DNA of 64,000 nt from Onchidella celtica. Taxonomy: Eukaryota; Mollusca; Gastropoda; Systellommatophora; Onchidiidae. The notes under the pieces were generated by a model that was not told the origin of the DNA, ran no database searches, and saw nothing but the letters and a program-made list of their open reading frames with translations. The DNA lies in NCBI GenBank assembly GCA_963931925.1, contig OZ007582.1, positions 19,183,818 to 19,247,817 on the forward strand, read 5' to 3'. A program made the position numbers and the translations under genes. Shown here in pieces: positions 1 through 64,000 of this stretch. Each line of letters begins with the position of its first letter. The stretch's first letter is position 1.

Positions 1-785
1 TTCAGTACAATTAGTGCTGCTGCATCTATTTGCTGAGCATCCGGTTTTGTTTCGTGTTTTTATTTTTTCTTTCTTTCTTTCTCTCTGTTTCTCTCTGTCT
101 GTCTTTCTTTGACTTCCCTTGTCTCTTGTACTCTTCCTCCCCTCTTCTTGCACTCTCCACCTACCCCCCCCCCCTCCTTTCTTTCAGCCTCCCCCCTTCT
201 CAATGTCTCCCCTTTCATTTGGGTTAAAATGGAGGAGTGTATTACGCAAAGCCTTGAATTAGACACAAACAACAACAAACATACAGAAACAAAGAATTTC
301 AACAGAATTAAAATGAACGAAATTGAACAAGCTTTGAAATGTTAAAGTCTTCGTCGGGTTAAGAAAGAAATAACTATATGAATTTATAAACGAATGTGAG
401 AACAGGGAATGGCTGCCCAACTTGTTGCTTGCCGGTTCCAGGTTCCTGCAAAGATTATTTTTTTAGAACACCGGAGGCACGGCCAAAGTCAGGCACCCAA
501 AAACATACAAGAATGTTGTTACAAGCACGTACGTCCCCCAAGTTTGTTGTGGGGGCAAGGGATGCGTATATAAAGCCTTTAGAGCCTTTTGTGACTCCAG
601 AGCTAGAGAGCTCCTCCAGTAACAGCAGCCTTAATTAATTGTTCTTTCAGATTTTCTTTTTGTTTTCCTCCTGTTTTTTGGTTGAAAGGGTAAGGGGCGG
701 GGTTAAGGATTCGATAAGATTTAGGGTTGAGGATAAGAGAGAGTCCGCGCCGGGGCATCACGTTGGCCTAAAGTTACTTATCAAA
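1..785. other. Non-coding start of window, CT-rich tract and TATA-like motif
   Basis: Positions 60-200 are a pyrimidine-rich low-complexity tract whose open frames on both strands are compositional artefacts. A canonical-looking TATATAAAG lies at 567-575, about 25-30 bases upstream of a GAGCTAGAGAGCTC palindromic stretch. This arrangement is typical of a core promoter, possibly inside an old LTR, but no matching second LTR or reading frame is visible. No gene can be supported here. Confidence 0.4.
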
Positions 786-870
786 AGCCACCCGAAGCGC
801 ATCGTAATGCACACCTTATCGTAGCGAAGGACACTCCGCGCACCTACGTGCTGTTCGGTATTCATTGTGG
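786..870 (+). repeat. Fragment of the 1.3-kb/5.4-kb dispersed repeat family
   Basis: This segment (CCACCCGAAG, GCATCGT, TTATCGTAG, ACGTGCTGTT in order) matches 1866-1945 with scattered substitutions. It therefore looks like an isolated fragment of the right end of the dispersed repeat whose fuller copies lie at 1286-1945 and 5385-5905. It is non-coding. Confidence 0.55.
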
Positions 871-1285
871 TGCAGTTTTGCCCCATTTTTTGCTCGACTT
901 TACAACCTAAATGACAGTTTCAAAAGTTATAAAATTAATTTTCTTATGTGTCAGTAAATCCAGTTCAATCGCTTTTCTATCGACTGATTGTGTTAATTCA
1001 AGTTTCAGGTATTTTTAAATTAAAAGTCGTAAAAAAGTAAAATACAATGATCTTTGTTTTGGCTCCCTGTAGTAAGCTCACCGCACCGGAAAGGATGTAT
1101 TAATATGCGTTCAATTCAGTGCGCGCCATTTCCCTACCAGAAATGAGTGCATAGTGCTCTGGTGCGCATGAAATCTGCAGTACGACTGTAAAATATGGGA
1201 AGCTTTCTAGACCAAAAAGAGAGAGAGAGATGGAAGGGTGGGTTCACAGTTTTATCCCGGATAATGCCGGGAAATTCATATATAT

Positions 1286-1945
1286 TTGTAAAAGAAAAAA
1301 GATAAATGTTCATAGGTTGTCAGAATAAAGTCTTGTTCACAATAGTGTTGTACCAACAGGGTTACGGAACGAAGATTAATCTGAATTTAAAGTTCTGAAT
1401 CGGGAAGGCAGCCCCACTTCGATAAAGGCCATGCGAACATGAAAAAGTAGGGCGCTACACTACCACAAGGATGCCACGCTACCACAGCGAAATCGGGTTT
1501 TACCACATGTTGAAAAATGAAGATTAGTGAACACAACAGTCATGGGCAGAAAAAAATGGCCATCAAATTCGCACGAAAAAAGGTTAATATGTCATAAGGT
1601 CCATACATACCGTGAAAAAAAGCTTGCGGATGAGTTCTTTTGTTTCTCGGGGGCCTCAGCATAGTACTGTTGGCCCCCTAAAAAAAGCTTGCTTCTGGAT
1701 GAAAAGTTCAAAAATTTTGGCTCCGTAATGACAGCAGTTCCAACGTCACTTTCGTATCTGACATAGCCGAATCGCCACAAAGCGCGACCCAAAATAGTGC
1801 GATAACGGACAAATTCCTCCGCGTTGCGTAACTTCCGCCGACGGTGCGTATATGCGCGGACTGTCTATAAACCACCCGAAGTGCATCGTGAAACACTCAT
1901 TATCGTAGGGAGGCGCATCGACGTGCTGTTTGGTGCTAAGGGGAG
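1286..1945 (+). repeat. Dispersed repeat, copy 1
   Basis: About 330 bp from the beginning of this block are nearly identical to 5385-5722. The landmarks are the same in both: a run around GATAAATGTT, TCGGGAAGGCAGCCCCACTT, GGGCGCTACACTACCACAAG and GAAAAAAAGCTTG. A more diverged right half, ending near the CCGCCGACG motif, also matches. Copy 1 differs from copy 2 by a 65-bp insertion at 1628-1692, which is the micro-hairpin element plus one copy of its 13-bp target duplication. No coding capacity is visible. The family could be a non-autonomous transposon or a piece of a larger element. Confidence 0.75.
1628..1679 (-). mobile_element. Micro-hairpin element, copy A (full length)
   Basis: This 52-bp insertion is flanked by a perfect 13-bp direct repeat (AAAAAAAGCTTGC at 1615-1627 and 1680-1692). 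On the minus strand it begins with GGGGGCC and contains a stem GGGGCC/GGCCCC enclosing a second stem CAGTA/TGCTG (CAGCA in copies B and C). It then continues with CGAGAAACAAAAG and an ACTCATC-like end. The related repeat at 5385-5905 has only one copy of the flanking motif and no insert, so it serves as an empty site. The element has no coding capacity. It could be a retrotransposed small hairpin RNA, a minimal SINE, or a 5'-truncated LINE tail. Confidence 0.7.
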
Positions 1946-2051
1946 AGACAGGAGCTTATTCGCGTGGAACAGCAGACCAGAAAGGACGCTAGGCTAGCCT
2001 TGCATGCATCACTCCTTCCGGCGTCTTCCCTACTAATTCAGTGATTGTCAA

Positions 2052-2160
2052 AATTGGGCAAAAAGAAAAAGTTGTATGTAGCGAAGCCCTGCGTGAGAAA
2101 TAAAACTCAAACGATACAAAGCAAACTAAAGAGAAGACAGGAAAATACACAAATTTTCGG
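2052..2160 (+). repeat. Single copy of the fold-back repeat unit
   Basis: About 100 bp here match each arm of the large inverted repeat at 23918-24092, including AAAAAGTTGTATGTAGCGAA, GCGTGAGAAATAAAACTCAA and CTAAAGAGAAGACAG. The copy continues into a tail (GAAAATACACAAATTTT). That tail matches the reverse complement of the spacer of the fold-back copy, so the fold-back contains one complete unit plus one unit lacking the tail. Confidence 0.7.
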
Positions 2161-2384
2161 CTTTCACCTTTTTCAAGTGTAAAAAAAAAATAGAACTATA
2201 GTGCACTAAAGATTATGTGCACTGCAGCGGCTGTTCAACGAAGGTGGCTTAACTAAGCTACATGTAGTCGTCCGCATAAGAAAACCTCACAAAGCTGGTT
2301 TGGGAAATTTTACAGGAGAAGGAAAAAAAAAAAAAACTGATTTATTCCAAACCACAGGTCGCAGATTCTTGAAATTTTCTCACA

Positions 2385-2660
2385 AGGTGGTCTAGAGGCA
2401 AGGTGCTCGCCTCTCATGCCAAGGGTCCCGGGTTCTAAACCCGGGCAGTGCAGGCATGTTGGAAATTGGATTTTTCTCATATTTTCAAGTCCCTGGTCCT
2501 TTTGGGGGGTAGGATCGAGTACCTAGTCTTCTCGGATAAGGACGAAAAAATTCGGAGGGCCCGTGTGCACGTTGCGCACGTTAAAGATACCTTGGCAGTT
2601 GGAAATCGTAAAGAGCAGGCCGAAAGGCCGCTGCCCGGGCAAAATTGAAAATTGAAATTA
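2385..2660 (+). mobile_element. tRNA-derived SINE, copy 1
   Basis: The head is tRNA-like. It has an A-box-like GTCTAGAGGCAAGGTGCTCG near 2388 and a B-box-like GGGTTCTAAACCC near 2430. The body contains the blocks GGTAGGATCGAGTACCTAGT and GGATAAGGACGAAAAA and ends in an AAAATTGAAAATTGAAAT tail. The same body recurs at 14977-15245 (plus) and 31583-31936 (minus). The A and B boxes would form an internal RNA polymerase III promoter. The element has no coding capacity and would depend on a LINE for movement. Confidence 0.85.
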
Positions 2661-3510
2661 ATAGATTAAAATTTATCCATATCACCCCCCCCCCCCCCCC
2701 CGTCAGAATTTATTATTCATTATTAAATATATTTGTTATTAATAAATATTCAAATATTATTTGAGTTGTGTGTTGTGTGAAGTGATGTGAGTTGTGTGTT
2801 GTGTGAACTGATGTGAGTTGTGAACTGCTGTGAGTTGTGAACTGTTGTGAGTTGTGAACTGCGCCTAACAGACTGCGTTACAATTTGCTCTGAGATAGAG
2901 AGAGAGAGTGAGCGAGACAGGGAGAGAGAAAGAAGCAGTGCAGTATGTTGAGCGCTTCACAGGCAGCTCCATTCTGCTCTGTGGTTGACATGTTGTTTCT
3001 GTAAAGCGCATAGAGCATTTTAAATGGATATGCGCTATATAAATGCTATACATTATTATTATTATTAGTATACATTTGCTTTTACAACTTAATACACTGC
3101 CTGATGTCTCATCCTGATGATTATGATTACAATTATGTTTTAGGTATTTAGCAGGTTTGCTGACCCGAAATCCGCACGATAAAACCTCCTTATCCTTAAG
3201 GCGGTTTTATTGTGCGCATTTCCCTTCTCTCACTGGCCAGCAAACCTCTTTATCCAGGCATGTTTTCGTTTTGCCTTTGTTAAGGCTAGTTTTCGAGGGC
3301 AAATCAGGTGTGTACCAGACATGGATGAAGTTGTATAGCGACAGGAGGGATATAAAGTGAATTTAGTAAAAGTGGAAAAATATTTGGAGAAAATGGAAGA
3401 CGGGTAACCGCAATGAAGTAAACTAGAAGACGTTAAAGACGTTCCATATAGACACATAAAAACATTAAAAAACATACAATGCATGGGCAATCTATTATAT
3501 ATTTCAGTAA
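2661..3510. other. Non-coding spacer with GTTGTGTGAA-type tandem repeat
   Basis: After a poly-C run of about 16-17 bases near 2685-2701, the interval 2758-2865 is a degenerate tandem array of short units of the type GTGAGTTGTGAACTG. A purine-rich GA tract follows at 2898-2935. The rest shows no coding signal or recognisable element. Confidence 0.6.
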
Positions 3511-4205
3511 TTTGCAACCTTTGGCATGACTAACTGACCAAATCATACATTCTTCAGGCCTTAAATTTGGCAGGAAGGTGGCAATTGGGATAAGGAAGAT
3601 GATGGTTATAATTAAAAGTTGTTTACTTCAAGCATGTATTTTTAAAAAATAACAATGTTTATTGCTATGTAACATTTGTATTTTTGCATGTTTGTTTCGT
3701 AATATTATATAGTACCGTGCATGTCATAAAAAGTAACCGTACTAAGCGTTCAGTTTGGTGCGCATGAGTTCTGAAGCAAGACTGTAGTTTATTACTTTTA
3801 TTATATGAGAGAGAGAGATGGGGGGGGGGGGGAGCACATGATTGTTTAACTTGCAACCTTTGCAATGAGTCACTGACCAAACTATACACTCTTCAGGCCT
3901 TAAATTTGGCAGGAAGGTGGCAATTGAGATAAGGAAGATGATGGCTATAATTAAAAGTTGTTTACTTCAAGCATATATTTTTTAAAAAAATAACAATGTT
4001 TATTGTTATGTAACATCTGTATTTTTGCATGTTTGTTTCGTAATATATAGTACCGTGCATGTCATAAAAAGAAACCGTATCAAGCGTTCAGTTTGGTGCG
4101 TAGTGTTCTGGTGCGCATGAGTTCTGAAGCAAGACTAGTTTATTACTATTATTATATGAGAGAGAGAGAGAGAGATGGGGGGGGGGGAGGGGGGGGGGAG
4201 CACAT
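3511..4205 (+). repeat. Direct tandem duplication, two units of about 338 bp
   Basis: Unit 1 (3511-3849) and unit 2 (3850-4205) both start with TTGCAACCTTTG. They share CTTCAGGCCTTAAATTTGGC, GTACCGTGCATGTCATAAAA, AAGCGTTCAGTTTGGTGCG and a terminal (GA)n-(G)n tract. Unit 2 carries a longer GA/G tract and a few substitutions. A shorter, more diverged relative of the unit's right end is visible around 1130-1260. No coding capacity is seen. Confidence 0.85.
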
Positions 4206-4309
4206 GATTGTTTATTCCGGGCAATGCCCGGTAGGTTATCTAGTTCTTTATATTGTGGGAATTAAAAAAGACGGTTTATCAATTAAAAATAAACTTTAAA
4301 AAAGAAAAA

Positions 4310-4620
4310 CAAAAATGTGCAGACTTTCTCTTTCCGCCTTTTCATTCATCCATTCCTTCCATGCTTTCCCCCTTTTTCCTCCTTCCTTCTATATAATTCC
4401 TCTTACCAGGTCTCATCTCTCGGCCCTCCCTCTCTTCACCCATCTCCCCCTCCCCCTCTCTCTTTCTCACCCGTCCGCCCTCCTCTCCACTTTTCTTTAT
4501 TTCTTTCTCTTTCGTTTTTTCGCTCTCACGTTTTATCTCTTTCCTCGTTCACCCAGCCCCCTCTCTTTGTTCTCCCTGACTTCCTACTTCTCTCTCTCTT
4601 TTCGTGCGGTGGAACAATAC
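4310..4620 (+). repeat. Polypyrimidine (CT/CTTT-rich) low-complexity tract
   Basis: About 300 bases consist almost only of C and T, with CTCTCTTT, CCCTCC and TTTCTTTC blocks. The two overlapping open frames here encode only Ser/Leu/Phe/Pro-rich strings and are compositional artefacts. Confidence 0.8.
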
Positions 4621-5384
4621 TGCTGAATGCACGCAGTCACATCCCGCTATAGTGTGACCCTTCTTTAAATACTTCTGCTCCATGTTAGTAGCTCTTAGTC
4701 TTGAAAAGCGGAGAAGAGCCTTGGCCAGAATAAGGTTGCTCTTTTCGTAGGTACAGCCCTCGATGTACTGGATGCACCTTTTGTAGCTCCCAAGTTGTAA
4801 GACACACAAGATGCGAATTCATTGAGCATTAGCTTTCCTTCCACCTCATGCCACAAGAAGCATTCCACGTCATCTTTAATGGCCAGGTTGTGGATTGAAA
4901 AGTTATGGACATACACGTTTCTTTTTGTAACATGACGCCAGTGCATTTAGACATGGAGCGATGACCTTTGCCTGCAAACCCATCGTTGTCACTACAACAT
5001 CCCCATGCTCAGCAAGTAGTTTTTATTTGGCATTAGAAGTCTGTGCATCATTTGCTTTTATGAGCCTTCCATGTTACCTCGTCGTACGACACACACGTGT
5101 CGCACTGACTTAGCGGTGTTTGAATATGGCCAAATTCTGGGACTTGAAAGTATGTTTTCAAAAAGTCTTTGGCTCACAGCCTGTTGGTCCATCTCTCTGC
5201 GGCTACATTTTTTTGTACATCTTTTTGCATTAGACCTATGTAATCACGAGGTGTACCATTTCCACCCCCCCCCCTTCCCTCTCTCTTTCAGAAAGTTGAA
5301 TGAACAACGAAATCAGTGTGACCTAAATCTACGTTCGCAGTCACACACATTTTTTTCAAGCTTGCCCGTGATTGCGCCCTCCTA
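4621..5384. other. Unassigned non-coding stretch
   Basis: No conserved protein motif, tRNA or inverted repeat was recognised. A poly-C run lies near 5264-5273 and a poly-A run of about 9 near 5389, just before the second copy of the dispersed repeat. Confidence 0.5.
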
Positions 5385-5905
5385 TTGTAAAAAAAAAGGA
5401 TAAATGTTAGTAAGTTGTCAGAATAAAGTCGTGTCCACAATACTGTGGTACCAACAGGATTACGGAACGAAGATTAATCTGATTTTAAAGTTCTGAATCG
5501 GGAAGGCAGCCCCACTTCGATAAAGGCCATGCGAACATGAAAAAGTAGGGCGCTACACTACCACAAGGATGCTACGCTACCACAGCGAAATCGGGTTTTA
5601 CCACATGTTGAAAAATGAAGATTAGTGAACACAACAGTCATGGGCAGAAAAAAATGGCCATCAAATTCGCACGAAAAAAGGTTAATATGTCATAAAAATC
5701 CATTCATATCGTGAAAAAAAGCTTGTTTCCAGGTGAAAAGTTCACAAACAGAAGCTCCGTATCGACAAAGTTGCAAAGTTACTTTCGTAACTCTCACAGC
5801 CGAATCGCAACTAAGCGCGACCCAAGATAGTGCGAAAATGGACAAATTCCTCCGCGTTGGGTAACTTTCGCCGACGTCACGTCTATGCTCGGACTCTCTA
5901 AGGAC
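5385..5905 (+). repeat. Dispersed repeat, copy 2 (empty site for the micro-hairpin)
   Basis: This block matches 1286-1945 closely over its first 330 bp and moderately afterwards. At the position where copy 1 holds the 52-bp micro-hairpin insertion, this copy reads straight through GAAAAAAAGCTTG with no insertion and no duplication. It therefore represents the pre-insertion state. Confidence 0.75.
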
Positions 5906-8117
5906 AGAGTTAGGGATAGGTACGTGTGCGTACACGTCCCTAGAGCAAAACGCTTGGGGGCGTACGCACAGGTAACGACAGCATACAATGACTCTCACCC
6001 CTCCCCGACCGTGGGAACCCTCATAATGCCTTTGCAACAAACGGGACACCCATACCCATACCACATACACACAGCTCCAACCAGCGGCGTGCTGTAATCA
6101 CCATCCCTTCGAGAATCACGCCAAGAGAGTTAATATTATATGCGAGCTCCCCGTGCTGGGGCCATACAGCACAGGGGCGCGTCCCCTGGGTGGCGGATAG
6201 AGGAGCCCCGAAAAAAAAGGGGTTGCACCTAGAAGGTGCCGTGGACCAACATGGCCCGGGCAGATGGGGCTCGTGAGCAATGTCAAGCAACCTATCTAAG
6301 AGAAGGAAAACTCTGACTCCAAACCCGGCTAGATAGAGACCGTAAGCACCGAAAGGCAGTCTAAATAGGAGATGGAAAACTCCGAACTTAAACCTCTGCT
6401 GCCTTGCAGAAGATCCTGACAGATCAAAGGCTAAGGAAGCACATCCTGACAGAAAAGCAGGCCAAAGCCGGAGTCACTGGACCGAAAGGTGCAGATAGAC
6501 CAGACTGGTGTAACAACCTTGCCTGAAAACTGCAGTGACACGCACCAACCCCCTTGGGGAACGCAGAAGAATATGCGAGCTGTTCTTGTAATCGATTAGT
6601 TGATGGTAGGCTAAAGCATGCATCGATTGGGTTATACATTTGCAATATATTTATTGAAATTAATTTAAATCGAAGCTAATAATGGGGTGATTTTGTGTAG
6701 CTACATAGCCTATTATACATCTCTTTGCATCGCTGCCAACATCCACGGAATGTGAGATGTTAGAAACAACCAACACGCAATTTATTTGCAGAAAACAAAC
6801 TACTGGCACTACAACTCTACACTTTCTTTTCACTTTTTCCATTATGCGGAATATTGTGGCGGGTTTAGTTTGTAAATCTAATTTAGCTTTGACTGCAAAA
6901 CAACAATTTATGGATCTGTACCATAATTAAGGAACCGATTTCGAATTTGGACAATACTAATCGAAGCAACAAGACCGCATTTGGCAGAGGTTCGATGTGG
7001 TAAAACTAAAATACATTAGGCCTATTATGTATCTCGAGACTTTCAGTTGTGCTTCTGTACTGAGACAGGGGTGCGTACCGTGGTGCACTGATGCGCATGG
7101 GATTTGCCGTTTTTACATGTATGTACTTAAAGTTGGAAATCCGAAAGTAATGACATCATCAAAAAGTGCATATAGATCTATTATATCAAATAGTCTTAGC
7201 CACCAATCAGCGGCTTTCATAGGTCTCTGTGATTCAAATAGCCAGAATCTTGTGACGCAATGCACAATTCAGGCGCGTCATTAAAATTTGCGTTCACTAT
7301 ACCCAAGTGTCTGATTAGGCTAACATCTTACTGAAGAATTATCCAGAAAGGTGAGTAGAGCACTGAGGGAAATTCTGAGACTATAACTTAAACGGCTATG
7401 TCATAGACTTTTATAGGTTGGTTTGTATGCAGAGTGCAGCCGAATACTAACAGTGGTCCCAATAGAAGATTTAGACAACACGAAGCTAGATCCAGATCTA
7501 GAATCTAGGTCCATTTTGAAGTCTGTGCCCATCACAGAAAAGAGACTAGATCTAGATCTACCAGAAGCGACAAAGGGCAGGAATACGTCATCAGTTTTGA
7601 CCAGCCAGCGCCATTTTGGATGAGACCGACTCTTAGTAGCTAGGCACGCGAGCATCGATGTTTAATGTTACATCAGAGAGTATGTATAGAAAGATCTCAC
7701 CTCCGCCAAATCTCGAAACTAGATCTAGAGTCTAGATAGGTCACGGCGGTAACAAGAGTTGAAAGAGACCGTTTTCACCAAAGACAGTGTGTGTCTGTTT
7801 ATTGTGGTTTACAAGGTCAGGTCAGAAAAATCTGCTACTGGTAACATGTAATCCAGTACAACCTGTTTCATGAACTGGTACGCTAGCATGGTATCAGTGG
7901 GCGTGCACCTGTCGGTGCAAACGGCCAGGGCGGAGGAGGTTTCATCTAACCCAACGGCCACATGTTAGGGCACAATGTGACCCTCAGTACTTGAGTCCTT
8001 CATATTGGCCCCCGGTAGCGGTGTGGTCATAGGCTTGTTTGCCTAAATCACAGACGAAGAATTGAGCAAACTTCCCGGACGCAGCTTCGAAGCTGGCGGC
8101 AGCAGGCCAGTGGTTGA
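5906..8117. other. Non-coding region with possible LINE 5'-UTR debris
   Basis: The GC-richer interval 6080-6560 (GGGGCGCGTCCCCTGGGTGG, AAAACTCTGACTCC, AGAAGGTGCCGTGGACC) resembles the untranslated 5' portion of mollusc LINEs. No reading frame follows it directly, so it is probably a detached fragment. From 7485 to 7740 there are clusters of AGATCTAG/TCTAGATC motifs, including CTAGATCTAGATCTA at 7546-7560. No host exon was recognised. Confidence 0.4.
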
Positions 8118-8734
8118 TTGATAGGGCAGATGGCAATATACCGTCACTCTGGCCTGGATATCGTGACACAGAGCATCCACCAGTATTGGTGTTCTTTGGT
8201 TTGGGTCTTTCACCCTAGTCAGTTGGGACTGCGAGGCTGTGGAGTAGCCTACAGGCAGCCGGTCAGGCAATATGACTGTCCCTCTGGCATCCTCCTGCAC
8301 CTGGATACATTTCCAGTCGTCTTGACCCTGTCTTGCCACTTGGATAAGTTGTGTCCAGGCGAGAGAGTGAGTCTGATGTTTGCGCAGCTCTTTCTCACTA
8401 AAAACAAATTCTTTGCGCCAGTCTTAACACTCACCTCGTCTTCTTTCATCTTTGTCTCGTCTTCTTTCCTCTCAAAATTCCAACGGCGATGGGCGAGTGC
8501 GGTGGCAGCAGGTTTGGATAGACTGGAAGCTGTTAGCACAGACCTACACGTTGGTGGCTGTGGGCTATGGTCGCTTCATCGTCGATTGAAGTGGAGGCGT
8601 GGGGAGGCAGCACCCACAGTAGCTGAGCAGCCTTATTTAAGGATAGCACTGCTCACCTCAACTGAGGAAGGGGCTAGAAAAGGTGCCCTAAAGAAAGCCC
8701 ACTTCACATCACCCTGACTGGTATACCGCGACCA

Positions 8735-9780
8735 GTGGGGATCCCTTTTTGCGGTCGAAACAAAAAGAAATTCAGCTTACTCAGGCTAGGAGCCTGGAAT
8801 ATACGCACACTACAGGACAACTCAAACAACCCGGAAAGACGCACTGCACTTATTGCCATTGAGCTCAGCAGGTACAACCTGGACATAGTGGCACTCAGTG
8901 AGACCAGACTCCCTGATAGTGGCCAACTCAAAGAGCTCAGTGGTGGATACACCTTCTTCTGGAAAGGCAAGGGTGCAGCCGAACCGAGACAGCATGGTGT
9001 TGGGTTTGCAATTAAAAATGACCTTGTCAGAAACTTGCAGTCCATGCCAATTGAAATAAATGACAGGCTAATGACACTCAGGATCCCAGTTGGGAAAAGC
9101 CAGTCAGCCACCCTCATTAGCGCATATGCGCCCACCATGACAAACCCAGATGAAGCCAAAGACAAGTTCTATTCTGATCTAGAATCTGTCATATGCTCTG
9201 TCCCGGCAGCTGATAAGCTTATTCTCTTGTGGGGACTTCAATGCTAGGGTTGGCTCCATATTCTCCGTGTGGCCAAATGTTTTGGGCCCTCATGGAGTTG
9301 GTTCATGCAATAACAATGGGTTGCGCTTACTTACTTTGTGCGCTGAATTTGGCCTGTTCATTACCAACACAAATTTTAGTCTCCCCGTGAGAAACAGAAC
9401 GTCATGGATGCATCCCCGCTCAAAGCATTGGCATCTCATAGACTATGTCATTGTGAGGAAGACTGACAGAAAGGATGTCCTTGTAACAAAGGCGATGTGT
9501 GGTGCCGAGTGTGGAACTGACCACAGACTCATTGTTTGCAAGCTCAGACTAACATTGAGGCGCAATAGACGCCCTCAAGGGAAAGCGCCACCTAAACGCC
9601 TAAATGTTTCAAAACTCTGCTCAGCTGAGAAACAGAGCGAGCTCTCATCAGAACTCTCCTCAAAATTGGATTGCGTGACTTTTGACCCTGAGAACATTGA
9701 ACAGAGCTGGACTGACCTAAATACGACTGTACACTCTTGCGCCAGCAGCACAGTTGGTTTTCCTGTCCGCAAGCACCAGT
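8735..9780 (+). pseudogene. LINE endonuclease domain, broken by two frameshifts
   Basis: This is the AP-endonuclease-like (EEP fold) domain that nicks target DNA for target-primed reverse transcription. The first half (8735-9247) shows LGAWNIRTL, VALSETRLP, GVGFAIKN and SAYAPT, which are the usual EEP blocks. An extra base near 9231-9237 destroys the following GDFN block and terminates the frame at 9247. The domain resumes in another frame at 9267 with NRTSW, the DYVIV block and the catalytic-histidine block GTDHRLIV, and continues to about 9780. There it shifts again into the RT frame. The copy is therefore inactive as it stands, unless the shifts are assembly errors. The preceding frame (8118-8717) ends in a segment typical of the region just upstream of such endonucleases and is probably the element's own N-terminal extension. 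Confidence 0.8.
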
Positions 9781-11968
9781 GCAGGACTGGTTCAATGATA
9801 ATGATAATGAAATCAAAGTGCTCATCAAAGAAAAAAATAGTCTCATCCAAGCTCACTGCAGTGACCCCTCTTCCACAGCAAAAGCTGATGCACTGCGTGC
9901 ATGTAAGGGTGTACTCCAGAAGAAGCTGAGGAAAATGAAAAATGACTGGCTTGAAGAGCGAGTAAGAGAAACTCAGAAATATGCCGACACAAACAACACT
10001 AGAAAGTTCTTTGAGAGCCTCCGAGCTGTGTTTGGACCATCCCGCTCTGGCACTACGCCACTTCTTGCCTCAGATGGTTCAACACGCATTGTTGAATTGA
10101 ATGCCATAATTCAGCGTTGGGCAGAACATTTCGGAGGTGTGCTAAATCGGCCATCAAATATAAATACTGAGTCCATTGACCGCCTCCCTCAGACTCCTAT
10201 TAATGCAGCTCTTGCCAAGCCATTCACAGCAAATGAGACCCGAACTGCCACAAATCAGATGTCCTTTAACAAATCACCAGGCGTGGATTCAATTCCTACT
10301 GAGGTGTATGCCTTCGGTGGAGAAAAGCTTATTAAAAGGTTGACCGAGTTGTTCAATCATATGTTGAAAGCAGGGAAGCTGCCACAGGACTTCAAAGATG
10401 CTTCAATCATCCATCTGTACAAAAACAAAGGGGACAGCCAAGTCTGTGACAACCATCGGGGAATCTCTCTACTTTCAATTGCTGGCAAAATATTGGCAAG
10501 AATGCTTCTGAATCGCCTTCTTGATCACCTCTCGTCAAATGACTTGCTTCCCGAGAGCCAATGTGGCTTTCGTAAAGAGAGGGGAACGGCGGATATGATT
10601 TTTGCTGCCAGACAGATTCAGGAAAAATGCATGGAACAAAATAAAGCGCTGTATATCACATTTGTTGACCTCACAAAAGCATTTGACACAGTGTGTCGTG
10701 AAGGCCTCTGGAAAATCTTGGCGAAGTTTGGGTGTCCACCCGAATTCATCACAATAGTGCGCCAGTTTCATGATGGCATGCAAGCTGCAGTCAAAAGCAA
10801 TGGCAGTGTTTCAGAGCCCTTTGCTGTCACAAATGGGGTAAAACAGGGTTGTGTCTTAGCCCCAACTCTGTTCAGCATCATGTTCTCTGCAATGCTACAA
10901 GAAGCCTTTAGCTCTCCTCCTCAAGGGGTAAGCATCAAGTACCGAACTGATGGCAGTCTATTCAACCTCAGGAGACTTCAGGCAAAAACCAAAACCAAAA
11001 GTACTCAAGTCTGTGACCTACTATTTGCTGATGATTGTGCACTTCTGGCACACGATGAGGATAGCATGCAAAACTGTGTTGATAAGTTCTCTAGTGCCTG
11101 TGACAACTTTGGCCTCACAATAAGCACAAAGAAGACGGAAGTGCTCCATCAGCCTACTCCAGACGACAAGTATCCTGTGACCCCAAATATCAAAGTCCAT
11201 GACAGTCTTCTGAAGGTGTCGGAGAACTTCACCTATCTTGGCAGTACACTGTCTTCCGCGGCTCGTGTTGATACTGAAATTCTCTCAAGAATCAGCAAAG
11301 CCAGCTCTGCATTTGGCAGGCTTCGAAAGAGAGTATGGGATGTTGCCGGCATTCGCACAGACACTAAGCTGAAAGTGTACAATGCTGTGGTCCGTCCCAC
11401 CCTACTCTATGGGGCTGAAACCTGGACAGTGTACCAATCGCATGCCAGAAAGCTAAATCACTTTCATCTGGCCTGCCTTAGAAAGATCCTAAGGATCAAA
11501 TGGCAGGATAAAATTCCAGACACTGAGGTCCTCAATCGTGCCAAGGAATTGAGCATCTTCTGCCACCTGAAAAAAATTCAGCTACGTTGGGCAGGACATG
11601 TTGTCAGAATGCCCGACTCCAGACTCCCTAAGCAAATCTTCTTCTCTGAGCTCTCCAATGGAACGAGGAATGTTGGGGCCCCAAAGAGACGTTACAAAGA
11701 CACTCTCAAGCAATCACTGAAGGCCTTTGCCATTGATGTGAGTGAGTGGGAAAAGCTCTCGCTTGATCGTGCAAATTGGAGGGCGGCCCTTACCAGAGGC
11801 AGCAAAGCATGGGAAGCTGACAGAGTCCAGCAGGCTATCAAAAAAAGAGAACGGCGCAAGAAAAGGCCCAGTGGTACTGAACCAACGGAGCACTCTTGTC
11901 ATTTATGCGGAAGGGTCTGTAGGGCAAAAATAGGACTTATCAGTCACATGAGAAGCCATAAGTCATGA
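9737..11968 (+). CDS. LINE reverse transcriptase with C-terminal zinc finger
   Basis: This open frame of 743 codons contains all core RT blocks. They include KSPGVDSIPTEVY, an IHLYKNKGD...NHRGISLLS block, SQCGFRKERGT, and motif [10 protein letters not shown] (Asp about residue 311). Motif B is [14 protein letters not shown], motif C is FADD (residues 430-433), and the thumb-region block is FTYLGSTLS. The block RWAGHVVRMPDSRLPKQ lies near the C-terminus, and a CHLC...H...H zinc finger occupies residues 721-741. The first ATG is not the biological start, because the first 10-15 codons overlap the end of the endonuclease in another frame. The catalytic aspartates are intact, so the RT itself looks undamaged while the upstream endonuclease is broken. 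Confidence 0.9.
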   Translation: MRQQHSWFSCPQAPVQDWFNDNDNEIKVLIKEKNSLIQAHCSDPSSTAKADALRACKGVLQKKLRKMKNDWLEERVRETQKYADTNNTRKFFESLRAVFGPSRSGTTPLLASDGSTRIVELNAIIQRWAEHFGGVLNRPSNINTESIDRLPQTPINAALAKPFTANETRTATNQMSFNKSPGVDSIPTEVYAFGGEKLIKRLTELFNHMLKAGKLPQDFKDASIIHLYKNKGDSQVCDNHRGISLLSIAGKILARMLLNRLLDHLSSNDLLPESQCGFRKERGTADMIFAARQIQEKCMEQNKALYITFVDLTKAFDTVCREGLWKILAKFGCPPEFITIVRQFHDGMQAAVKSNGSVSEPFAVTNGVKQGCVLAPTLFSIMFSAMLQEAFSSPPQGVSIKYRTDGSLFNLRRLQAKTKTKSTQVCDLLFADDCALLAHDEDSMQNCVDKFSSACDNFGLTISTKKTEVLHQPTPDDKYPVTPNIKVHDSLLKVSENFTYLGSTLSSAARVDTEILSRISKASSAFGRLRKRVWDVAGIRTDTKLKVYNAVVRPTLLYGAETWTVYQSHARKLNHFHLACLRKILRIKWQDKIPDTEVLNRAKELSIFCHLKKIQLRWAGHVVRMPDSRLPKQIFFSELSNGTRNVGAPKRRYKDTLKQSLKAFAIDVSEWEKLSLDRANWRAALTRGSKAWEADRVQQAIKKRERRKKRPSGTEPTEHSCHLCGRVCRAKIGLISHMRSHKS

Positions 11969-12122
11969 AAGAACAGTCTTTCCATTCTGTCCTCTGTGTC
12001 CTTTAGTTCTCTTTATTGTCCATGTGTTGAAATTCTCAACAATTTCTGTTCTTTATTCCTCTGGTGTTGTTAAGGTCATCATCATACCTGATGGACGAAC
12101 TATTATTATTTATATTTTCCTA

Positions 12123-12538
12123 GTGGCTATTCTTACGGCAGTTTGTTATTCAACTTAATGCTGGGCCTACTTGGGGCGCTTTTTCGGTTGTTCCCACCCC
12201 AGTTAATTACTTACGTAGGCTATATTAGTCGATTGTCAGATTGATATGTAACGACGTGAGGGTCTAGTCAGTTTGTATCATCGAGGCCGTAGGCCGATGT
12301 TCGTCTGAGCAGTAGTCAGATTGATATATCAGGGAAAGCCGCCGGGGTAGCTATGTATTGTTTTCACTCGGACTGGAACGCATTCGGAAGTCCTTCCGTT
12401 AACTAAGGAGGATCAGTTGGGAAACTGATGCTGTAAGGTTGGCCTTTTCTGGCACACGATGTTCAAAATGTTACAGAGCCAATGTCTTTATGCCCTAGAT
12501 CTACGTCATCATTTTGCGACTGCCGTAAGAATAGCCAC
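12123..12538. mobile_element. Small inverted-repeat element (MITE), 416 bp
   Basis: The ends are a perfect 20-bp inverted repeat: GTGGCTATTCTTACGGCAGT at 12123-12142 and its reverse complement at 12519-12538. There is no open frame of note inside. It lies immediately beyond the ATT tail of the LINE, so it inserted beside or into the LINE's 3' end. Short flanking similarity (TTATATTTT on both sides) could include the target duplication, but the exact duplication is unclear. The superfamily is not assignable by eye. Confidence 0.75.
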
Positions 12539-12959
12539 AGCCTTATATTTTTGGGTTGATTGAAACTAATTAGAGCCGTTTGTAAGCTCTTACTCCCCGT
12601 GGAAAAGAACAAAGGGGTATTGTTTACCGTCGATCAAGTCAATAAATTGAAGAACTTTGCATTTCATCCAAAATGGCGGTGCGCATACTTCCTGTAGACA
12701 CAAAAAATGGGCTTCTGTCTTCTGGCAGTTCCATATTCTGTGTTGCCCATAGAAATTGAATGTTTACAAGGCAGCGATTTTCCCACGCCTACAAACGTGC
12801 GTGGGGATGGGGCAGACAGATTAAGGGCCATCCCTAAAGCAAGTATTCAAGTGGAGGGGATCAGCTTGAGTAGCCAAAGGTAGGTAATGGATGGGGTCCT
12901 GGGGAATGTGCGATGGGGTCCGGGGGAATGTACTATCCTACACTTTTCAATTATGGTAA

Positions 12960-13689
12960 CGAAGTGTTTATCCGTCGATATCGACGGATAAAATTTTCCC
13001 TAGGATTTTTTTTCCGTCAACATAATTTCTGTATTTGCGAGTTATCTCCCCTGATTTGAACCCTTTCTCCGTCTTCCTCCCTTGTTCCCTACGAGCGTAC
13101 ATCCCGACGCGATCAACGTTCATATTGGGCGAGTGTTGAAAACTATATTGAAATTGGAGAGACTTGGAATTTTATTGATTTAATGGATGACACGATGGTT
13201 CAAGTCTAATCCGTTGATATGGGTTTCTTGGTTTGGTCATACTTATTTAGTAAGACTTTTCTCACAAATAGTCAGGGTTCTCAATAGCGTAGTTAGCATC
13301 TCTGCCCGTCAATCAAATGGCAGTGGTTCAATTCTCAGCACGGCAGGTTTTTTTTTTTTTTATTAGGCATCAATTTTTATTATTTTTTTTAATCCAAGAA
13401 CAATGACGGAAGAAATAGTATTCAGTTTTTTTTTTTTGTATCTACCTGCCAATCGGGGGTACAGTGGTTCGATTCTCAGCGGGGTAGGGTGTTTTTTTTT
13501 TCTTTTCTTATAGAAGTCTTTTTATCAGTAATCAATGTATTTGGTAATTTTTTTTAATCCAATAACATTAGGAATAAATCCAGTTTGCTTGTTTGTTTGT
13601 TGTTGTTTGTCATTCGTCAATAGTGTCGATAATGTTGACGGATAAACCTGGGCAGTATCCGTCGATAATGTTGGCGGATAAGGGCGGCC
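12960..13689. mobile_element. Possible Mutator/Merlin-like MITE with 9-bp duplication, 730 bp
   Basis: A 9-bp direct repeat TTATGGTAA flanks the interval (12951-12959 and 13690-13698). Both ends are rich in the motif TTATCCGTCGA and its reverse complement. The left end contains a perfect 24-bp palindrome at 12968-12991. The right end has GTTGACGGATAA and CCGTCGATAATGTT. A 9-bp duplication fits Mutator-like or Merlin-like transposition, but the terminal inverted repeats are imperfect, so the assignment is tentative. The interior holds two degenerate tRNA-like segments and long poly-T tracts. Confidence 0.5.
13279..13346 (+). repeat. Degenerate tRNA-Asp-like segment
   Basis: The segment reads like a tRNA-Asp relic. 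An A-box-like AATAGCGTAGTTAGCATC is followed by a CCCGTCAA anticodon-loop-like stretch (GTC) and a B-box-like GGTTCAATTCTC, then poly-T. Stem pairing is poor, so it is not a functional tRNA. A second partial copy of the 3' half (GTGGTTCGATTCTCAGC) lies at about 13461-13478, also followed by poly-T. They are most likely SINE or tRNA pseudogene remnants inside the 730-bp element. Confidence 0.45.
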
Positions 13690-14385
13690 TTATGGTAATG
13701 GATTTTTTTTTAAAAAGGTGGTACAAAAAATTCAGTTTTTTATAGATGAGTCTAGATTAGATCTGTATAAAAATTAATAGGTCTCATTCTCTAGATCTAC
13801 ATTTCTGTTGCAAAATGCGGCTTCTTTTTAAACTGTTGATTTTAACATATATGGGCAAATTTTAATATGTAAATGCAAGATGTGTCACTGTGAATACTGT
13901 GATTAATGTATCTTCAGGGGGGAAAAAATGTTAAAAGAATTAAAAGTTTGGATCTGGAACAGGGTTTTCAGTCCCCTTTGTATCTCAACTTTTTTCAAAG
14001 TTCTGCTTATCACCACCCCCCCACCCCCACTCCCCACACACACACACACACACATACATACACAGAGCTTGATCTAGATCTAGCTGAGATCTGTCACACA
14101 CACAGGCATATTAAACAAGACACAGGAATATCAACTGATCATTTGTCAATATTTACTTAAAACCCAACCAACCTACATGATTTTCTTTTTTTTTTTTGGA
14201 CTCTCAGTCCACTGGTTCAAAACCCTGATCTAAAATATCGAGGCCCAGGGTCTCCTTTGTAATCTAGTTCTGACAGTCATATTAGGTGTGGAAGTTCCAA
14301 GTGAAAGGAGGAGAAAACTGAGGTTTAAAGAATCAATACCACCAGGCTGATGAAGTAACCAGTTGAGTGATGTTTCAATCCACAG

Positions 14386-14451
14386 GGATGGCGAAGTGAA
14401 GGATTATATCGGAGGAAGAAGCAAAGAAGACCTTGTTTTGCACATGCACAA
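14386..14451 (+). CDS. PDI-like gene, exon a
   Basis: The acceptor is TTTCAATCCACAG and the donor is GTAAGT at 14452. The exon opens with one base of a split codon and ends in phase 2. It encodes 21 full codons from a thioredoxin-domain end with the YIGGRSKEDLV block. Confidence 0.7.
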
Positions 14452-17282
14452 GTAAGTTACATAGACTTAAATTATTACTTCTTTTTTTCTTTTCAATTTT
14501 CAGGATCGAAAGATTTTTAACGAAAAAGAAATTCTGGGATAATCCTAATTTAGCACTGAAAACAACTCATGCCTTTCTTAATAGTAATCGATACTGGCAA
14601 TGCATTATAAAGACGGGTTAATTGCGGAGTCATGCGTTACTATATAAAGCATCCCTATTGAAGACCAACTCACCAGGGGGGGCTCGGCCCAACTACGACC
14701 TCTTGCTCACGGCCTCTCCTAAAGTCGCGTCCCTGTAGGATTCGTAATCTTCCTTGTGTGAGTAGGCATTACGATTCAAAGGTATCGATATCACAGGTTG
14801 AGTAAGTATTCGATACTGTCAGTGCCAGAGTAGGATTGTGCCAAAATTCCTACCAGGCTTGAGGATAATGGCCAGAGTGCAAGACAGGGCAGTAGTGATG
14901 GCAGTGGATGTATTGTGCTGAGAGTACATCATGATCTATGAAGTGTTTTGTGTTTGTGTTCTGCTTTCTATGGACAGGTGGTCTTGAGGCAAGGTGCTCG
15001 CCTTTCATGCCAAAGATACCGGGTTCGAATCCTGGTCGGTGCAGGCATGTTAAGATTTTTCTCTTATTTTCCTGTCCTTCTTGATCCTATGGTAGGTAGG
15101 ATCAAGCACCTAGTCTTCTTGGATAAGGATGAAAAACTTAGGCCTGTGTGCACATTGCGCATGTTAAAAATACATTGGCAGTTTGGAAATGGAGAACAGC
15201 AAGCCGAATAGGCTGCTGCCCAGGCAAAATTAAATAAAAACTTATTCCCTGTCTGTTCGTCCTTCCAGAGCTTTATTAGGAGACGAAGCAGAAGAAATGG
15301 CACCACCCAACTGGATCCAAAAGAAAGAAGAAAAAGGCCCCCCACCTTTCTTGTACTCCCGGTCCATCAGACAGCTGGGCAAGAACAACTTTCACTTAGT
15401 GACCAGCAATAAAGAAACAGCAGCCCTGGTCATGTTCTTCAACCCGGAATGTTTATACTGCCAGTCAGCCAAACCACATTTCCTCAAGGCTGCTAAAACA
15501 ACCCATAACAAAAACCGTATTTATGCAGCAGTGGATTGTACGCGGGAGGAAGGTTAGTAGCAGGCTGTTTGTTTTTTTTTCATGTCTCAACACAAGCAAG
15601 ACCAGTTTTCATCTTGAGTGAAACAAACACTGAAGCTGTGAGCTGCAGCAGTGGGGCCAGGTACAAAGTTATAATGTGGCCAAAGCAAAAAAAAGTATGT
15701 CTTTAATATTACTTAGATGATCACAAGCAAGTCAATTGAACATCAGCTTTTAGCTTTTTGTCATCGCAAAGATCAGGCTCAGTTTTTTTTTTTTTAAAGT
15801 ACAGATGTGTATGATATTTATGATATTTATATTCGTTGTCCTAGATGTTCGTATTGTCCAATGGCAGGCGGGTGAAACAGAGAGAACGGGGAGGGGAGGG
15901 GTGACGCAAATGGGTTGGGTCCCAGCGAACGAATACTCAAGTCAGCAAGAGACACCGTGAAACAGTTCGGCCACGATCGTCTCTTTTTTTGAGAGACGGA
16001 GTGGCGGAACGGTTAAGCGATCTGTTTTCTTCTTGGCAAGGCGACGGGTGCCGTAGCAGAGGTCGCGTGTTCTAGTCCCATCTTGATCATTTTTCTTTCT
16101 TCCTTCTTTCACTCCCGCTTTGCTTTCCTGAGCACTAACTGGGCACTACAACCTTGGTTCGCCTAATACTTATTTTCTCTTAAACTGTTATCTTAGTGCT
16201 CTGCCTCCCCCCGAGCTTCTGCTCGCCTATATTGACTTCTATATGATATTTATGAGCATATCTATTCAGTCATCAAACTTCATCCAAAGTGAATTTTATG
16301 TGAATCTTTACAAGGGAGACAAACATAATGCTTTTATTGCAAATTGAAAAGGTGTCAACTTCATGTTCCCCCATTGACTTAGCATTGATAGTCGGGGAAA
16401 AGGTGGCAAAATCAAGCATAATGTGGGTCTATAAAAACAGTTGGTCCTTTGTACTGAAACATGCCCTATGTGTGATTTGGCATACCTTTATAGTACTGAG
16501 GTTTAGCTGTGTATAATTTTAATGCGGGTCTGTTAATGTATCCGCCAGTTTGTGGGTCAACAAACTTTTCAACTGATTATTTTCAAAAGAATTTCAACTC
16601 AAAACATGGTGAAAAATACATTGGATTAAAGCGCATTTATTTGGTTTCCTCTGTGTGTTATTTAGTTGTTTCAAATGTGCACTAAATCTGCATGGCGCTC
16701 TGCGATCCTTTGTTATGTCGGGCTGAAAATTGGTAAGGACAGCTGCGAGGGAAAACAGTTCAATCTATAAAAACACACAGCTACATACATTAAAACAAAT
16801 CAAAAGATAGTACATTTCGACAGAGGTAGGATGGAACTTTATTTTGATGCAGGATATATGCCATTTTACATGAACACACAGTCATTGTAGCTTTATTATA
16901 ATAATGTTGATAAGTTTGTATGTGAATTTTCAGTCCGCCCTTTCATCCATCCTCTCAAGTGATCTATGTTTTACAATAAATTCAGACACGCGTCTCTCTA
17001 ATCCCAAAATAACATGAAGTATTTCTGTATTTGCTTTCAGCACTGTGTGACATGGAGAACATTCGGAACTTTCCCACCTTCAAATTGTATGTCGGAGGCA
17101 AATTCTTGACTAAGTATAGCCAGTCACCCAACTTTGTCAACTTCCGTAACTTTCTGGAGAATGCCCCACTGGATCCAAAATATGATGACACCCCAGATAT
17201 AAGGTTGATGTCCAACAAAGGCGAAGCCAGGCCAGAAGTGAAGCAAATGGCCAACAATAAGAAGTCCAAAGAAGAATTGTAA
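14386..17282 (+). CDS. Protein disulfide isomerase-family protein, C-terminal exons (PDIA5-like)
   Basis: Three exons join in consistent phase: 14386-14451, 15269-15552 and 17041-17282. Together they give the last 196 residues of an endoplasmic-reticulum thioredoxin-fold protein. Exon 1 encodes the end of one thioredoxin domain (DGEVKDYIGGRSKEDLV). Exons 2 and 3 encode a complete further domain with VMFFNPECLYCQSAKPHF (a CxxC active site), AAVDCTRE, and the cis-proline block RNFPTFKLYVGGKF. The protein ends in KEEL, a KDEL-type retrieval signal. Known PDIA5 proteins have several such domains and a KEEL end, which fits. The usual WCxxC is ECLYC here, so the tryptophan before the active site is lost and activity may be altered. 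Earlier exons were not found in the window. They may lie upstream beyond the transposon-rich 0-13 kb. PDIA4 or another PDI-family member is an alternative. Confidence 0.75.
14977..15245 (+). mobile_element. tRNA-derived SINE, copy 2, adjacent to a splice acceptor
   Basis: The head has GGTGGTCTTGAGGCAAGGTG (A-box region) and CGGGTTCGAATCC (a near-consensus B box). The body blocks GGTAGGATCAAGCACCTAGT and GGATAAGGATGAAAAA match copy 1. The tail is CAAAATTAAATAAAAA. It sits in the PDI intron and ends about 23 bases before the acceptor of exon b. It must therefore have moved the original upstream intron sequence away, and may itself supply the branch site. No obvious target duplication was seen. 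Confidence 0.85.
15269..15552 (+). CDS. PDI-like gene, exon b with CxxC active site
   Basis: The acceptor is CGTCCTTCCAG (ending 15268) and the donor GTTAGT begins at 15553. The first base completes the Lys codon left by exon a. The exon carries the CLYC redox motif. The SINE at 14977-15245 ends only about 23 bases upstream of this acceptor. Confidence 0.8.
15823..16241 (+). mobile_element. Composite tRNA-like retroposon with 14-bp target duplication
   Basis: A perfect 14-bp direct repeat TATGATATTTATGA (15809-15822 and 16242-16255) flanks 419 bp in the last PDI intron. At 15996-16085 there is a tRNA-Leu/Ser-like unit with A-box GTGGCGGAACGGTTAAGCG and B-box-like GTGTTCTAGTCCC, separated by a long spacing. 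About 170 bp of unrelated GC-richer sequence precede this unit, including a CGTCTC-T7-GAGACG-type hairpin. A pyrimidine-rich segment follows. The pol III-like unit is thus internal to the inserted sequence rather than at its 5' end, which is unusual for a simple SINE. It could be a chimeric or dimeric retroposon. Confidence 0.7.
17041..17282 (+). CDS. PDI-like gene, terminal exon with KEEL
   Basis: The acceptor is TATTTGCTTTCAG. The exon begins in the middle of an Ala codon split with exon b, carries the cis-Pro block RNFPTF, and ends KEEL-stop at 17280-17282. Confidence 0.85.
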
Positions 17283-18740
17283 CATCAGAGAACTAGGAAT
17301 AGTCTGTGTAATAAGATATGACAAAACAGTTTGATTAGAGAAATTTATTTTTCCAGCTGATATACCATGTATTTATACAATAGTAACATATCTAGATTCC
17401 TCGGCAGTGCTGTATAGTGCCAAACCATGTTATTTATTATTTGGTTAAGTTTTCAGCTCAGGAAAATGAAGAAAATGGCTTGCTCAGAGTTTGACTTGGA
17501 TATAATTAATCTGAAAATGCTTCATAAGCAGAAATTCTGGAATTCTGGAGACGTTATCATTTTTTCAAGTCTCTAATAACTGAGGAAATTGATTGTTAAT
17601 TAAAAAGCAGTTCATTTTGCCTTTAGTTTGATTTATTTATTTGGAAATACCTGAAAGAAAATTGATTAGCATGTGACCATTAGTTATTTGGGCAAAGTCT
17701 CACTTTAAAACTTCAGATTTTGTATTGTAAACTGCATCGTTTCATCAATAGATTGAGCTGACAAGTTTCGTTAGTGATGAAAATAGATTTAACTTTTCAA
17801 GCATCTATAATGATTTAGTCAAATCTGTGTGTGTCACAGAAGTACCTTTTCAACATGTCTGCAGCCTGACGAAAGAAAGAGCAGTGCTTATAGATACGAT
17901 ATCCAAGTTTCTCACGTTGTCTCAGTGAGCCATGGCTGCCCGGTTCTAATTTTCCCCTGCATTATATGAGCTCCTGGACTTCAAGCATTTAAACACATGT
18001 ACACTCAAAATGCTCACATAGAGAACAAACCGGTGCACCAATTCATATAAAATCTGAATTAAATATGAAAGTATGTGCATTCACACATACACTGCCTACA
18101 ACAAATAGGACTCATTGGGTCATGTCCATGTTACAGGCTCAAAGGGCTAACACTTGTCTATCATTACAGTGCCATTTTCGTTTAGATCATATCCGCAGAT
18201 AAGGCTGTAGTGGAGAGGGAAAAAAAAAAACTTGAAAAATCCTGGAACATACCAAAAGGAAATTACCAAGAGTACAACAACTCTATAACTTCATTTCTTA
18301 TATATTCAGGAATTTGCACTGCATAGATTCATTTTAAAACTTTCTTAGGCCTTTCTTATAATTTTTTTTTTCTCTAAAGTTTATGTGCCTTTGTAATTCA
18401 TGTTTAAATGACTAGCACATATATTTTGCTCAATTTATGACAGAAAGGAGGGGGGAAAAAAACACACCAAAGAAACAATATCGTATTCATGGAACGAGAT
18501 AAGTGTTAAATCTGATCACATTTTTGTACTGAATATAATTTAAATTTTCACCAGAAATATGGAGCTATTACACTAGGGCTGAGAAAGGCTGGTTATTTGG
18601 TGAATGTTGTTACAATCATTTGCTTCCCTACAGTTTTAGCAAAGCTTGGAACACTGTAAATCAACCCCTTTGCTTGTTGTTAAATCATGCATGTTGATTC
18701 TTTTGACAATGGCAGAAAATAAACTTCACTTCTAAATTAT
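17283..18740 (+). other. Probable 3' UTR of the PDI-like gene
   Basis: The AT-rich non-coding sequence after the stop ends near an AATAAA at 18718-18723. That is a plausible polyadenylation signal. No competing exon was recognised. The exact cleavage site cannot be read from sequence alone. Confidence 0.45.
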
Positions 18741-21700
18741 ACTGTGTCGGCTGGATTGAAAAAGAAAAACATAAAAGAATTTATTCATTCTTTGTTAATG
18801 TTTGCAAGTCATTTCCATTGTTTGGAATATTGCTTTAAGTTTGATGTCAGTGTAGAATACATTGTTGAATTATTATATAAAATATACATGTGATGCCATT
18901 TACTTACAATTTCTGCTGTTCATTGGACCATTTAGTTGTGATCTGATAGTTCCCTACTGTTTGGTTCATTTTGATTGCTTTAACCCACCCCAGAGATCAC
19001 AAGATTTACGAAGATTTGAGGATGTTTTAAATTTTAAGGACGAATCTTATGCAAGTTGCGTGTAGTTGAGTTCTGAAAGAACACCTGTATGAAGTTTTCT
19101 AACCATTGTCATGCATTTAGAGGACTGGAGATATAGGAGTTTCATTACAGCTTTTCAGATTTGTGGACAGCTTGGCTGCTTACAACCTGTTCATGTTAGA
19201 ACATCCCACCTCTAATTTTAGATTGGCAGGTCCTACCAGTTTTTGAATAAGACATTGTAAGCCACATTGTTACACTATTTGTTATGCATCACTTGTATTT
19301 TCAGCAGGCATTCTGAAAAAAGGTGGGCGTTATCGTGCCAACGCACCATAAAACCCAAAATCAAAGTGAAAAATGAATCAAGTTAACTAGGCAGTCAGAT
19401 AGTTTTATTTTCATTATTAAGTGCATAATAATACAAGCAGCTTGTTCCTATTATTTTGTTTAGAATCTTTGATTTTTTGGGCTTATTTAAGGAATGTATA
19501 CCCTTTTTTCCTCAGTGTGTTTTGAACAATCAGCATTTTGTTTGAAATTAGGAAGATTTAATTTCCCAGCCATTAAAAGTTTAGCTAGTGAATTTTAACT
19601 GCCTAAACTCTGCAAATGTAGACCTACGTTACGTCTCGGCTTACTTTGTCATCTGGAAATACTTGTATTCAGTTTTATTTATTACATTTTATTTTATTTT
19701 ATTTATAAAATTTAGACATTGCAGGTCCCAAGTTCCAAGTTCTATATTGGGATCCTTTTTGCTTTTTTGTTTATTGACCTTTACATTTTTTTGAGCCAAA
19801 TTTCTTTGCTTGTTGCTTTTTGGTTGATGGGATGTTTTGTTTTTTTGTTTTAATTATTTGTTCCCTTATTGAAGATAAGACATTACAGTTATACGCTATT
19901 GCTTCAAATACCCTATTACTTTCATTACAGTTCTTCAACTTAACACTTATCATAAATTTACAGCTGTTTTTGCAAAGTAAAACATCTTTACAAAGCTTTG
20001 CCGCATTCTTTAAAAGGTTGGGTTTTTTTTGTTGTTGTTATTTCAAAAAGGTAGATTTTTCATTGCTGACCAGAAAAACTGTCGTAATGTCAAAATTGCC
20101 AGCAAACTTTTCAAGGAAGAAAAAGCTTGACATACGACTGTGTTCATGGACGGAGATGATGTTACATGTTCCACTAGAAGTTACTGTCATCTGTCCCTGA
20201 ATCTTGAAATATCAGTACAAAATGTTAGAGAGCCATAAGGAACATCCTGATATATTTAGCAATAGATTTCAATGGGTTACGTTAGACAAGAGGAACCTGG
20301 GCATTTTCGTTTTTAGTTTTAAACTGCTGAGCTTGGCTAACATTTTTGGCACAAGTCTAAAGGAAAGGGGTTAGAAATCTTTTGTCCTGATCTAAATACA
20401 AAATAGTTTGATCTAGACTCAGAAAGAGGCCACCACTCTCTTTACTTTCTTCAACTTCAAACTCCAACATAAATTAAGGAAGTGATGATGTCAGGTCAAC
20501 TTTAGTTTTGTTGATAACTTTGTTCCATTGTTATTGTTGAACAGGAAAGATAATTTGATAAATGACCATTGGGTTTCACGGGGATTGGTCAGAAGAAAAG
20601 ATAAAAACATTATAATGTTATCCTTGAAGAGTAATTAAAATGTGTTTGAGTACTCTGAGTATTTAATGAGTTCTTACTCTCTGTTTATGAAATTCCTTTC
20701 TGCATCTCTGTCAGTCTCTGTCTCTCTGTCTTGCTCTACATTCATTCTCATCTATAAAACTTTTAAAGAATTTTATCTGAATGTATTTAATTCTGTGTTA
20801 AGCTCTGAATACGAAACGTAAATCAAGTGTACCCAAAAAGACCATAAAGGGCGCAAAGTGGCTGTTATCGTGCCGACGCGCCATAAAACCCAAATTCAAA
20901 CTCAAATCTTGCATGAGGTTTTCATTACGTGTATTTGTTTGTTTTTCTCTTCTGTTGGCTTTTCTTTTCCCTCTCTCTTTTTTAAAATTTGCTACTAAAC
21001 AATGATAATGGTGCTCATTAGCATAAGACTGGAACCATGTCTAGAGCTGCTACTTAAGACTCTTGAACTGAAGGTTGAGATGCATGAATTGTGTGGAATA
21101 GAAGATGAGTATGTGTTTCAAACTATGTCAGTATTTCAGGTAAAAGGTCACAATCCTAACCAGGAAATGTATTAAGAATAAGAGTTGTCCATGACAGTGC
21201 CCAACGATTTTGACAGTTACATGTATTTTGTTCAGTAGATCTATTCAGTGTTTTCTTTACCTTAATATACAATTACGGTACAGCTCTTGTTTCTTTCAGG
21301 TAGAGAATGACAATATAAGGTCTATACCTTTGCAGTTTCACATTATATCAGAATCTTCTTAGAGTTTGAAAATTTGCATAGAATTATGAAAGATAATTTT
21401 GAAAGATTACAAAGTAAAACATAAGATGTATTACTTTCATACAGTATCAGTATATTTCCATATTTTTTTAGCTCTTTAGTTATGCTTTGGTTTGGTGTAT
21501 ATGAAGCTGGAACTCTTTGGGTTAGTGAAGCTATTTTTTTTTTCATTTTAATCCATTTCCTAACTAGCTTGTAGCCTTCCTAGTCAACAGGCGAAAGTGT
21601 GTTCCTAACCCCGCCACAGCTTCATGTTTTTCGCCACTGTATACTGAGCTGTGCACTCTCACAACAGATTGCTGGATGTATGGTGTATGTCCACAGCGTA

Positions 21701-21996
21701 CAAGCACTTTGGATTTTTAGCACATATAGTGTACTTCCTCAGCACAGTAAAGGGTTAATATCCTTCTTCAGTCTTACTTCAGTATGATGAAGGATCTTAA
21801 GAGTTAAGAGTAATATTCCTGAAGTTCAGAGATTGCCTCTAGGCAAATAAATGTGCACAATTTTGGAAGTTGTGTTTCGAGAACCAGAAATTTTTCATTG
21901 CAATTTGCAGATCTACACAACAATGCAAGCTCGAGCTCTATAAAATTTAGGAATTGTCACTAGCAACTTTAAAGACTTTTGGCAGGGCAGAGTAAA

Positions 21997-22035
<39 letters not shown>

Positions 22036-22129
22036 CCCCCCCCCCCCTTTCCTTGGAATAAGTGAAAGGGTTAAAACTTTCTAATAAAAGTGTCAATTGT
22101 GATAGCCATACACATACAGTTTGATAATA
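18741..22129. other. Intergenic AT-rich region with two short repeat fragments
   Basis: Two related fragments occur at about 19318-19375 and 20850-20905. Both contain a GTTATCGTGCC(A/G)ACGC(A/G)CCATAAAACCC-type block followed by CAAA-rich tails. They look like 3' ends of a SINE or LINE. A CA microsatellite lies at about 21998-22029, followed by poly-C. No host gene was recognised. Confidence 0.5.
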
Positions 22130-22913
22130 CAGTGCACTCTCCCGATAACGACATGGCTCGGGACCAGAGGTGCATGTCGTTATCGGGAACATGTCGTTAT
22201 TCGGAGATTTTCAAGATGGCGGAAAAAGGGGTGTGGTTAGACCCTTAGAATGTAACGTACCAACCATAGTGGGTGATCAGTGATCGGACTTTCCAAACAT
22301 GTAAAATACACGAAGTGTGTTGTGTGTGTTGTTTTGTTTTTTTTGTTTGTTTGTTTTTTTTGTTGTTGTTGTTTTTTGTGTGTCATTTTCCCTCTGTTGT
22401 TTATCCGGGCTTGGGACCGGCATGAGTGCAGCTGTATTTAATAATACAACTGAACACATGGGTGAATACAATCGATTCAGCGGTCAGCGATGTGATGACT
22501 GACTCATTTAATGCGCGTCACCCTTTTTGTTCCGACGACAATAGACACAGGTGTGTTTTCATTGGCCGATAACAAAGCGATCTCATTGGCCGATAACAAA
22601 GCGATCTCATTGGCTATGAGGTGCCTCTGGTAGGACATTTCATTGGTCGGAAAAGAAGTGTTTTTATTGGCTCAGAGAATGAAATGAAACTGACCGGAAA
22701 CAATATTTTAGCTATTTTTATTTTTGTATCTAGCAAAGTCACAGCCGATTATTGCTAACTCAATGTCGTTATCCGGAGAGTGGTCTAAAAAGCATGTCGC
22801 TATTTAGAGTTTTATTACTAATAACATATAGTAAAAAAATCGGGACCGGGGGTCAATGTCGTTATCGGGAGAATGTAGTTATTCGGAGATGTCGTAATCG
22901 GGAGAGTGCACTG
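22130..22913. mobile_element. Pogo/Tigger-like non-autonomous DNA transposon, 784 bp
   Basis: The left end CAGTGCACTCTCCCGATAAC (22130) is mirrored by the right end GTAATCGGGAGAGTGCACTG (to 22913). Both are flanked by TA (22128-22129 and 22914-22915), as expected for Tc1/mariner-superfamily targets. Inner copies of the motif GTCGTTATCGGGA recur near both ends. A direct tandem duplication of about 26 bp (GGCCGATAACAAAGCGATC) lies at about 22563-22612. No transposase is encoded. An AAGATGGCGG motif (YY1-like) is at about 22213. Confidence 0.82.
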
Positions 22914-23917
22914 TACTGTGCAGGGAAACTCTAATCACCACAGAACTCTGATGCTCAATAACTTATTATAAGACTTTATTTCACCATATATTTATATATG
23001 AATTTTTTCGTATTTAGATGTTACAGATCTGCCAACTGTCCCTTATTTTACAGGATTGTTCTGTATGAAGGGTTCCAGAGAGACATTAGAAATGGGTTTT
23101 TTTATACAAAAAAGAAATTCTCACCAGGTTTGAGGATGGAGGCGATTCCAGACAAATGCAAGAAAGAATGCACACAGTCATTTTATTTTGGAAGTAAGGC
23201 CTGCAATGTAATCATGAAAGGCTTTTTAACCGCTGAGCCTTAAATTCTACAAAATATCAGATTAGGTATAGAAAAATGTAAAGGTGTACGTGGGCACATT
23301 TAGAAGGTCTTGAAGTTTGCTATATTTTTAATACTTTCATAGGTTTTGAGCCACAATTGGGTTAAACAGAAGAGAGCATTCCAACATTTTGAGCCAAGAA
23401 AAGAATGACACATTTCCCTCTGGTAGAAATGAAAAGTATAACAGGACATTTCGTTCTGTGCTTCTGTACACAGTGGTGATGGAAACTCAACTTCAAAAAT
23501 CACATGTATATTCCCTGAGTCAGTGGGGCAACTAGTCCTTGTAACTACACAGATTATGTGATTGCCTTTATTGGGTATGGGTTTATTTGCCTCATGAATT
23601 GTCCCTTATTGAAGAGGTAATTTAGTTAACAGGTCTGATGTTAAGTTAGGATAATGATGATGATGAGTAGGAGGACAATTTTTTTAATGTAGAGACTGGA
23701 AATTTGGCAGAATTGTCAGTATACTACTTAAATACTGGTGGTAGATGGAACTCATTTATGCTATAACCAGATCTATTATGCTATAATAACCTACTGGCTT
23801 TTCATCAGTAAGAATTCTTTAAAAATTAATCATATATATTCTGACCTTCACAAAATATCATAAAAACCACAGAAAAACTGGGGTCGCAGCAGGGCTATAA
23901 GCAAAGTCAAAATTGGA
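22914..23917. other. Unassigned AT-rich spacer
   Basis: No domain, tRNA or transposon end was recognised. Open frames here are short and without recognisable motifs. Confidence 0.45.
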
Positions 23918-24092
23918 CAAAAAGAAAAGGTTGTATGTTGCGAAACCCTGTATGAGAAATAAAACCCAAACAATACAAAGTAAACTAAAGAGAAGAATTT
24001 TGTGTATTTTCTGTCTTCTCTTTAGTTTACTTTGTATTGTTTGGGTTTTATTTCTCACGCAGGGTTTCGCAACATACAACCTTTTCTTTTTG
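23918..24092. repeat. Large near-perfect fold-back (78-bp arms, 19-bp spacer)
   Basis: Positions 23918-23995 and 24015-24092 are reverse complements except for two adjacent mismatches (TA versus CG in CCTG-NN-TGAG). Transcripts from either strand would form a stem of about 78 bp with a short loop. The arm is a member of the repeat unit seen once at 2052-2160. The 19-bp spacer is the reverse complement of the tail of that unit, so the structure arose from a head-on pair of copies with one tail lost. Confidence 0.9.
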
Positions 24093-24650
24093 ACATATTC
24101 TGACCTTGTCATTTTATTTATTATATGTTTCAGTACCTGTTTCAGATTGTTGTTTTTACACTAGAGCTACCAGAATATCTTTTCAAACCAATTTGGTGAT
24201 ATCTTTTGAATGTTCATCATCAAATGTCAGCTGAAACAAAAAATCTATAGTTTAAAACTTGTTGCATTGTACTTGATTTTTATTAAATTTAGTGTAATAC
24301 ATGTCCTATGTAACTCGTGTCACTGTATTGTTATACTTAAGTAGTCTCCTGTTCTGCGTGCCAACGACAGTTCTTTTTTTATTAGTATTCTACATGGGAG
24401 ATGGTTGAATTTATTCATCAAGTGCATGTATTGATTCATTGATTGATTTTTCTTCTACACCCCTCACCCCCTTTGCCACATACTATGTTCTCCAGTAGCT
24501 TATGCCGGGTGCTAGCTCTAACTTTGCCTACATCTTATGAATTTATCAATACAGTGAAAATTATTTTACATCTTTGGTGTTGTGTGGAGCATTTGGTAGT
24601 GATGTTCTGGGAGAATTTTTATGAGTGATCGCACTAAAGCATCATTAAGG

Positions 24651-25001
24651 CAGGGATGGGCAACCTACAACCTGTACGCTGCATGCGGCTCACCTGAGGA
24701 ATTTGTGCAGCCTGCGAGGGCTTGACGAATAACACATATGCAAAAAAAGATATATATATGTGCACTGTATATCATGAAGCAAAGAAATATTTAATAAATA
24801 TATGCAGATGGTCATCGTTGATAGCAATTCTAAATTTTAATGATTATAGCATGAGTAACCATATTCTTAACAGTGTTCTTGTGCTCTTCTTTCATTGAAA
24901 AAATGTTGAGCTCTGAGAATTAGTTTTAAATGCAGCCTGCTTTACTTTACACAGTGCTGATTCTAGTGTGACCCTCCATGGAAAAAGTTTGCCCATCCTT
25001 G
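24651..25001. mobile_element. hAT-like non-autonomous element, 351 bp
   Basis: The left end CAGGGATGGGCAACCT is mirrored by the right end AGTTTGCCCATCCTTG. The flanking 8-mers CATTAAGG (24643-24650) and TCTTAAGG (25002-25009) agree at six positions, consistent with an aged hAT 8-bp duplication. The CAGGG...GGGCAAC terminus and inner GCATGCGGC block are typical of Charlie-type hAT derivatives. No transposase is present. Confidence 0.72.
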
Positions 25002-25009
25002 TCTTAAGG

Positions 25010-25895
25010 GAATTTTTACACGTTTTTTTTTTTTAGCGTGTGTGTTTCTCTCGCTGTCTCTGTATATAGAGAGATCGTATTATGTCTGTGGAGGGGAGGA
25101 ATTTTGTGACTCACTGCATTTTGACATCTGTCAGGGGATATTGCACTCAATGATGAAGAGGTCTGCATTTTTTTAAAAAGTGTAAGTGTATTCTAATTGT
25201 TCTTTTCTTGTGGGGCACAGAACACACTTCTCGGATAGTTTTTAACACGCACTTGCCCATTTTTGTGTTTTTCAAAGTGTTTCATATCACCTGTGCAGAG
25301 GCAAGATGGATACATTAATTTTATTCAAAACGGAAATGAAAATTGATTGAATATGACATTTATTCAAAACGGGAAATGAAAATTGATTGAGTATGACATA
25401 TCTAAGTGAAAGCAATATTTCATCAGAACTCATGGGCATTGAAAAGTGTGTATGTCTGGGGGGATATGAAACAAAGTGCAAAGAAAAGCTTCCGGAATCT
25501 GCATACCAAACTAGGTCAAAATCTATTACGCCTTCAGTCAATCGACAAGGCTGGACAAACCCTACAAATATGGAATCGGCTGGCCACTAGGACCGTAAGT
25601 AGGAAAACCCTCAAATGGGTCTTGGAGTGGGGAGAGGTGCACTTATTAGGATGTCTGGTGTGCTAGGATCCTGGTTCCTGTCATTAAATCAAATCATCAA
25701 AGTCAATCAACATGTGAACAATGTGTTGAAACATTATAGAAACCTGACTATTGATTGGTATAGTCTCTGGTCAAATCCTTGTCCGGTGAGAAAATTTCTT
25801 TAAAAAGCCAACATTCCATTATTTACAAGTGGCAGACCAAAAGTTTTCCACCTGATGAATGAATAGAGATTGAGGGTTGAAATTTTGCACTCTCC
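25010..25895. other. Spacer with a 39-bp tandem duplication
   Basis: Two direct copies of a 39-40 bp unit (TTATTCAAAACGG...GATTGA(A/G)TATGACAT) lie at 25321-25359 and 25360-25399. An open frame at 25406-25666 (plus) encodes 86 residues without any motif I recognise. It is listed only as an unassigned possibility. Confidence 0.5.
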
Positions 25896-28800
25896 TTAGC
25901 TTTTCTGTATATAGCCTTCCTGCACAGCTACACAATTCTGCCACCAATGGATGACCTTGAAAAGACCTTGAGAATAGAAGATCCTCTCTTTGTCAGAAAA
26001 CCAGTCTTGTACAGCTACTTTCAGTGCATCATCATTTTCAAAATATCTTCCTTTCAGGTGCTTTTTCAGTGTTTGGAACAACTAAAAGCCTGATGAAGCT
26101 AGCTCTGGCGAATAAGGTGGATGTGGTAAAATTTCAAAGCCACAATCTCATACTGTTTCTGCTGCTTTCCTTGAAGTGTGAGCAGATGCATTATCGTGAA
26201 GCAATAACATGCCATTTCCTAGCTTTCCTGTACGTGTGTGTGCGTTTTTCTTTAACTGCTTGCCTTAAGTTTTTCAATTGATTGGAATAATGGTCTCCAA
26301 TGATCTTAATTCTTATGCCCATTTTCGAGATAGTCTGTCATTACTATCTCTTCATGGTCCCAAAAAACGGATAACATCACTTTTCCACTTGAGGGCTGCA
26401 CCTATTGCTTTCTTTGGTGTTACTGTTAGTGATGAAGGTGATTTCCACGGCATTGAAGCGGGCGGGGACCCTAGGTCATGGTGATGAACCCAAGTTTCAT
26501 CCATTGTTATAAGTCTTTCCGAAAACTCAGTTTGCTTTTGCTCACACAGATGAAGGAGCTCTTGACAGCATTCCACTCTTTCCACTTTCTGGAGAGGAGT
26601 CAGAAGACGAGGAACCTATCTCTCTGTTGTCATATTCAAGTGGTTATTCAGGATTCTTTCAGTTGACCCATAACCATGGGTGCCAGACCTCCGGTATATA
26701 CCGAATTTCCGGTTTCACTATGTCTCCAAAAAAAAATTTCCGGTTTCGCGATGTGAAGAATTAAAAAAAAAAAAAAAACTTGGTTATTCAAAACACAAAA
26801 GAGCAAGTGTGCGTTCGAGATATCGGCCTACTTTGCGCCTATTTTTAGCATTCACCGTGTCCGAAGGCGTATCGTCAACATAGGGCTGCCGTCGTGTTTT
26901 GGCTGATTCGCAGTTTTAGATCAAACGCTTCACATGCATCAACAGCTCTTCATCGCGCTGACAATAACGCGAACTTAAAAATGACCGAAGGGTCAAAGGG
27001 TCACGTAATGTGTCCGGTCAAGACCCGCTTGTTCGCGTATCGTTTGAGTGGACGTGTATTATAGATGATGCGCTGACTTCATCTCGTGTGTCAGGCCTGC
27101 GCCAGAATTAATGCTCTAGACGCCTGCAGTGGTAGATCTAGGAACTTCTGTTATCGATTGACGATGGATGCTTTCGTTTAGAATACCCGGTTACTTGGTT
27201 CCGTCCGTACTCTGCGGACTGATTTGACATGTTACTACTGTTACGCAAAAACCTAGAATCTAGGTCAAGGTCGAGCATGCCCCCTAGATCTGTACTGATA
27301 CACGTTGTACGGCTACTAATCATTGTATTAGATCAACCCGAGCTGCGTTCAGTTCGAGTAGAAATCTAGGTCACCCTAGGGTTAGGAAAGAAGGGAAGAG
27401 TAGCGGCCAACTGAACGAGCTAGCAGTTTCAAGATGGCGGCAAGGATGAACAAAAGAAGCGTGAAAGCACTTCTCTTGCAAGAACTGTGTGATGATACGG
27501 TCGAACAGACGATTGCAAATAATAAAGCAACTTTGGACAATCTTGCCTGTGTGTTTGGTGAATGGCGCACGTGGAAAATTTTGTTGAGGTCACTGTGCTG
27601 TAGAAATCGTACAGTTGAAAAAAGAATGGTCAACAAAGAAACGCGACTCTCATCGACGCCATCTTGATTTCGGAAGATAGCACCGCTGCGGGGTCCTCAA
27701 TTTCCTACCCTAGGGGCTACCTACCCCTACGCGGTACTGGACGGTTTCGCTACCTTTTCTACGTAGGAGCTAACTTTCCTAGCGTAGCTGAACGCGCCTC
27801 CGATGACAGATGCTTTAGTTTATAACTGCCTGAAGGGGCCCGCCTCAGATCGTTCTACTTTTTTTAGTTTTGCGGCATCTATATCATCGGCATAGCCGGA
27901 TTTCACTTCATTCAGTCCAATAAACGGCACTTATACATCAATCGTGAATGAGGCTGGCCTATAGCAGTGTAGGATTAGGTCTGACGCTTCTATTAGTATT
28001 ATAACCACGAGTCAAGCAAACGGCATATTGCTTAAGCCTTGTTTTCATGTGTACCGAAACGAAAACGTCAAACCTCCACCATGTACGTGTACACGTAGTT
28101 CTGTTTCACTACTTGATGGGTTTTTGACATTTCTGTTGCCACTTCTATTTCCGTGCAAAAGAAAACCCAGCTTAGCGGTGTTGAATTGAAAGGGGGACAA
28201 CAGCATGGATATACATGTCTATTTTAATGAACATACACAGAAGCCATGGTTACATGTATTGTCCATTGAGTGTTTGTGATATGGTTTACAAACTTTTTGG
28301 AGAATTTTTCCCACATTCAGATATAGGCCTAACTAGGAAACAATCTTCATCTTATAGAACAAAAAAACTGCTGTAGTCACACATTTTAAAAGACCAGGGA
28401 AAGTTATAAATTATAGGTGTGCACCAATACTTAGTAACTGTGGTACGTTATTGTGACATGTAAAGTGTTTTGTTCTCTGATACATGTATTTTTGAAAATT
28501 GTCTTTATAGTACGGCATTGATGTACGCGATTTAGGTGTCATTTAGTTGGTAGGTCTGTTATCTTATCACTACGTTGCTAAGTGCCTGCGACTTCAGGTT
28601 TGGCTGATTTGGTCAAAGTGATTTTCAGGTTTTAGATGGCTCCGTTGCTGGCACCCATGACTGAGCCCAGCTTCCTACTCAGCTGCTAAAGTCACAAGTC
28701 TGTCAGAAACAACAAGCTTTTTAATTTACAGAGCATTCTCCTCTGTGACTGGCCCTTCATTACGGTGGTCATCTTCAATAGACATTACTCCACATTTCAA

Positions 28801-28945
28801 TTTCTTACACCAGCATCTCATCATATCATATGAAGGAGTCATTGCCATAAACTGATTGCATCTCCAAGTCCAAGAGAATGCCCTGTGGCTGCTTTACCTT
28901 GTAAAATTAAAAACTTACAACTGCCCTGAGCTCAATTTTCTCCAT
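25896..28945 (-). pseudogene. Mariner transposase pseudogene, split by a 2-kb insertion
   Basis: The N-terminal part reads down from 28945 (MEKIELRAVV, then a helix-turn-helix-like region ending near SVMGDRL-type and EAGLS text, with several stops) to about 28660. The C-terminal part runs from 26674 to 25896. It contains STERILNNHL, MDETWVHHHD (first catalytic Asp), LLHDN.SAHTSRKA (second Asp), HPPYSPELASSGF and LKKHLKGRYF. In the mariner D,D34D triad the third Asp would fall in the PSDF block, which is SSGF here, so the enzyme is dead. Stops and frameshifts confirm an old copy. The two parts are adjacent in other mariners, so the intervening 26675-28659 is a later insertion. Confidence 0.85.
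26675..28659. mobile_element. 1985-bp inverted-repeat element inserted in the mariner
   Basis: The ends are CATGGGTGCCAG (26675-26686) and its reverse complement CTGGCACCCATG (28648-28659), and they sit exactly at the break in the mariner coding sequence. The left subterminal region GACCTCCGGTATATACCG and the GTGCCAG end recall hAT-type termini. However, no clean 8-bp duplication is visible, and the outermost CATG may be target or element. The interior has no transposase. It holds one 77-codon frame at 27434-27667, whose start and end lie in an inverted TCAAGATGGCG/CGCCATCTTGA pair. Confidence 0.65.
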
Positions 28946-29837
28946 TTTGATGCTTAATTAGCAGAAGATCAGCACCTCCTTTCACTTGGAGTGTTCCATG
29001 GGTGAAAGCTGTCCGGATTTCCGGTTTTCATTCCTGAAAAAAATTACTTCTCCATATATGGACAAAATGGTTGATTGCTGGCTCAAGTACAGATATAGAC
29101 AGACAGAACAACCCCACTGACCTGAGCTCAATCACTAGTCTAAATTTGATTGACAATTTCAGTTTCAGGAATGGGCTCTGGAAATTTTGGTTTTCAGTTT
29201 TCTGAACCTTCATTTTTCCTTCACCCATGGAGTGTTCTATCCCCCAAGACTTCCTCTTCCTCTTCGAGTGCCGGATCTGGAACAGATATCGACAATCATG
29301 GTTCACCACTCATTCCTCCGCTTGGATGGTCTCAAAAAGCCCATATTGTCCTGGCTTTTCCCTGTCGCCCATCTCTTCAAACTCTAGATATGTTATTCTT
29401 TGTCTACCTCTGCTTTTTTTGGTCCTCTTATGAAATTTTCCAAAAATGTCATGCACTCTAGTAAGAAGTTGGTGTGCATCCACAGTAATTTTCAAGACTT
29501 TAGCTCTAGTCATTCATATTCAGGTGGAAAACTTTTTATTTGCCCTGTGTACATGTATATTATATGTGGGATGACAAAATTATGGGAACATAAATGCAGC
29601 TATTTTTTTTAAACAATATGAATTTGAAGACAGCACGTCAGTATGACCATATTGTTCTAGGAAGAAGTAAGAAGATAGACAGAACGAGCCCCTACCAGAA
29701 GCGCCCACCAACTACCTGCTCATGCTCACAAAACTGCACACAAAAGGAGCTGTGTTGGTTTTAACAAGAAGCTTTTAATGATACAACAAAATTACATGAC
29801 AAAACGAAGAAATTAAATCTGAGGGTTAAAATGTCAT
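28946..29837. other. Unassigned stretch between mariner and MITE
   Basis: Overlapping short frames occur on both strands at 29028-29513, but none shows a motif I recognise. A CCATGGGTGAA motif occurs at about 28995 and, inverted, near 29218. This might mark another decayed element, but boundaries could not be set. Confidence 0.35.
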
Positions 29838-30179
29838 CACAGTCATTCCACAACTGCTTAAGACATTTTTTTTTGTGTGTTTTGAGATGAAATGCTCATC
29901 TTAATCAGACAAACATGTTGCACTCTTCAACAGTTACATCATTATATTTCGTTGACTTATGAGTTTTTAAATGAAAATCCACATCAACTTAAATCACCAT
30001 TTTAGACTGTTGTCAGGGGAGCATAACCTAATTACAAAGCCAAACAGAGAAAATACTGCACTGAGTTATGTTCACTGGTCAGCTATAGCTTCCTATGCAA
30101 CAGCTACCACTATATTTGAGGTACACAAACAAACAAAAAAACACTAAAACATGACTTAGGCAATTGTGGAATGACTGTG
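29838..30179. mobile_element. Inverted-repeat MITE, 342 bp
   Basis: The left end CACAGTCATTCCACAACTGC (29838) and the right end GCAATTGTGGAATGACTGTG (to 30179) are inverted copies with one mismatch over 20 bases. Similarity continues imperfectly (CTTAAGACA versus CCTAAGTCA). It is non-coding. The flanking duplication is unclear. Confidence 0.68.
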
Positions 30180-30409
30180 ACGATGTTACATATACAAAAC
30201 TAAAGAAAGACAATGAATGAAAAGTTTTGTTTCTATTTACACGTAATGCATGTTTCAATGTCCATCAGCAAGCTGCGGATATATATCCATCTCTAAAACA
30301 GGCTGAGCCACAGAAAGAAAAATATCCACACATTCATAAACAGACAGGTACACTTACAGTAATAGATAATGCTAAGTTTTGCAATGCTTTCAAGATCTTC
30401 ATTTATGGT
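30180..30409. other. Short spacer between two MITEs
   Basis: No gene or element was recognised. One open frame begins at 30227 and runs on into the neighbouring MITE, so it is unlikely to be real. Confidence 0.45.
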
Positions 30410-31084
30410 GGGGCCATCCATAAACTATATAGACTAGGGGAGGGGGTTGCCCCCGGCGTAGGGAAAGCATTCATGGGGAAGGGCGATTTTTCGGAAGCGT
30501 GCATATGTATTCGGGTATGATAATGTATTTTAAAAAAATAATAAAAATAACCATAGAGCAAAGAAAGTTACTGTGTTACAATATCGAATATTGTTGGATG
30601 GCTGTTGGAGCCTCATTAAAACTAGCCTCAAAGTTCAGTTAGTTAGTAAGTTCAGTTAGTTTAGTTTAGTAAGGTTCCAACAGCCAACTGACAAAATGTC
30701 TCTAATGAAACCGACAGAAAAGTCCATGCAAAATGACACTTTAGGTTTCGGAACCTCAAGGCCTTACAAGAAAATGCACCATTCTAATGGCCATGTACTG
30801 GTAGTAAAGCAGAGGTAGGCGACCCTTCAGAGAAGAAGTGCCATGTACGAGCTTTTTTTTTTATAGAATTCAACTTAAAAGTGAGCCATAACATTCATAA
30901 AAGTCTAGAAACCAGTATTTTTTTTCTCATTTCAAGATATTTTTGTCTACAGGAAAGAGCAAAAGATAAAGCTAAAAAAGAACAGGCTATTACCAAAGGC
31001 TGAGGCCAAAAGTATAAAAGATTACATAGGGAAGGGAGGTCAAATGTTACCAAACTTGAGCAAACATACTTTATGGATGGCCCT
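30410..31084. mobile_element. Inverted-repeat MITE with GGGCCATCCATAAA ends, 675 bp
   Basis: The left terminus GGGGCCATCCATAAACTATA and the right terminus ATACTTTATGGATGGCCCT are inverted copies. Internally, GGCTGTTGGAGCC (about 30600) and GGTTCCAACAGCC (about 30671) form a second inverted pair. Near 30809 a CAGAGGTAGGCGACCC block resembles a hAT end. No transposase frame is seen. Ends of this type are widespread in animal genomes, but I do not assign a superfamily. Confidence 0.6.
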
Positions 31085-31582
31085 AAACACAATTAACAAC
31101 ACAGAAATCTTTTAGTGTTTGGCTGAAACGTACATGGAATTAAACATGTACCATACACATATCTCTGAAAAAATGCACTTGCTACTCAATGTAGAAAACT
31201 GCTCAGTCAAGTGTTGACTGAAACATTATAAATGAACAAACAAGGGCAATAACACAAGCCAGAATTTTAATTTTTGCAACTCACAGAAAATGGCAGCCTC
31301 CAGTAATGTTATTTTACACTGAACCAGAAAATGAGACCATCATCTCTCAAAAACAAATATATAAGATGCCATGAAATCAAAGAACAACTGCTGATGAAAG
31401 ACAGCAGGAATTGCAAGTAAATCCTTGGACAACTCATTCAATATTTCATCAGTAAATACTCTGTATCATCATATGACTTCCAAATCCTAAGTGGACTTTA
31501 AAAAAAAATTTATTAAAGATATCCTCCTACTACACGTTGTGATTCAGATGTCAAAAATCTCCCACCCTGCTGTGCAAAATTA

Positions 31583-31936
31583 TCACACTTTTTTTTTTTT
31601 TTTTGTATTTTGTATACTTCTTTATTCCCACCTGGGAAATTTGCTTTGGTGTCATTGCAGCCTGGTTACAACTGGAGCAGACACACCGTTGCTACAGTGC
31701 AGCGCCAGTCAGCATTTTTCTTGTGTGTGTGTATTTAATTTGGCACAACAACATGCACAAGGGCCCTCCAAATTTTTCATCCTTATCTGAGAAGACTAGG
31801 TGCTCGATCCTACCTACCATAGCATCAGGGACAGGAAAATATAGAAAAATCCTAAAATTCCAACATGCCTGCACCAACCGGGGTTCCACCCCGTTACCTT
31901 CAGCCTGAGAGGCAAGCACCTTGCCTCTAGACCACC
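31583..31936 (-). mobile_element. tRNA-derived SINE, copy 3, with extra 3' domain
   Basis: Read on the minus strand, the head starts at 31936 with GGTGGTCTAGAGGCAAGGTG and a B-box-like GGGGTGGAACCCCGG. It then shows the family body (GGTAGGATCGAGCACCTAGT, GATAAGGATGAAAAATTTGG). Unlike copies 1 and 2 it continues into a second conserved segment (CTGCTCCAGTTGTAACCAGG, GCTGCAATGACACCAAAGC) before ending at poly-A (poly-T on plus at 31589-31604). The second segment alone is found at 45768-45905. Either two SINE subfamilies share a head, or this is a fusion of two elements. Confidence 0.8.
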
Positions 31937-34900
31937 ATGTCCCCTGATATGACAACTGTCTGAACAAAATGTATGTTTGTTGTTTGAAGAACTCAAAATT
32001 GTAAGAGCCAACACTATGCCTTACACAATGTTTACCTTAAACGATGATTTATTGTCATCCCATGTTGAGTTCTGCACAGTTTTAAATTTCAAGCTGACCT
32101 TTTCACATTGTACAGTTCACATGGTTCATCTTCCCTCTTATTCTTATTTCATAGTACTTATTTCCTGCGGACTCATGGTTTTGAGGCAAGTTTCAATATC
32201 CACAAAAAAATGTAATAAATCTACAGGATGGCAGTAGCATCAATGTATAATAAGTTATTAGGAGAAGAAGACAGAAAGGTAAGATGAGCCCCTAAATGCC
32301 CTCCTCGGAGAGGATAGCCAAGCCCCAAGTCTTTATTTGCCTGGGTAACTCAGTGTTCATCTCAATTGTACCACACTGAAACTTCAGGTTGAATCACTAA
32401 GTCTACTTCTCATCCTGAAACATGTTGTATGTAACACTTCCAACATTGTGGCGAGCAAAGATATAGATCAGATGGGACCAAATATTTACAGCCAACAAGT
32501 TGTATAATGCATATATACAATCTTCTGGCTGCTTGTGGTGGGACATGGTGGTGATACATGTACATACGGGACATGGTGGTGATACATGTACATACAACCT
32601 TGTGTAATTGTAAAATTGGTCATTAATTAGTTAATTACAGGGTTCGAGCGGCATGGTGTGAAAGTTTGAGTGAAGAGTCACTCAACTCTGGTGTGCAGCA
32701 TATCAGTCAATTGTAAAATGCATTACTCAGGTGTCCCACAAGTAATGAGAAAAGGTTTACAAGGATTTTTCTTTTACCAATACTGGCAGATAAATGCGTT
32801 CATTTGCCTTGTGCCAGAAACCACGAGTTGCAAAACTTAAACTAGGAACAATCCAAAGCTGAACTTACAGCCTTTGTTCACTCCAATGACTTGTATTATG
32901 ATGATTTAGCTGCCCTTTGTACAACACAGACAAATCACATGACACAGACATCTGAACATGTCAACTTTGCAATGAAGTGAAAGACAAGAATCGTCAAGAT
33001 AGATACAAGAACGGTTTTCGCCATATGGGAACGCAAAAATAAAAAAATTAACTTCCTGCTTGATGTCGGGAGAAAAGCCCAGTTATAAACAGGGATTTTG
33101 TGACCTTTCAGTAAAAACTGAATGGAAACCACCTGTGCATGTAATTGTTGTGATATGGCTGCAGTGAACAAGATCAACATAAATTGGAAGTAGGTAAAAA
33201 AGCCAAAGAATTGGAACAATCTGAGGAAAATTAGTTAACTTTTTACACACCTGTATAATTATTGTTTTCCAGGATCTCTTCACCACACCCTTTGTCTATA
33301 AACTGACATTACAAAAAAGATCACTGTTACTTAACTGATTCACTCCTACAAATCGCTCTCAGCGGCTTATACAAAAAAGCACTCATTTCAAATGGTGCAC
33401 GAAAATTACACACATGTATACAAAATGTTTGTTTCTAAATTTCCAATAATGTGGCATTTTTCTACATCTCACAATGATTTCTCAAAGCCCTAGTGCTGAT
33501 CCTTGACTCTCACTCTCAGAATGGGTATTATGAGAGTTGTGGTCATCTTAAGAAAACACTGGGAGTGAGTCAGTTAAATTTCACAAACAAGATCTGTGCT
33601 GAACCAAAAGATTACAATACATATCTGACACTTATTGTAGCTTCACTTCTTAAATTCATGGCAAGGAAATCTATTTGAAATATTTACAGCTTACCAAGGA
33701 ATATAAAAACAAATTACAGAGCAAAATTTACTTACTTCCTGGGCAAGAAAACAAAGCTAATGTTATTGCAATTAACAACTCTCCATCACAAATATTGAGC
33801 GTTTGTAATTCCTTCCTATTTGTGAAGGAGAACCTCCTACATGTATCATGTAATTAAAGAATGCACAATGGGTCACAAGACAAAACACACAATAGATCTA
33901 GGTCTATATTCTCTCTATTACTTTTAACGACATGCTGAAATAGTGCAGTCCACAAAACTGATTGGTTACCATCTCGACGCTAGTTCATCGTCAAAAGGGT
34001 TACCATTTTGAGTTAGTTCGTCGTCAAAAGGGTTACCATTTTGAGTTAGTTCATCGTCAAAAGGGTTACCATTTTGAGTAAGTTCATCATCAAAAGACCT
34101 ATAACTTCAATGAAAATTTTCTCCCCCACACTGAAACTAAAAACAAAAATATGTCGAGCAACCACTCCCCCTTTTACTAATTCTCTGATGACTAAAGGTG
34201 CCAACATACAAAATAATTAATGAAACTTTCACTCTCCAGTTGTATACTAAGCTATGCTTAGGGAGTATCATTTCTTTCTCACCAATGCACATTATTTATT
34301 CAATAAAACATACATCAAAGTAGTATGTTTATGTCATGAAAAGACACTTCAAGAATGGAAATGTAGTACAGATTCATACCTCTGATTTGCAAAATGCAAG
34401 TTATAAATCTAAAAAGAACTGCAGGATTATAATCTATCTATTTTTACTAATTAGCATTAGCGGAAACCCTTGGCATCCCAGGCAGAAGAATGCTTAGTCC
34501 TAGCTACAAATGAAAAACCTACAGTAACATTACTAACAAGAACTAAACAACCATATTTCAGGATGGAACACAGGGGGTCCCTAAAAGCACACTATGTTAT
34601 TATGCCAGACATAGTTACAGGACCAGCGATGATGATGTTTGTTCCACGGTACATTTCGGACATTTATGATGACAAATGTAATAGTAGGAAGGCAGACAAA
34701 TCTGCCCAATAATTATTGGTACTCTATCATCAAAGCTTGTACAGTACAATCTTCACTTACAAATTAGAAATGCCATTCATATCCAATTATTTGTGCTTCA
34801 GTGCAGGACTGCGTCATTGCAACTACAAATACTATTCATCCTCCACCTCACATACTGCGTAAACAATCATTTCGATGGTTTTGAATTATGATTACCTTAT

Positions 34901-35858
34901 TTTTGCTTAAGATGAGATCTATATTCTCATGAAGTGAAGTATCGGTACGGTACATAATTTAATAATTATGAAGTTTATTTTTGCCACATCCAAAAATGAC
35001 GAAGTGACTAAAGTTTCTGAAATGAGACAATTGCCAGTGCGTGGGATGGACGACGAATTACTCCAACTCAATTCTTTCAGCTCTATTGAGGTGTCATGTT
35101 GCTAGTAACTAACTCCTAACTGGAACTGGGGTTAATTTTGCTAATGCAGACAAAGTTATTGTATTGTAACTGCAGCAGAATCCTTCTTTTCATTTCTCTC
35201 TCTAATGAATATAGGTATGTCTTCATTTCTGGTCACTGTTCAATTCCCGCTGTGATGAAAATTAAATACACTAACTTTCTAAAACACAGCCTAAGGTAGC
35301 CCTATTTCATTGGTCTTCGTTTGTGACAAGTGAAAGTGGGTGCAGAGTGTCCTCTCCATCTGAACAACAAAAGAAATATTCCACCCAGCTGAGTATATAG
35401 TCATGTCTAGTTATTAAAATATGAAAACACAGAACTTTATGAACAGGTGAAATTTTTCCCTTTGATTTTCCTTTCCAATATACAACTACCAGATAATCTT
35501 CATTATTTAAAACTTAACTTTTTCCACAGTGTTCAACTTATCAAACTATTCCCTTTTTAAAGAGTTCTTTTTTCCATATAATCTTGAAGCATTTCTTCGG
35601 TGAGAGAGAGAAATGTGAAGAGGCAGAATAATATTAATATATTGAATCATAGTGAAATGATGATGTTCTTAATTGTAAATGGATATGAAACACTGTATTT
35701 AAGCAGTTTCTCCCTTCCATTCCTCCACATTTCTCAATTTTTCCACGCTCACCGGTCAGTTCCTATCACAAGATCACACATCCACATTTACACACACTAC
35801 AGACAGCCGAGCTGTGTTCCCCCGTAGTGCCACCTGGCACACTCCTGTACTCCTGGCG
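31937..35858. other. Non-coding region downstream of UBE2Z, possible 3' UTR, with minisatellites
   Basis: No coding exon was recognised. The UBE2Z 3' UTR must begin at 35858 and run leftward by an unknown length. A four-copy 33-bp minisatellite (GGGTTACCATTTTGAGTTAG core) occupies 33965-34096. A 28-bp unit (GACATGGTGGTGATACATGT core) is duplicated at 32539-32595. The rest is AT-rich and without features I can support. Confidence 0.5.
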
Positions 35859-36032
35859 TCAACTGTCATCCCGGTCTTCTTTCCCTCTGTCGCTCACTTT
35901 ATCCTCCTCGTCCTCTCCATCCTCATCACTGTCACTGCCCATTACATTGTTGTCCAGCCTGGAACGAATGGTCTTCAGTCGCTTCAACAGGTGGGTGAAG
36001 TCAAATTTGGGTCTGGTGTCTCCAAATGGATC
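35859..36032 (-). CDS. UBE2Z: UBE2Z exon 7 (terminal)
   Basis: The acceptor is TCCGTTCAG. The exon encodes [20 protein letters not shown] followed by an acidic Ser/Asp/Glu tail and a stop at 35859-35861. Confidence 0.95.
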   Translation of the reverse strand, partial: DPFGDTRPKFDFTHLLKRLKTIRSRLDNNVMGSDSDEDGEDEEDKVSDRGKEDRDDS

Positions 36033-39000
36033 CTGAACGGACAAAAGCAATACATTTTACAGGTAACCCATAGTTACATTGTGATATGAACAAAAAGTAC
36101 ACATTAAATTGCCTGCAGTAGAATTAACTCCTTGCATGCTGACAAAGTGTTGTTACTATCATGAACGATCTATTGTATATCTCCTGTGAATTTGCCAATA
36201 TCTAATATGATCACAAATTTTGAGACATTTGATAAATCTTCCTTTAAACATTCCCATTCACCATTTGGAATAAACAAAATCATCAATTTCAAAAGTAACT
36301 AGGGCTATGAAAGTCATATCAGTACTGTTTCAGCATTCAAATTCTGCCAACTACACTCCAATGTGCCCTTAAAAATGCTGGTGGGGTCCTGCTAAGTGTG
36401 ACTCAAAATGCCGCATGATGACGTATCATTTTTAGGTAATACCAGCAAGTAGTTTCTCAATGCGGAAAACATCACTTTAGACAAGTTTTTGATCTTCAAA
36501 CGTGAACGTGGAAGAAATCTTATCTACTTCCCTCTTCCTGTAACAATCTTAAAGGATGAAACTAGGACTTTAAATGACACAGATTTACATGAAAATAGTG
36601 ACAGTGAAACATAAAGCACAACCCATGCCATTTAATTTTTTTTTCACAAAATAAATGATTAAATATTTATATATTATATGTTCAAAATTAGAGTTGTGTT
36701 CTTCCGCTTAGGCAGGAGGGGAGGAAACTGACTTCTGAAAATACATGAGACACTATTGGTAGGTACCGCAAACGCAAGGCCGATCGCAGTAGGAAATTTT
36801 GTACAGCGAGAAAAAAAAACTTGACAATTCGCCAAGTTTACAAGTGCATAACTCCGCTTCTATTCATTCAATTTGAATGAAATAAAAACATTATAAAAGA
36901 GCTTGATTAGTTTTATCTTGTGTGTAATTTTAGTTTTAGAATCTTTTGTAGAAGTATTTTTTTGCTTTTGTTTAAAAATGCATGTATAAGGCCTTTTACG
37001 CCAGCCGAGGCAGTGAAAACTCAACCACGCATTCTTTGATCGCGGACTGCTCGGTGGCGAAATCTCGTATAAAAATAGAATTGACACCACAAGAAAGGGC
37101 GAAAATTGACCTTTATTTGCATACTAGGCACCCCACAATTCCTCAAATATGGCGGGTTGGTTTGATCGAAAGAATGTAAATTCTGAGGAATTTCGCTAGA
37201 AAAATGGGCGATTTTGAACTTTTTTCACCGCATGCCATACTTTGAATGAAAGCTTTAGAAACCCAATATTTGATCACATATGTAAAATCAATATGTAATA
37301 TATCGCCACTAAGCAATTAGACCCAGAAGTCAGTGACTGTGTATGGCACGGTCTATGGTTTTTTACAATGGCGGAAGAGAGACCCGTCCAAGCATTGAAC
37401 ACACAGGTCAATGGTGGTGGCGATGCAGATCGGATTTCAAATGAGTTTCACTCTGCTCTTCAGATTTAGTAAACCTAATAGGTTAGTTTATATAAATTTT
37501 GACTGTTTATGATGATTATTCCCATTTGTTTCGTTGAAAAAAAAAATCATTCATCATCAATAATTCTCTTTAATCGGGGGGAGTAATGCATTGTCACGGA
37601 ACAGCCAAAGATCTATGCCAAACGCGAGGTGAAAGTGATTGTGAAAATAATATTAATAACAACGTGTTGTTAAATAATAATAATGACAGTGTGTGATAAA
37701 AATAATGAGTGGGGCCGGGAGTGTGAGGGAGAGAGAGTAAGTGTCAATTAGTATTATGTTATAAAAAAAATATATATCCTGTTTTTTTGTTTCTCGTTTG
37801 GTTGCGTTTTTTGTTTTTTTTTTTGCTTTCTTGTATCTACTCTATTGAATCGCATGGTTGTATTTATTGACTTGTTTCTAATAAAACTGGGGTATAAATA
37901 AAACTGAACTAAAAAGCATAATACTAGATCTAGATCTAGGATCTTTTTCTTGTTGTTGTTTTATCTGTAGGCCTATAGGTGTTTCAATTTTTGGTAACTT
38001 CATTTTCATGTCAATCAATTTATTTCTTAGATGGGTATTTCGATTATAAAACAATTTCGTTTATGGCGTGGTGTCAAACTATAACATGTCAAATAGCCTA
38101 CGGTCCGTATGGCTGATCTCTCGAATGATGCGCATACCCTAAACTATATTTTATTATTATTAAAAATTGTCACATTCCTTTAGTCAATTTATTGGTTATA
38201 TGTTGCACAATTATTGGGATTTAAAGTTTAATGGTAGATCTAGGTTAAATCATCAAATTTCTATCCCCAAGATTCTTATATAATTTCTATCAGTACACCT
38301 CTTAGAAAAGGAGTATGATTTTCATGCCCTGGCGAAGCCACTCAGAGCACTTGGATTAACACGACTACACCTGACTGGAGCTTGTGAATTTAAGGGTTCA
38401 CCTTTAATAAACATTTCAAAACATATGTTGTTATTGCTTATTTCAAATTGTATAATAAATCATCATAGCTGCTCCGTCAGACATCTATTAATGTCTTCAT
38501 TATTTTAGCTTTTCAATTTTCAGTAACTGAGCTTGTTTGTTTTCAGAAAAATATAATTCTTGTTTCAAGCATAAAATTTTTTAATTGTAATTTCTTTAAT
38601 GGAGGTCCTAGTTTTAAAATGGACTTAACGATGCTGTACATTTCTGTATTATTTAAACATGTAGAACTTTAAAATAGCTTTCCAATGATATATACATCTT
38701 CCTTCTGCTTAATCATTTCATTTTTTGTGAATTTTCTAAAAAGTTTAAATTTTCCTTGAAAATTTACAATTTTTAAACCACACCTTCTTTCATGTAATTT
38801 TAAAAATGTTCTTGATATGCTTGACATTACTTGTTTGTTTAAACATAAAGAGCTGGAAAAGACCTTTCCAATGATGTATTAATCACTCATCTAGCTCTAA
38901 CGGTTGATTTTCTATGTATTTTAAAAATTTTGTTATAAAAGGGGTTTTTCGACTTTTTTTCTACCAAAGTGTCAAAATGTGTCCCGAGCCGATTTTGTCG

Positions 39001-42000
39001 TTTAGAAAAAATTAACACAGTAGTGCAAGTAGTATGGCACAATCAATAGCAGTTTGAAGAACTTCTGTGCAAAAATTTAAAGAATACTTTGTGCCAAAAA
39101 TGGCCGAGCCCCATTTTTTCCTAAAAAACTTGCATTTTGTTCGCAATTTATTTAGAGTTTGAAAGCCTATTGTGAAATTGTCTTTTTCTTTATGACCTTG
39201 GTTTTTTTTTTCCTTAAAGAAAATGGGGCTCTGTTTTGTATGGTGGAAATGATTCTTGATTTATGTAATATCTGTTCAGGATATTGTGGTCGGAAAGTCG
39301 CTTGTTTTGACTCTGAAAATGGCAGAGAAATTTTCTAAGTCCAAAAAAATTGTAAAAAATTTATTTATTGATGGATTTTCAAAATTTTTTTTTTGTTTTT
39401 CTTGTTGCAGTATTGTCTTTCTTAATATTGAAATTGATTTGTAAAAAAAACAAATTGAAAAATCACTTTGTGGTACCTACTATTGGGTTAACTGAGGTGC
39501 AGCTCCTGGTAAGGTTTGGCAATTTGGTGTATATTACTAAAATTGCCAATTTGGTGCATATTGTGAGAATGTAGTGATTTCTACGAAAGACGGTAGACAC
39601 AGACAGAGCAGTTGAAAAGACTTACATTCATGTCCATTCCATCCAGCTGTACGTGGCTCTCACACACCTGGACGTAATATTTGTAATAGTCGGGAAATGA
39701 ACTTTCCATCACAGCCCTGACCATGGAAAACATGAAATGACTTAAAATTTGAAACAGCTGACATAAGATTAGCACAGGTGTGTAATAACTGATGACTAGA
39801 GTTGCCAGTCAACCAAATCTTTACAATTGTTGGTCCTTAATATTTACAACATGCAGACATAATAGCACAACTTCCAGCTTGCTGCACCTTTTGGAACAAT
39901 AAAAATACTGTGACATTTTACATTAAAAATTCCATCTGAACATATATAATGAATCATTAACCGTACGGAAAAAAAGAAAAAAAAAATTACACACAGGATC
40001 TAAGTTTGTTTGGATGTTGTATTCTCTGACCATTTCACCAAAGCATATTAAAAAACAATTTTGCAAGGGGAAAGAAAAAGGTCAAAAGTAGGTGGTTCCT
40101 TTAAACAATATTCTTTCACTTTTTACAAAGTAACTTCCACTGTGCATTGTTAAGACATCTTTCGCTCTAAAGATTTAAAATAGAGAACAGGTGCAAATTT
40201 ACCTTAAGGTGTCGGGAATTCTGATGTTTCCCTCAATCATGTCACACACAGCCACGCGGATTGTTTCATGCTGAATAATATCATTGTACTGTTTGGAGTC
40301 ACCCGATGTGCGCTCCTGGGGAAGGTTTAAAATACAATGAAATAAGCTACTTCATTTTCAAGAACAACCACAAAAATTCTGATCCAGGATTTCCTTTAAT
40401 TTATAAAATATTTGCTTGTGTGAATGGTTTTTTCATAATGTTAATGTTCCCTAAGCCAAATCTTGTATTATGACAGTGACAGCATAGAATATGGACATAA
40501 TTTGTATATTGCACTGAAGACATAACACACATTACAGGATGTCTTATAAAAATGTATACACAATTTGAATATTTATTGAGACAATTTCTGTAACATATGA
40601 CTGAGGACAGATGTGTGATTATTTGAGTCATGGCATGTGTTCAAACTGATGGCCGTTCTGGACCAGACACTGATGACAAGATATTTTCTCTAGAGATGCA
40701 AAAAACATCAAGCAGTTCTTTTGTGTGTATACATTTTTTTGGGAACACCCCAAGTATACTGTGCATCTTGAAAGAGAAAACTGCTGAAATTTCTCCATCC
40801 ACTCTTTCTCCTGCCACCTTCAGCAAATTCCTGTCACCTCTCTTACCATCCTTACTCACATGTTTGAAGCCTGGTTCATTGTGATAAGGTTTCTCATTCA
40901 TCAGAGACTGAATAGAGATGAGAACAGTTGACAAAGTCTGTGCAGGGCTCCATGATGGACCAGCCCATGTCCTGCAGAAGAGACAAACATACATCCATTT
41001 ACACAAATAAACAGCTCATGCAGGATCTTATACAACTTCTTCTGAAGCTAAAGGCGTGATTAGCACAGCAATGTGAATTTTTCATAGATGTTATGTCAAA
41101 AGGTGTGGATGTGCTTTTGCATAACTAAAGAAACAAATTTTATTACACAACGTCTCAACTTAACTATTTAAAAATCTGAACAGCTGATTAAATGGGCAAC
41201 TTTGGGATGTCAGAAACATGAGCAGAAAGTACAATTATGTATCAAATATTCATCAGCCTATCATTAAAAAATCAAACCAGGTCCAGAAACTCAAAACAAA
41301 TCTGATAATGATATGTCAATGGCTGATATAATAAAATAAGTACCTCCAAAACTATTATTTGTATAATTCATGAGAATAAAATAAAAATCCAGGATGATGA
41401 CGACAAAATAATATAAGAAATAATGTACAGTGTCCATGTTAGGTTACACCCAAGACACAGGATACAGACACGAATCAATTTGTCATATTCCATCTGTCGT
41501 CTTGCGTGGGTATCATCGATGTTAACAATGCAACAGTTCGCACTACACCCCTTCATAACTGAACGAAAAAGAGTAGTGCTCACTAGATTACATTTATAGG
41601 TGTGCAATTTATGGACATAATTATGGTGGGAGAAGGAATGCTTTGTCTCGGTATTCTGTGTCTCGGGTTACACTGAGAACATAGCTTGAGTTTGAGTTTT
41701 ACAGCATATGGGCACACTTTGCGCCTTCCACGGTCTATTTGGGTGAGAAGATAGCAATTTTAATTCTTACCCAAGAATGCTAAGGCAGACTTTGCCATTT
41801 TTATACAAGTTAGGATTGAATCTAACAGTGCCATTTCCAGTTGTCATCAGCCGAACCCGAGGAGGGCTGATGGGGTAGTCTGAGGGAAAGCGAATGAGAA
41901 AGTAGAAGAAGCCGCCCTCATATGGTGTATCAAATGGTCCAGTGAGCAGGGCATGGATCTGTAAAACACATCAGACTTGTGAATCTCATGAAGTGACAAT

Positions 42001-45000
42001 TTATAGAATGTTCTGCTAGACATACACAAGAGTGAGCAAATACAGTAGAGCCCAAATAAAGCAAACTTTGGTAATTCGAGTTTCTGCTAAATAGAGGTGA
42101 TTTTGAAATGAGGTTTTCTTTCCTTCTTTAGCTCTAATAAACATTTACTGCTAATTCGAGTTCCAACCGCACCAATTCTGATAAACAGAGCTGATCGAGG
42201 GCTCTCATCCTCAACCAACTCAATGTAAATTCTGATTTCCAGCCCCTAGCCGTGAAAACCAGTTTCCCCAAACCCCTGACACAGGCCTGTTCAACTTTAC
42301 TCTTCCCAGCGATCGAGGGGGAGGGTCGAGGTGCCAAAAATGATGCAATGGGTAGGCCGGTGAGATCTTTTTGTTTCTCGGGGGCCTCAGCACAGTGCTG
42401 TTGGCCCCGAACTGGGTAGGCTGCACAGCCTTCCTCTTAAGTGTCTCTCCCGACCAAGCGAGAAACATGCCGCCAAGTATGTGTGAGAGGATGAACGACT
42501 TTCTATTTTTAATGTGCTTTCATGGTAACTCTGGTGCGTGAGTAAGGGACGGCCACTCATAGTAGTTTATGGACACTTGGCAGAGTACCATTAATTGGAT
42601 TATTCCCCTTGTGATACTAGCGCGGGACCCGTTATTCACATCACGGTGAAAAGCGCGCATTTTGATTGGTCAGTTGGAAATGTTGACCACCGGGCTTCCA
42701 ACTCTTATATCATGGCTTTAAGTTTCTTACAACTCGCTCCTTCGTTGTTATCCACCGACAGAAAGACGGGAACCCGGACTCATTGTTGAGAGTAGGCAAT
42801 ACCCTATCGGTACAATATAGGTACTCATGATAACGTTTGTTATCAATGGAGATACGTCGTATTAATGGACGAAAGTATCCCGCACAAATTTGTCCAATGT
42901 TGTTAGTCCTGACACTTTGAAAATTTATATTAAAACTATTACCGGGTTTCTGGTATAAGTAGTCAGTTAGAATTGTAGCAGCAAGTTTCTACTTTATAAT
43001 GGTACCAATTTTGTTGTACTTTGATGCACATATCCTATTGAAATAATTAATAAGAGGGTCTCGGATTTAAAGTAAACCACGAGTTAGACGCATGTTATCC
43101 CCGATAAATCCAACCTGGGTCAAATTTATTCAATTATTGCTGGAGGGGACGTTAGAGTAATTTCTGCAGTTTACTGGGATACCTAATTGACTTTTGTGTG
43201 CACCCTTTTAACCGTACTGTAAATTCGATTGTGTTAGGACCCTAACCGGTTATGTTGTTCGGCTGGACTCAATGTCCGAGCCTTTCACTTGTCCAACACT
43301 GGACTACGTAATAGCCCTCTCGGACGTCCGCGCTGGCTCATAAAGATGATGCCAGTTCGAGTGGTCAGTAGACTCCATCAAAGACGCCGCAACGATAGGA
43401 AGCACAAGTGGACCTTGCAGTACAATAGATCGGCGGCGGCCTGCCGTGGCGCGCCTCGCCCAAAACATGGCCTAGTCCAGTTGCGCCAGTAGCAGGGAGA
43501 CTTTGGCTTATGGCTGGTTGGGCTTCTTTTTCTTGGTAGGGTTTTTCCTATGCCTTTTTGGTAGTGATACCTTTGTTAGGCTTTTTGAATAAATAAGATT
43601 GCCAGCAGAACCCTGTGTTTGTTAATCCTGTGTATCCTTAAGGGAGTTACTATTGAACCCACGCAGTAACCACATTAGCCACTCGTAGTTCATACAACAT
43701 ATGGTAGTGGTATGGGTGGGGGTACATTGTGGTAACGCCTCGGTATCAGCCAACAATGCGGTATGCGAGACGGTACTCGCATTATGGTGAATTTATCAAT
43801 TGCTGACGTAACCACGACAGGTACAGCCAAGATACGGTAAACCGTAGCACATAAATTACACACAGTTGAATCACCAGCCGTAGTGTGCCCACCATGCTCA
43901 CATAGAGCCACTTGTGTAATGCTCGATAAGCACCACATGACTGTATTCAAAAGTAAAAAGTTATGGTAAGGCCCTGGAGGAACAAAGACCTTACTTCACG
44001 AGGTTCTTATCACTTCAGTAAGCAAATAACCCCCCCCCCCCACATACACACACAATGTACGTCGCTGCAGTGTTTACAAATTCACCACAATACACTCGAT
44101 GGGGAGGGGGGGGGGACGACTACGGCATTGTTACACAATACTGCGTAATAGTAATTCCACGCCACTGATAGCAAGGTAGAATAGCGCAGTAGGCCTACGG
44201 TCTTGCATTTGAACATCGTACAAGGGGGGAGTGTCTTTATCGATTGATGACGTCACACACAATACATGCGGCCGAGATAAAGACAGTTTGCTGACCAGAG
44301 CTACTAAGTCTAAGCCATTCAATTTTGCTCTTTTGTTTTACCACTACGGTAGGGTCACTTCTAAAGAAAAAAATAATCGTAAGATCTCATGACTCATACA
44401 CTGGTTCCTTTGCGTTCTTTTGTGTGTTTATATGTGGGGAGGGGGTCTGCAAGGGGATGTAATTACACGTATGGTATGGGGCAGACTGCAAAAGACAGTG
44501 CAATCCTAATATCTCGACATCAGTGGGATGGTCTGACTTGCGTCGAGTAAAGAAAAAGTCCAAATAGCAGATTAGTGGTGGAAGAGAGACAAAAAAAAAA
44601 GGGAAGGGGGTGGGGGGGGGGGGGTAGATTAAACACCACCGTTATGGAAAATGTCCAATAAATTACGCAATTATGTCCCTTTTTCTTTTAATTATCGGCA
44701 TCCTGTCACCCGTTTCTCCAACATCATTGTTGGATGGAGCAGTTGCATGGCAAAGATTTGCCGATATCTGTGAAATGCTATAGCTATACATAAATGCCCA
44801 GTGTTTTACTATTTCTTTTTAACCTCGACCTGTTTCTTCAGAAGAAATGATAATACCGATACACACACAGTACGGCAGTTAACCAAGAGATCTAGGTCAA
44901 GGACTAGTATCAACGGGGCACGAATGTTTTGTGAAAAAACAAAAAAAAACACAGTCTGTAGTACTTTATACTTTTCTTTTTTACTGCCCTGAGCTTATGC

Positions 45001-48000
45001 ATGGCACACCACACTCGCGTTACTGAAGCCAAGGGTCATCCTCTGTATCCACACACCCCGCAAAAATAAATAGAGATCTGATTATATGCGGGGAGCTGCG
45101 TGGGCATTTTCGGTAGCACAGTTGTAGATCTAATGCACTTGTGCTCTGGTCGAGGAGAAATGTGTCGATACAAGAGGAAAGAATAGAACGAGACGTCGAG
45201 TTACGGGGAAATATTTAGTTTAAAGAAGGAACAGGTTGGGACTTTAAAATTGTGTCGAGTTACCCAGAATGTCGAGATAAGTGGATTGGACTGTAATGGT
45301 TATTTCTCTGCTCAGAGGTAAACCGAACTTTGGTAAATCGAAGTAGAATCCATTTCCCGGCGACTTCAAATTATACAGACTCCACTGTACTTTTTCATGT
45401 ACAAAACACCAAACATTATTGTCGTGTTTTTTCTCTGTGCCTATAAAAGACTTAGGTTTTCATTGTTATTGCTGTTTTTTTTTGCAAAGAGAAAAACCTT
45501 GGAGCATGCTGTCATTGACACACCTACCAAGTAAATAACCACTTCAATATAGGGGATACCCCAGTGGGCATATAATATTGTACCAAGACCCTTCAACTCA
45601 TTGAGGCAATCTGAATCTGTCAGCAATGCTTTCCATAGGAAGAACCCAAAGAAACACTGTAACATACTTCACAAATTACAAAATACACTACATTGGTATA
45701 ATGTGCACATTATCTCATCACCATTCCCTAAAACTGTAGTAATAATCCCCCCCCCCCCCAAAAAAAAACGCCAGTCGGCGCTGCACTGTGGCGATGGCGT
45801 GCCTGCTCCAGTTGTAACTGGCTGCAATGACACAAAGGCAAATTTCCCAAATGGGCTGAAAGGTATACAAATACAAATAAGTATACAAATAATAGGTACT
45901 CCTGATTGGTGTTTGCCACTGCCGCCAGCACACAAAATTGACCCTCCCGGTGATAAATGGTCTCGCGTGTCTGATCAAAGAAGCGTAACGGCCCTGAACA
46001 TGTATAATCTAAAGCAGAAGAGGCTGTCCTTCACAATGGTATAAATATCTCCTCAATCTCATTGCAATAAATGAGTAAATTTTGAAAATTTGGTCATTTT
46101 TCATTTAAAAAACAAGCTTAGAGTGAGTTTTATGGCATCCTAATATGTGTTTTTCAGGACAGAATATTCATTTTTTACATAAAATACCAAAATTTCACTA
46201 CGATTCATTGAACGGATCAAACCCACAATCTAATCGGAGGTCAGATGTTCATTTTTTTTTATCAATCTTATAAAAATCATTGGGTTTGTTAAACTTACTT
46301 TGTTTATATTTTTTGTTAGTTTATAAATAAAAATTACTGCAAATGGTTAATACTGACAATAGTGACATAGGTAGAAAGCTTCCTCTCACTTGTAAAAGAC
46401 ACAGCATCTTCCTTTTTGTCCATAATTATTTACCAAATGGTTGTCATACATTATAATATTATTTCTCATATAAACATTTATTTCATTTATTTTCACACAA
46501 AATTGCAGTAAGAATTTTTGTGTGCGTCCATTTTCTTTGGTTTTATAAACTTAAGTAAATATTGATTGCTGGTGACCTACAACTAGTACAAGTTGTCAAA
46601 CTCTTAAAAAAGTTTTTGTTACATGATGATATTCAAATGCATTTGAAACAGTTCATGAATGTTTAAGGCAATCAGTTTGAGTGGTCTTTTCTTTTTGTAG
46701 GCAAATTCATCAATTTTTTAATAGTTTTTTGAAAGTGGCCAAATTTTTACTTTTTTGTCTCCCTTTATAAATTTTGTCAATCATCACCAAAAGCGCCCCA
46801 CTTAAGTCTGTAAATGGTGAACCCATCACAGATAAAAATGAACAACTGAATAGGTGGGTAGAGCATTACTCTCTGTTGTATTCAACTGAGAAAAATATTC
46901 CACCAGATTTTGAGGAACACCTCCAAAAACTGCCAATAATGGCCGAACTTGACGCTGAACCTTCCTTAGTCGAGCTTTCCAATGCAATCGACCACCTGTC
47001 TGCTGGAAAAGCCACAGGAAGTGACAACATTCCTGCAGAGGTATTAAAAGACCTAAAAGGCCCACTATTACCACACCTGTATAATCTGTTACTGCAGTGT
47101 TGGAAAGAAGGCGTGATACCACATGATATGAGAGACGCCAAAATTGTCACACTTTACAAGAACAAAGGAGACAAAGGCGACTGCAACAACTATCGAGGCA
47201 TATCCCTCCTCAGCATTACTGGAAAGGCTTTTGCTCGCGTCATCCTCTGCCGCCTTCAACAACTGGCGGAAAAAGTCTTACCAGAAACACAATGTGGCTT
47301 TCGAAGCAAACGATCAACTATTGACATGATATTTGCACTTCGGCAAATCCAAGAAAAATGTAAAGAACAAAACAGGCCGCTTATAACATGCTTTGTGGAC
47401 CTAACAAAGGCTTTCGACACCGTAAGCCGATCTGGCCTGTATGCAGTCCTTAAATCCATAGGCTGTCCACCAACATTGCTAAAACTTATTGCATCCTTCC
47501 ACACTGACATGAGGGCATGTGTCAACTTTGAGGGCTGCACATCCAATTCATTTGCTGTAAACAGCGGTGTGAAGCAGGGATGTGTTCTTGCTCCTACCTT
47601 ATTTGGTATATATTTTGCAGCCCTACTCAAGAATGCCTTTGGTCAATGTTCAGGTGGAGTACTTATTAACACCAGAGTGGACGGCTCCATTTTTAATGTT
47701 GCCAGACTAAAAGCAAAATCTCGTACAGAGCATATTATGTTACAAGAGCTCCTCTTCGCAGATGATGCTGCAATCGTGGCCCACGATGAAACCACGCTCC
47801 AGGCTCTCATCAATAGCCTTGCCAAAGCCTGTGACAAATTCATGCTAAAGATCAGTGTTTCAAAAACTGTAGTTTTGACACAAGGCTTGAGAAACCCCAA
47901 CCCAATCATGCTGAATGGCTCTCCTCTGGAGCAAGTGGGAAAATTCTGCTACCTAGGCTCAACCATCAGTGGTAGCACAGACATAACAACTGAAATAAAT

Positions 48001-51000
48001 GCCAGAATAGGAAAGGCGGCCACAGCTTTTGGCAAACTCTCAAAAAGGGTGTGGAACAATAGCAAGCTGACCATCAAAACAAAGGTACTCGTGTACCAAA
48101 CTTGCGTCCTAAGCACCCTGCTGTATGGCTCAGAGACATGGACCACCTACTCCAAACATGAAAGATCCCTCAACTCCTTCCACCTGCGCTGCCTACGCAA
48201 ATTCTCAAGATCAAGTGGCAAGACAGGATCTCAAATATCGAAGTTCTGAGCCGAGCCAACATTCCATCAACTCAGGCTCTCCTAGGCAAAAAAAGACTGC
48301 GGTGGCTTGGACATCTCCACCGTATGGAAAATGATCGCATCCCCAGACAAATTCTCTACGGGGAACTTGCTACTGGCAACCGACCCAGAGGTAGGCCACA
48401 TCTGCGATTCAAAGACACTTGTACGGTCACGATGAAAGCATTCAACATCGACCCCAATGAATGGGAGAACCTTGCAAATGATCGAAGCAGATGGAGACAA
48501 AAATTGCGCAGTGGCACGCTCGCAATAGACTTCAAGGCAAAAGAAACATACCTGACAAAACGACAGAGGCGGAATGAAAACACTCGCCAAAGTGAACCCA
48601 AAAGACTGACCTGCAATCACTGCCATCGCACTCTCGGGTCAAACATTGGTAGAATAAGCCACGAGAGAAGCTGTCAGTCAAAGTGAAAGTGAATATTCTA
48701 GCTGCTAAGACCGTCTGTAAAGATGCTAAAGGCCATATATAAATTTTGTAATATTTGCTTCGAAGCCAGTTTCGTGCTAATAATAAAAACTGTATTTGTA
48801 ATGTTTAAATTTTCTCGATAAAACTGACTTTGCTATTTGTTATTATATAAAGACTGTTTTCTCACAGCTTGAGCATCCTGTAATGTTTCTTTCCTAAATT
48901 ACAGCTCACCGAAAATAGCTTATGGTATACCGCAAAAAGAGGTGAAATCACTGAAAATTAAAAATTGCATAACTTTGTAAATTTTGAATATACGGTATTA
49001 AATTTGGTACCAAACTCTTCAGAAAAACAGTTACTATTCAAAGAAATAACTTGTGTTTAGGAATCTCCATTCTGAAAAACCAGTTTGGAGTAAATAGTAA
49101 CCAGTGTTGGCTACTTTTCAAGAAAAGCAAAAAACTGTTTTATTTTAGCAAGACTGATCTAATTACGATGCATTTTTTTAAAGTTTGCTATTCGATTATT
49201 TTTTGGCTGAGGAGTCTATAACCAAAATCATTTCATGCTGCTTTAAATATATCTGAAAACGTATAAAATTGTTTTTTTTTTATTTTTTGAGTCACTACAG
49301 TCTCAGGCAATGGTGACAATCTTGTGCTTTACTGGACTGGTTTTCTTCCTAAAATCTGGCAGGAATTTCACTTTCATAAAAAAAGAATTATCTCTCACAT
49401 CTTTCCCAACACCCTCAATACAGGACAGTCTCATAAAATAAGCAACATTCAGCAGGTCTACGATAAAGTCTTGAATTACAAATTATATTTCTCCAATTCA
49501 ACCCCCAACCTCCCTCACAAAGACTTTGATTGCTATCAAAATGCTCTCGCTTGCTGAAACCAACTTTACAGCACTGCGCTTCTTACTGAACATCACCATA
49601 CTGATTCAATGGCTTCAGTTGCAAAAAGGACATATGAACTTGTGAATATGAATTAGTAATATGTGCAGCCACGGCAATTTCTGAAGTGGAGCGCTGCGTT
49701 TTACAGTCTAACATTCTTAGCTTTTCCTGTCTGTAGTTAGTAAAACTGTTTCACCTTCAGGCGTTTAACGCGTTCAGTAAGTTCACAAACTTCTCTTGCA
49801 AGAGTTAGCTAGTCTTCAATATTTACTTTTGGAACACAGCATTCAGTCAGTCAGATCTGGATGCTGATGACAACCTGATACTGAATCCAACAACGTTATG
49901 ATAAAGCTTACCTTGGTAATGTTATTTGGATCAGGCATTACACACAGCCCTGGGGGTGGGTCTGAATAAATTGCAAGTATGTCACTGTGAAGGGAAGAAA
50001 CAAACCTGTTAAGATCATCAAGGTACATGACAGGAGATATTTGATCGTCATCGTGACACCCCTAAGATTAATCCATTCACTACTCCTTTCTTGTAAGTCA
50101 ATGTCATCATGTACTCTGTTCATTCAGGTGCTGTATGTTTATCATGTTATAAACTTTATAATAGAGAGTTGTAAAAGCACCCATGCATCCGAATTCCACA
50201 ACACTTATATGTAATGTAGTATTAACCCTCACCCTGCGAGGGGCGGCAATTGTCGGTATTTACTCGCAAGCGCTCACGATCACGCCACACGGAAGGCAAA
50301 AGTCGGGAAAGTCAAGCTGACCGCGCCACGTGCAAGCCGTATTTTCACGCATCAGGTCACTGACTTTTTGAGACGTAACCACCGTGTTATTGTTCACTGT
50401 ATCTCTTCTAAATCAAACGCATTGTGACATGGACATGTTAACCAGTGAACCACTGGTCGGAATCACAAAGACTAAGCTTTCAAAGGCTCTCCCCACACTT
50501 TCAAAAGATGTAACAACGACATACCAACTGTTGCTCAACAAATTTGCAATATTATCTCATTTTCTCACAAGCTGACCACCATCTGGAGTTGTCTGTATCT
50601 AAGAACCAATCAGAAACAAGCTCTGAAATAATCTTTGCCCCAAATGCCCACATTGGTTTATTAACTGTGTCAATCAGGATGAAACCATTTGTGTAGGGCT
50701 TGGGAGGGCGTGACTAGTTATCATGCTTCGTTCTCACGAAAACTACAGCTGTCAGTTTGGAATCATAAGTCAGATCATTGGTTAGAGACTGACAGACTAA
50801 GATTTTGCTGGTTAATTCATTATCAAGTGTGATAAGGCATAGCAGCGAATGTTTTCATACCGATCAATAAAAACCGAACCACATGGACAGCGTTTGTGGT
50901 CATCGCATAGTGGCACGGGTCAGTGACCCCAGATAAGATTCTCCGTGAGTAAAGTCACTGACCGTGCAGCGGGCTTTACGGGTAACGCGCGGGGTATGGG

Positions 51001-51839
51001 TTAATGTTTTTGAGATAGAACCCCCCCCCCCCCCCCCCGGACTGTAAGATTGAAAATTTTGCTATGATGCAACCTAAAAAAAAAAAACATCAGACATCTG
51101 TACAGCCACAGATTGGTACACAAGTACAAAAAAACTGAGCACTGAACGAAGACCACGACAAGAATTATACTAACATAAATCTACATTATTCTGAAATAAA
51201 AAACTACTATATTATGTAAAGTTTATCATTCTGTTTGTATTACAATTCTGAGAACAAAAATTGGCCTCTTTAAAGTATGGCGTTAAACAACTTTAAATTA
51301 GAAATACTTCCATTTAGATCTAAAAAATCTTCAATTAGAGTTAGCTCATGCAAAGTGATGCTCCCATCTGAAGAGAGTATTGACAGTCCTTCAGTATATA
51401 TACCCTCGTTACATCAGTTATCAATATCAGCCACTGTTTTTCAAGCCTTACGGTATGAGACCAGCCTTAATTTGCAACAGCATAACAGTCTATTGATATC
51501 GTTGGTTTTATAGGCCTATACGGAAATCTGATATAGATCAACGTATGCTTACTTTTTGATACGCCTAATGCAAGCTGGTGAAGGTGGGCTTGTAACTTCT
51601 GTATCTGTCAGATCATCCGGGTCCCATTTAGCGTTTAGGAAATCTGGCACAGCTCCCACATTCTCAGCCCCTTCACTTCCTCCCTCCAACAGCTCCACAT
51701 TTCCAACACCCAATAGGTCTACAGTTTTGTCTGACTTATCCCCACTTCCTCCATCTGTTTTAGTATTGACATGGTCTTCTGAACTTGTGCTTGGCTGGGT
51801 CTGAATACTACCACTGCTGTTGTCTAAGTATGCAGACAT
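35859..51839 (-). CDS. UBE2Z: Ubiquitin-conjugating enzyme E2 Z, complete seven-exon gene
   Basis: UBE2Z is the E2 that works with the E1 UBA6 to transfer ubiquitin or FAT10. The coding exons, read leftward, are 51839-51553, 49984-49912, 41958-41771, 40971-40860, 40315-40203, 39716-39626 and 36032-35859. They sum to 1038 nt (345 residues plus stop), close to the mammalian length of about 354. All junctions are GT-AG and in phase. The E2 core shows [36 protein letters not shown] and [20 protein letters not shown] with the catalytic Cys at residue 178. It then shows [16 protein letters not shown] and [11 protein letters not shown]. The N-terminal 90 or so residues are low-complexity Ser/Asp/Gly-rich and poorly conserved. 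The C-terminus is an acidic [11 protein letters not shown]-type tail. Introns 1, 2 and 6 hold several transposons. Confidence 0.97.
36759..39480. mobile_element. 2.7-kb inverted-repeat element with 5-bp duplication in UBE2Z intron 6
   Basis: The ends GTAGGTACCGCAAA (36759) and TTTGTGGTACCTAC (to 39480) are inverted copies with one mismatch in 14 bases. The flanking pentamer TATTG occurs at 36754-36758 and 39481-39485. No transposase frame is visible. The interior includes a duplicated block of about 185 bp (a CTTTCCAATGAT(A/G)TAT core at about 38680 and 38866). An ATGGCGGAAGAGAGACCCG start-like context lies at about 37369. The superfamily is unresolved. The combination of 5-bp duplication and GTAGGTACC ends does not match the common superfamilies I know. 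Confidence 0.7.
39626..39716 (-). CDS. UBE2Z: UBE2Z exon 6
   Basis: This 91-nt exon has acceptor CCATGGTCAG and donor GTAAGT. It encodes [20 protein letters not shown] and continues to LDGMDMN. This is the helical extension after the E2 core. Confidence 0.94.
40203..40315 (-). CDS. UBE2Z: UBE2Z exon 5
   Basis: This 113-nt exon has acceptor CCTTCCCCAG and donor GTAAAT. It encodes [14 protein letters not shown] and [16 protein letters not shown]. Confidence 0.95.
40860..40971 (-). CDS. UBE2Z: UBE2Z exon 4
   Basis: This 112-nt exon has acceptor CTTCTGCAG and donor GTGAGT. It encodes [14 protein letters not shown] and [14 protein letters not shown], directly continuing the catalytic block. Confidence 0.96.
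41771..41958 (-). CDS. UBE2Z: UBE2Z exon 3 (catalytic cysteine)
   Basis: This 188-nt exon ends in phase 2 with donor GTAAGA. It carries [17 protein letters not shown] and the active-site block [10 protein letters not shown]. Confidence 0.97.
42358..42412 (-). mobile_element. Micro-hairpin element, copy B (full length)
   Basis: The flanks carry a 9-bp direct repeat TGGGTAGGC (42349-42357 and 42413-42421). On the minus strand the core begins CGGGGCC, forms the GGGGCC/GGCCCC and CAGCA/TGCTG double stem with a CTG loop, and continues GAGAAACAAAAAG. The 5' end coincides with that of copies A and C. It lies within the pogo-like element in UBE2Z intron 2. Confidence 0.68.
44496..45293. mobile_element. 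Nested pogo-like MITE, 798 bp
   Basis: The left end CAGTGCAATCCTAATATCTC matches the reverse complement of the right end (CAGTCCAATCCACTTATCTC), followed by GACAT on both sides. A second block GTCGAGT lies subterminally at each end. No transposase is encoded. A poly-G run lies at about 44609-44625. Confidence 0.62.
45768..45905 (+). mobile_element. Isolated SINE 3' domain
   Basis: The sequence GCCAGTCGGCGCTGCACTGT, followed by GCCTGCTCCAGTTGTAACTG and GCTGCAATGACACAAAGGC, matches the distal part of the SINE at 31583-31936. Its tail is ATACAAATA-rich. It lacks the tRNA-like head, so it is 5'-truncated or belongs to a separate short family. A poly-C/poly-A run precedes it. Confidence 0.7.
45906..46784. 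other. AT-rich UBE2Z intron 2 sequence
   Basis: No element end, exon or RNA gene was recognised before the start of homology to the LINE reverse transcriptase. Confidence 0.5.
46774..48686 (+). pseudogene. LINE reverse transcriptase, single frameshift near 48200
   Basis: The main frame (46774-48249, 491 codons) shows [31 protein letters not shown] and FVDLTKAFD (Asp about residue 209). It also has [19 protein letters not shown] (residues 328-331) and [10 protein letters not shown]. One missing base around 48199-48201 ends it in [10 protein letters not shown]. The domain continues in another frame through [29 protein letters not shown] and a terminal CNHC...H...C finger, stopping at 48686. 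The RT core residues are intact. Only this shift and the 5' truncation are damage visible by eye. Confidence 0.88.
46785..48690 (+). mobile_element. 5'-truncated LINE, antisense within UBE2Z intron 2
   Basis: Homology to the LINE at 8560-12113 begins just before the RT domain ([11 protein letters not shown]) and continues to the terminal zinc finger. The endonuclease is absent, as expected for incomplete target-primed reverse transcription. The element lies opposite to UBE2Z transcription. The two LINEs are clearly different subfamilies, with many amino-acid replacements between them. Confidence 0.85.
48691..49911. other. AT-rich UBE2Z intron 2 sequence downstream of LINE
   Basis: This probably includes the LINE's 3' UTR for an unknown length. 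No exon, tRNA or clear inverted repeat was recognised. Confidence 0.45.
49912..49984 (-). CDS. UBE2Z: UBE2Z exon 2
   Basis: This 73-nt exon has acceptor CCCTTCACAG and donor GTAAGC. It encodes [19 protein letters not shown] and NNITK, the first helix and strand of the E2 fold. Confidence 0.93.
50226..51000. mobile_element. TTAA-flanked (piggyBac/Kolobok-like) MITE in UBE2Z intron 1, 775 bp
   Basis: The element is bounded by TTAA on both sides (50222-50225 and 51001-51004). The left end CCCTCACCCTGCGAG and the right end, read inverted as CCCATACCCCGCGCG, are imperfect inverted repeats. A further GTCACTGAC motif occurs near both ends. TTAA targeting and a CCC start fit piggyBac-type derivatives. 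There is no transposase frame. Confidence 0.65.
51553..51839 (-). CDS. UBE2Z: UBE2Z exon 1 (start codon exon)
   Basis: The ATG at 51839-51837 opens 95 codons and the donor GTAAGC lies at 51552. The exon encodes an acidic, Ser-rich N-terminal extension and ends [10 protein letters not shown]...CIRRIK, which matches the WDP and RIK blocks that precede the E2 fold in UBE2Z. An upstream non-coding exon is possible. Confidence 0.9.
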
Positions 51840-52379
51840 TTTCTCCTTTTGACATGAGAAGGAATGAGCTGTTGGCTTTCTCTATGTAAGGAACTCAGAG
51901 TAGTTGCTTGTACTTGTAGAGCTCTGTGTTGTGAATTCACAATACTACTAAATTCACTTTCAAAAGTGGGAACTTCTCGTGTTTAAAATGTTACTTTGTA
52001 GCCAATGTAGGAAAAGGCAGAGCCAGATTAACCCAAGCCCCAAGAGACTTGGCAAGATTCAGTCCTACAGACAGCAGAATACCATTTGTGTTCTGTCCTG
52101 GAGTGAAACGTTGCAAGAGCGTCTGTTCAAAGCCAGACTAAAAATGGTTTCCTTGTTTGCGACCCTCCACAGCTGATCCACTACAACGGATCTAGACTAG
52201 ATCTACTGCTCGTGTTCAGATTTGGAGTAAAATTAGTAGCAGTGGGGTAACAATCTGCTTTCCCTGCCCCCTCACACTAAAATTCATCCAAACAACGCAA
52301 ATTTCGGCTCAGCCAAACACTATCGAAATTGTAAACAGCAATCTCCTCCCATAGAAAATGGTTTCGCGAAAATGAAAAC
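51840..52379. other. UBE2Z 5' flank and probable 5' UTR
   Basis: The sequence immediately upstream of the UBE2Z ATG is non-coding. An AGACTAGATCTACT-type motif lies near 52191. Any 5' UTR exon boundaries cannot be fixed. Confidence 0.4.
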
Positions 52380-52415
52380 ACTCAAAACCGGAAGCTGCAA
52401 CAAACCGGAAGCCCT
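52380..52415 (-). promoter_or_regulatory. Candidate UBE2Z promoter with paired ETS-type sites
   Basis: Two ACCGGAAGC motifs (ETS core CCGGAAG at 52388-52394 and 52405-52411) occur 17 bp apart, about 0.55 kb upstream of the UBE2Z start codon. Paired ETS sites are common in TATA-less housekeeping promoters. A TCGCGAAA motif lies just left. The transcription start is unknown. The plus-strand frame at 52372-52569 overlapping this site has no recognisable motif. Confidence 0.35.
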
Positions 52416-52569
52416 CAATACGTATGTTCTATTATTAGAACGGTTTTTCGCGGCACAATACAATGACAAAGAGAGTGACCGCGATACCTGGTCAGGTGAA
52501 AATGCCAACAGCAACGAACGTCCTAAAATAAAGACCAAAACAAAATTCCTGGTTCAGATCAGTGTATGA

Positions 52570-53424
52570 AACACCTAAATGAACAAAACAGAAAAAGGCC
52601 AATGACATGCGTGTAATCATAGCTTGACATTGCAACATTGCAATTTTACGCCAACAATGTCTTTTTAAACAAATTTATACTTTTATGGGCAATTACTATG
52701 CTATTTAATAGTAGATACTGTCATTGCGTACGTCTCATAAAAGTATGTATTTTTGTTGGATATTTCATCTGTTCCACCAGAAATAAAGCTTAATACCAGG
52801 CTTATTAGTAGAGATCAGCCTGCAGAGACCATTCCGCCTTTCTGGAGCTGAGTAATATAGGCCTAAAGCAGATCATAATACGGCTGAGGAATAATGTGGT
52901 GTGTGCCACTGTCAGCGCTGACCCTGGGCAGTAGCCGACTTTCTCAGCAATAGCAACTGTAGGCCTACATGTACAATCGTGTATCCTGCTTTAGAATAAA
53001 TTTGTGTAGGTGTGTTTGTCAGTCTGACACATTTTTTAACATGCCACCACCATTTAATTTTGCAAATTTTAAAGATAGATCACATTTTCTTTCAGTCTGC
53101 CTCGCCAAGCAATAATGGGCACACAGGACCAGCAACCCGAAAGTCTCCATGCACGTGGGAGATGGACCACAGTAACACTGGACATATATACTCATCTCCC
53201 AGACCCCACCTTACACACACGCGATTCTGCCTTATATCTCCCAGTTCCCCTCCTCCGCCTCTTTTTACACTGGGAAAAAGAACGGGTAATAAAAGGTCTC
53301 AAATTTCTTTGGCAAGAGATAATGCAACGCCACAGAACCAGTGTTCAAAGAAAACAACAAAATTTTTTAAAATCTTTGAATACATATATACTTATTATTT
53401 CTTGTCAATCTTGATGCATGTTAT
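52570..53424. other. Unassigned stretch
   Basis: No gene or element was recognised. Two overlapping frames at 53012-53548 have no motif I know, and one of them runs into the repeat at 53425. Confidence 0.45.
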
Positions 53425-53590
53425 CAGTGGCGTAGCGTGGGTTGCCAGCACCCGGGCCGCGAGACGAGGTCCTTTTTTTCTCGGGGGCCTCAGCGTAGTG
53501 CTGTTGGCCCCAACCAGCACCCGGGCCGCGGGCGAGGCAAGTACATGATGTATTGCGCCCCCTAACCAGTGGATCGTTAACACGTAGGCC
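53425..53590 (+). repeat. CAGTGGCGTAGC-type repeat, interrupted by a micro-hairpin
   Basis: The block CAGTGGCGTAGCGTGG...GCCAGCACCCGGGCC...TTGCGCCCCC is typical of a transposon terminus found widely in invertebrates. It is interrupted by micro-hairpin copy C with a 17-bp duplication. The far end of this repeat was not determined. Confidence 0.5.
53462..53513 (-). mobile_element. Micro-hairpin element, copy C (full length)
   Basis: A perfect 17-bp duplication CCAGCACCCGGGCCGCG (53445-53461 and 53514-53530) flanks a 52-bp core. On the minus strand the core starts TTGGGGCC, folds into the GGGGCC/GGCCCC plus CAGCA/CGCTG double stem (one G-T type pair), and continues GAGAAAAAAAGGACCTCGTC. This is the strongest target-site evidence of the five copies. 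Confidence 0.78.
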
Positions 53591-54269
53591 TAGCAAACGT
53601 TTATTTCCCCAGACATGTTGAAAAACTGTGTAGAATATTCGAACAGTGGGGGATTTTCTGTGTGTGTTGGGGGGAGGGGTGGGGCGTTATACATTAATTT
53701 ATTATTACTAATTTCTTTTTGCGCTTTTAAGAATCTTCCCGGGCTAAGGCCTCTAGACCAGTTTTGTGTGACGTGGAATTTATGTATCGACGGTCACTGA
53801 CGGCAGAATTTTTTTTTTCACACCTGTCATATAATTTCGAGGTACTTTTTCTTTCCCTCCAATCACAATAAGTAGGGCCTGTAGCTAAATCTTGTTTTTT
53901 GTTTTTTTGTTTTGTTACTTTATCGTTATCTGGTAATGCGCTGACTATTTGCTTATACATGTAATGCTATAAGACTTTCAGATCAGCCGCCACTAGTTAA
54001 ATTTTGCACTTCGCGAGACGCATAAAATGACGGTTCGAAATTATTGGCTTTCGGTTATCGTCCTTTGGATCTCAGAAATGTCAGTTTCATAATAGAAGAC
54101 ACTAATGAGAATATGAATTTGTAAAAATCCATGACGCTCCATGAAACATTAGCATATTATATCCGCAGTTATCCTAAAGATTATTTGTTCATGCTGGCTT
54201 CACTCCTCCCACTGTTCTGTAGGCCTATGTGATACATAATTAATACACGAACTTGTAGAATGTTCAACC

Positions 54270-54304
54270 GTTTGAGGTCCTTTGGTTTCTCGGGGGCCTC
54301 AGCC
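54270..54304 (-). mobile_element. Micro-hairpin element, copy D (5'-truncated)
   Basis: The flanks AATGTTCAACC (54259-54269) and AATGTTCAGCC (54305-54315) agree at 10 of 11 positions. On the minus strand only the 3' part of the unit is present, beginning GGCTGAGGCCCCCGAGAAAC and ending GGACCTC. The 5' half of the hairpin is missing, while the 3' end matches the full copies. Confidence 0.62.
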
Positions 54305-54542
54305 AATGTTCAGCCTGTAAAATGCTCAACCTGTTATGTTCGTCTGTTTTATAAGTATTTTTGTTGTGTTGTTCACATGTGAGGCACAACGTTGATCTCT
54401 CTTGATTGGTGACAAATGGCGGGCGATGATAATTCCTTCCAGCTAGACGTATTAACTCTATACTTGCGTGTTGATTATTATCAGAATAATTCTTCATTTA
54501 CAACCCTATTTTTTCACTGTAATCTTCGTGATGGCAGATGAG

Positions 54543-54581
54543 GCGATGAGTTCTTTTGTTTCTCGGGGGCCTCAGCATAGT
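54543..54581 (-). mobile_element. Micro-hairpin element, copy E (5'-truncated)
   Basis: On the minus strand the core begins ACTATGCTGAGGCCCCCGAG and ends AAGAACTCATCG. It is truncated in the hairpin loop. The only flanking match is GATGAG (54537-54542 and 54582-54587), which is short enough to be chance. Confidence 0.55.
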
Positions 54582-54587
54582 GATGAG

Positions 54588-55258
54588 ATAACAGATCTGT
54601 CCTTTTATACTGTATACTTTCAGTGCTGTAAGAGTTAATATGTGTTCTTCCGTACTCATTTCCCGTCACCACTATAACTATAAGGAAATAAAATTTAACC
54701 CAAAGCAAGACAAACTGGCAAAGGACAATGCACGTTTGCTGAGAACTTCATTTTGAGATGAGGGTTTAGTGCTAGGTTTAGGGTTAGCAGTGGTGATAAT
54801 TACAACATTCAACCAGAAATCACATTTCCCATTGATGATTTGATTAACCTAACCTTTTAAAAACAGTCAGCTTCACATTTAATTCCGGCCAGGCCCAACG
54901 CTGTTCCAGACCCTACATGATGACCAATGAGCTCTTCCACCATCTTATGTGCATCAACATAGAATTTTCTCATTTTACAGAACAGCCTTTGAAAGTGTGG
55001 GCCACTTTCTTATTCTTGGACATGGCGAAACCGTTTCTGGGCATATAACTTCAAAACTATTAGTATTAAAGATATCGTTACTCTGTGGTGAATGTGATAT
55101 ATGCAGTAATCATACTCAAACCACCAAAATCATTGATATGCCAGTATGTGAGATGGACTATTAGCTGATCATTAAAAGTATGAAATAAGATTGCAAAGGA
55201 AACAATATTGACGGGCAAAAATAATAGTATGCATAATAATGAATACAAACAATTGCAT
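54588..55258. other. Spacer between micro-hairpin copies and candidate 3' UTR
   Basis: AT-rich sequence without recognisable exons, tRNAs or element ends. Confidence 0.45.
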
Positions 55259-57643
55259 AACAAAACAATCATTTTATTTTTATTGGTCAATGCATAAACA
55301 ACAGTGAGTGTAACATTTGTTCATATATATACCAGAATGTTAGTGACACTGTATAAGTGAAAAGTGCGTTTCACAAAAAAAACAATACCATAAACTGTCA
55401 GCCCACTCACCCCTCAACAGTCTGTTGCACTGTACAAAGAAAACTAAAGACAATAGACAAAGAACAGCTATTCCCCCCCCCCCCCCCCCCCATTCCAAAG
55501 ATCATGATCTTCTGATTCAAATAAAACAAAAAGACATACAAACACCATGATATAAATTTCAGCTACCATTACTTTTATCTGCTGGTTAAAATCTTTCAAG
55601 TTATTTCTAATGATGAGAAATATGATAAATGATGTTAACTTTTACATGCCAGTATTTTGGGATTTTTTTCCGCCAGTCTATGACGACAACGACGAAACAT
55701 GTTTTCAATTTCAAAACTGATGAAAATGTCCTAATTCTCCTTTGAGCTTCCAACATATAGGTTTGGAATCTGGTGTAGTTATTCATTTTCAAAGCAGTTG
55801 GACCAATTCGAAAAAGTAAGATTACAGGAAAAGAACTGTTTCAGGATATTCTTCAAACTTTTTTTTTTCACCTGCATTCATTTATGTGACATTCTGAGAA
55901 TTACAGTAAAGTAAAAAGAAGTAATAAATTGCATTCTAATCTATACTTGTGTACAAATGACTAGGGAAAGACAAAAAAACAACCACAACTAATCATATAA
56001 TGTGTGTGGGTACGATTTGTGAAAATATAGCATTCAAGTGACATTTTTTGCAGTCAAGTGTTGAAAAATGAAGAATACCTGAGATAATATGGGAAAGTAA
56101 CAAATCATTTAAGGAAAAAACAAAACCAAAAAAAAACAAGGATAACAAAAACATAGATCAACAACAATTAAACTTTGTACCACAAAATTACAAAATTATT
56201 CAAGAGTTACTGGGTTTAAAAATGATATAGAGCGGCTATACTCTATTTGTATATATATATCAACTGAGTAGAAATATAAATGGAAGTTTTAAAAAACCTG
56301 GAACAAAAATATTATCATAGATAATGAGTAAAAGTAATATCAAGTATTCAATATAAACGTGTAAAAACCAAAAAAGCAAAGGAAAGAAACAAACAACGAA
56401 ATCTCCCATTTTCGAGAACAGAAGCAGAGGGTCTCTCTTCAAGCTTCAGGTATGAAAATAAAACCAAAAAGTCCAGAAGTATCTCAGGTAACATAGGGCT
56501 ATGTTTTAAGACAGTTTTGGTGATCTAATAAAAGAGTTCACATTTATTTTATAAACAACGTGGTAAACAAAACATAAAACCCCAAAGAGCTCCACGTATT
56601 ATATTCATGTTGTGTTTGACTTTTTAATCTATATTCTAGATCTGTAAAATTATCAGGTCTTCCAAGGAAAGAAAAAAAAAAGAACTACTTGTATCATATA
56701 AAGAAAATCTCATAGCCAGGCAGTGAAATAAACCAGAGAGCACATGTAGCAAGGACCTTTCATCTTCAACCACAGAGAGATGTTAACAACGTGAAAATGA
56801 CACAGCCACACAGGACCAGTTTGTAGCAATACAATCATCCATTTTTAAAGTTCTGTGAAAGATTTTTATTCTTTCTTTGCATAAAAAAAAAAAAAATTCC
56901 GTACAAATATTTATATATTTTTGATAAATCAAAACTAGATGAGTAATCTGTTCAGGCCCACATGGTGCTGGTAATAGCAACTTGCATGGGCCAGATGGGA
57001 AATGTAGGAAATGTATTTTAGCAATCTGAATTAGTGCTATTATTATTTATTTATCTATATTTTATCTTCACGAATCTTTTACAAATCTTCTTTCAAACAG
57101 TAACATTTTGTGCCAAAGGGTCCCCCTTGACTGTCTTTACAATATCATTATATCTTTATCAAAGGGTCCAGTCTTGTAAAAACTCAATAAAAATTTTACG
57201 GTAAATCCAACTGCTCAATCAGTCAACCATATACAGTATAAATTTAAAGTTTACATAATTTACTTCTCGACAAAACTATACAATAAAATTCTGTATAATA
57301 AATGATTTAAATGGAACTTGTGATATTTTAATATGTAATAAATTCATGGCATAATGTACAAAAAATATTAAATTGTACTGGTAGTGGTACATTATATAAT
57401 AAAGAAATAACAATAACGTTTTCTAAAAAGGTTTGTTAGGTGTTTTGTTTGATTGGTTACTGTTAAAACAGTTTAAGGCTTAAATACTGAATAAAAAAAG
57501 GCTAGGATAGAAATACTGGCACATTTGTAAGAAAGTGGTATATTTTGTGACTGAGGCACGGAGTAAATTATACAAAGCACCTCATGAATACATGAAAATA
57601 CATTCCATTAAGAACAGGACACATTATGACCCAGCCAGCCACC
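55259..57643 (-). other. Probable 3' UTR of the unidentified minus-strand gene
   Basis: The sequence is long, AT-rich and free of transposon ends. It follows the stop codon at 57644 on the minus strand. A plausible pair of minus-strand polyadenylation signals lies near 55270-55284 (AATAAA followed by a second AATAAA-like word). A poly-C run (plus strand) sits at about 55473-55490. Confidence 0.35.
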
Positions 57644-57757
57644 CTACATCAATCTGACCTCAAATTTGCTTATAGGAATGACACCGTTCCCACTCAGACC
57701 CACTAGCTGTGACATCGCACTGCCAAAGTGCCACTGATTTGATGAAGGAAATCCGCC
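57644..57757 (-). CDS. Candidate terminal exon of an unidentified gene
   Basis: Behind an acceptor-like ATAACCTTCAG, the frame encodes 37 residues in 114 nt, GGFPSSNQWHFGSAMSQLVG and then LSGNGVIPISKFEVRLM, before a TAG. The composition looks like genuine conserved protein rather than random frame, and there are no internal stops. I do not recognise the family. The upstream exon would lie to the right, and the LTR retrotransposon may sit in the intervening intron. The acceptor's pyrimidine tract is weak, so the exact start is uncertain. Confidence 0.4.
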   Translation of the reverse strand, partial: GGFPSSNQWHFGSAMSQLVGLSGNGVIPISKFEVRLM

Positions 57758-58737
57758 CTGAAGGTTATACTACTAACTCTATGGAAATCCTAAACAAATC
57801 TACTTCAGGCTGACATAGGCATGCCAGCTGGGCTGTCCTTTAAACACTATATGTGTAAAGATTTTAACATTTAATGATGCCTTATTGTTTTCTCCATACT
57901 TAAAGACAACACTTTAATCTCTTTGATGGTTTTGTAGAGTAATGCGCAAGGAGAAAAAAGTGTTCATCCACAAGGGAAGTGCATATAATATATTATATAT
58001 AAATAATCAAATAACAGCCTAACATTTTCAACAAGGTAAAACATGAGAAACAGAATCTAACAGTCTTACACTCTCAGCACTACAAGAAACAAAGCCTCGT
58101 GACATCAACTGTGATACAATAAATCATTACCCACAATTTTTCATTACTGTACGTTTGTAAGACAGATAACTTCAAATATAAACTGTTCTAATGTCTGACA
58201 TGAAACAGATGCTTGAACTTGTTTTCACCTTAGATATCAATAAATTTATGACATCCTCCAGAATTTACGGCAAAATGTACATGAATTGTACACTGACATT
58301 AAAAAATACCTGGTTATCAGCAGAATGAAGAAGAATAGGAAAAAATATAATTACAAATGTCCCCCCCCCCCCTCACTTTTTTAATTCACCAAGTGAAAAG
58401 TGTATGCTTTCCAAATGTTCTTTAAGTAGCTTTCAATACTGACAAAATTATTATGCAAAAAAATGCTTTTCCCCAGAACATTGACATTCCAAGCTGTTTT
58501 TATACTGGCATAGCTGTACATTTACAACAGGCTATCAACACTTGTGTGTGAATTGGTGTAAATTATCAGAAGGAAACCGTCTTTGCACAGTGCAAACATA
58601 TTCAATAAGACACACAGACAATTGGATTCCCATTGGCTGCAACATAGTTCATCAATATATAGAGTGTCTGATAAAAATAGGTAGTACGTAGATAAAAGCC
58701 ATTCAATTCATATTATGGTTTCTAAAAAGATGAGACC
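57758..58737. other. Non-coding stretch left of the LTR retrotransposon
   Basis: This is probably intronic if the exon at 57644-57757 is real. A poly-C run lies at about 58361-58372. No other feature was recognised. Confidence 0.45.
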
Positions 58738-58742
58738 GAGTT

Positions 58743-58947
58743 TGTAACATATGTCAAACTGGCAACCTACACGTTTGGCACCTGATGCCAGAGAGACCTG
58801 GCAATGCACCAACGAACTTTGTATCGGACTTCCGGCCACCCCCTCAGGCTAGCAACAAGATTTCCCTGCCTACTTTTATGATCTAGATCTATGAACATCA
58901 TCTACAATCTATAAGGTTAGTATACACGATATAACTAGTCTTTTACA
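58743..58947 (+). repeat. 5' LTR
   Basis: The 205-bp LTR starts TGTAACATATG and ends CTTTTACA. It carries a GATCTAGATCT motif at 58880-58890. No TATA box stands out. Confidence 0.96.
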
Positions 58948-58965
58948 TGGTGTCAGTACTCACAA
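58948..58965 (+). promoter_or_regulatory. Primer-binding site, tRNA-Leu-like
   Basis: TGGTGTCAGTACTCAC begins directly after the 5' LTR. Its first nine bases are complementary to the 3' end of a tRNA-Leu (TGACACCA end). Complementarity beyond that was not checked against a real tRNA. Confidence 0.65.
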
Positions 58966-59025
58966 CCTAGCCCATATTTGATTAAGGTACAACCCACCAG
59001 AACCCAGGTCTAGTAAAATCCAAAC

Positions 59026-59799
59026 ATGCATTCCAACAACCCGTTTGAGCACCCATCCATCGATTGGGGAGCCCCTGATCTCTACAAAGAATTCACACGA
59101 TTCAAAGATCACGTAGGATTCGTGTTCAGTGGACCCTTGTCGGATTTGACTCCTAAACGACAGGCAGGTTGGTTGGGGACTTGGATTGGCTCTCAAGGTC
59201 GGGAAATCTATCGCACACTCCAATGGGAGGATGGGGACAAAGATGACCCAGACAAAGTTCTAAGCAAGTTCGCGGAGTACGTCAGGCCCAGGAAGAACAA
59301 AAGGATTGCTAGGCACAATCTCAAACAGCGGCGCCAAACACAGACAGAGTCCTTCGACAAATTCCTCACGGAGCTAAGACTGATCATCATGGATTGCGAT
59401 TACTCAGAACCTGATGACATACTGATCGACTGTATCATTAATGGAGTCTATGACCGAAAGGTACAAGAACGGCTGCTGGATAGGGGTGAGGCCCTAACAC
59501 TGCACAAAGCTATTGAAATCTGTCAACAATTCGAAACGTCGAAGAAACAAGTTCAAATCGTACGCGGCCAGGAGGAGGACCCTTCGGTCACTGAAATACA
59601 TGAGATGAAACAGAAACCCTCAACAAACTCCAGAAAAGCCACGCAATCGAACTGCTACCGCTGTGGAGGAGACAACCAGCACCCTAAAACAAGAGGGAAA
59701 TGTCCTGCGCAAGGCACATCCTGCTCATTGTGTAAAAAAGCCAAATCACTGGGCCAAGGTCTGCCGTTCACAAAAGAAGATTCACAGCATCACACCTAG
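59026..59799 (+). CDS. gag: Gag (capsid/nucleocapsid) of the LTR retrotransposon
   Basis: This 257-residue frame begins at the first ATG downstream of the primer site. The capsid-like part includes GWLGTWIGSQGREIYRTLQW and SFDKFLTELRLIIMDCDY, typical of Gypsy-type Gag. Near the C-terminus a cysteine cluster CYRCGG...KC is followed by CSLCKK. The second knuckle would need residues that lie in the pol frame. Gag therefore ends out of frame shortly after the A-run, with a non-homologous tail of about 20 residues. The protein would assemble the particle and bind the RNA genome. Confidence 0.88.
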   Translation: MHSNNPFEHPSIDWGAPDLYKEFTRFKDHVGFVFSGPLSDLTPKRQAGWLGTWIGSQGREIYRTLQWEDGDKDDPDKVLSKFAEYVRPRKNKRIARHNLKQRRQTQTESFDKFLTELRLIIMDCDYSEPDDILIDCIINGVYDRKVQERLLDRGEALTLHKAIEICQQFETSKKQVQIVRGQEEDPSVTEIHEMKQKPSTNSRKATQSNCYRCGGDNQHPKTRGKCPAQGTSCSLCKKAKSLGQGLPFTKEDSQHHT

Positions 59800-62700
59800 T
59801 GAACAGGACTCAGAAGAAGAACTCATGGCCATCTATTCCTATGCCACAGTTGACAACCGACATACAAAAGACAAATGGACCCAGGGGCTGTTAGCATCAG
59901 GAACACCCATGTCTTTCAAAATCGACACCGGAGCAAAGTGTAACACTATTACGGTGGCCGACTACCAAGCCATTTCAGATCAATGTCCCATTCGACATTC
60001 ATCAAAAATCCTTCGGACCTACTCAAACCACCACATTCACCCAGTGGGTGCAGTGGACATTGAATTAGCACACAAAGCCACAACTGTGACTGAGGAATTT
60101 CAAGTTGTTAACCTGCAACAAGAAAATGTGATTTCCGGCAGAGTTGCTGAAACACTCGGTCTCCTCACTCGCATATCATCACTCTCCAACTCCAACAGGC
60201 TTCAACAGGAGTTTCCAGATGTTACAGAGGCTACTGGGACCCTCCCTGGAAAGTATTCAATCAAACTGAAGGATGGGGCAGTAGGAGTCGTTCATCCACC
60301 CAGGCGGCAACCTGCTGCATTAAAACAGAAAATCATTGACAAACTAAATGAGATGGTATCAAATGGTCACATTGCCAAGGTGGAGGAACCAACTGAATGG
60401 GTGAACAGCATGATGGTGGCTGTCAAAAATGACAAAATCAGGATCTGCCTCGACCCCAAAGATTTGAACAAGGCCATTAAAAGGGAACACTACCCTATGA
60501 GGACCATAGAGGAGGTTGTACAAGAAATTCCAGGCTGTAAACTATTCTCTACACTCGATGCAAAGAGCGGATTCCTTCAGATGAAACTCGATGAAGCGTC
60601 ATCCCTCCTTACGACATTCAACACGCCAGTGGGGCGCTACAGATGGCTGAGGTTACCATTTGGAATCAGTTGCGCACCAGAGGTCTTCCAAAGAATCATG
60701 GACAATATGCTGGAAGGCATCAGTGGAGCCTATGCTGTCATTGATGACATTCTCATTGCAGCCAGGACACTTGAAGAACATGACAGGATTCTACGTCAAG
60801 TCATGGAGAGGGCATCCAGCTATAATCTGAAGCTCAACTTTGAAAAGACAAGCCTCAGGCAAACACAAGTCTCTTATGTTGGACATGTACTTACAGAACA
60901 TGGACTGAAACCAGACCCGGCCAAGGTACAAGCAGTCCTCGACATGCAGAAGCCTTCAAGCAAAGATGATGTACGCCGTTTCTTGGGGTTCATCACATAC
61001 CTAGGGAAATTCTTGCCTCACCTCAGCGAGGAATCTCTTCCCTTACGTGAGGTTCTCAGGGCTGATGTGGATTTTGTTTGGGACTCGAACCAGGATGCTG
61101 TATTCACTCGCCTAAAACTCTTATGTACCCAATGCCCAGTTCTCAAATACTTTGACACGTCAGTACCTGTGGAAATCCAGTGTGATGCTTCAAGCAAGGG
61201 TCTTGGTGCTGTCCTGTTGCAGGAAGGACATCCCATAGCGTACGCCTCCAGAGCCCTGACAGACGCTGAAACAAGGTACGCACAGATTGAAAAAGAAATG
61301 CTCTCTATAGTCTTCGCTTGCAAGAAATTCCACTGCTTCATATTTGGTAAGGAAACCACAGTCTACAATGATCACAAGCCACTTGAGATGATCTTCAAAA
61401 AACCACTGATCACTGCCCCAATGAGACTGCAGAGGATGCTGCTTTCTCTTCAATGGTACGATCTGAAAATGTGTTACAGAAAGGGTGCAGATATGCAGCT
61501 GGCAGACACCCTTTCACGTGCCTACATCTCAGACAAAACCACAGAGCTTGGACCTATTGAAACCGACATCAAGCTTGTGATCTCTATCACAGATGAAAAG
61601 TACAGTGAGTTACAAGCAGCATCAGACGATGAACTAGCTCATCTGAGAGAAATCATCTTGCGAGGGTGGCCCGATCAGAAATCAGAGGTTCCACAAGACC
61701 TCCGTCCATATTGGGACTCAAGGGCGGAACTCTCAGTGTCGGACGGGATTGTAGTGAAAGGCACCAGACTGGTCATTCCACCAAGCATGAGACAACACAT
61801 GTTGTGCCTAATCCATAGATCTCATCTAGGGATCACAAAATGCAAGCAAAGGGCGAGAGAAGTGATGTACTGGCCCAGCATGAATGCCGATATCGAGGAG
61901 ACAGTCAAGAACTGCTCAAACTGTGCAGATGTCCAGAGGCAACAGATGAAAGAACCGTTGAAACCGTCACTGCTTCCTGCCTTTCCTTTCCAAAGAGTAT
62001 CCACAGATATATTTGAATTCCAAGGCTCCAACTACCTAATCATGGTTGACTCATACTCAAGATTCATACTGACAGACAGACTAAACAACCTGCAGAGTGC
62101 CACTGTGATCAATGCAATGCGCCAGGTCTTTTGTGTACATGGAATCCCTGAGATTCTGACCAGTGACTGTGGTAGGCAATATACCTCTCAGGAATTCCAG
62201 GACTTCTGCTCTAGCTGGAGCATCCAACATGCCACAAGTTCGCCACACTATCAACAGGCCAACGGTCTAGCAGAGAGAGCTGTACAGACGGTCAAAAGAC
62301 TATGGAAAAAGGGCGCTGATCAGCATCTATCCCTACTGGATTACAACAGCACACCTATGGAAGGCTACAATGCATCCCCTGCACAACTGCTCATGGGCCG
62401 CCGGCTAAGGAATAATCTCCCTATACCACAAGCACACCTTAAACCTCAATCTGTAGACGCCAGCCATGTTGCCAAAAGCTTTCTAAAGCAAAAAGCCACT
62501 CAGGCTTATCACCATGACAAAGTTGCTACCAAACCCCTGCAACCATTGAAGCCAGACCAAGAAGTACGTGTAGCGCCACTCCCTGGGCAAAGAAATTGGT
62601 TTCCTGCAGTAGTCAGCTACCAACATAACCACCCAAGATCTTACATCGTGGACACAGGCAAGACAAAGTACCGACGCAATAGACGACATATAAGACCATC

Positions 62701-62929
62701 TTCAAACAAAGCCAATGATCCGCTCAGAAGCAGAACAGTAGAACTAGAAGAACTTCCTGAAGCAATACAGGAACGGCTACCAGAGTCGCAGCAACCCGAG
62801 TCGCCAGCGAAGGAACAGGACCACCCTGGTACTAGAGACCTTTCCTCAACAGATCCACCAGTGAGACAGTCAAACTATACCACCCGTTCGGGACGTACAG
62901 TACGCCTCCCCGAACGGCTGGATCTGTAA
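59663..62929 (+). CDS. pol: Pol polyprotein (PR-RT-RNase H-integrase)
   Basis: This open frame of 1088 codons overlaps gag by about 137 nt in a different frame (+1 relative to gag). The first ATG is arbitrary. The true translation probably enters from gag near 59734-59745. Visible are the knuckle remainder NHWAKVC, protease DTG (residues 88-90) and the RT motif-A region STLDAKSGF. The RT active site is VIDD (residues 359-362, where Y or F is usual at the first position). RNase H shows QCDASSKGLGAVL (Asp 508) and an EKEML block. The integrase zinc module has His 718 and 721 and Cys 751 and 754. The core is D782, D835, E871 with exactly 35 residues between the last two. A basic C-terminal segment (YRRNRRHIRP) follows. 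No internal stop is seen. Confidence 0.95.
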   Translation: MEETTSTLKQEGNVLRKAHPAHCVKKPNHWAKVCRSQKKIHSITPSEQDSEEELMAIYSYATVDNRHTKDKWTQGLLASGTPMSFKIDTGAKCNTITVADYQAISDQCPIRHSSKILRTYSNHHIHPVGAVDIELAHKATTVTEEFQVVNLQQENVISGRVAETLGLLTRISSLSNSNRLQQEFPDVTEATGTLPGKYSIKLKDGAVGVVHPPRRQPAALKQKIIDKLNEMVSNGHIAKVEEPTEWVNSMMVAVKNDKIRICLDPKDLNKAIKREHYPMRTIEEVVQEIPGCKLFSTLDAKSGFLQMKLDEASSLLTTFNTPVGRYRWLRLPFGISCAPEVFQRIMDNMLEGISGAYAVIDDILIAARTLEEHDRILRQVMERASSYNLKLNFEKTSLRQTQVSYVGHVLTEHGLKPDPAKVQAVLDMQKPSSKDDVRRFLGFITYLGKFLPHLSEESLPLREVLRADVDFVWDSNQDAVFTRLKLLCTQCPVLKYFDTSVPVEIQCDASSKGLGAVLLQEGHPIAYASRALTDAETRYAQIEKEMLSIVFACKKFHCFIFGKETTVYNDHKPLEMIFKKPLITAPMRLQRMLLSLQWYDLKMCYRKGADMQLADTLSRAYISDKTTELGPIETDIKLVISITDEKYSELQAASDDELAHLREIILRGWPDQKSEVPQDLRPYWDSRAELSVSDGIVVKGTRLVIPPSMRQHMLCLIHRSHLGITKCKQRAREVMYWPSMNADIEETVKNCSNCADVQRQQMKEPLKPSLLPAFPFQRVSTDIFEFQGSNYLIMVDSYSRFILTDRLNNLQSATVINAMRQVFCVHGIPEILTSDCGRQYTSQEFQDFCSSWSIQHATSSPHYQQANGLAERAVQTVKRLWKKGADQHLSLLDYNSTPMEGYNASPAQLLMGRRLRNNLPIPQAHLKPQSVDASHVAKSFLKQKATQAYHHDKVATKPLQPLKPDQEVRVAPLPGQRNWFPAVVSYQHNHPRSYIVDTGKTKYRRNRRHIRPSSNKANDPLRSRTVELEELPEAIQERLPESQQPESPAKEQDHPGTRDLSSTDPPVRQSNYTTRSGRTVRLPERLDL

Positions 62930-63087
62930 CCTATCTACTATGAAACGAGTGTGTGGCAAGGCACAGTTACATACTGATCGTCAAGAATGTCAAGTGTATA
63001 TAAATATATGTTAGTGTTGTGTTTTTCTGGCCCATGTTTTTGACTTCACATGTTGTGTATATTGATTGAATACTAAAATGGAATTGG

Positions 63088-63098
63088 AAAAGGGGAGA
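63088..63098 (+). promoter_or_regulatory. Polypurine tract
   Basis: AAAAGGGGAGA lies immediately before the 3' LTR. It is the expected plus-strand primer of reverse transcription. Confidence 0.85.
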
Positions 63099-63303
63099 TG
63101 TAACATATGTCAAACTGGCAACCTACACATTTGGCACCTGATGCCAGAGAGACCTGGCAATGCACCAAAGAACTTTGTATCGGACTTCCGGCCACCCCCT
63201 CAGGCTAGCAACAAGATTTCCCTGCCTACTTTTATGATCTAGATCTATGAACATCATCTACAATCTATAAGGTTAGTATACACGATATAACTAGTCTTTT
63301 ACA
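63099..63303 (+). repeat. 3' LTR
   Basis: This is 205 bp and identical to the 5' LTR except at two positions (ACGTTT versus ACATTT, and CCAACG versus CCAAAG). It is followed directly by the GAGTT duplication. Confidence 0.96.
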
Positions 63304-63308
63304 GAGTT

Positions 63309-63656
63309 ATAAAAATGTACATCATTCATCAATGAATTATTTCTAACAGCATTATATCATGGTTTCTTAACTCATTCAATGTCATGGGGATTCCCAGGTT
63401 TATGCCAAGGTATTTTTAGAATATTACATCTTTGAAGGAAGTGCTACTGAAAAATGATGAAAACTGTGCTGATATTACAGTTTATACCGAAACTGTAGAA
63501 GTCTGTCTAATACTACTAATATAACCTGAGCAACGAAATCAAGTTACCGTCTATTTATCAACTATCAGTAAAGCCCTGATAGTCCATGAATTGCACTGAA
63601 TAAGTTAAAAGACATGATTTAAAACAATGTACATCAACTAATCAATCATTTCTCAC
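63309..63656. other. Non-coding stretch right of the LTR retrotransposon
   Basis: No coding frame or element was recognised. It is probably intronic. Confidence 0.45.
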
Positions 63657-63782
63657 AAAAGATGCATTGAACAAATATTATCAGCTCTTCCTTTTGTTCT
63701 GCAGGTATTTATTATTTCATCAGCAGTACTGGGTTTTTCTTCCCTGATCTGCTCATTCACAGCATCAACAACTAACAAGATA
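63657..63782 (-). CDS. Candidate internal exon of an unidentified gene
   Basis: The acceptor has a strong T-run (TATTTTTTTTAG) and the donor is GTGAGA at 63656-63651. The 126-nt exon (phase 1 in, phase 2 out) encodes ILLVVDAVNEQIREEKPSTA followed by DEIINTCRTKGRADNICSMH. This looks like conserved protein, but I cannot name it. It may belong to the same gene as 57644-57757, although the phases require at least one further exon between them. Confidence 0.45.
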
Positions 63783-63907
63783 CTAAAAAAATATATTGGA
63801 ATGTTATGCTAGGCATTCTTTTTTTGTTGTAGTTGTGCCATGAAGTTGTTGTAGTGTGGGCCTCATTTCAACGTAGGGAACCATCCTATTAGCAATATTT
63901 TTCTTAC

Positions 63908-63939
63908 CACAAACAGTAGTTTCTCCATACCAAATCTAT
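63908..63939 (-). CDS. Candidate 32-nt exon upstream of 63657-63782
   Basis: The acceptor is CCATTATCAG and the donor GTAAGA. It encodes IDLVWRNYCL plus two bases of a Cys codon that is completed by the next exon, so the phases agree. The intervening intron would be 125 bp. Its small size makes it easy to overcall. Confidence 0.3.
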
Positions 63940-64000
63940 CTGATAATGGCACTTAACAGATAAAGGACACTTCTGAGAATTGTTTGAAGGTTGTCTCCAT

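What the first reader, a model, noticed from the sequence alone, without database searches (positions are those of the whole stretch)
1615..54587. A ~52-bp hairpin unit present five times as independent insertions
Five copies (1628-1679, 42358-42412, 53462-53513, 54270-54304, 54543-54581) share a core that, read on the minus strand, forms GGGGCC/GGCCCC enclosing CAGCA/TGCTG with a three-base loop, then GAGAAACAAAAG and a CTCATC-like end. Copies A, B, C and D have direct flanking repeats of 13, 9, 17 and 11 bp. Three copies share the same 5' end and two are cut inside the hairpin, while the 3' end is constant. Variable-length target duplications with 5' truncation are signs of LINE-driven target-primed reverse transcription. 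A discrete retrotransposed RNA of about 50 nt would be smaller than ordinary SINEs and has no tRNA, 7SL or 5S head that I can see. Alternatives: the 3' tail of an unseen LINE, or a processed structural RNA.
Basis: partly seen in the sequence, partly recalled or inferred. Interest (0 to 1): 0.88.

Follow-up and report, generated by a model that had tools for sequence, protein, structure and literature searches.

The report
Tiny retroposed hairpin RNA, five insertions
A sequence of only about 50 bases that folds into a strong hairpin has been copied into five separate places in this stretch of animal-type DNA, in most cases leaving the flanking duplication typical of RNA-copying mobile elements, so a very small RNA seems to have been spreading through the genome.

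Summary
Five copies were found in the window, all on one strand. Flanking direct repeats are 13, 9, 17, 11 (one mismatch) and 6 bp; repeats as good occur at 0, 7, 0, 11 and 181 of 4000 random window sites, so four convince and copy E's is weak. Copy A is demonstrably an insertion: a paralogous repeat at 5385-5900 has the empty site, shorter by 65 bp, which is the insert plus one duplication. Variable-length duplications point to LINE-type target-primed reverse transcription. One end is constant; the other stops at the hairpin base in three copies and inside the hairpin in two. No Rfam family or tRNA matched, and neither LINE in the window has a similar tail.

Best reading: a discrete RNA of about 50 nt, copied in trans by a LINE, with its 3' end near CTCATC. 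The strand is not proved; read the other way it would be a 3'-truncated 'tailless' retropseudogene of an snRNA-like RNA. The genome-wide test (ends, longer copies, copy number) could not be run because the genome search did not complete (13 tries). A new variant of a known kind, unusually small; not found in print by the searches made.

The parts
1628..1679 (-). Copy A, 52 bp, full hairpin unit
   Evidence: empty site
1615..1627 (.). Copy A left target duplication AAAAAAAGCTTGC
   Evidence: 0 of 4000 random sites as good
1680..1692 (.). Copy A right target duplication AAAAAAAGCTTGC
5385..5900 (+). Paralogue of the repeat that hosts copy A; carries the empty site (single AAAAAAAGCTTG, last base of the 13 is T instead of C)
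42358..42412 (-). Copy B, 55 bp, full hairpin unit
42349..42357 (.). Copy B left target duplication TGGGTAGGC
   Evidence: 7 of 4000
42413..42421 (.). Copy B right target duplication TGGGTAGGC
53462..53513 (-). Copy C, 52 bp, full hairpin unit
53445..53461 (.). Copy C left target duplication CCAGCACCCGGGCCGCG
   Evidence: 0 of 4000
53514..53530 (.). Copy C right target duplication, 17 of 17 identical
54270..54304 (-). Copy D, 35 bp, cut inside the hairpin
54259..54269 (.). Copy D left target duplication AATGTTCAACC
   Evidence: one mismatch; 11 of 4000
54305..54315 (.). Copy D right target duplication AATGTTCAGCC
54543..54581 (-). Copy E, 39 bp, cut in the hairpin loop
54537..54542 (.). Copy E left target duplication GATGAG (weak; an alternative 6-bp repeat GTGATG exists at 54528-54533 and 54580-54585)
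   Evidence: 181 of 4000
54582..54587 (.). Copy E right target duplication GATGAG (weak)
8678..11968 (+). LINE with endonuclease (8678-9244) and reverse transcriptase (9716-11965) in separate frames; the kind of element that could supply the machinery, no link to the unit shown
46778..48737 (+). 5'-truncated LINE (reverse transcriptase only) flanked by the 12-bp duplication TATAAATTTTGT; shows target-primed insertion in this genome; its tail does not resemble the unit

Best explanation
The unit is a non-autonomous retroposon made from a discrete structured RNA of about 50 nt, copied into the genome in trans by an APE-type LINE through target-primed reverse transcription. Read on the minus strand the RNA starts at a GC-rich hairpin (GGGGCC-AA-CAGCACTATGCTG-A-GGCCCC). 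A weak second stem (GAG/CTC) follows, and the RNA ends near CTCATC, perhaps CTCATC(C)GC. The LINE endonuclease nicks the target, the exposed 3' end primes on the 3' end of the RNA (2-3 bases of the target, GC or CGC, match that end in A, B and C), and the copy runs to the 5' end or drops out within the hairpin (D, E). A few unmatched bases are added at full-length 5' ends. A staggered second nick gives the 9-17 bp duplications. Shown here: insertion (directly for A), duplications, shared ends, predicted structure. Inferred: the helper LINE, the strand, the priming step, and that the RNA exists as a discrete molecule.
For: Five copies at unrelated sites. Empty site for A, 65 bp shorter, i.e. 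insert plus one duplication. Variable-length duplications, with 0, 7, 0, 11 and 181 of 4000 random sites as good, unlike the fixed-length duplications of DNA transposons and LTR elements. In 5 of 5 copies the CTCATC-side end lies 4-5 nt beyond CTC, while the other end varies. 3 of 3 untruncated copies stop at the hairpin base plus extra bases AG, GTTC and TT (the G in A lengthens its stem by one pair). A, B and C share GC, GC and CGC with the target at the CTCATC-side junction, and E carries a GC there that its target lacks, if GATGAG is its duplication. LINE endonuclease and reverse transcriptase frames, and a 5'-truncated LINE with a 12-bp duplication, are in the same window. No Rfam or tRNA match.
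Against: Only five copies, so end positions and junction matches are thin evidence. The strand is not proved: both strands fold equally well, and 3'-truncated tailless retropseudogenes would look the same read on the other strand. No compensatory base change supports the hairpin. The variable arm suggests several source sequences, although 52 bp shows no promoter that I can see. No transcript data. No copy outside the window was found, in collections that hold mostly viral and prokaryotic DNA. An empty site was found for one copy only, and copy E's duplication is weak.
Confidence: 0.5

Rival explanations
1. The RNA is read on the plus strand: a short arm, a U-rich single-stranded stretch (TTTTGTTTCTC) and a 3' terminal hairpin, as in a small Sm-class snRNA such as U7. 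The copies are tailless retropseudogenes whose 5' end is constant and whose 3' end is truncated in the hairpin by internal priming.
For: Tailless retropseudogenes in mammals are truncated in loops and single-stranded regions, lack tails, have target duplications, and their target is complementary to the terminal 2-18 nt of the RNA (PMC5322556, passages including part of the abstract). D and E end beside or in the loop. U7 is about 60 nt with an extensive 3' stem-loop not conserved in sequence (PMC7026596, start of abstract and passages). The plus strand folds about as well. From recall only: sea urchin U7 has a GUUUCUCUAG-like Sm site.
Against: No U7 or other snRNA hit in Rfam even at E 10 for copies A, C and B (D and E were not tested that way, and the U7 model may miss invertebrate U7). 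The Sm consensus given in PMC7026596, AAUUUGUCU, fits 5 of 9 by my eye. The arm that a functional U7 should conserve is the most variable part. No target complementarity is seen at the truncated end of D; in E one base, or three if the alternative repeat GTGATG is its duplication.
Confidence: 0.25
2. The copies are the extreme 3' ends of an unseen LINE or longer SINE; almost all copies are truncated because the reverse transcriptase fails at the hairpin.
For: A constant end and a truncated other end is ordinary LINE behaviour; stringent LINEs recognise 3' hairpins (recall). The variable arm could be drift between LINE subfamily tails.
Against: A polymerase coming from the 3' side should stall before or inside the hairpin, not just after finishing it, yet 3 of 3 longer copies end 2-4 nt beyond its far base. 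None of the five copies found in 64 kb extends further. The tail of the 46.8-48.7 kb LINE does not resemble the unit, nor by eye does the region after the stop of the 8.7-12.0 kb LINE.
Confidence: 0.17
3. Short DNA elements inserted by a DNA transposase, or filler DNA from break repair.
For: The unit contains an imperfect palindrome.
Against: Duplications of 6-17 bp are not of fixed length; the palindrome is at one end only, so there are no terminal inverted repeats; break-repair filler is not expected to give precise duplications (established knowledge), and the site of A is precise.
Confidence: 0.05

Closest known systems
Tailless retropseudogenes of small RNAs (mammals, L1-driven; PMC5322556, passages seen)
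   Same: Short RNA without a poly(A) tail, target duplications, an end in or beside a loop, short complementarity between RNA end and target
   Different: Those come from known RNAs (tRNAs, spliceosomal RNAs, 5S, 7SK and others) and are 3'-truncated; here no known RNA matches and the truncated end is more likely the 5' end
SINEs (tRNA, 7SL, 5S or snRNA headed)
   Same: Non-autonomous, dispersed, several sequence variants, target duplications, LINE-type insertion
   Different: Only 52-55 bp at full length; no internal promoter head found; no LINE-derived tail identified
WEIRD-LINE chimeras of Magnaporthe grisea (PMC2104539, passages seen)
   Same: Copies of a non-coding RNA of unknown function inserted by LINE machinery, flanked by 10-20 bp direct repeats
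   Different: WEIRD is 1.1 kb and no solo copies were found; here the unit is about 50 bp, solo and not fused to a LINE
5'-truncated LINE tails
   Same: Constant 3' end and truncated 5' end
   Different: No longer copy in the window; sharp end at the hairpin base in three copies

Membership tests
LINE-mobilised retroposon (target-primed reverse transcription) | Flanking target duplications of variable length | tested here: met
   13, 9, 17, 11 and 6 bp; 0, 7, 0, 11 and 181 of 4000 random sites as good; four convincing, E weak
LINE-mobilised retroposon (target-primed reverse transcription) | Empty site with one copy of the target | tested here: met
   1 of 5 copies (A), paralogue 5385-5900; no empty site available for the other four
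LINE-mobilised retroposon (target-primed reverse transcription) | One constant and one truncated end | tested here: met
   One end 4-5 nt beyond CTC in 5 of 5; other end at hairpin base in 3 and inside hairpin in 2
SINE | Pol III-type head (tRNA, 7SL, 5S) with internal promoter | tested here: not met
   No Rfam family at gathering in the window, only chance-level hits at E up to 10 for A and C and none for B, no tRNA gene. These tools also missed the window's own tRNA-like repeats, so a very degenerate head is not excluded, but 52-55 bp is too short for a whole one
SINE | 3' tail shared with a LINE of the same genome | tested here: inconclusive
   No resemblance to the tail of the 46.8-48.7 kb LINE or, by eye, to the region after the 8.7-12.0 kb LINE; other LINEs of the genome not available
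U7 snRNA retropseudogene | Match to the Rfam U7 covariance model | tested here: not met
   No U7 hit at E up to 10 in A, C, B; D and E not run
U7 snRNA retropseudogene | Sm site AAUUUGUCU followed by a 3' stem-loop | tested here: inconclusive
   3' stem-loop present on the plus strand; UUUGUUUCU matches 5 of 9 of the consensus in PMC7026596 (compared by eye)
Tailless (3'-truncated) retropseudogene | Constant end is the 5' end of the source RNA | not testable with these tools
   Strand of the source RNA unknown; needs small-RNA data or the source gene
LINE 3' tail | Longer copies extend into LINE sequence | tested here: inconclusive
   None of the five copies in the window is longer; the genome could not be searched (13 genome search tries unanswered)

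The most novel reading that the evidence does not exclude
A self-sustaining retroposon of about 50 nt, among the smallest retroposed units, in which a hairpin is nearly all that is needed: it protects the RNA and sets a sharp 5' end (for example against a 5'-3' exonuclease), a short 3' tail is recognised by a LINE, and the copies themselves serve as sources by read-through transcription, which would explain the several arm variants without any internal promoter.
Probability: 0.2. Interest if true: 0.85.

Novelty: new variant of a known kind. Interest (0 to 1): 0.6.

Why it matters
If the unit is a discrete RNA of about 50 nt, it lowers the size known to me for what LINE machinery spreads in several copies, and asks how such an RNA is transcribed with no room for an internal promoter. 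Five copies in 64 kb would mean many thousands per genome if the density were general (an extrapolation, not measured). The sharp hairpin-side end also makes a testable case for RNA structure, rather than a poly(A) or LINE-like tail, deciding what gets copied.

Tried and rejected
DNA transposon or MITE: rejected on unequal duplication lengths and no terminal inverted repeats. Known structured RNA: Rfam gave nothing at gathering for the window, three chance-level hits for A (SNORD115 E 0.42 with 61 of 82 model positions skipped, mir-711 E 0.8, SCARNA8 E 5.4), one for C (Ms_AS-4 E 3.5) and none for B. D and E were not run at that threshold. U7 snRNA was considered seriously for the plus strand and not supported. 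LINE tail: the 46.8-48.7 kb LINE ends in AAAGGCCA before its duplication, unlike the unit. Base-pair covariation: 97.1% of 34 cells paired, but no pair changed on both sides and the shuffled control is the same, so the alignment does not show conservation of structure beyond sequence. A tail-only copy at 37774-37798 (11.1 bits) was judged low-complexity chance.

Further copies were sought in IMG/VR (three patterns, 0 hits), in GTDB genome contigs (two patterns, 0 hits), and in the protein collection with two reading frames through the unit (no candidate sharing three words). These hold mostly viral and prokaryotic DNA, and the tool says near records may be left out, so the absence says little. 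The LINE protein search scored 8000 candidates and listed the best 120 of 3598; the best is 94% identical, and the only organism names given in the list are Spirometra, Leptobrachium and Branchiostoma, which does not name the host. LINE and SINE probes in IMG/VR gave no related locus. In print: exact words of the core on both strands, 0 papers; 'smallest SINE', 'shortest SINE' and similar, 3 papers, by title and abstract start two on unrelated subjects and one on SINEUP RNAs, none opened; other listings, of which most papers were not opened; sea urchin U7 motif words, 0 papers; U7 pseudogene phrases, 0 papers. [quoted passage not shown] that the window is molluscan is only a guess. A survey of U7 snRNAs that I recalled was not held.
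Full report
OBSERVATION. Five copies of the unit were found in the window. A scan for the 18-base core with up to 3 mismatches gives five exact matches, all on the + strand, against a mean of 0.01 in 100 shuffles. An HMM and a covariance model searched without filters find the same five at 34-59 and 39-75 bits. The next HMM candidate has 5.8 bits; the next covariance-model candidate, 12.6 bits, is copy B read on the other strand, followed by 11.1 bits in a T-rich stretch. Copies reduced to the arm alone would escape both. The window is animal-like: one LINE with endonuclease and reverse transcriptase in separate frames and one truncated LINE with reverse transcriptase only, an LTR element with 99% identical LTRs, and tRNA-like dispersed repeats. 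The species is not known to me.

INSERTION. Copies A-E are flanked by direct repeats of 13, 9, 17, 11 (one mismatch) and 6 bp. At 4000 random window sites with the same geometry, a repeat as good was seen 0, 7, 0, 11 and 181 times, so E alone would not convince; E also has an alternative 6-bp repeat, GTGATG. Copy A lies in a repeat that has a paralogue at 5385-5900. There the sequence reads CGTGAAAAAAAGCTTGTTTCC with a single target; the last of the 13 bases is T instead of C. The filled site is longer by 65 bp, which is the 52-bp insert plus one 13-bp duplication. That is direct proof of insertion with target duplication for one copy of five; no empty site was available for the other four. 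D sits in a small tandem repeat, so its duplication should be read with that in mind. Three of the five copies lie within 1.08 kb (simulated P 0.008, a test chosen after seeing the cluster), and all five share one orientation (1 in 16 by chance). Neither is explained.

ANATOMY. Read on the minus strand: GGGGCC-AA-CAGYACTRYGCTG-A-GGCCCC, then about CGAGAAACAAAAGRAYCTCATC. A, B and C fold at -21.1 to -21.2 kcal/mol on the minus strand (z -3.2 to -3.6) and -20.2 to -24.6 on the plus strand (z -2.5 to -3.9), so folding does not choose the strand. Pair counts show 97.1% of cells paired but no compensatory change, the same as the shuffled control, so structure conservation beyond sequence is not shown. 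In the five copies the core has 0 of 18 variable columns and the arm 10 of 12 when counted without gaps (Fisher P 2e-6); indels inflate this, and in the gapped alignment 8 of those 12 arm positions vary. A and E have the same arm, C and D resemble each other, B differs. Since A and C have perfect duplications, these differences most likely existed in the source RNAs, so there was probably more than one source.

ENDS. On the CTCATC side the insert ends 4-5 nt after CTC in 5 of 5 copies. On the hairpin side A, B and C end 2-4 nt beyond GGGGCC with different bases (AG, GTTC, TT); D ends beside and E inside the loop. At the CTCATC-side junction A, B and C share GC, GC and CGC with the target, and E carries a GC that is absent from its target if GATGAG is its duplication, as if the RNA ended in CTCATC(C)GC and paired with the target. 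In the minus reading the duplications begin with G or C in 5 of 5 copies. These are small-number hints for the minus strand as the RNA.

MECHANISM. Variable-length duplications, one constant and one variable end, and a few unmatched bases at full-length ends fit target-primed reverse transcription by a LINE; passages of the review PMC2881922 describe second nicks that give duplications and non-templated bases that may aid the template jump. The window itself shows such activity: a 5'-truncated LINE at 46778-48737 with a 12-bp duplication. Which LINE copies the unit is unknown; the tail of that LINE does not resemble it.

DISCRETE RNA OR LINE TAIL. A reverse transcriptase entering from the 3' side would be expected to stall before or inside the hairpin. 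It has no evident reason to stop just after completing it, yet 3 of 3 longer copies do, and none of five goes further. This favours an RNA that begins at the hairpin. Five copies cannot exclude a LINE tail.

THE OTHER STRAND. On the plus strand the unit looks like a small Sm-class RNA: a short arm, a U-rich stretch and a terminal stem-loop. Mammalian tailless retropseudogenes are truncated in loops and prime by short complementarity to the target (PMC5322556, passages). I considered U7 snRNA. U7 is about 60 nt with a 3' stem-loop of unconserved sequence (PMC7026596, passages), and my recollection of the sea urchin U7 Sm site resembles the unit. But no Rfam U7 match appears at E 10 in A, C or B, the published Sm consensus fits 5 of 9, and the arm that a U7 should conserve is the most variable part. 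I put this at 0.25.

WHAT COULD NOT BE DONE. Public scans used here are viral and prokaryotic and gave 0 hits; two protein searches through the unit gave no candidate.

VERDICT. Real insertions of a very short hairpin unit by what is most likely a LINE-type process, proved for A, well supported for B, C and D, likely for E. Most likely a discrete RNA of about 50 nt. New variant of a known kind, with its strand, source gene and helper open.

On re-reading the calls I mended these: the second LINE shows reverse transcriptase only; the 12.6-bit candidate is copy B's other strand; the arm count depends on gaps; the LINE-tail membership row is inconclusive, not failed; E has an alternative repeat. 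None changes the odds given.

Noticed in passing
53462-54581: Three of the five copies lie within 1.08 kb (simulated P 0.008, post hoc) and all five have the same orientation; no explanation found.
   Followed up: partly
46778-48737: 5'-truncated LINE with perfect 12-bp target duplication TATAAATTTTGT at 46766-46777 and 48738-48749.
   Followed up: yes
58743-63303: LTR retrotransposon with LTRs 99% identical; by eye a 5-bp flanking repeat GAGTT at 58738-58742 and 63304-63308, so probably a recent insertion.
   Followed up: partly
12123-12538: Element with inverted ends GTGGCTATTCTTACGGCAGT inserted in the region after the stop of the 8.7-12.0 kb LINE; looks like a MITE.
   Followed up: no
2385-2650, 14976-15234, 31749-31940 (-): Three copies of a SINE-like repeat with a tRNA-like head, missed by ARAGORN and by Rfam gathering thresholds.
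   Followed up: partly
23902-24108: Palindromic element, arms 95 nt and 93% complementary, related to 2047-2144.
   Followed up: no
33964-34096: Tandem array, 4 copies of a 33-bp unit, a multiple of three; possibly coding.
   Followed up: no
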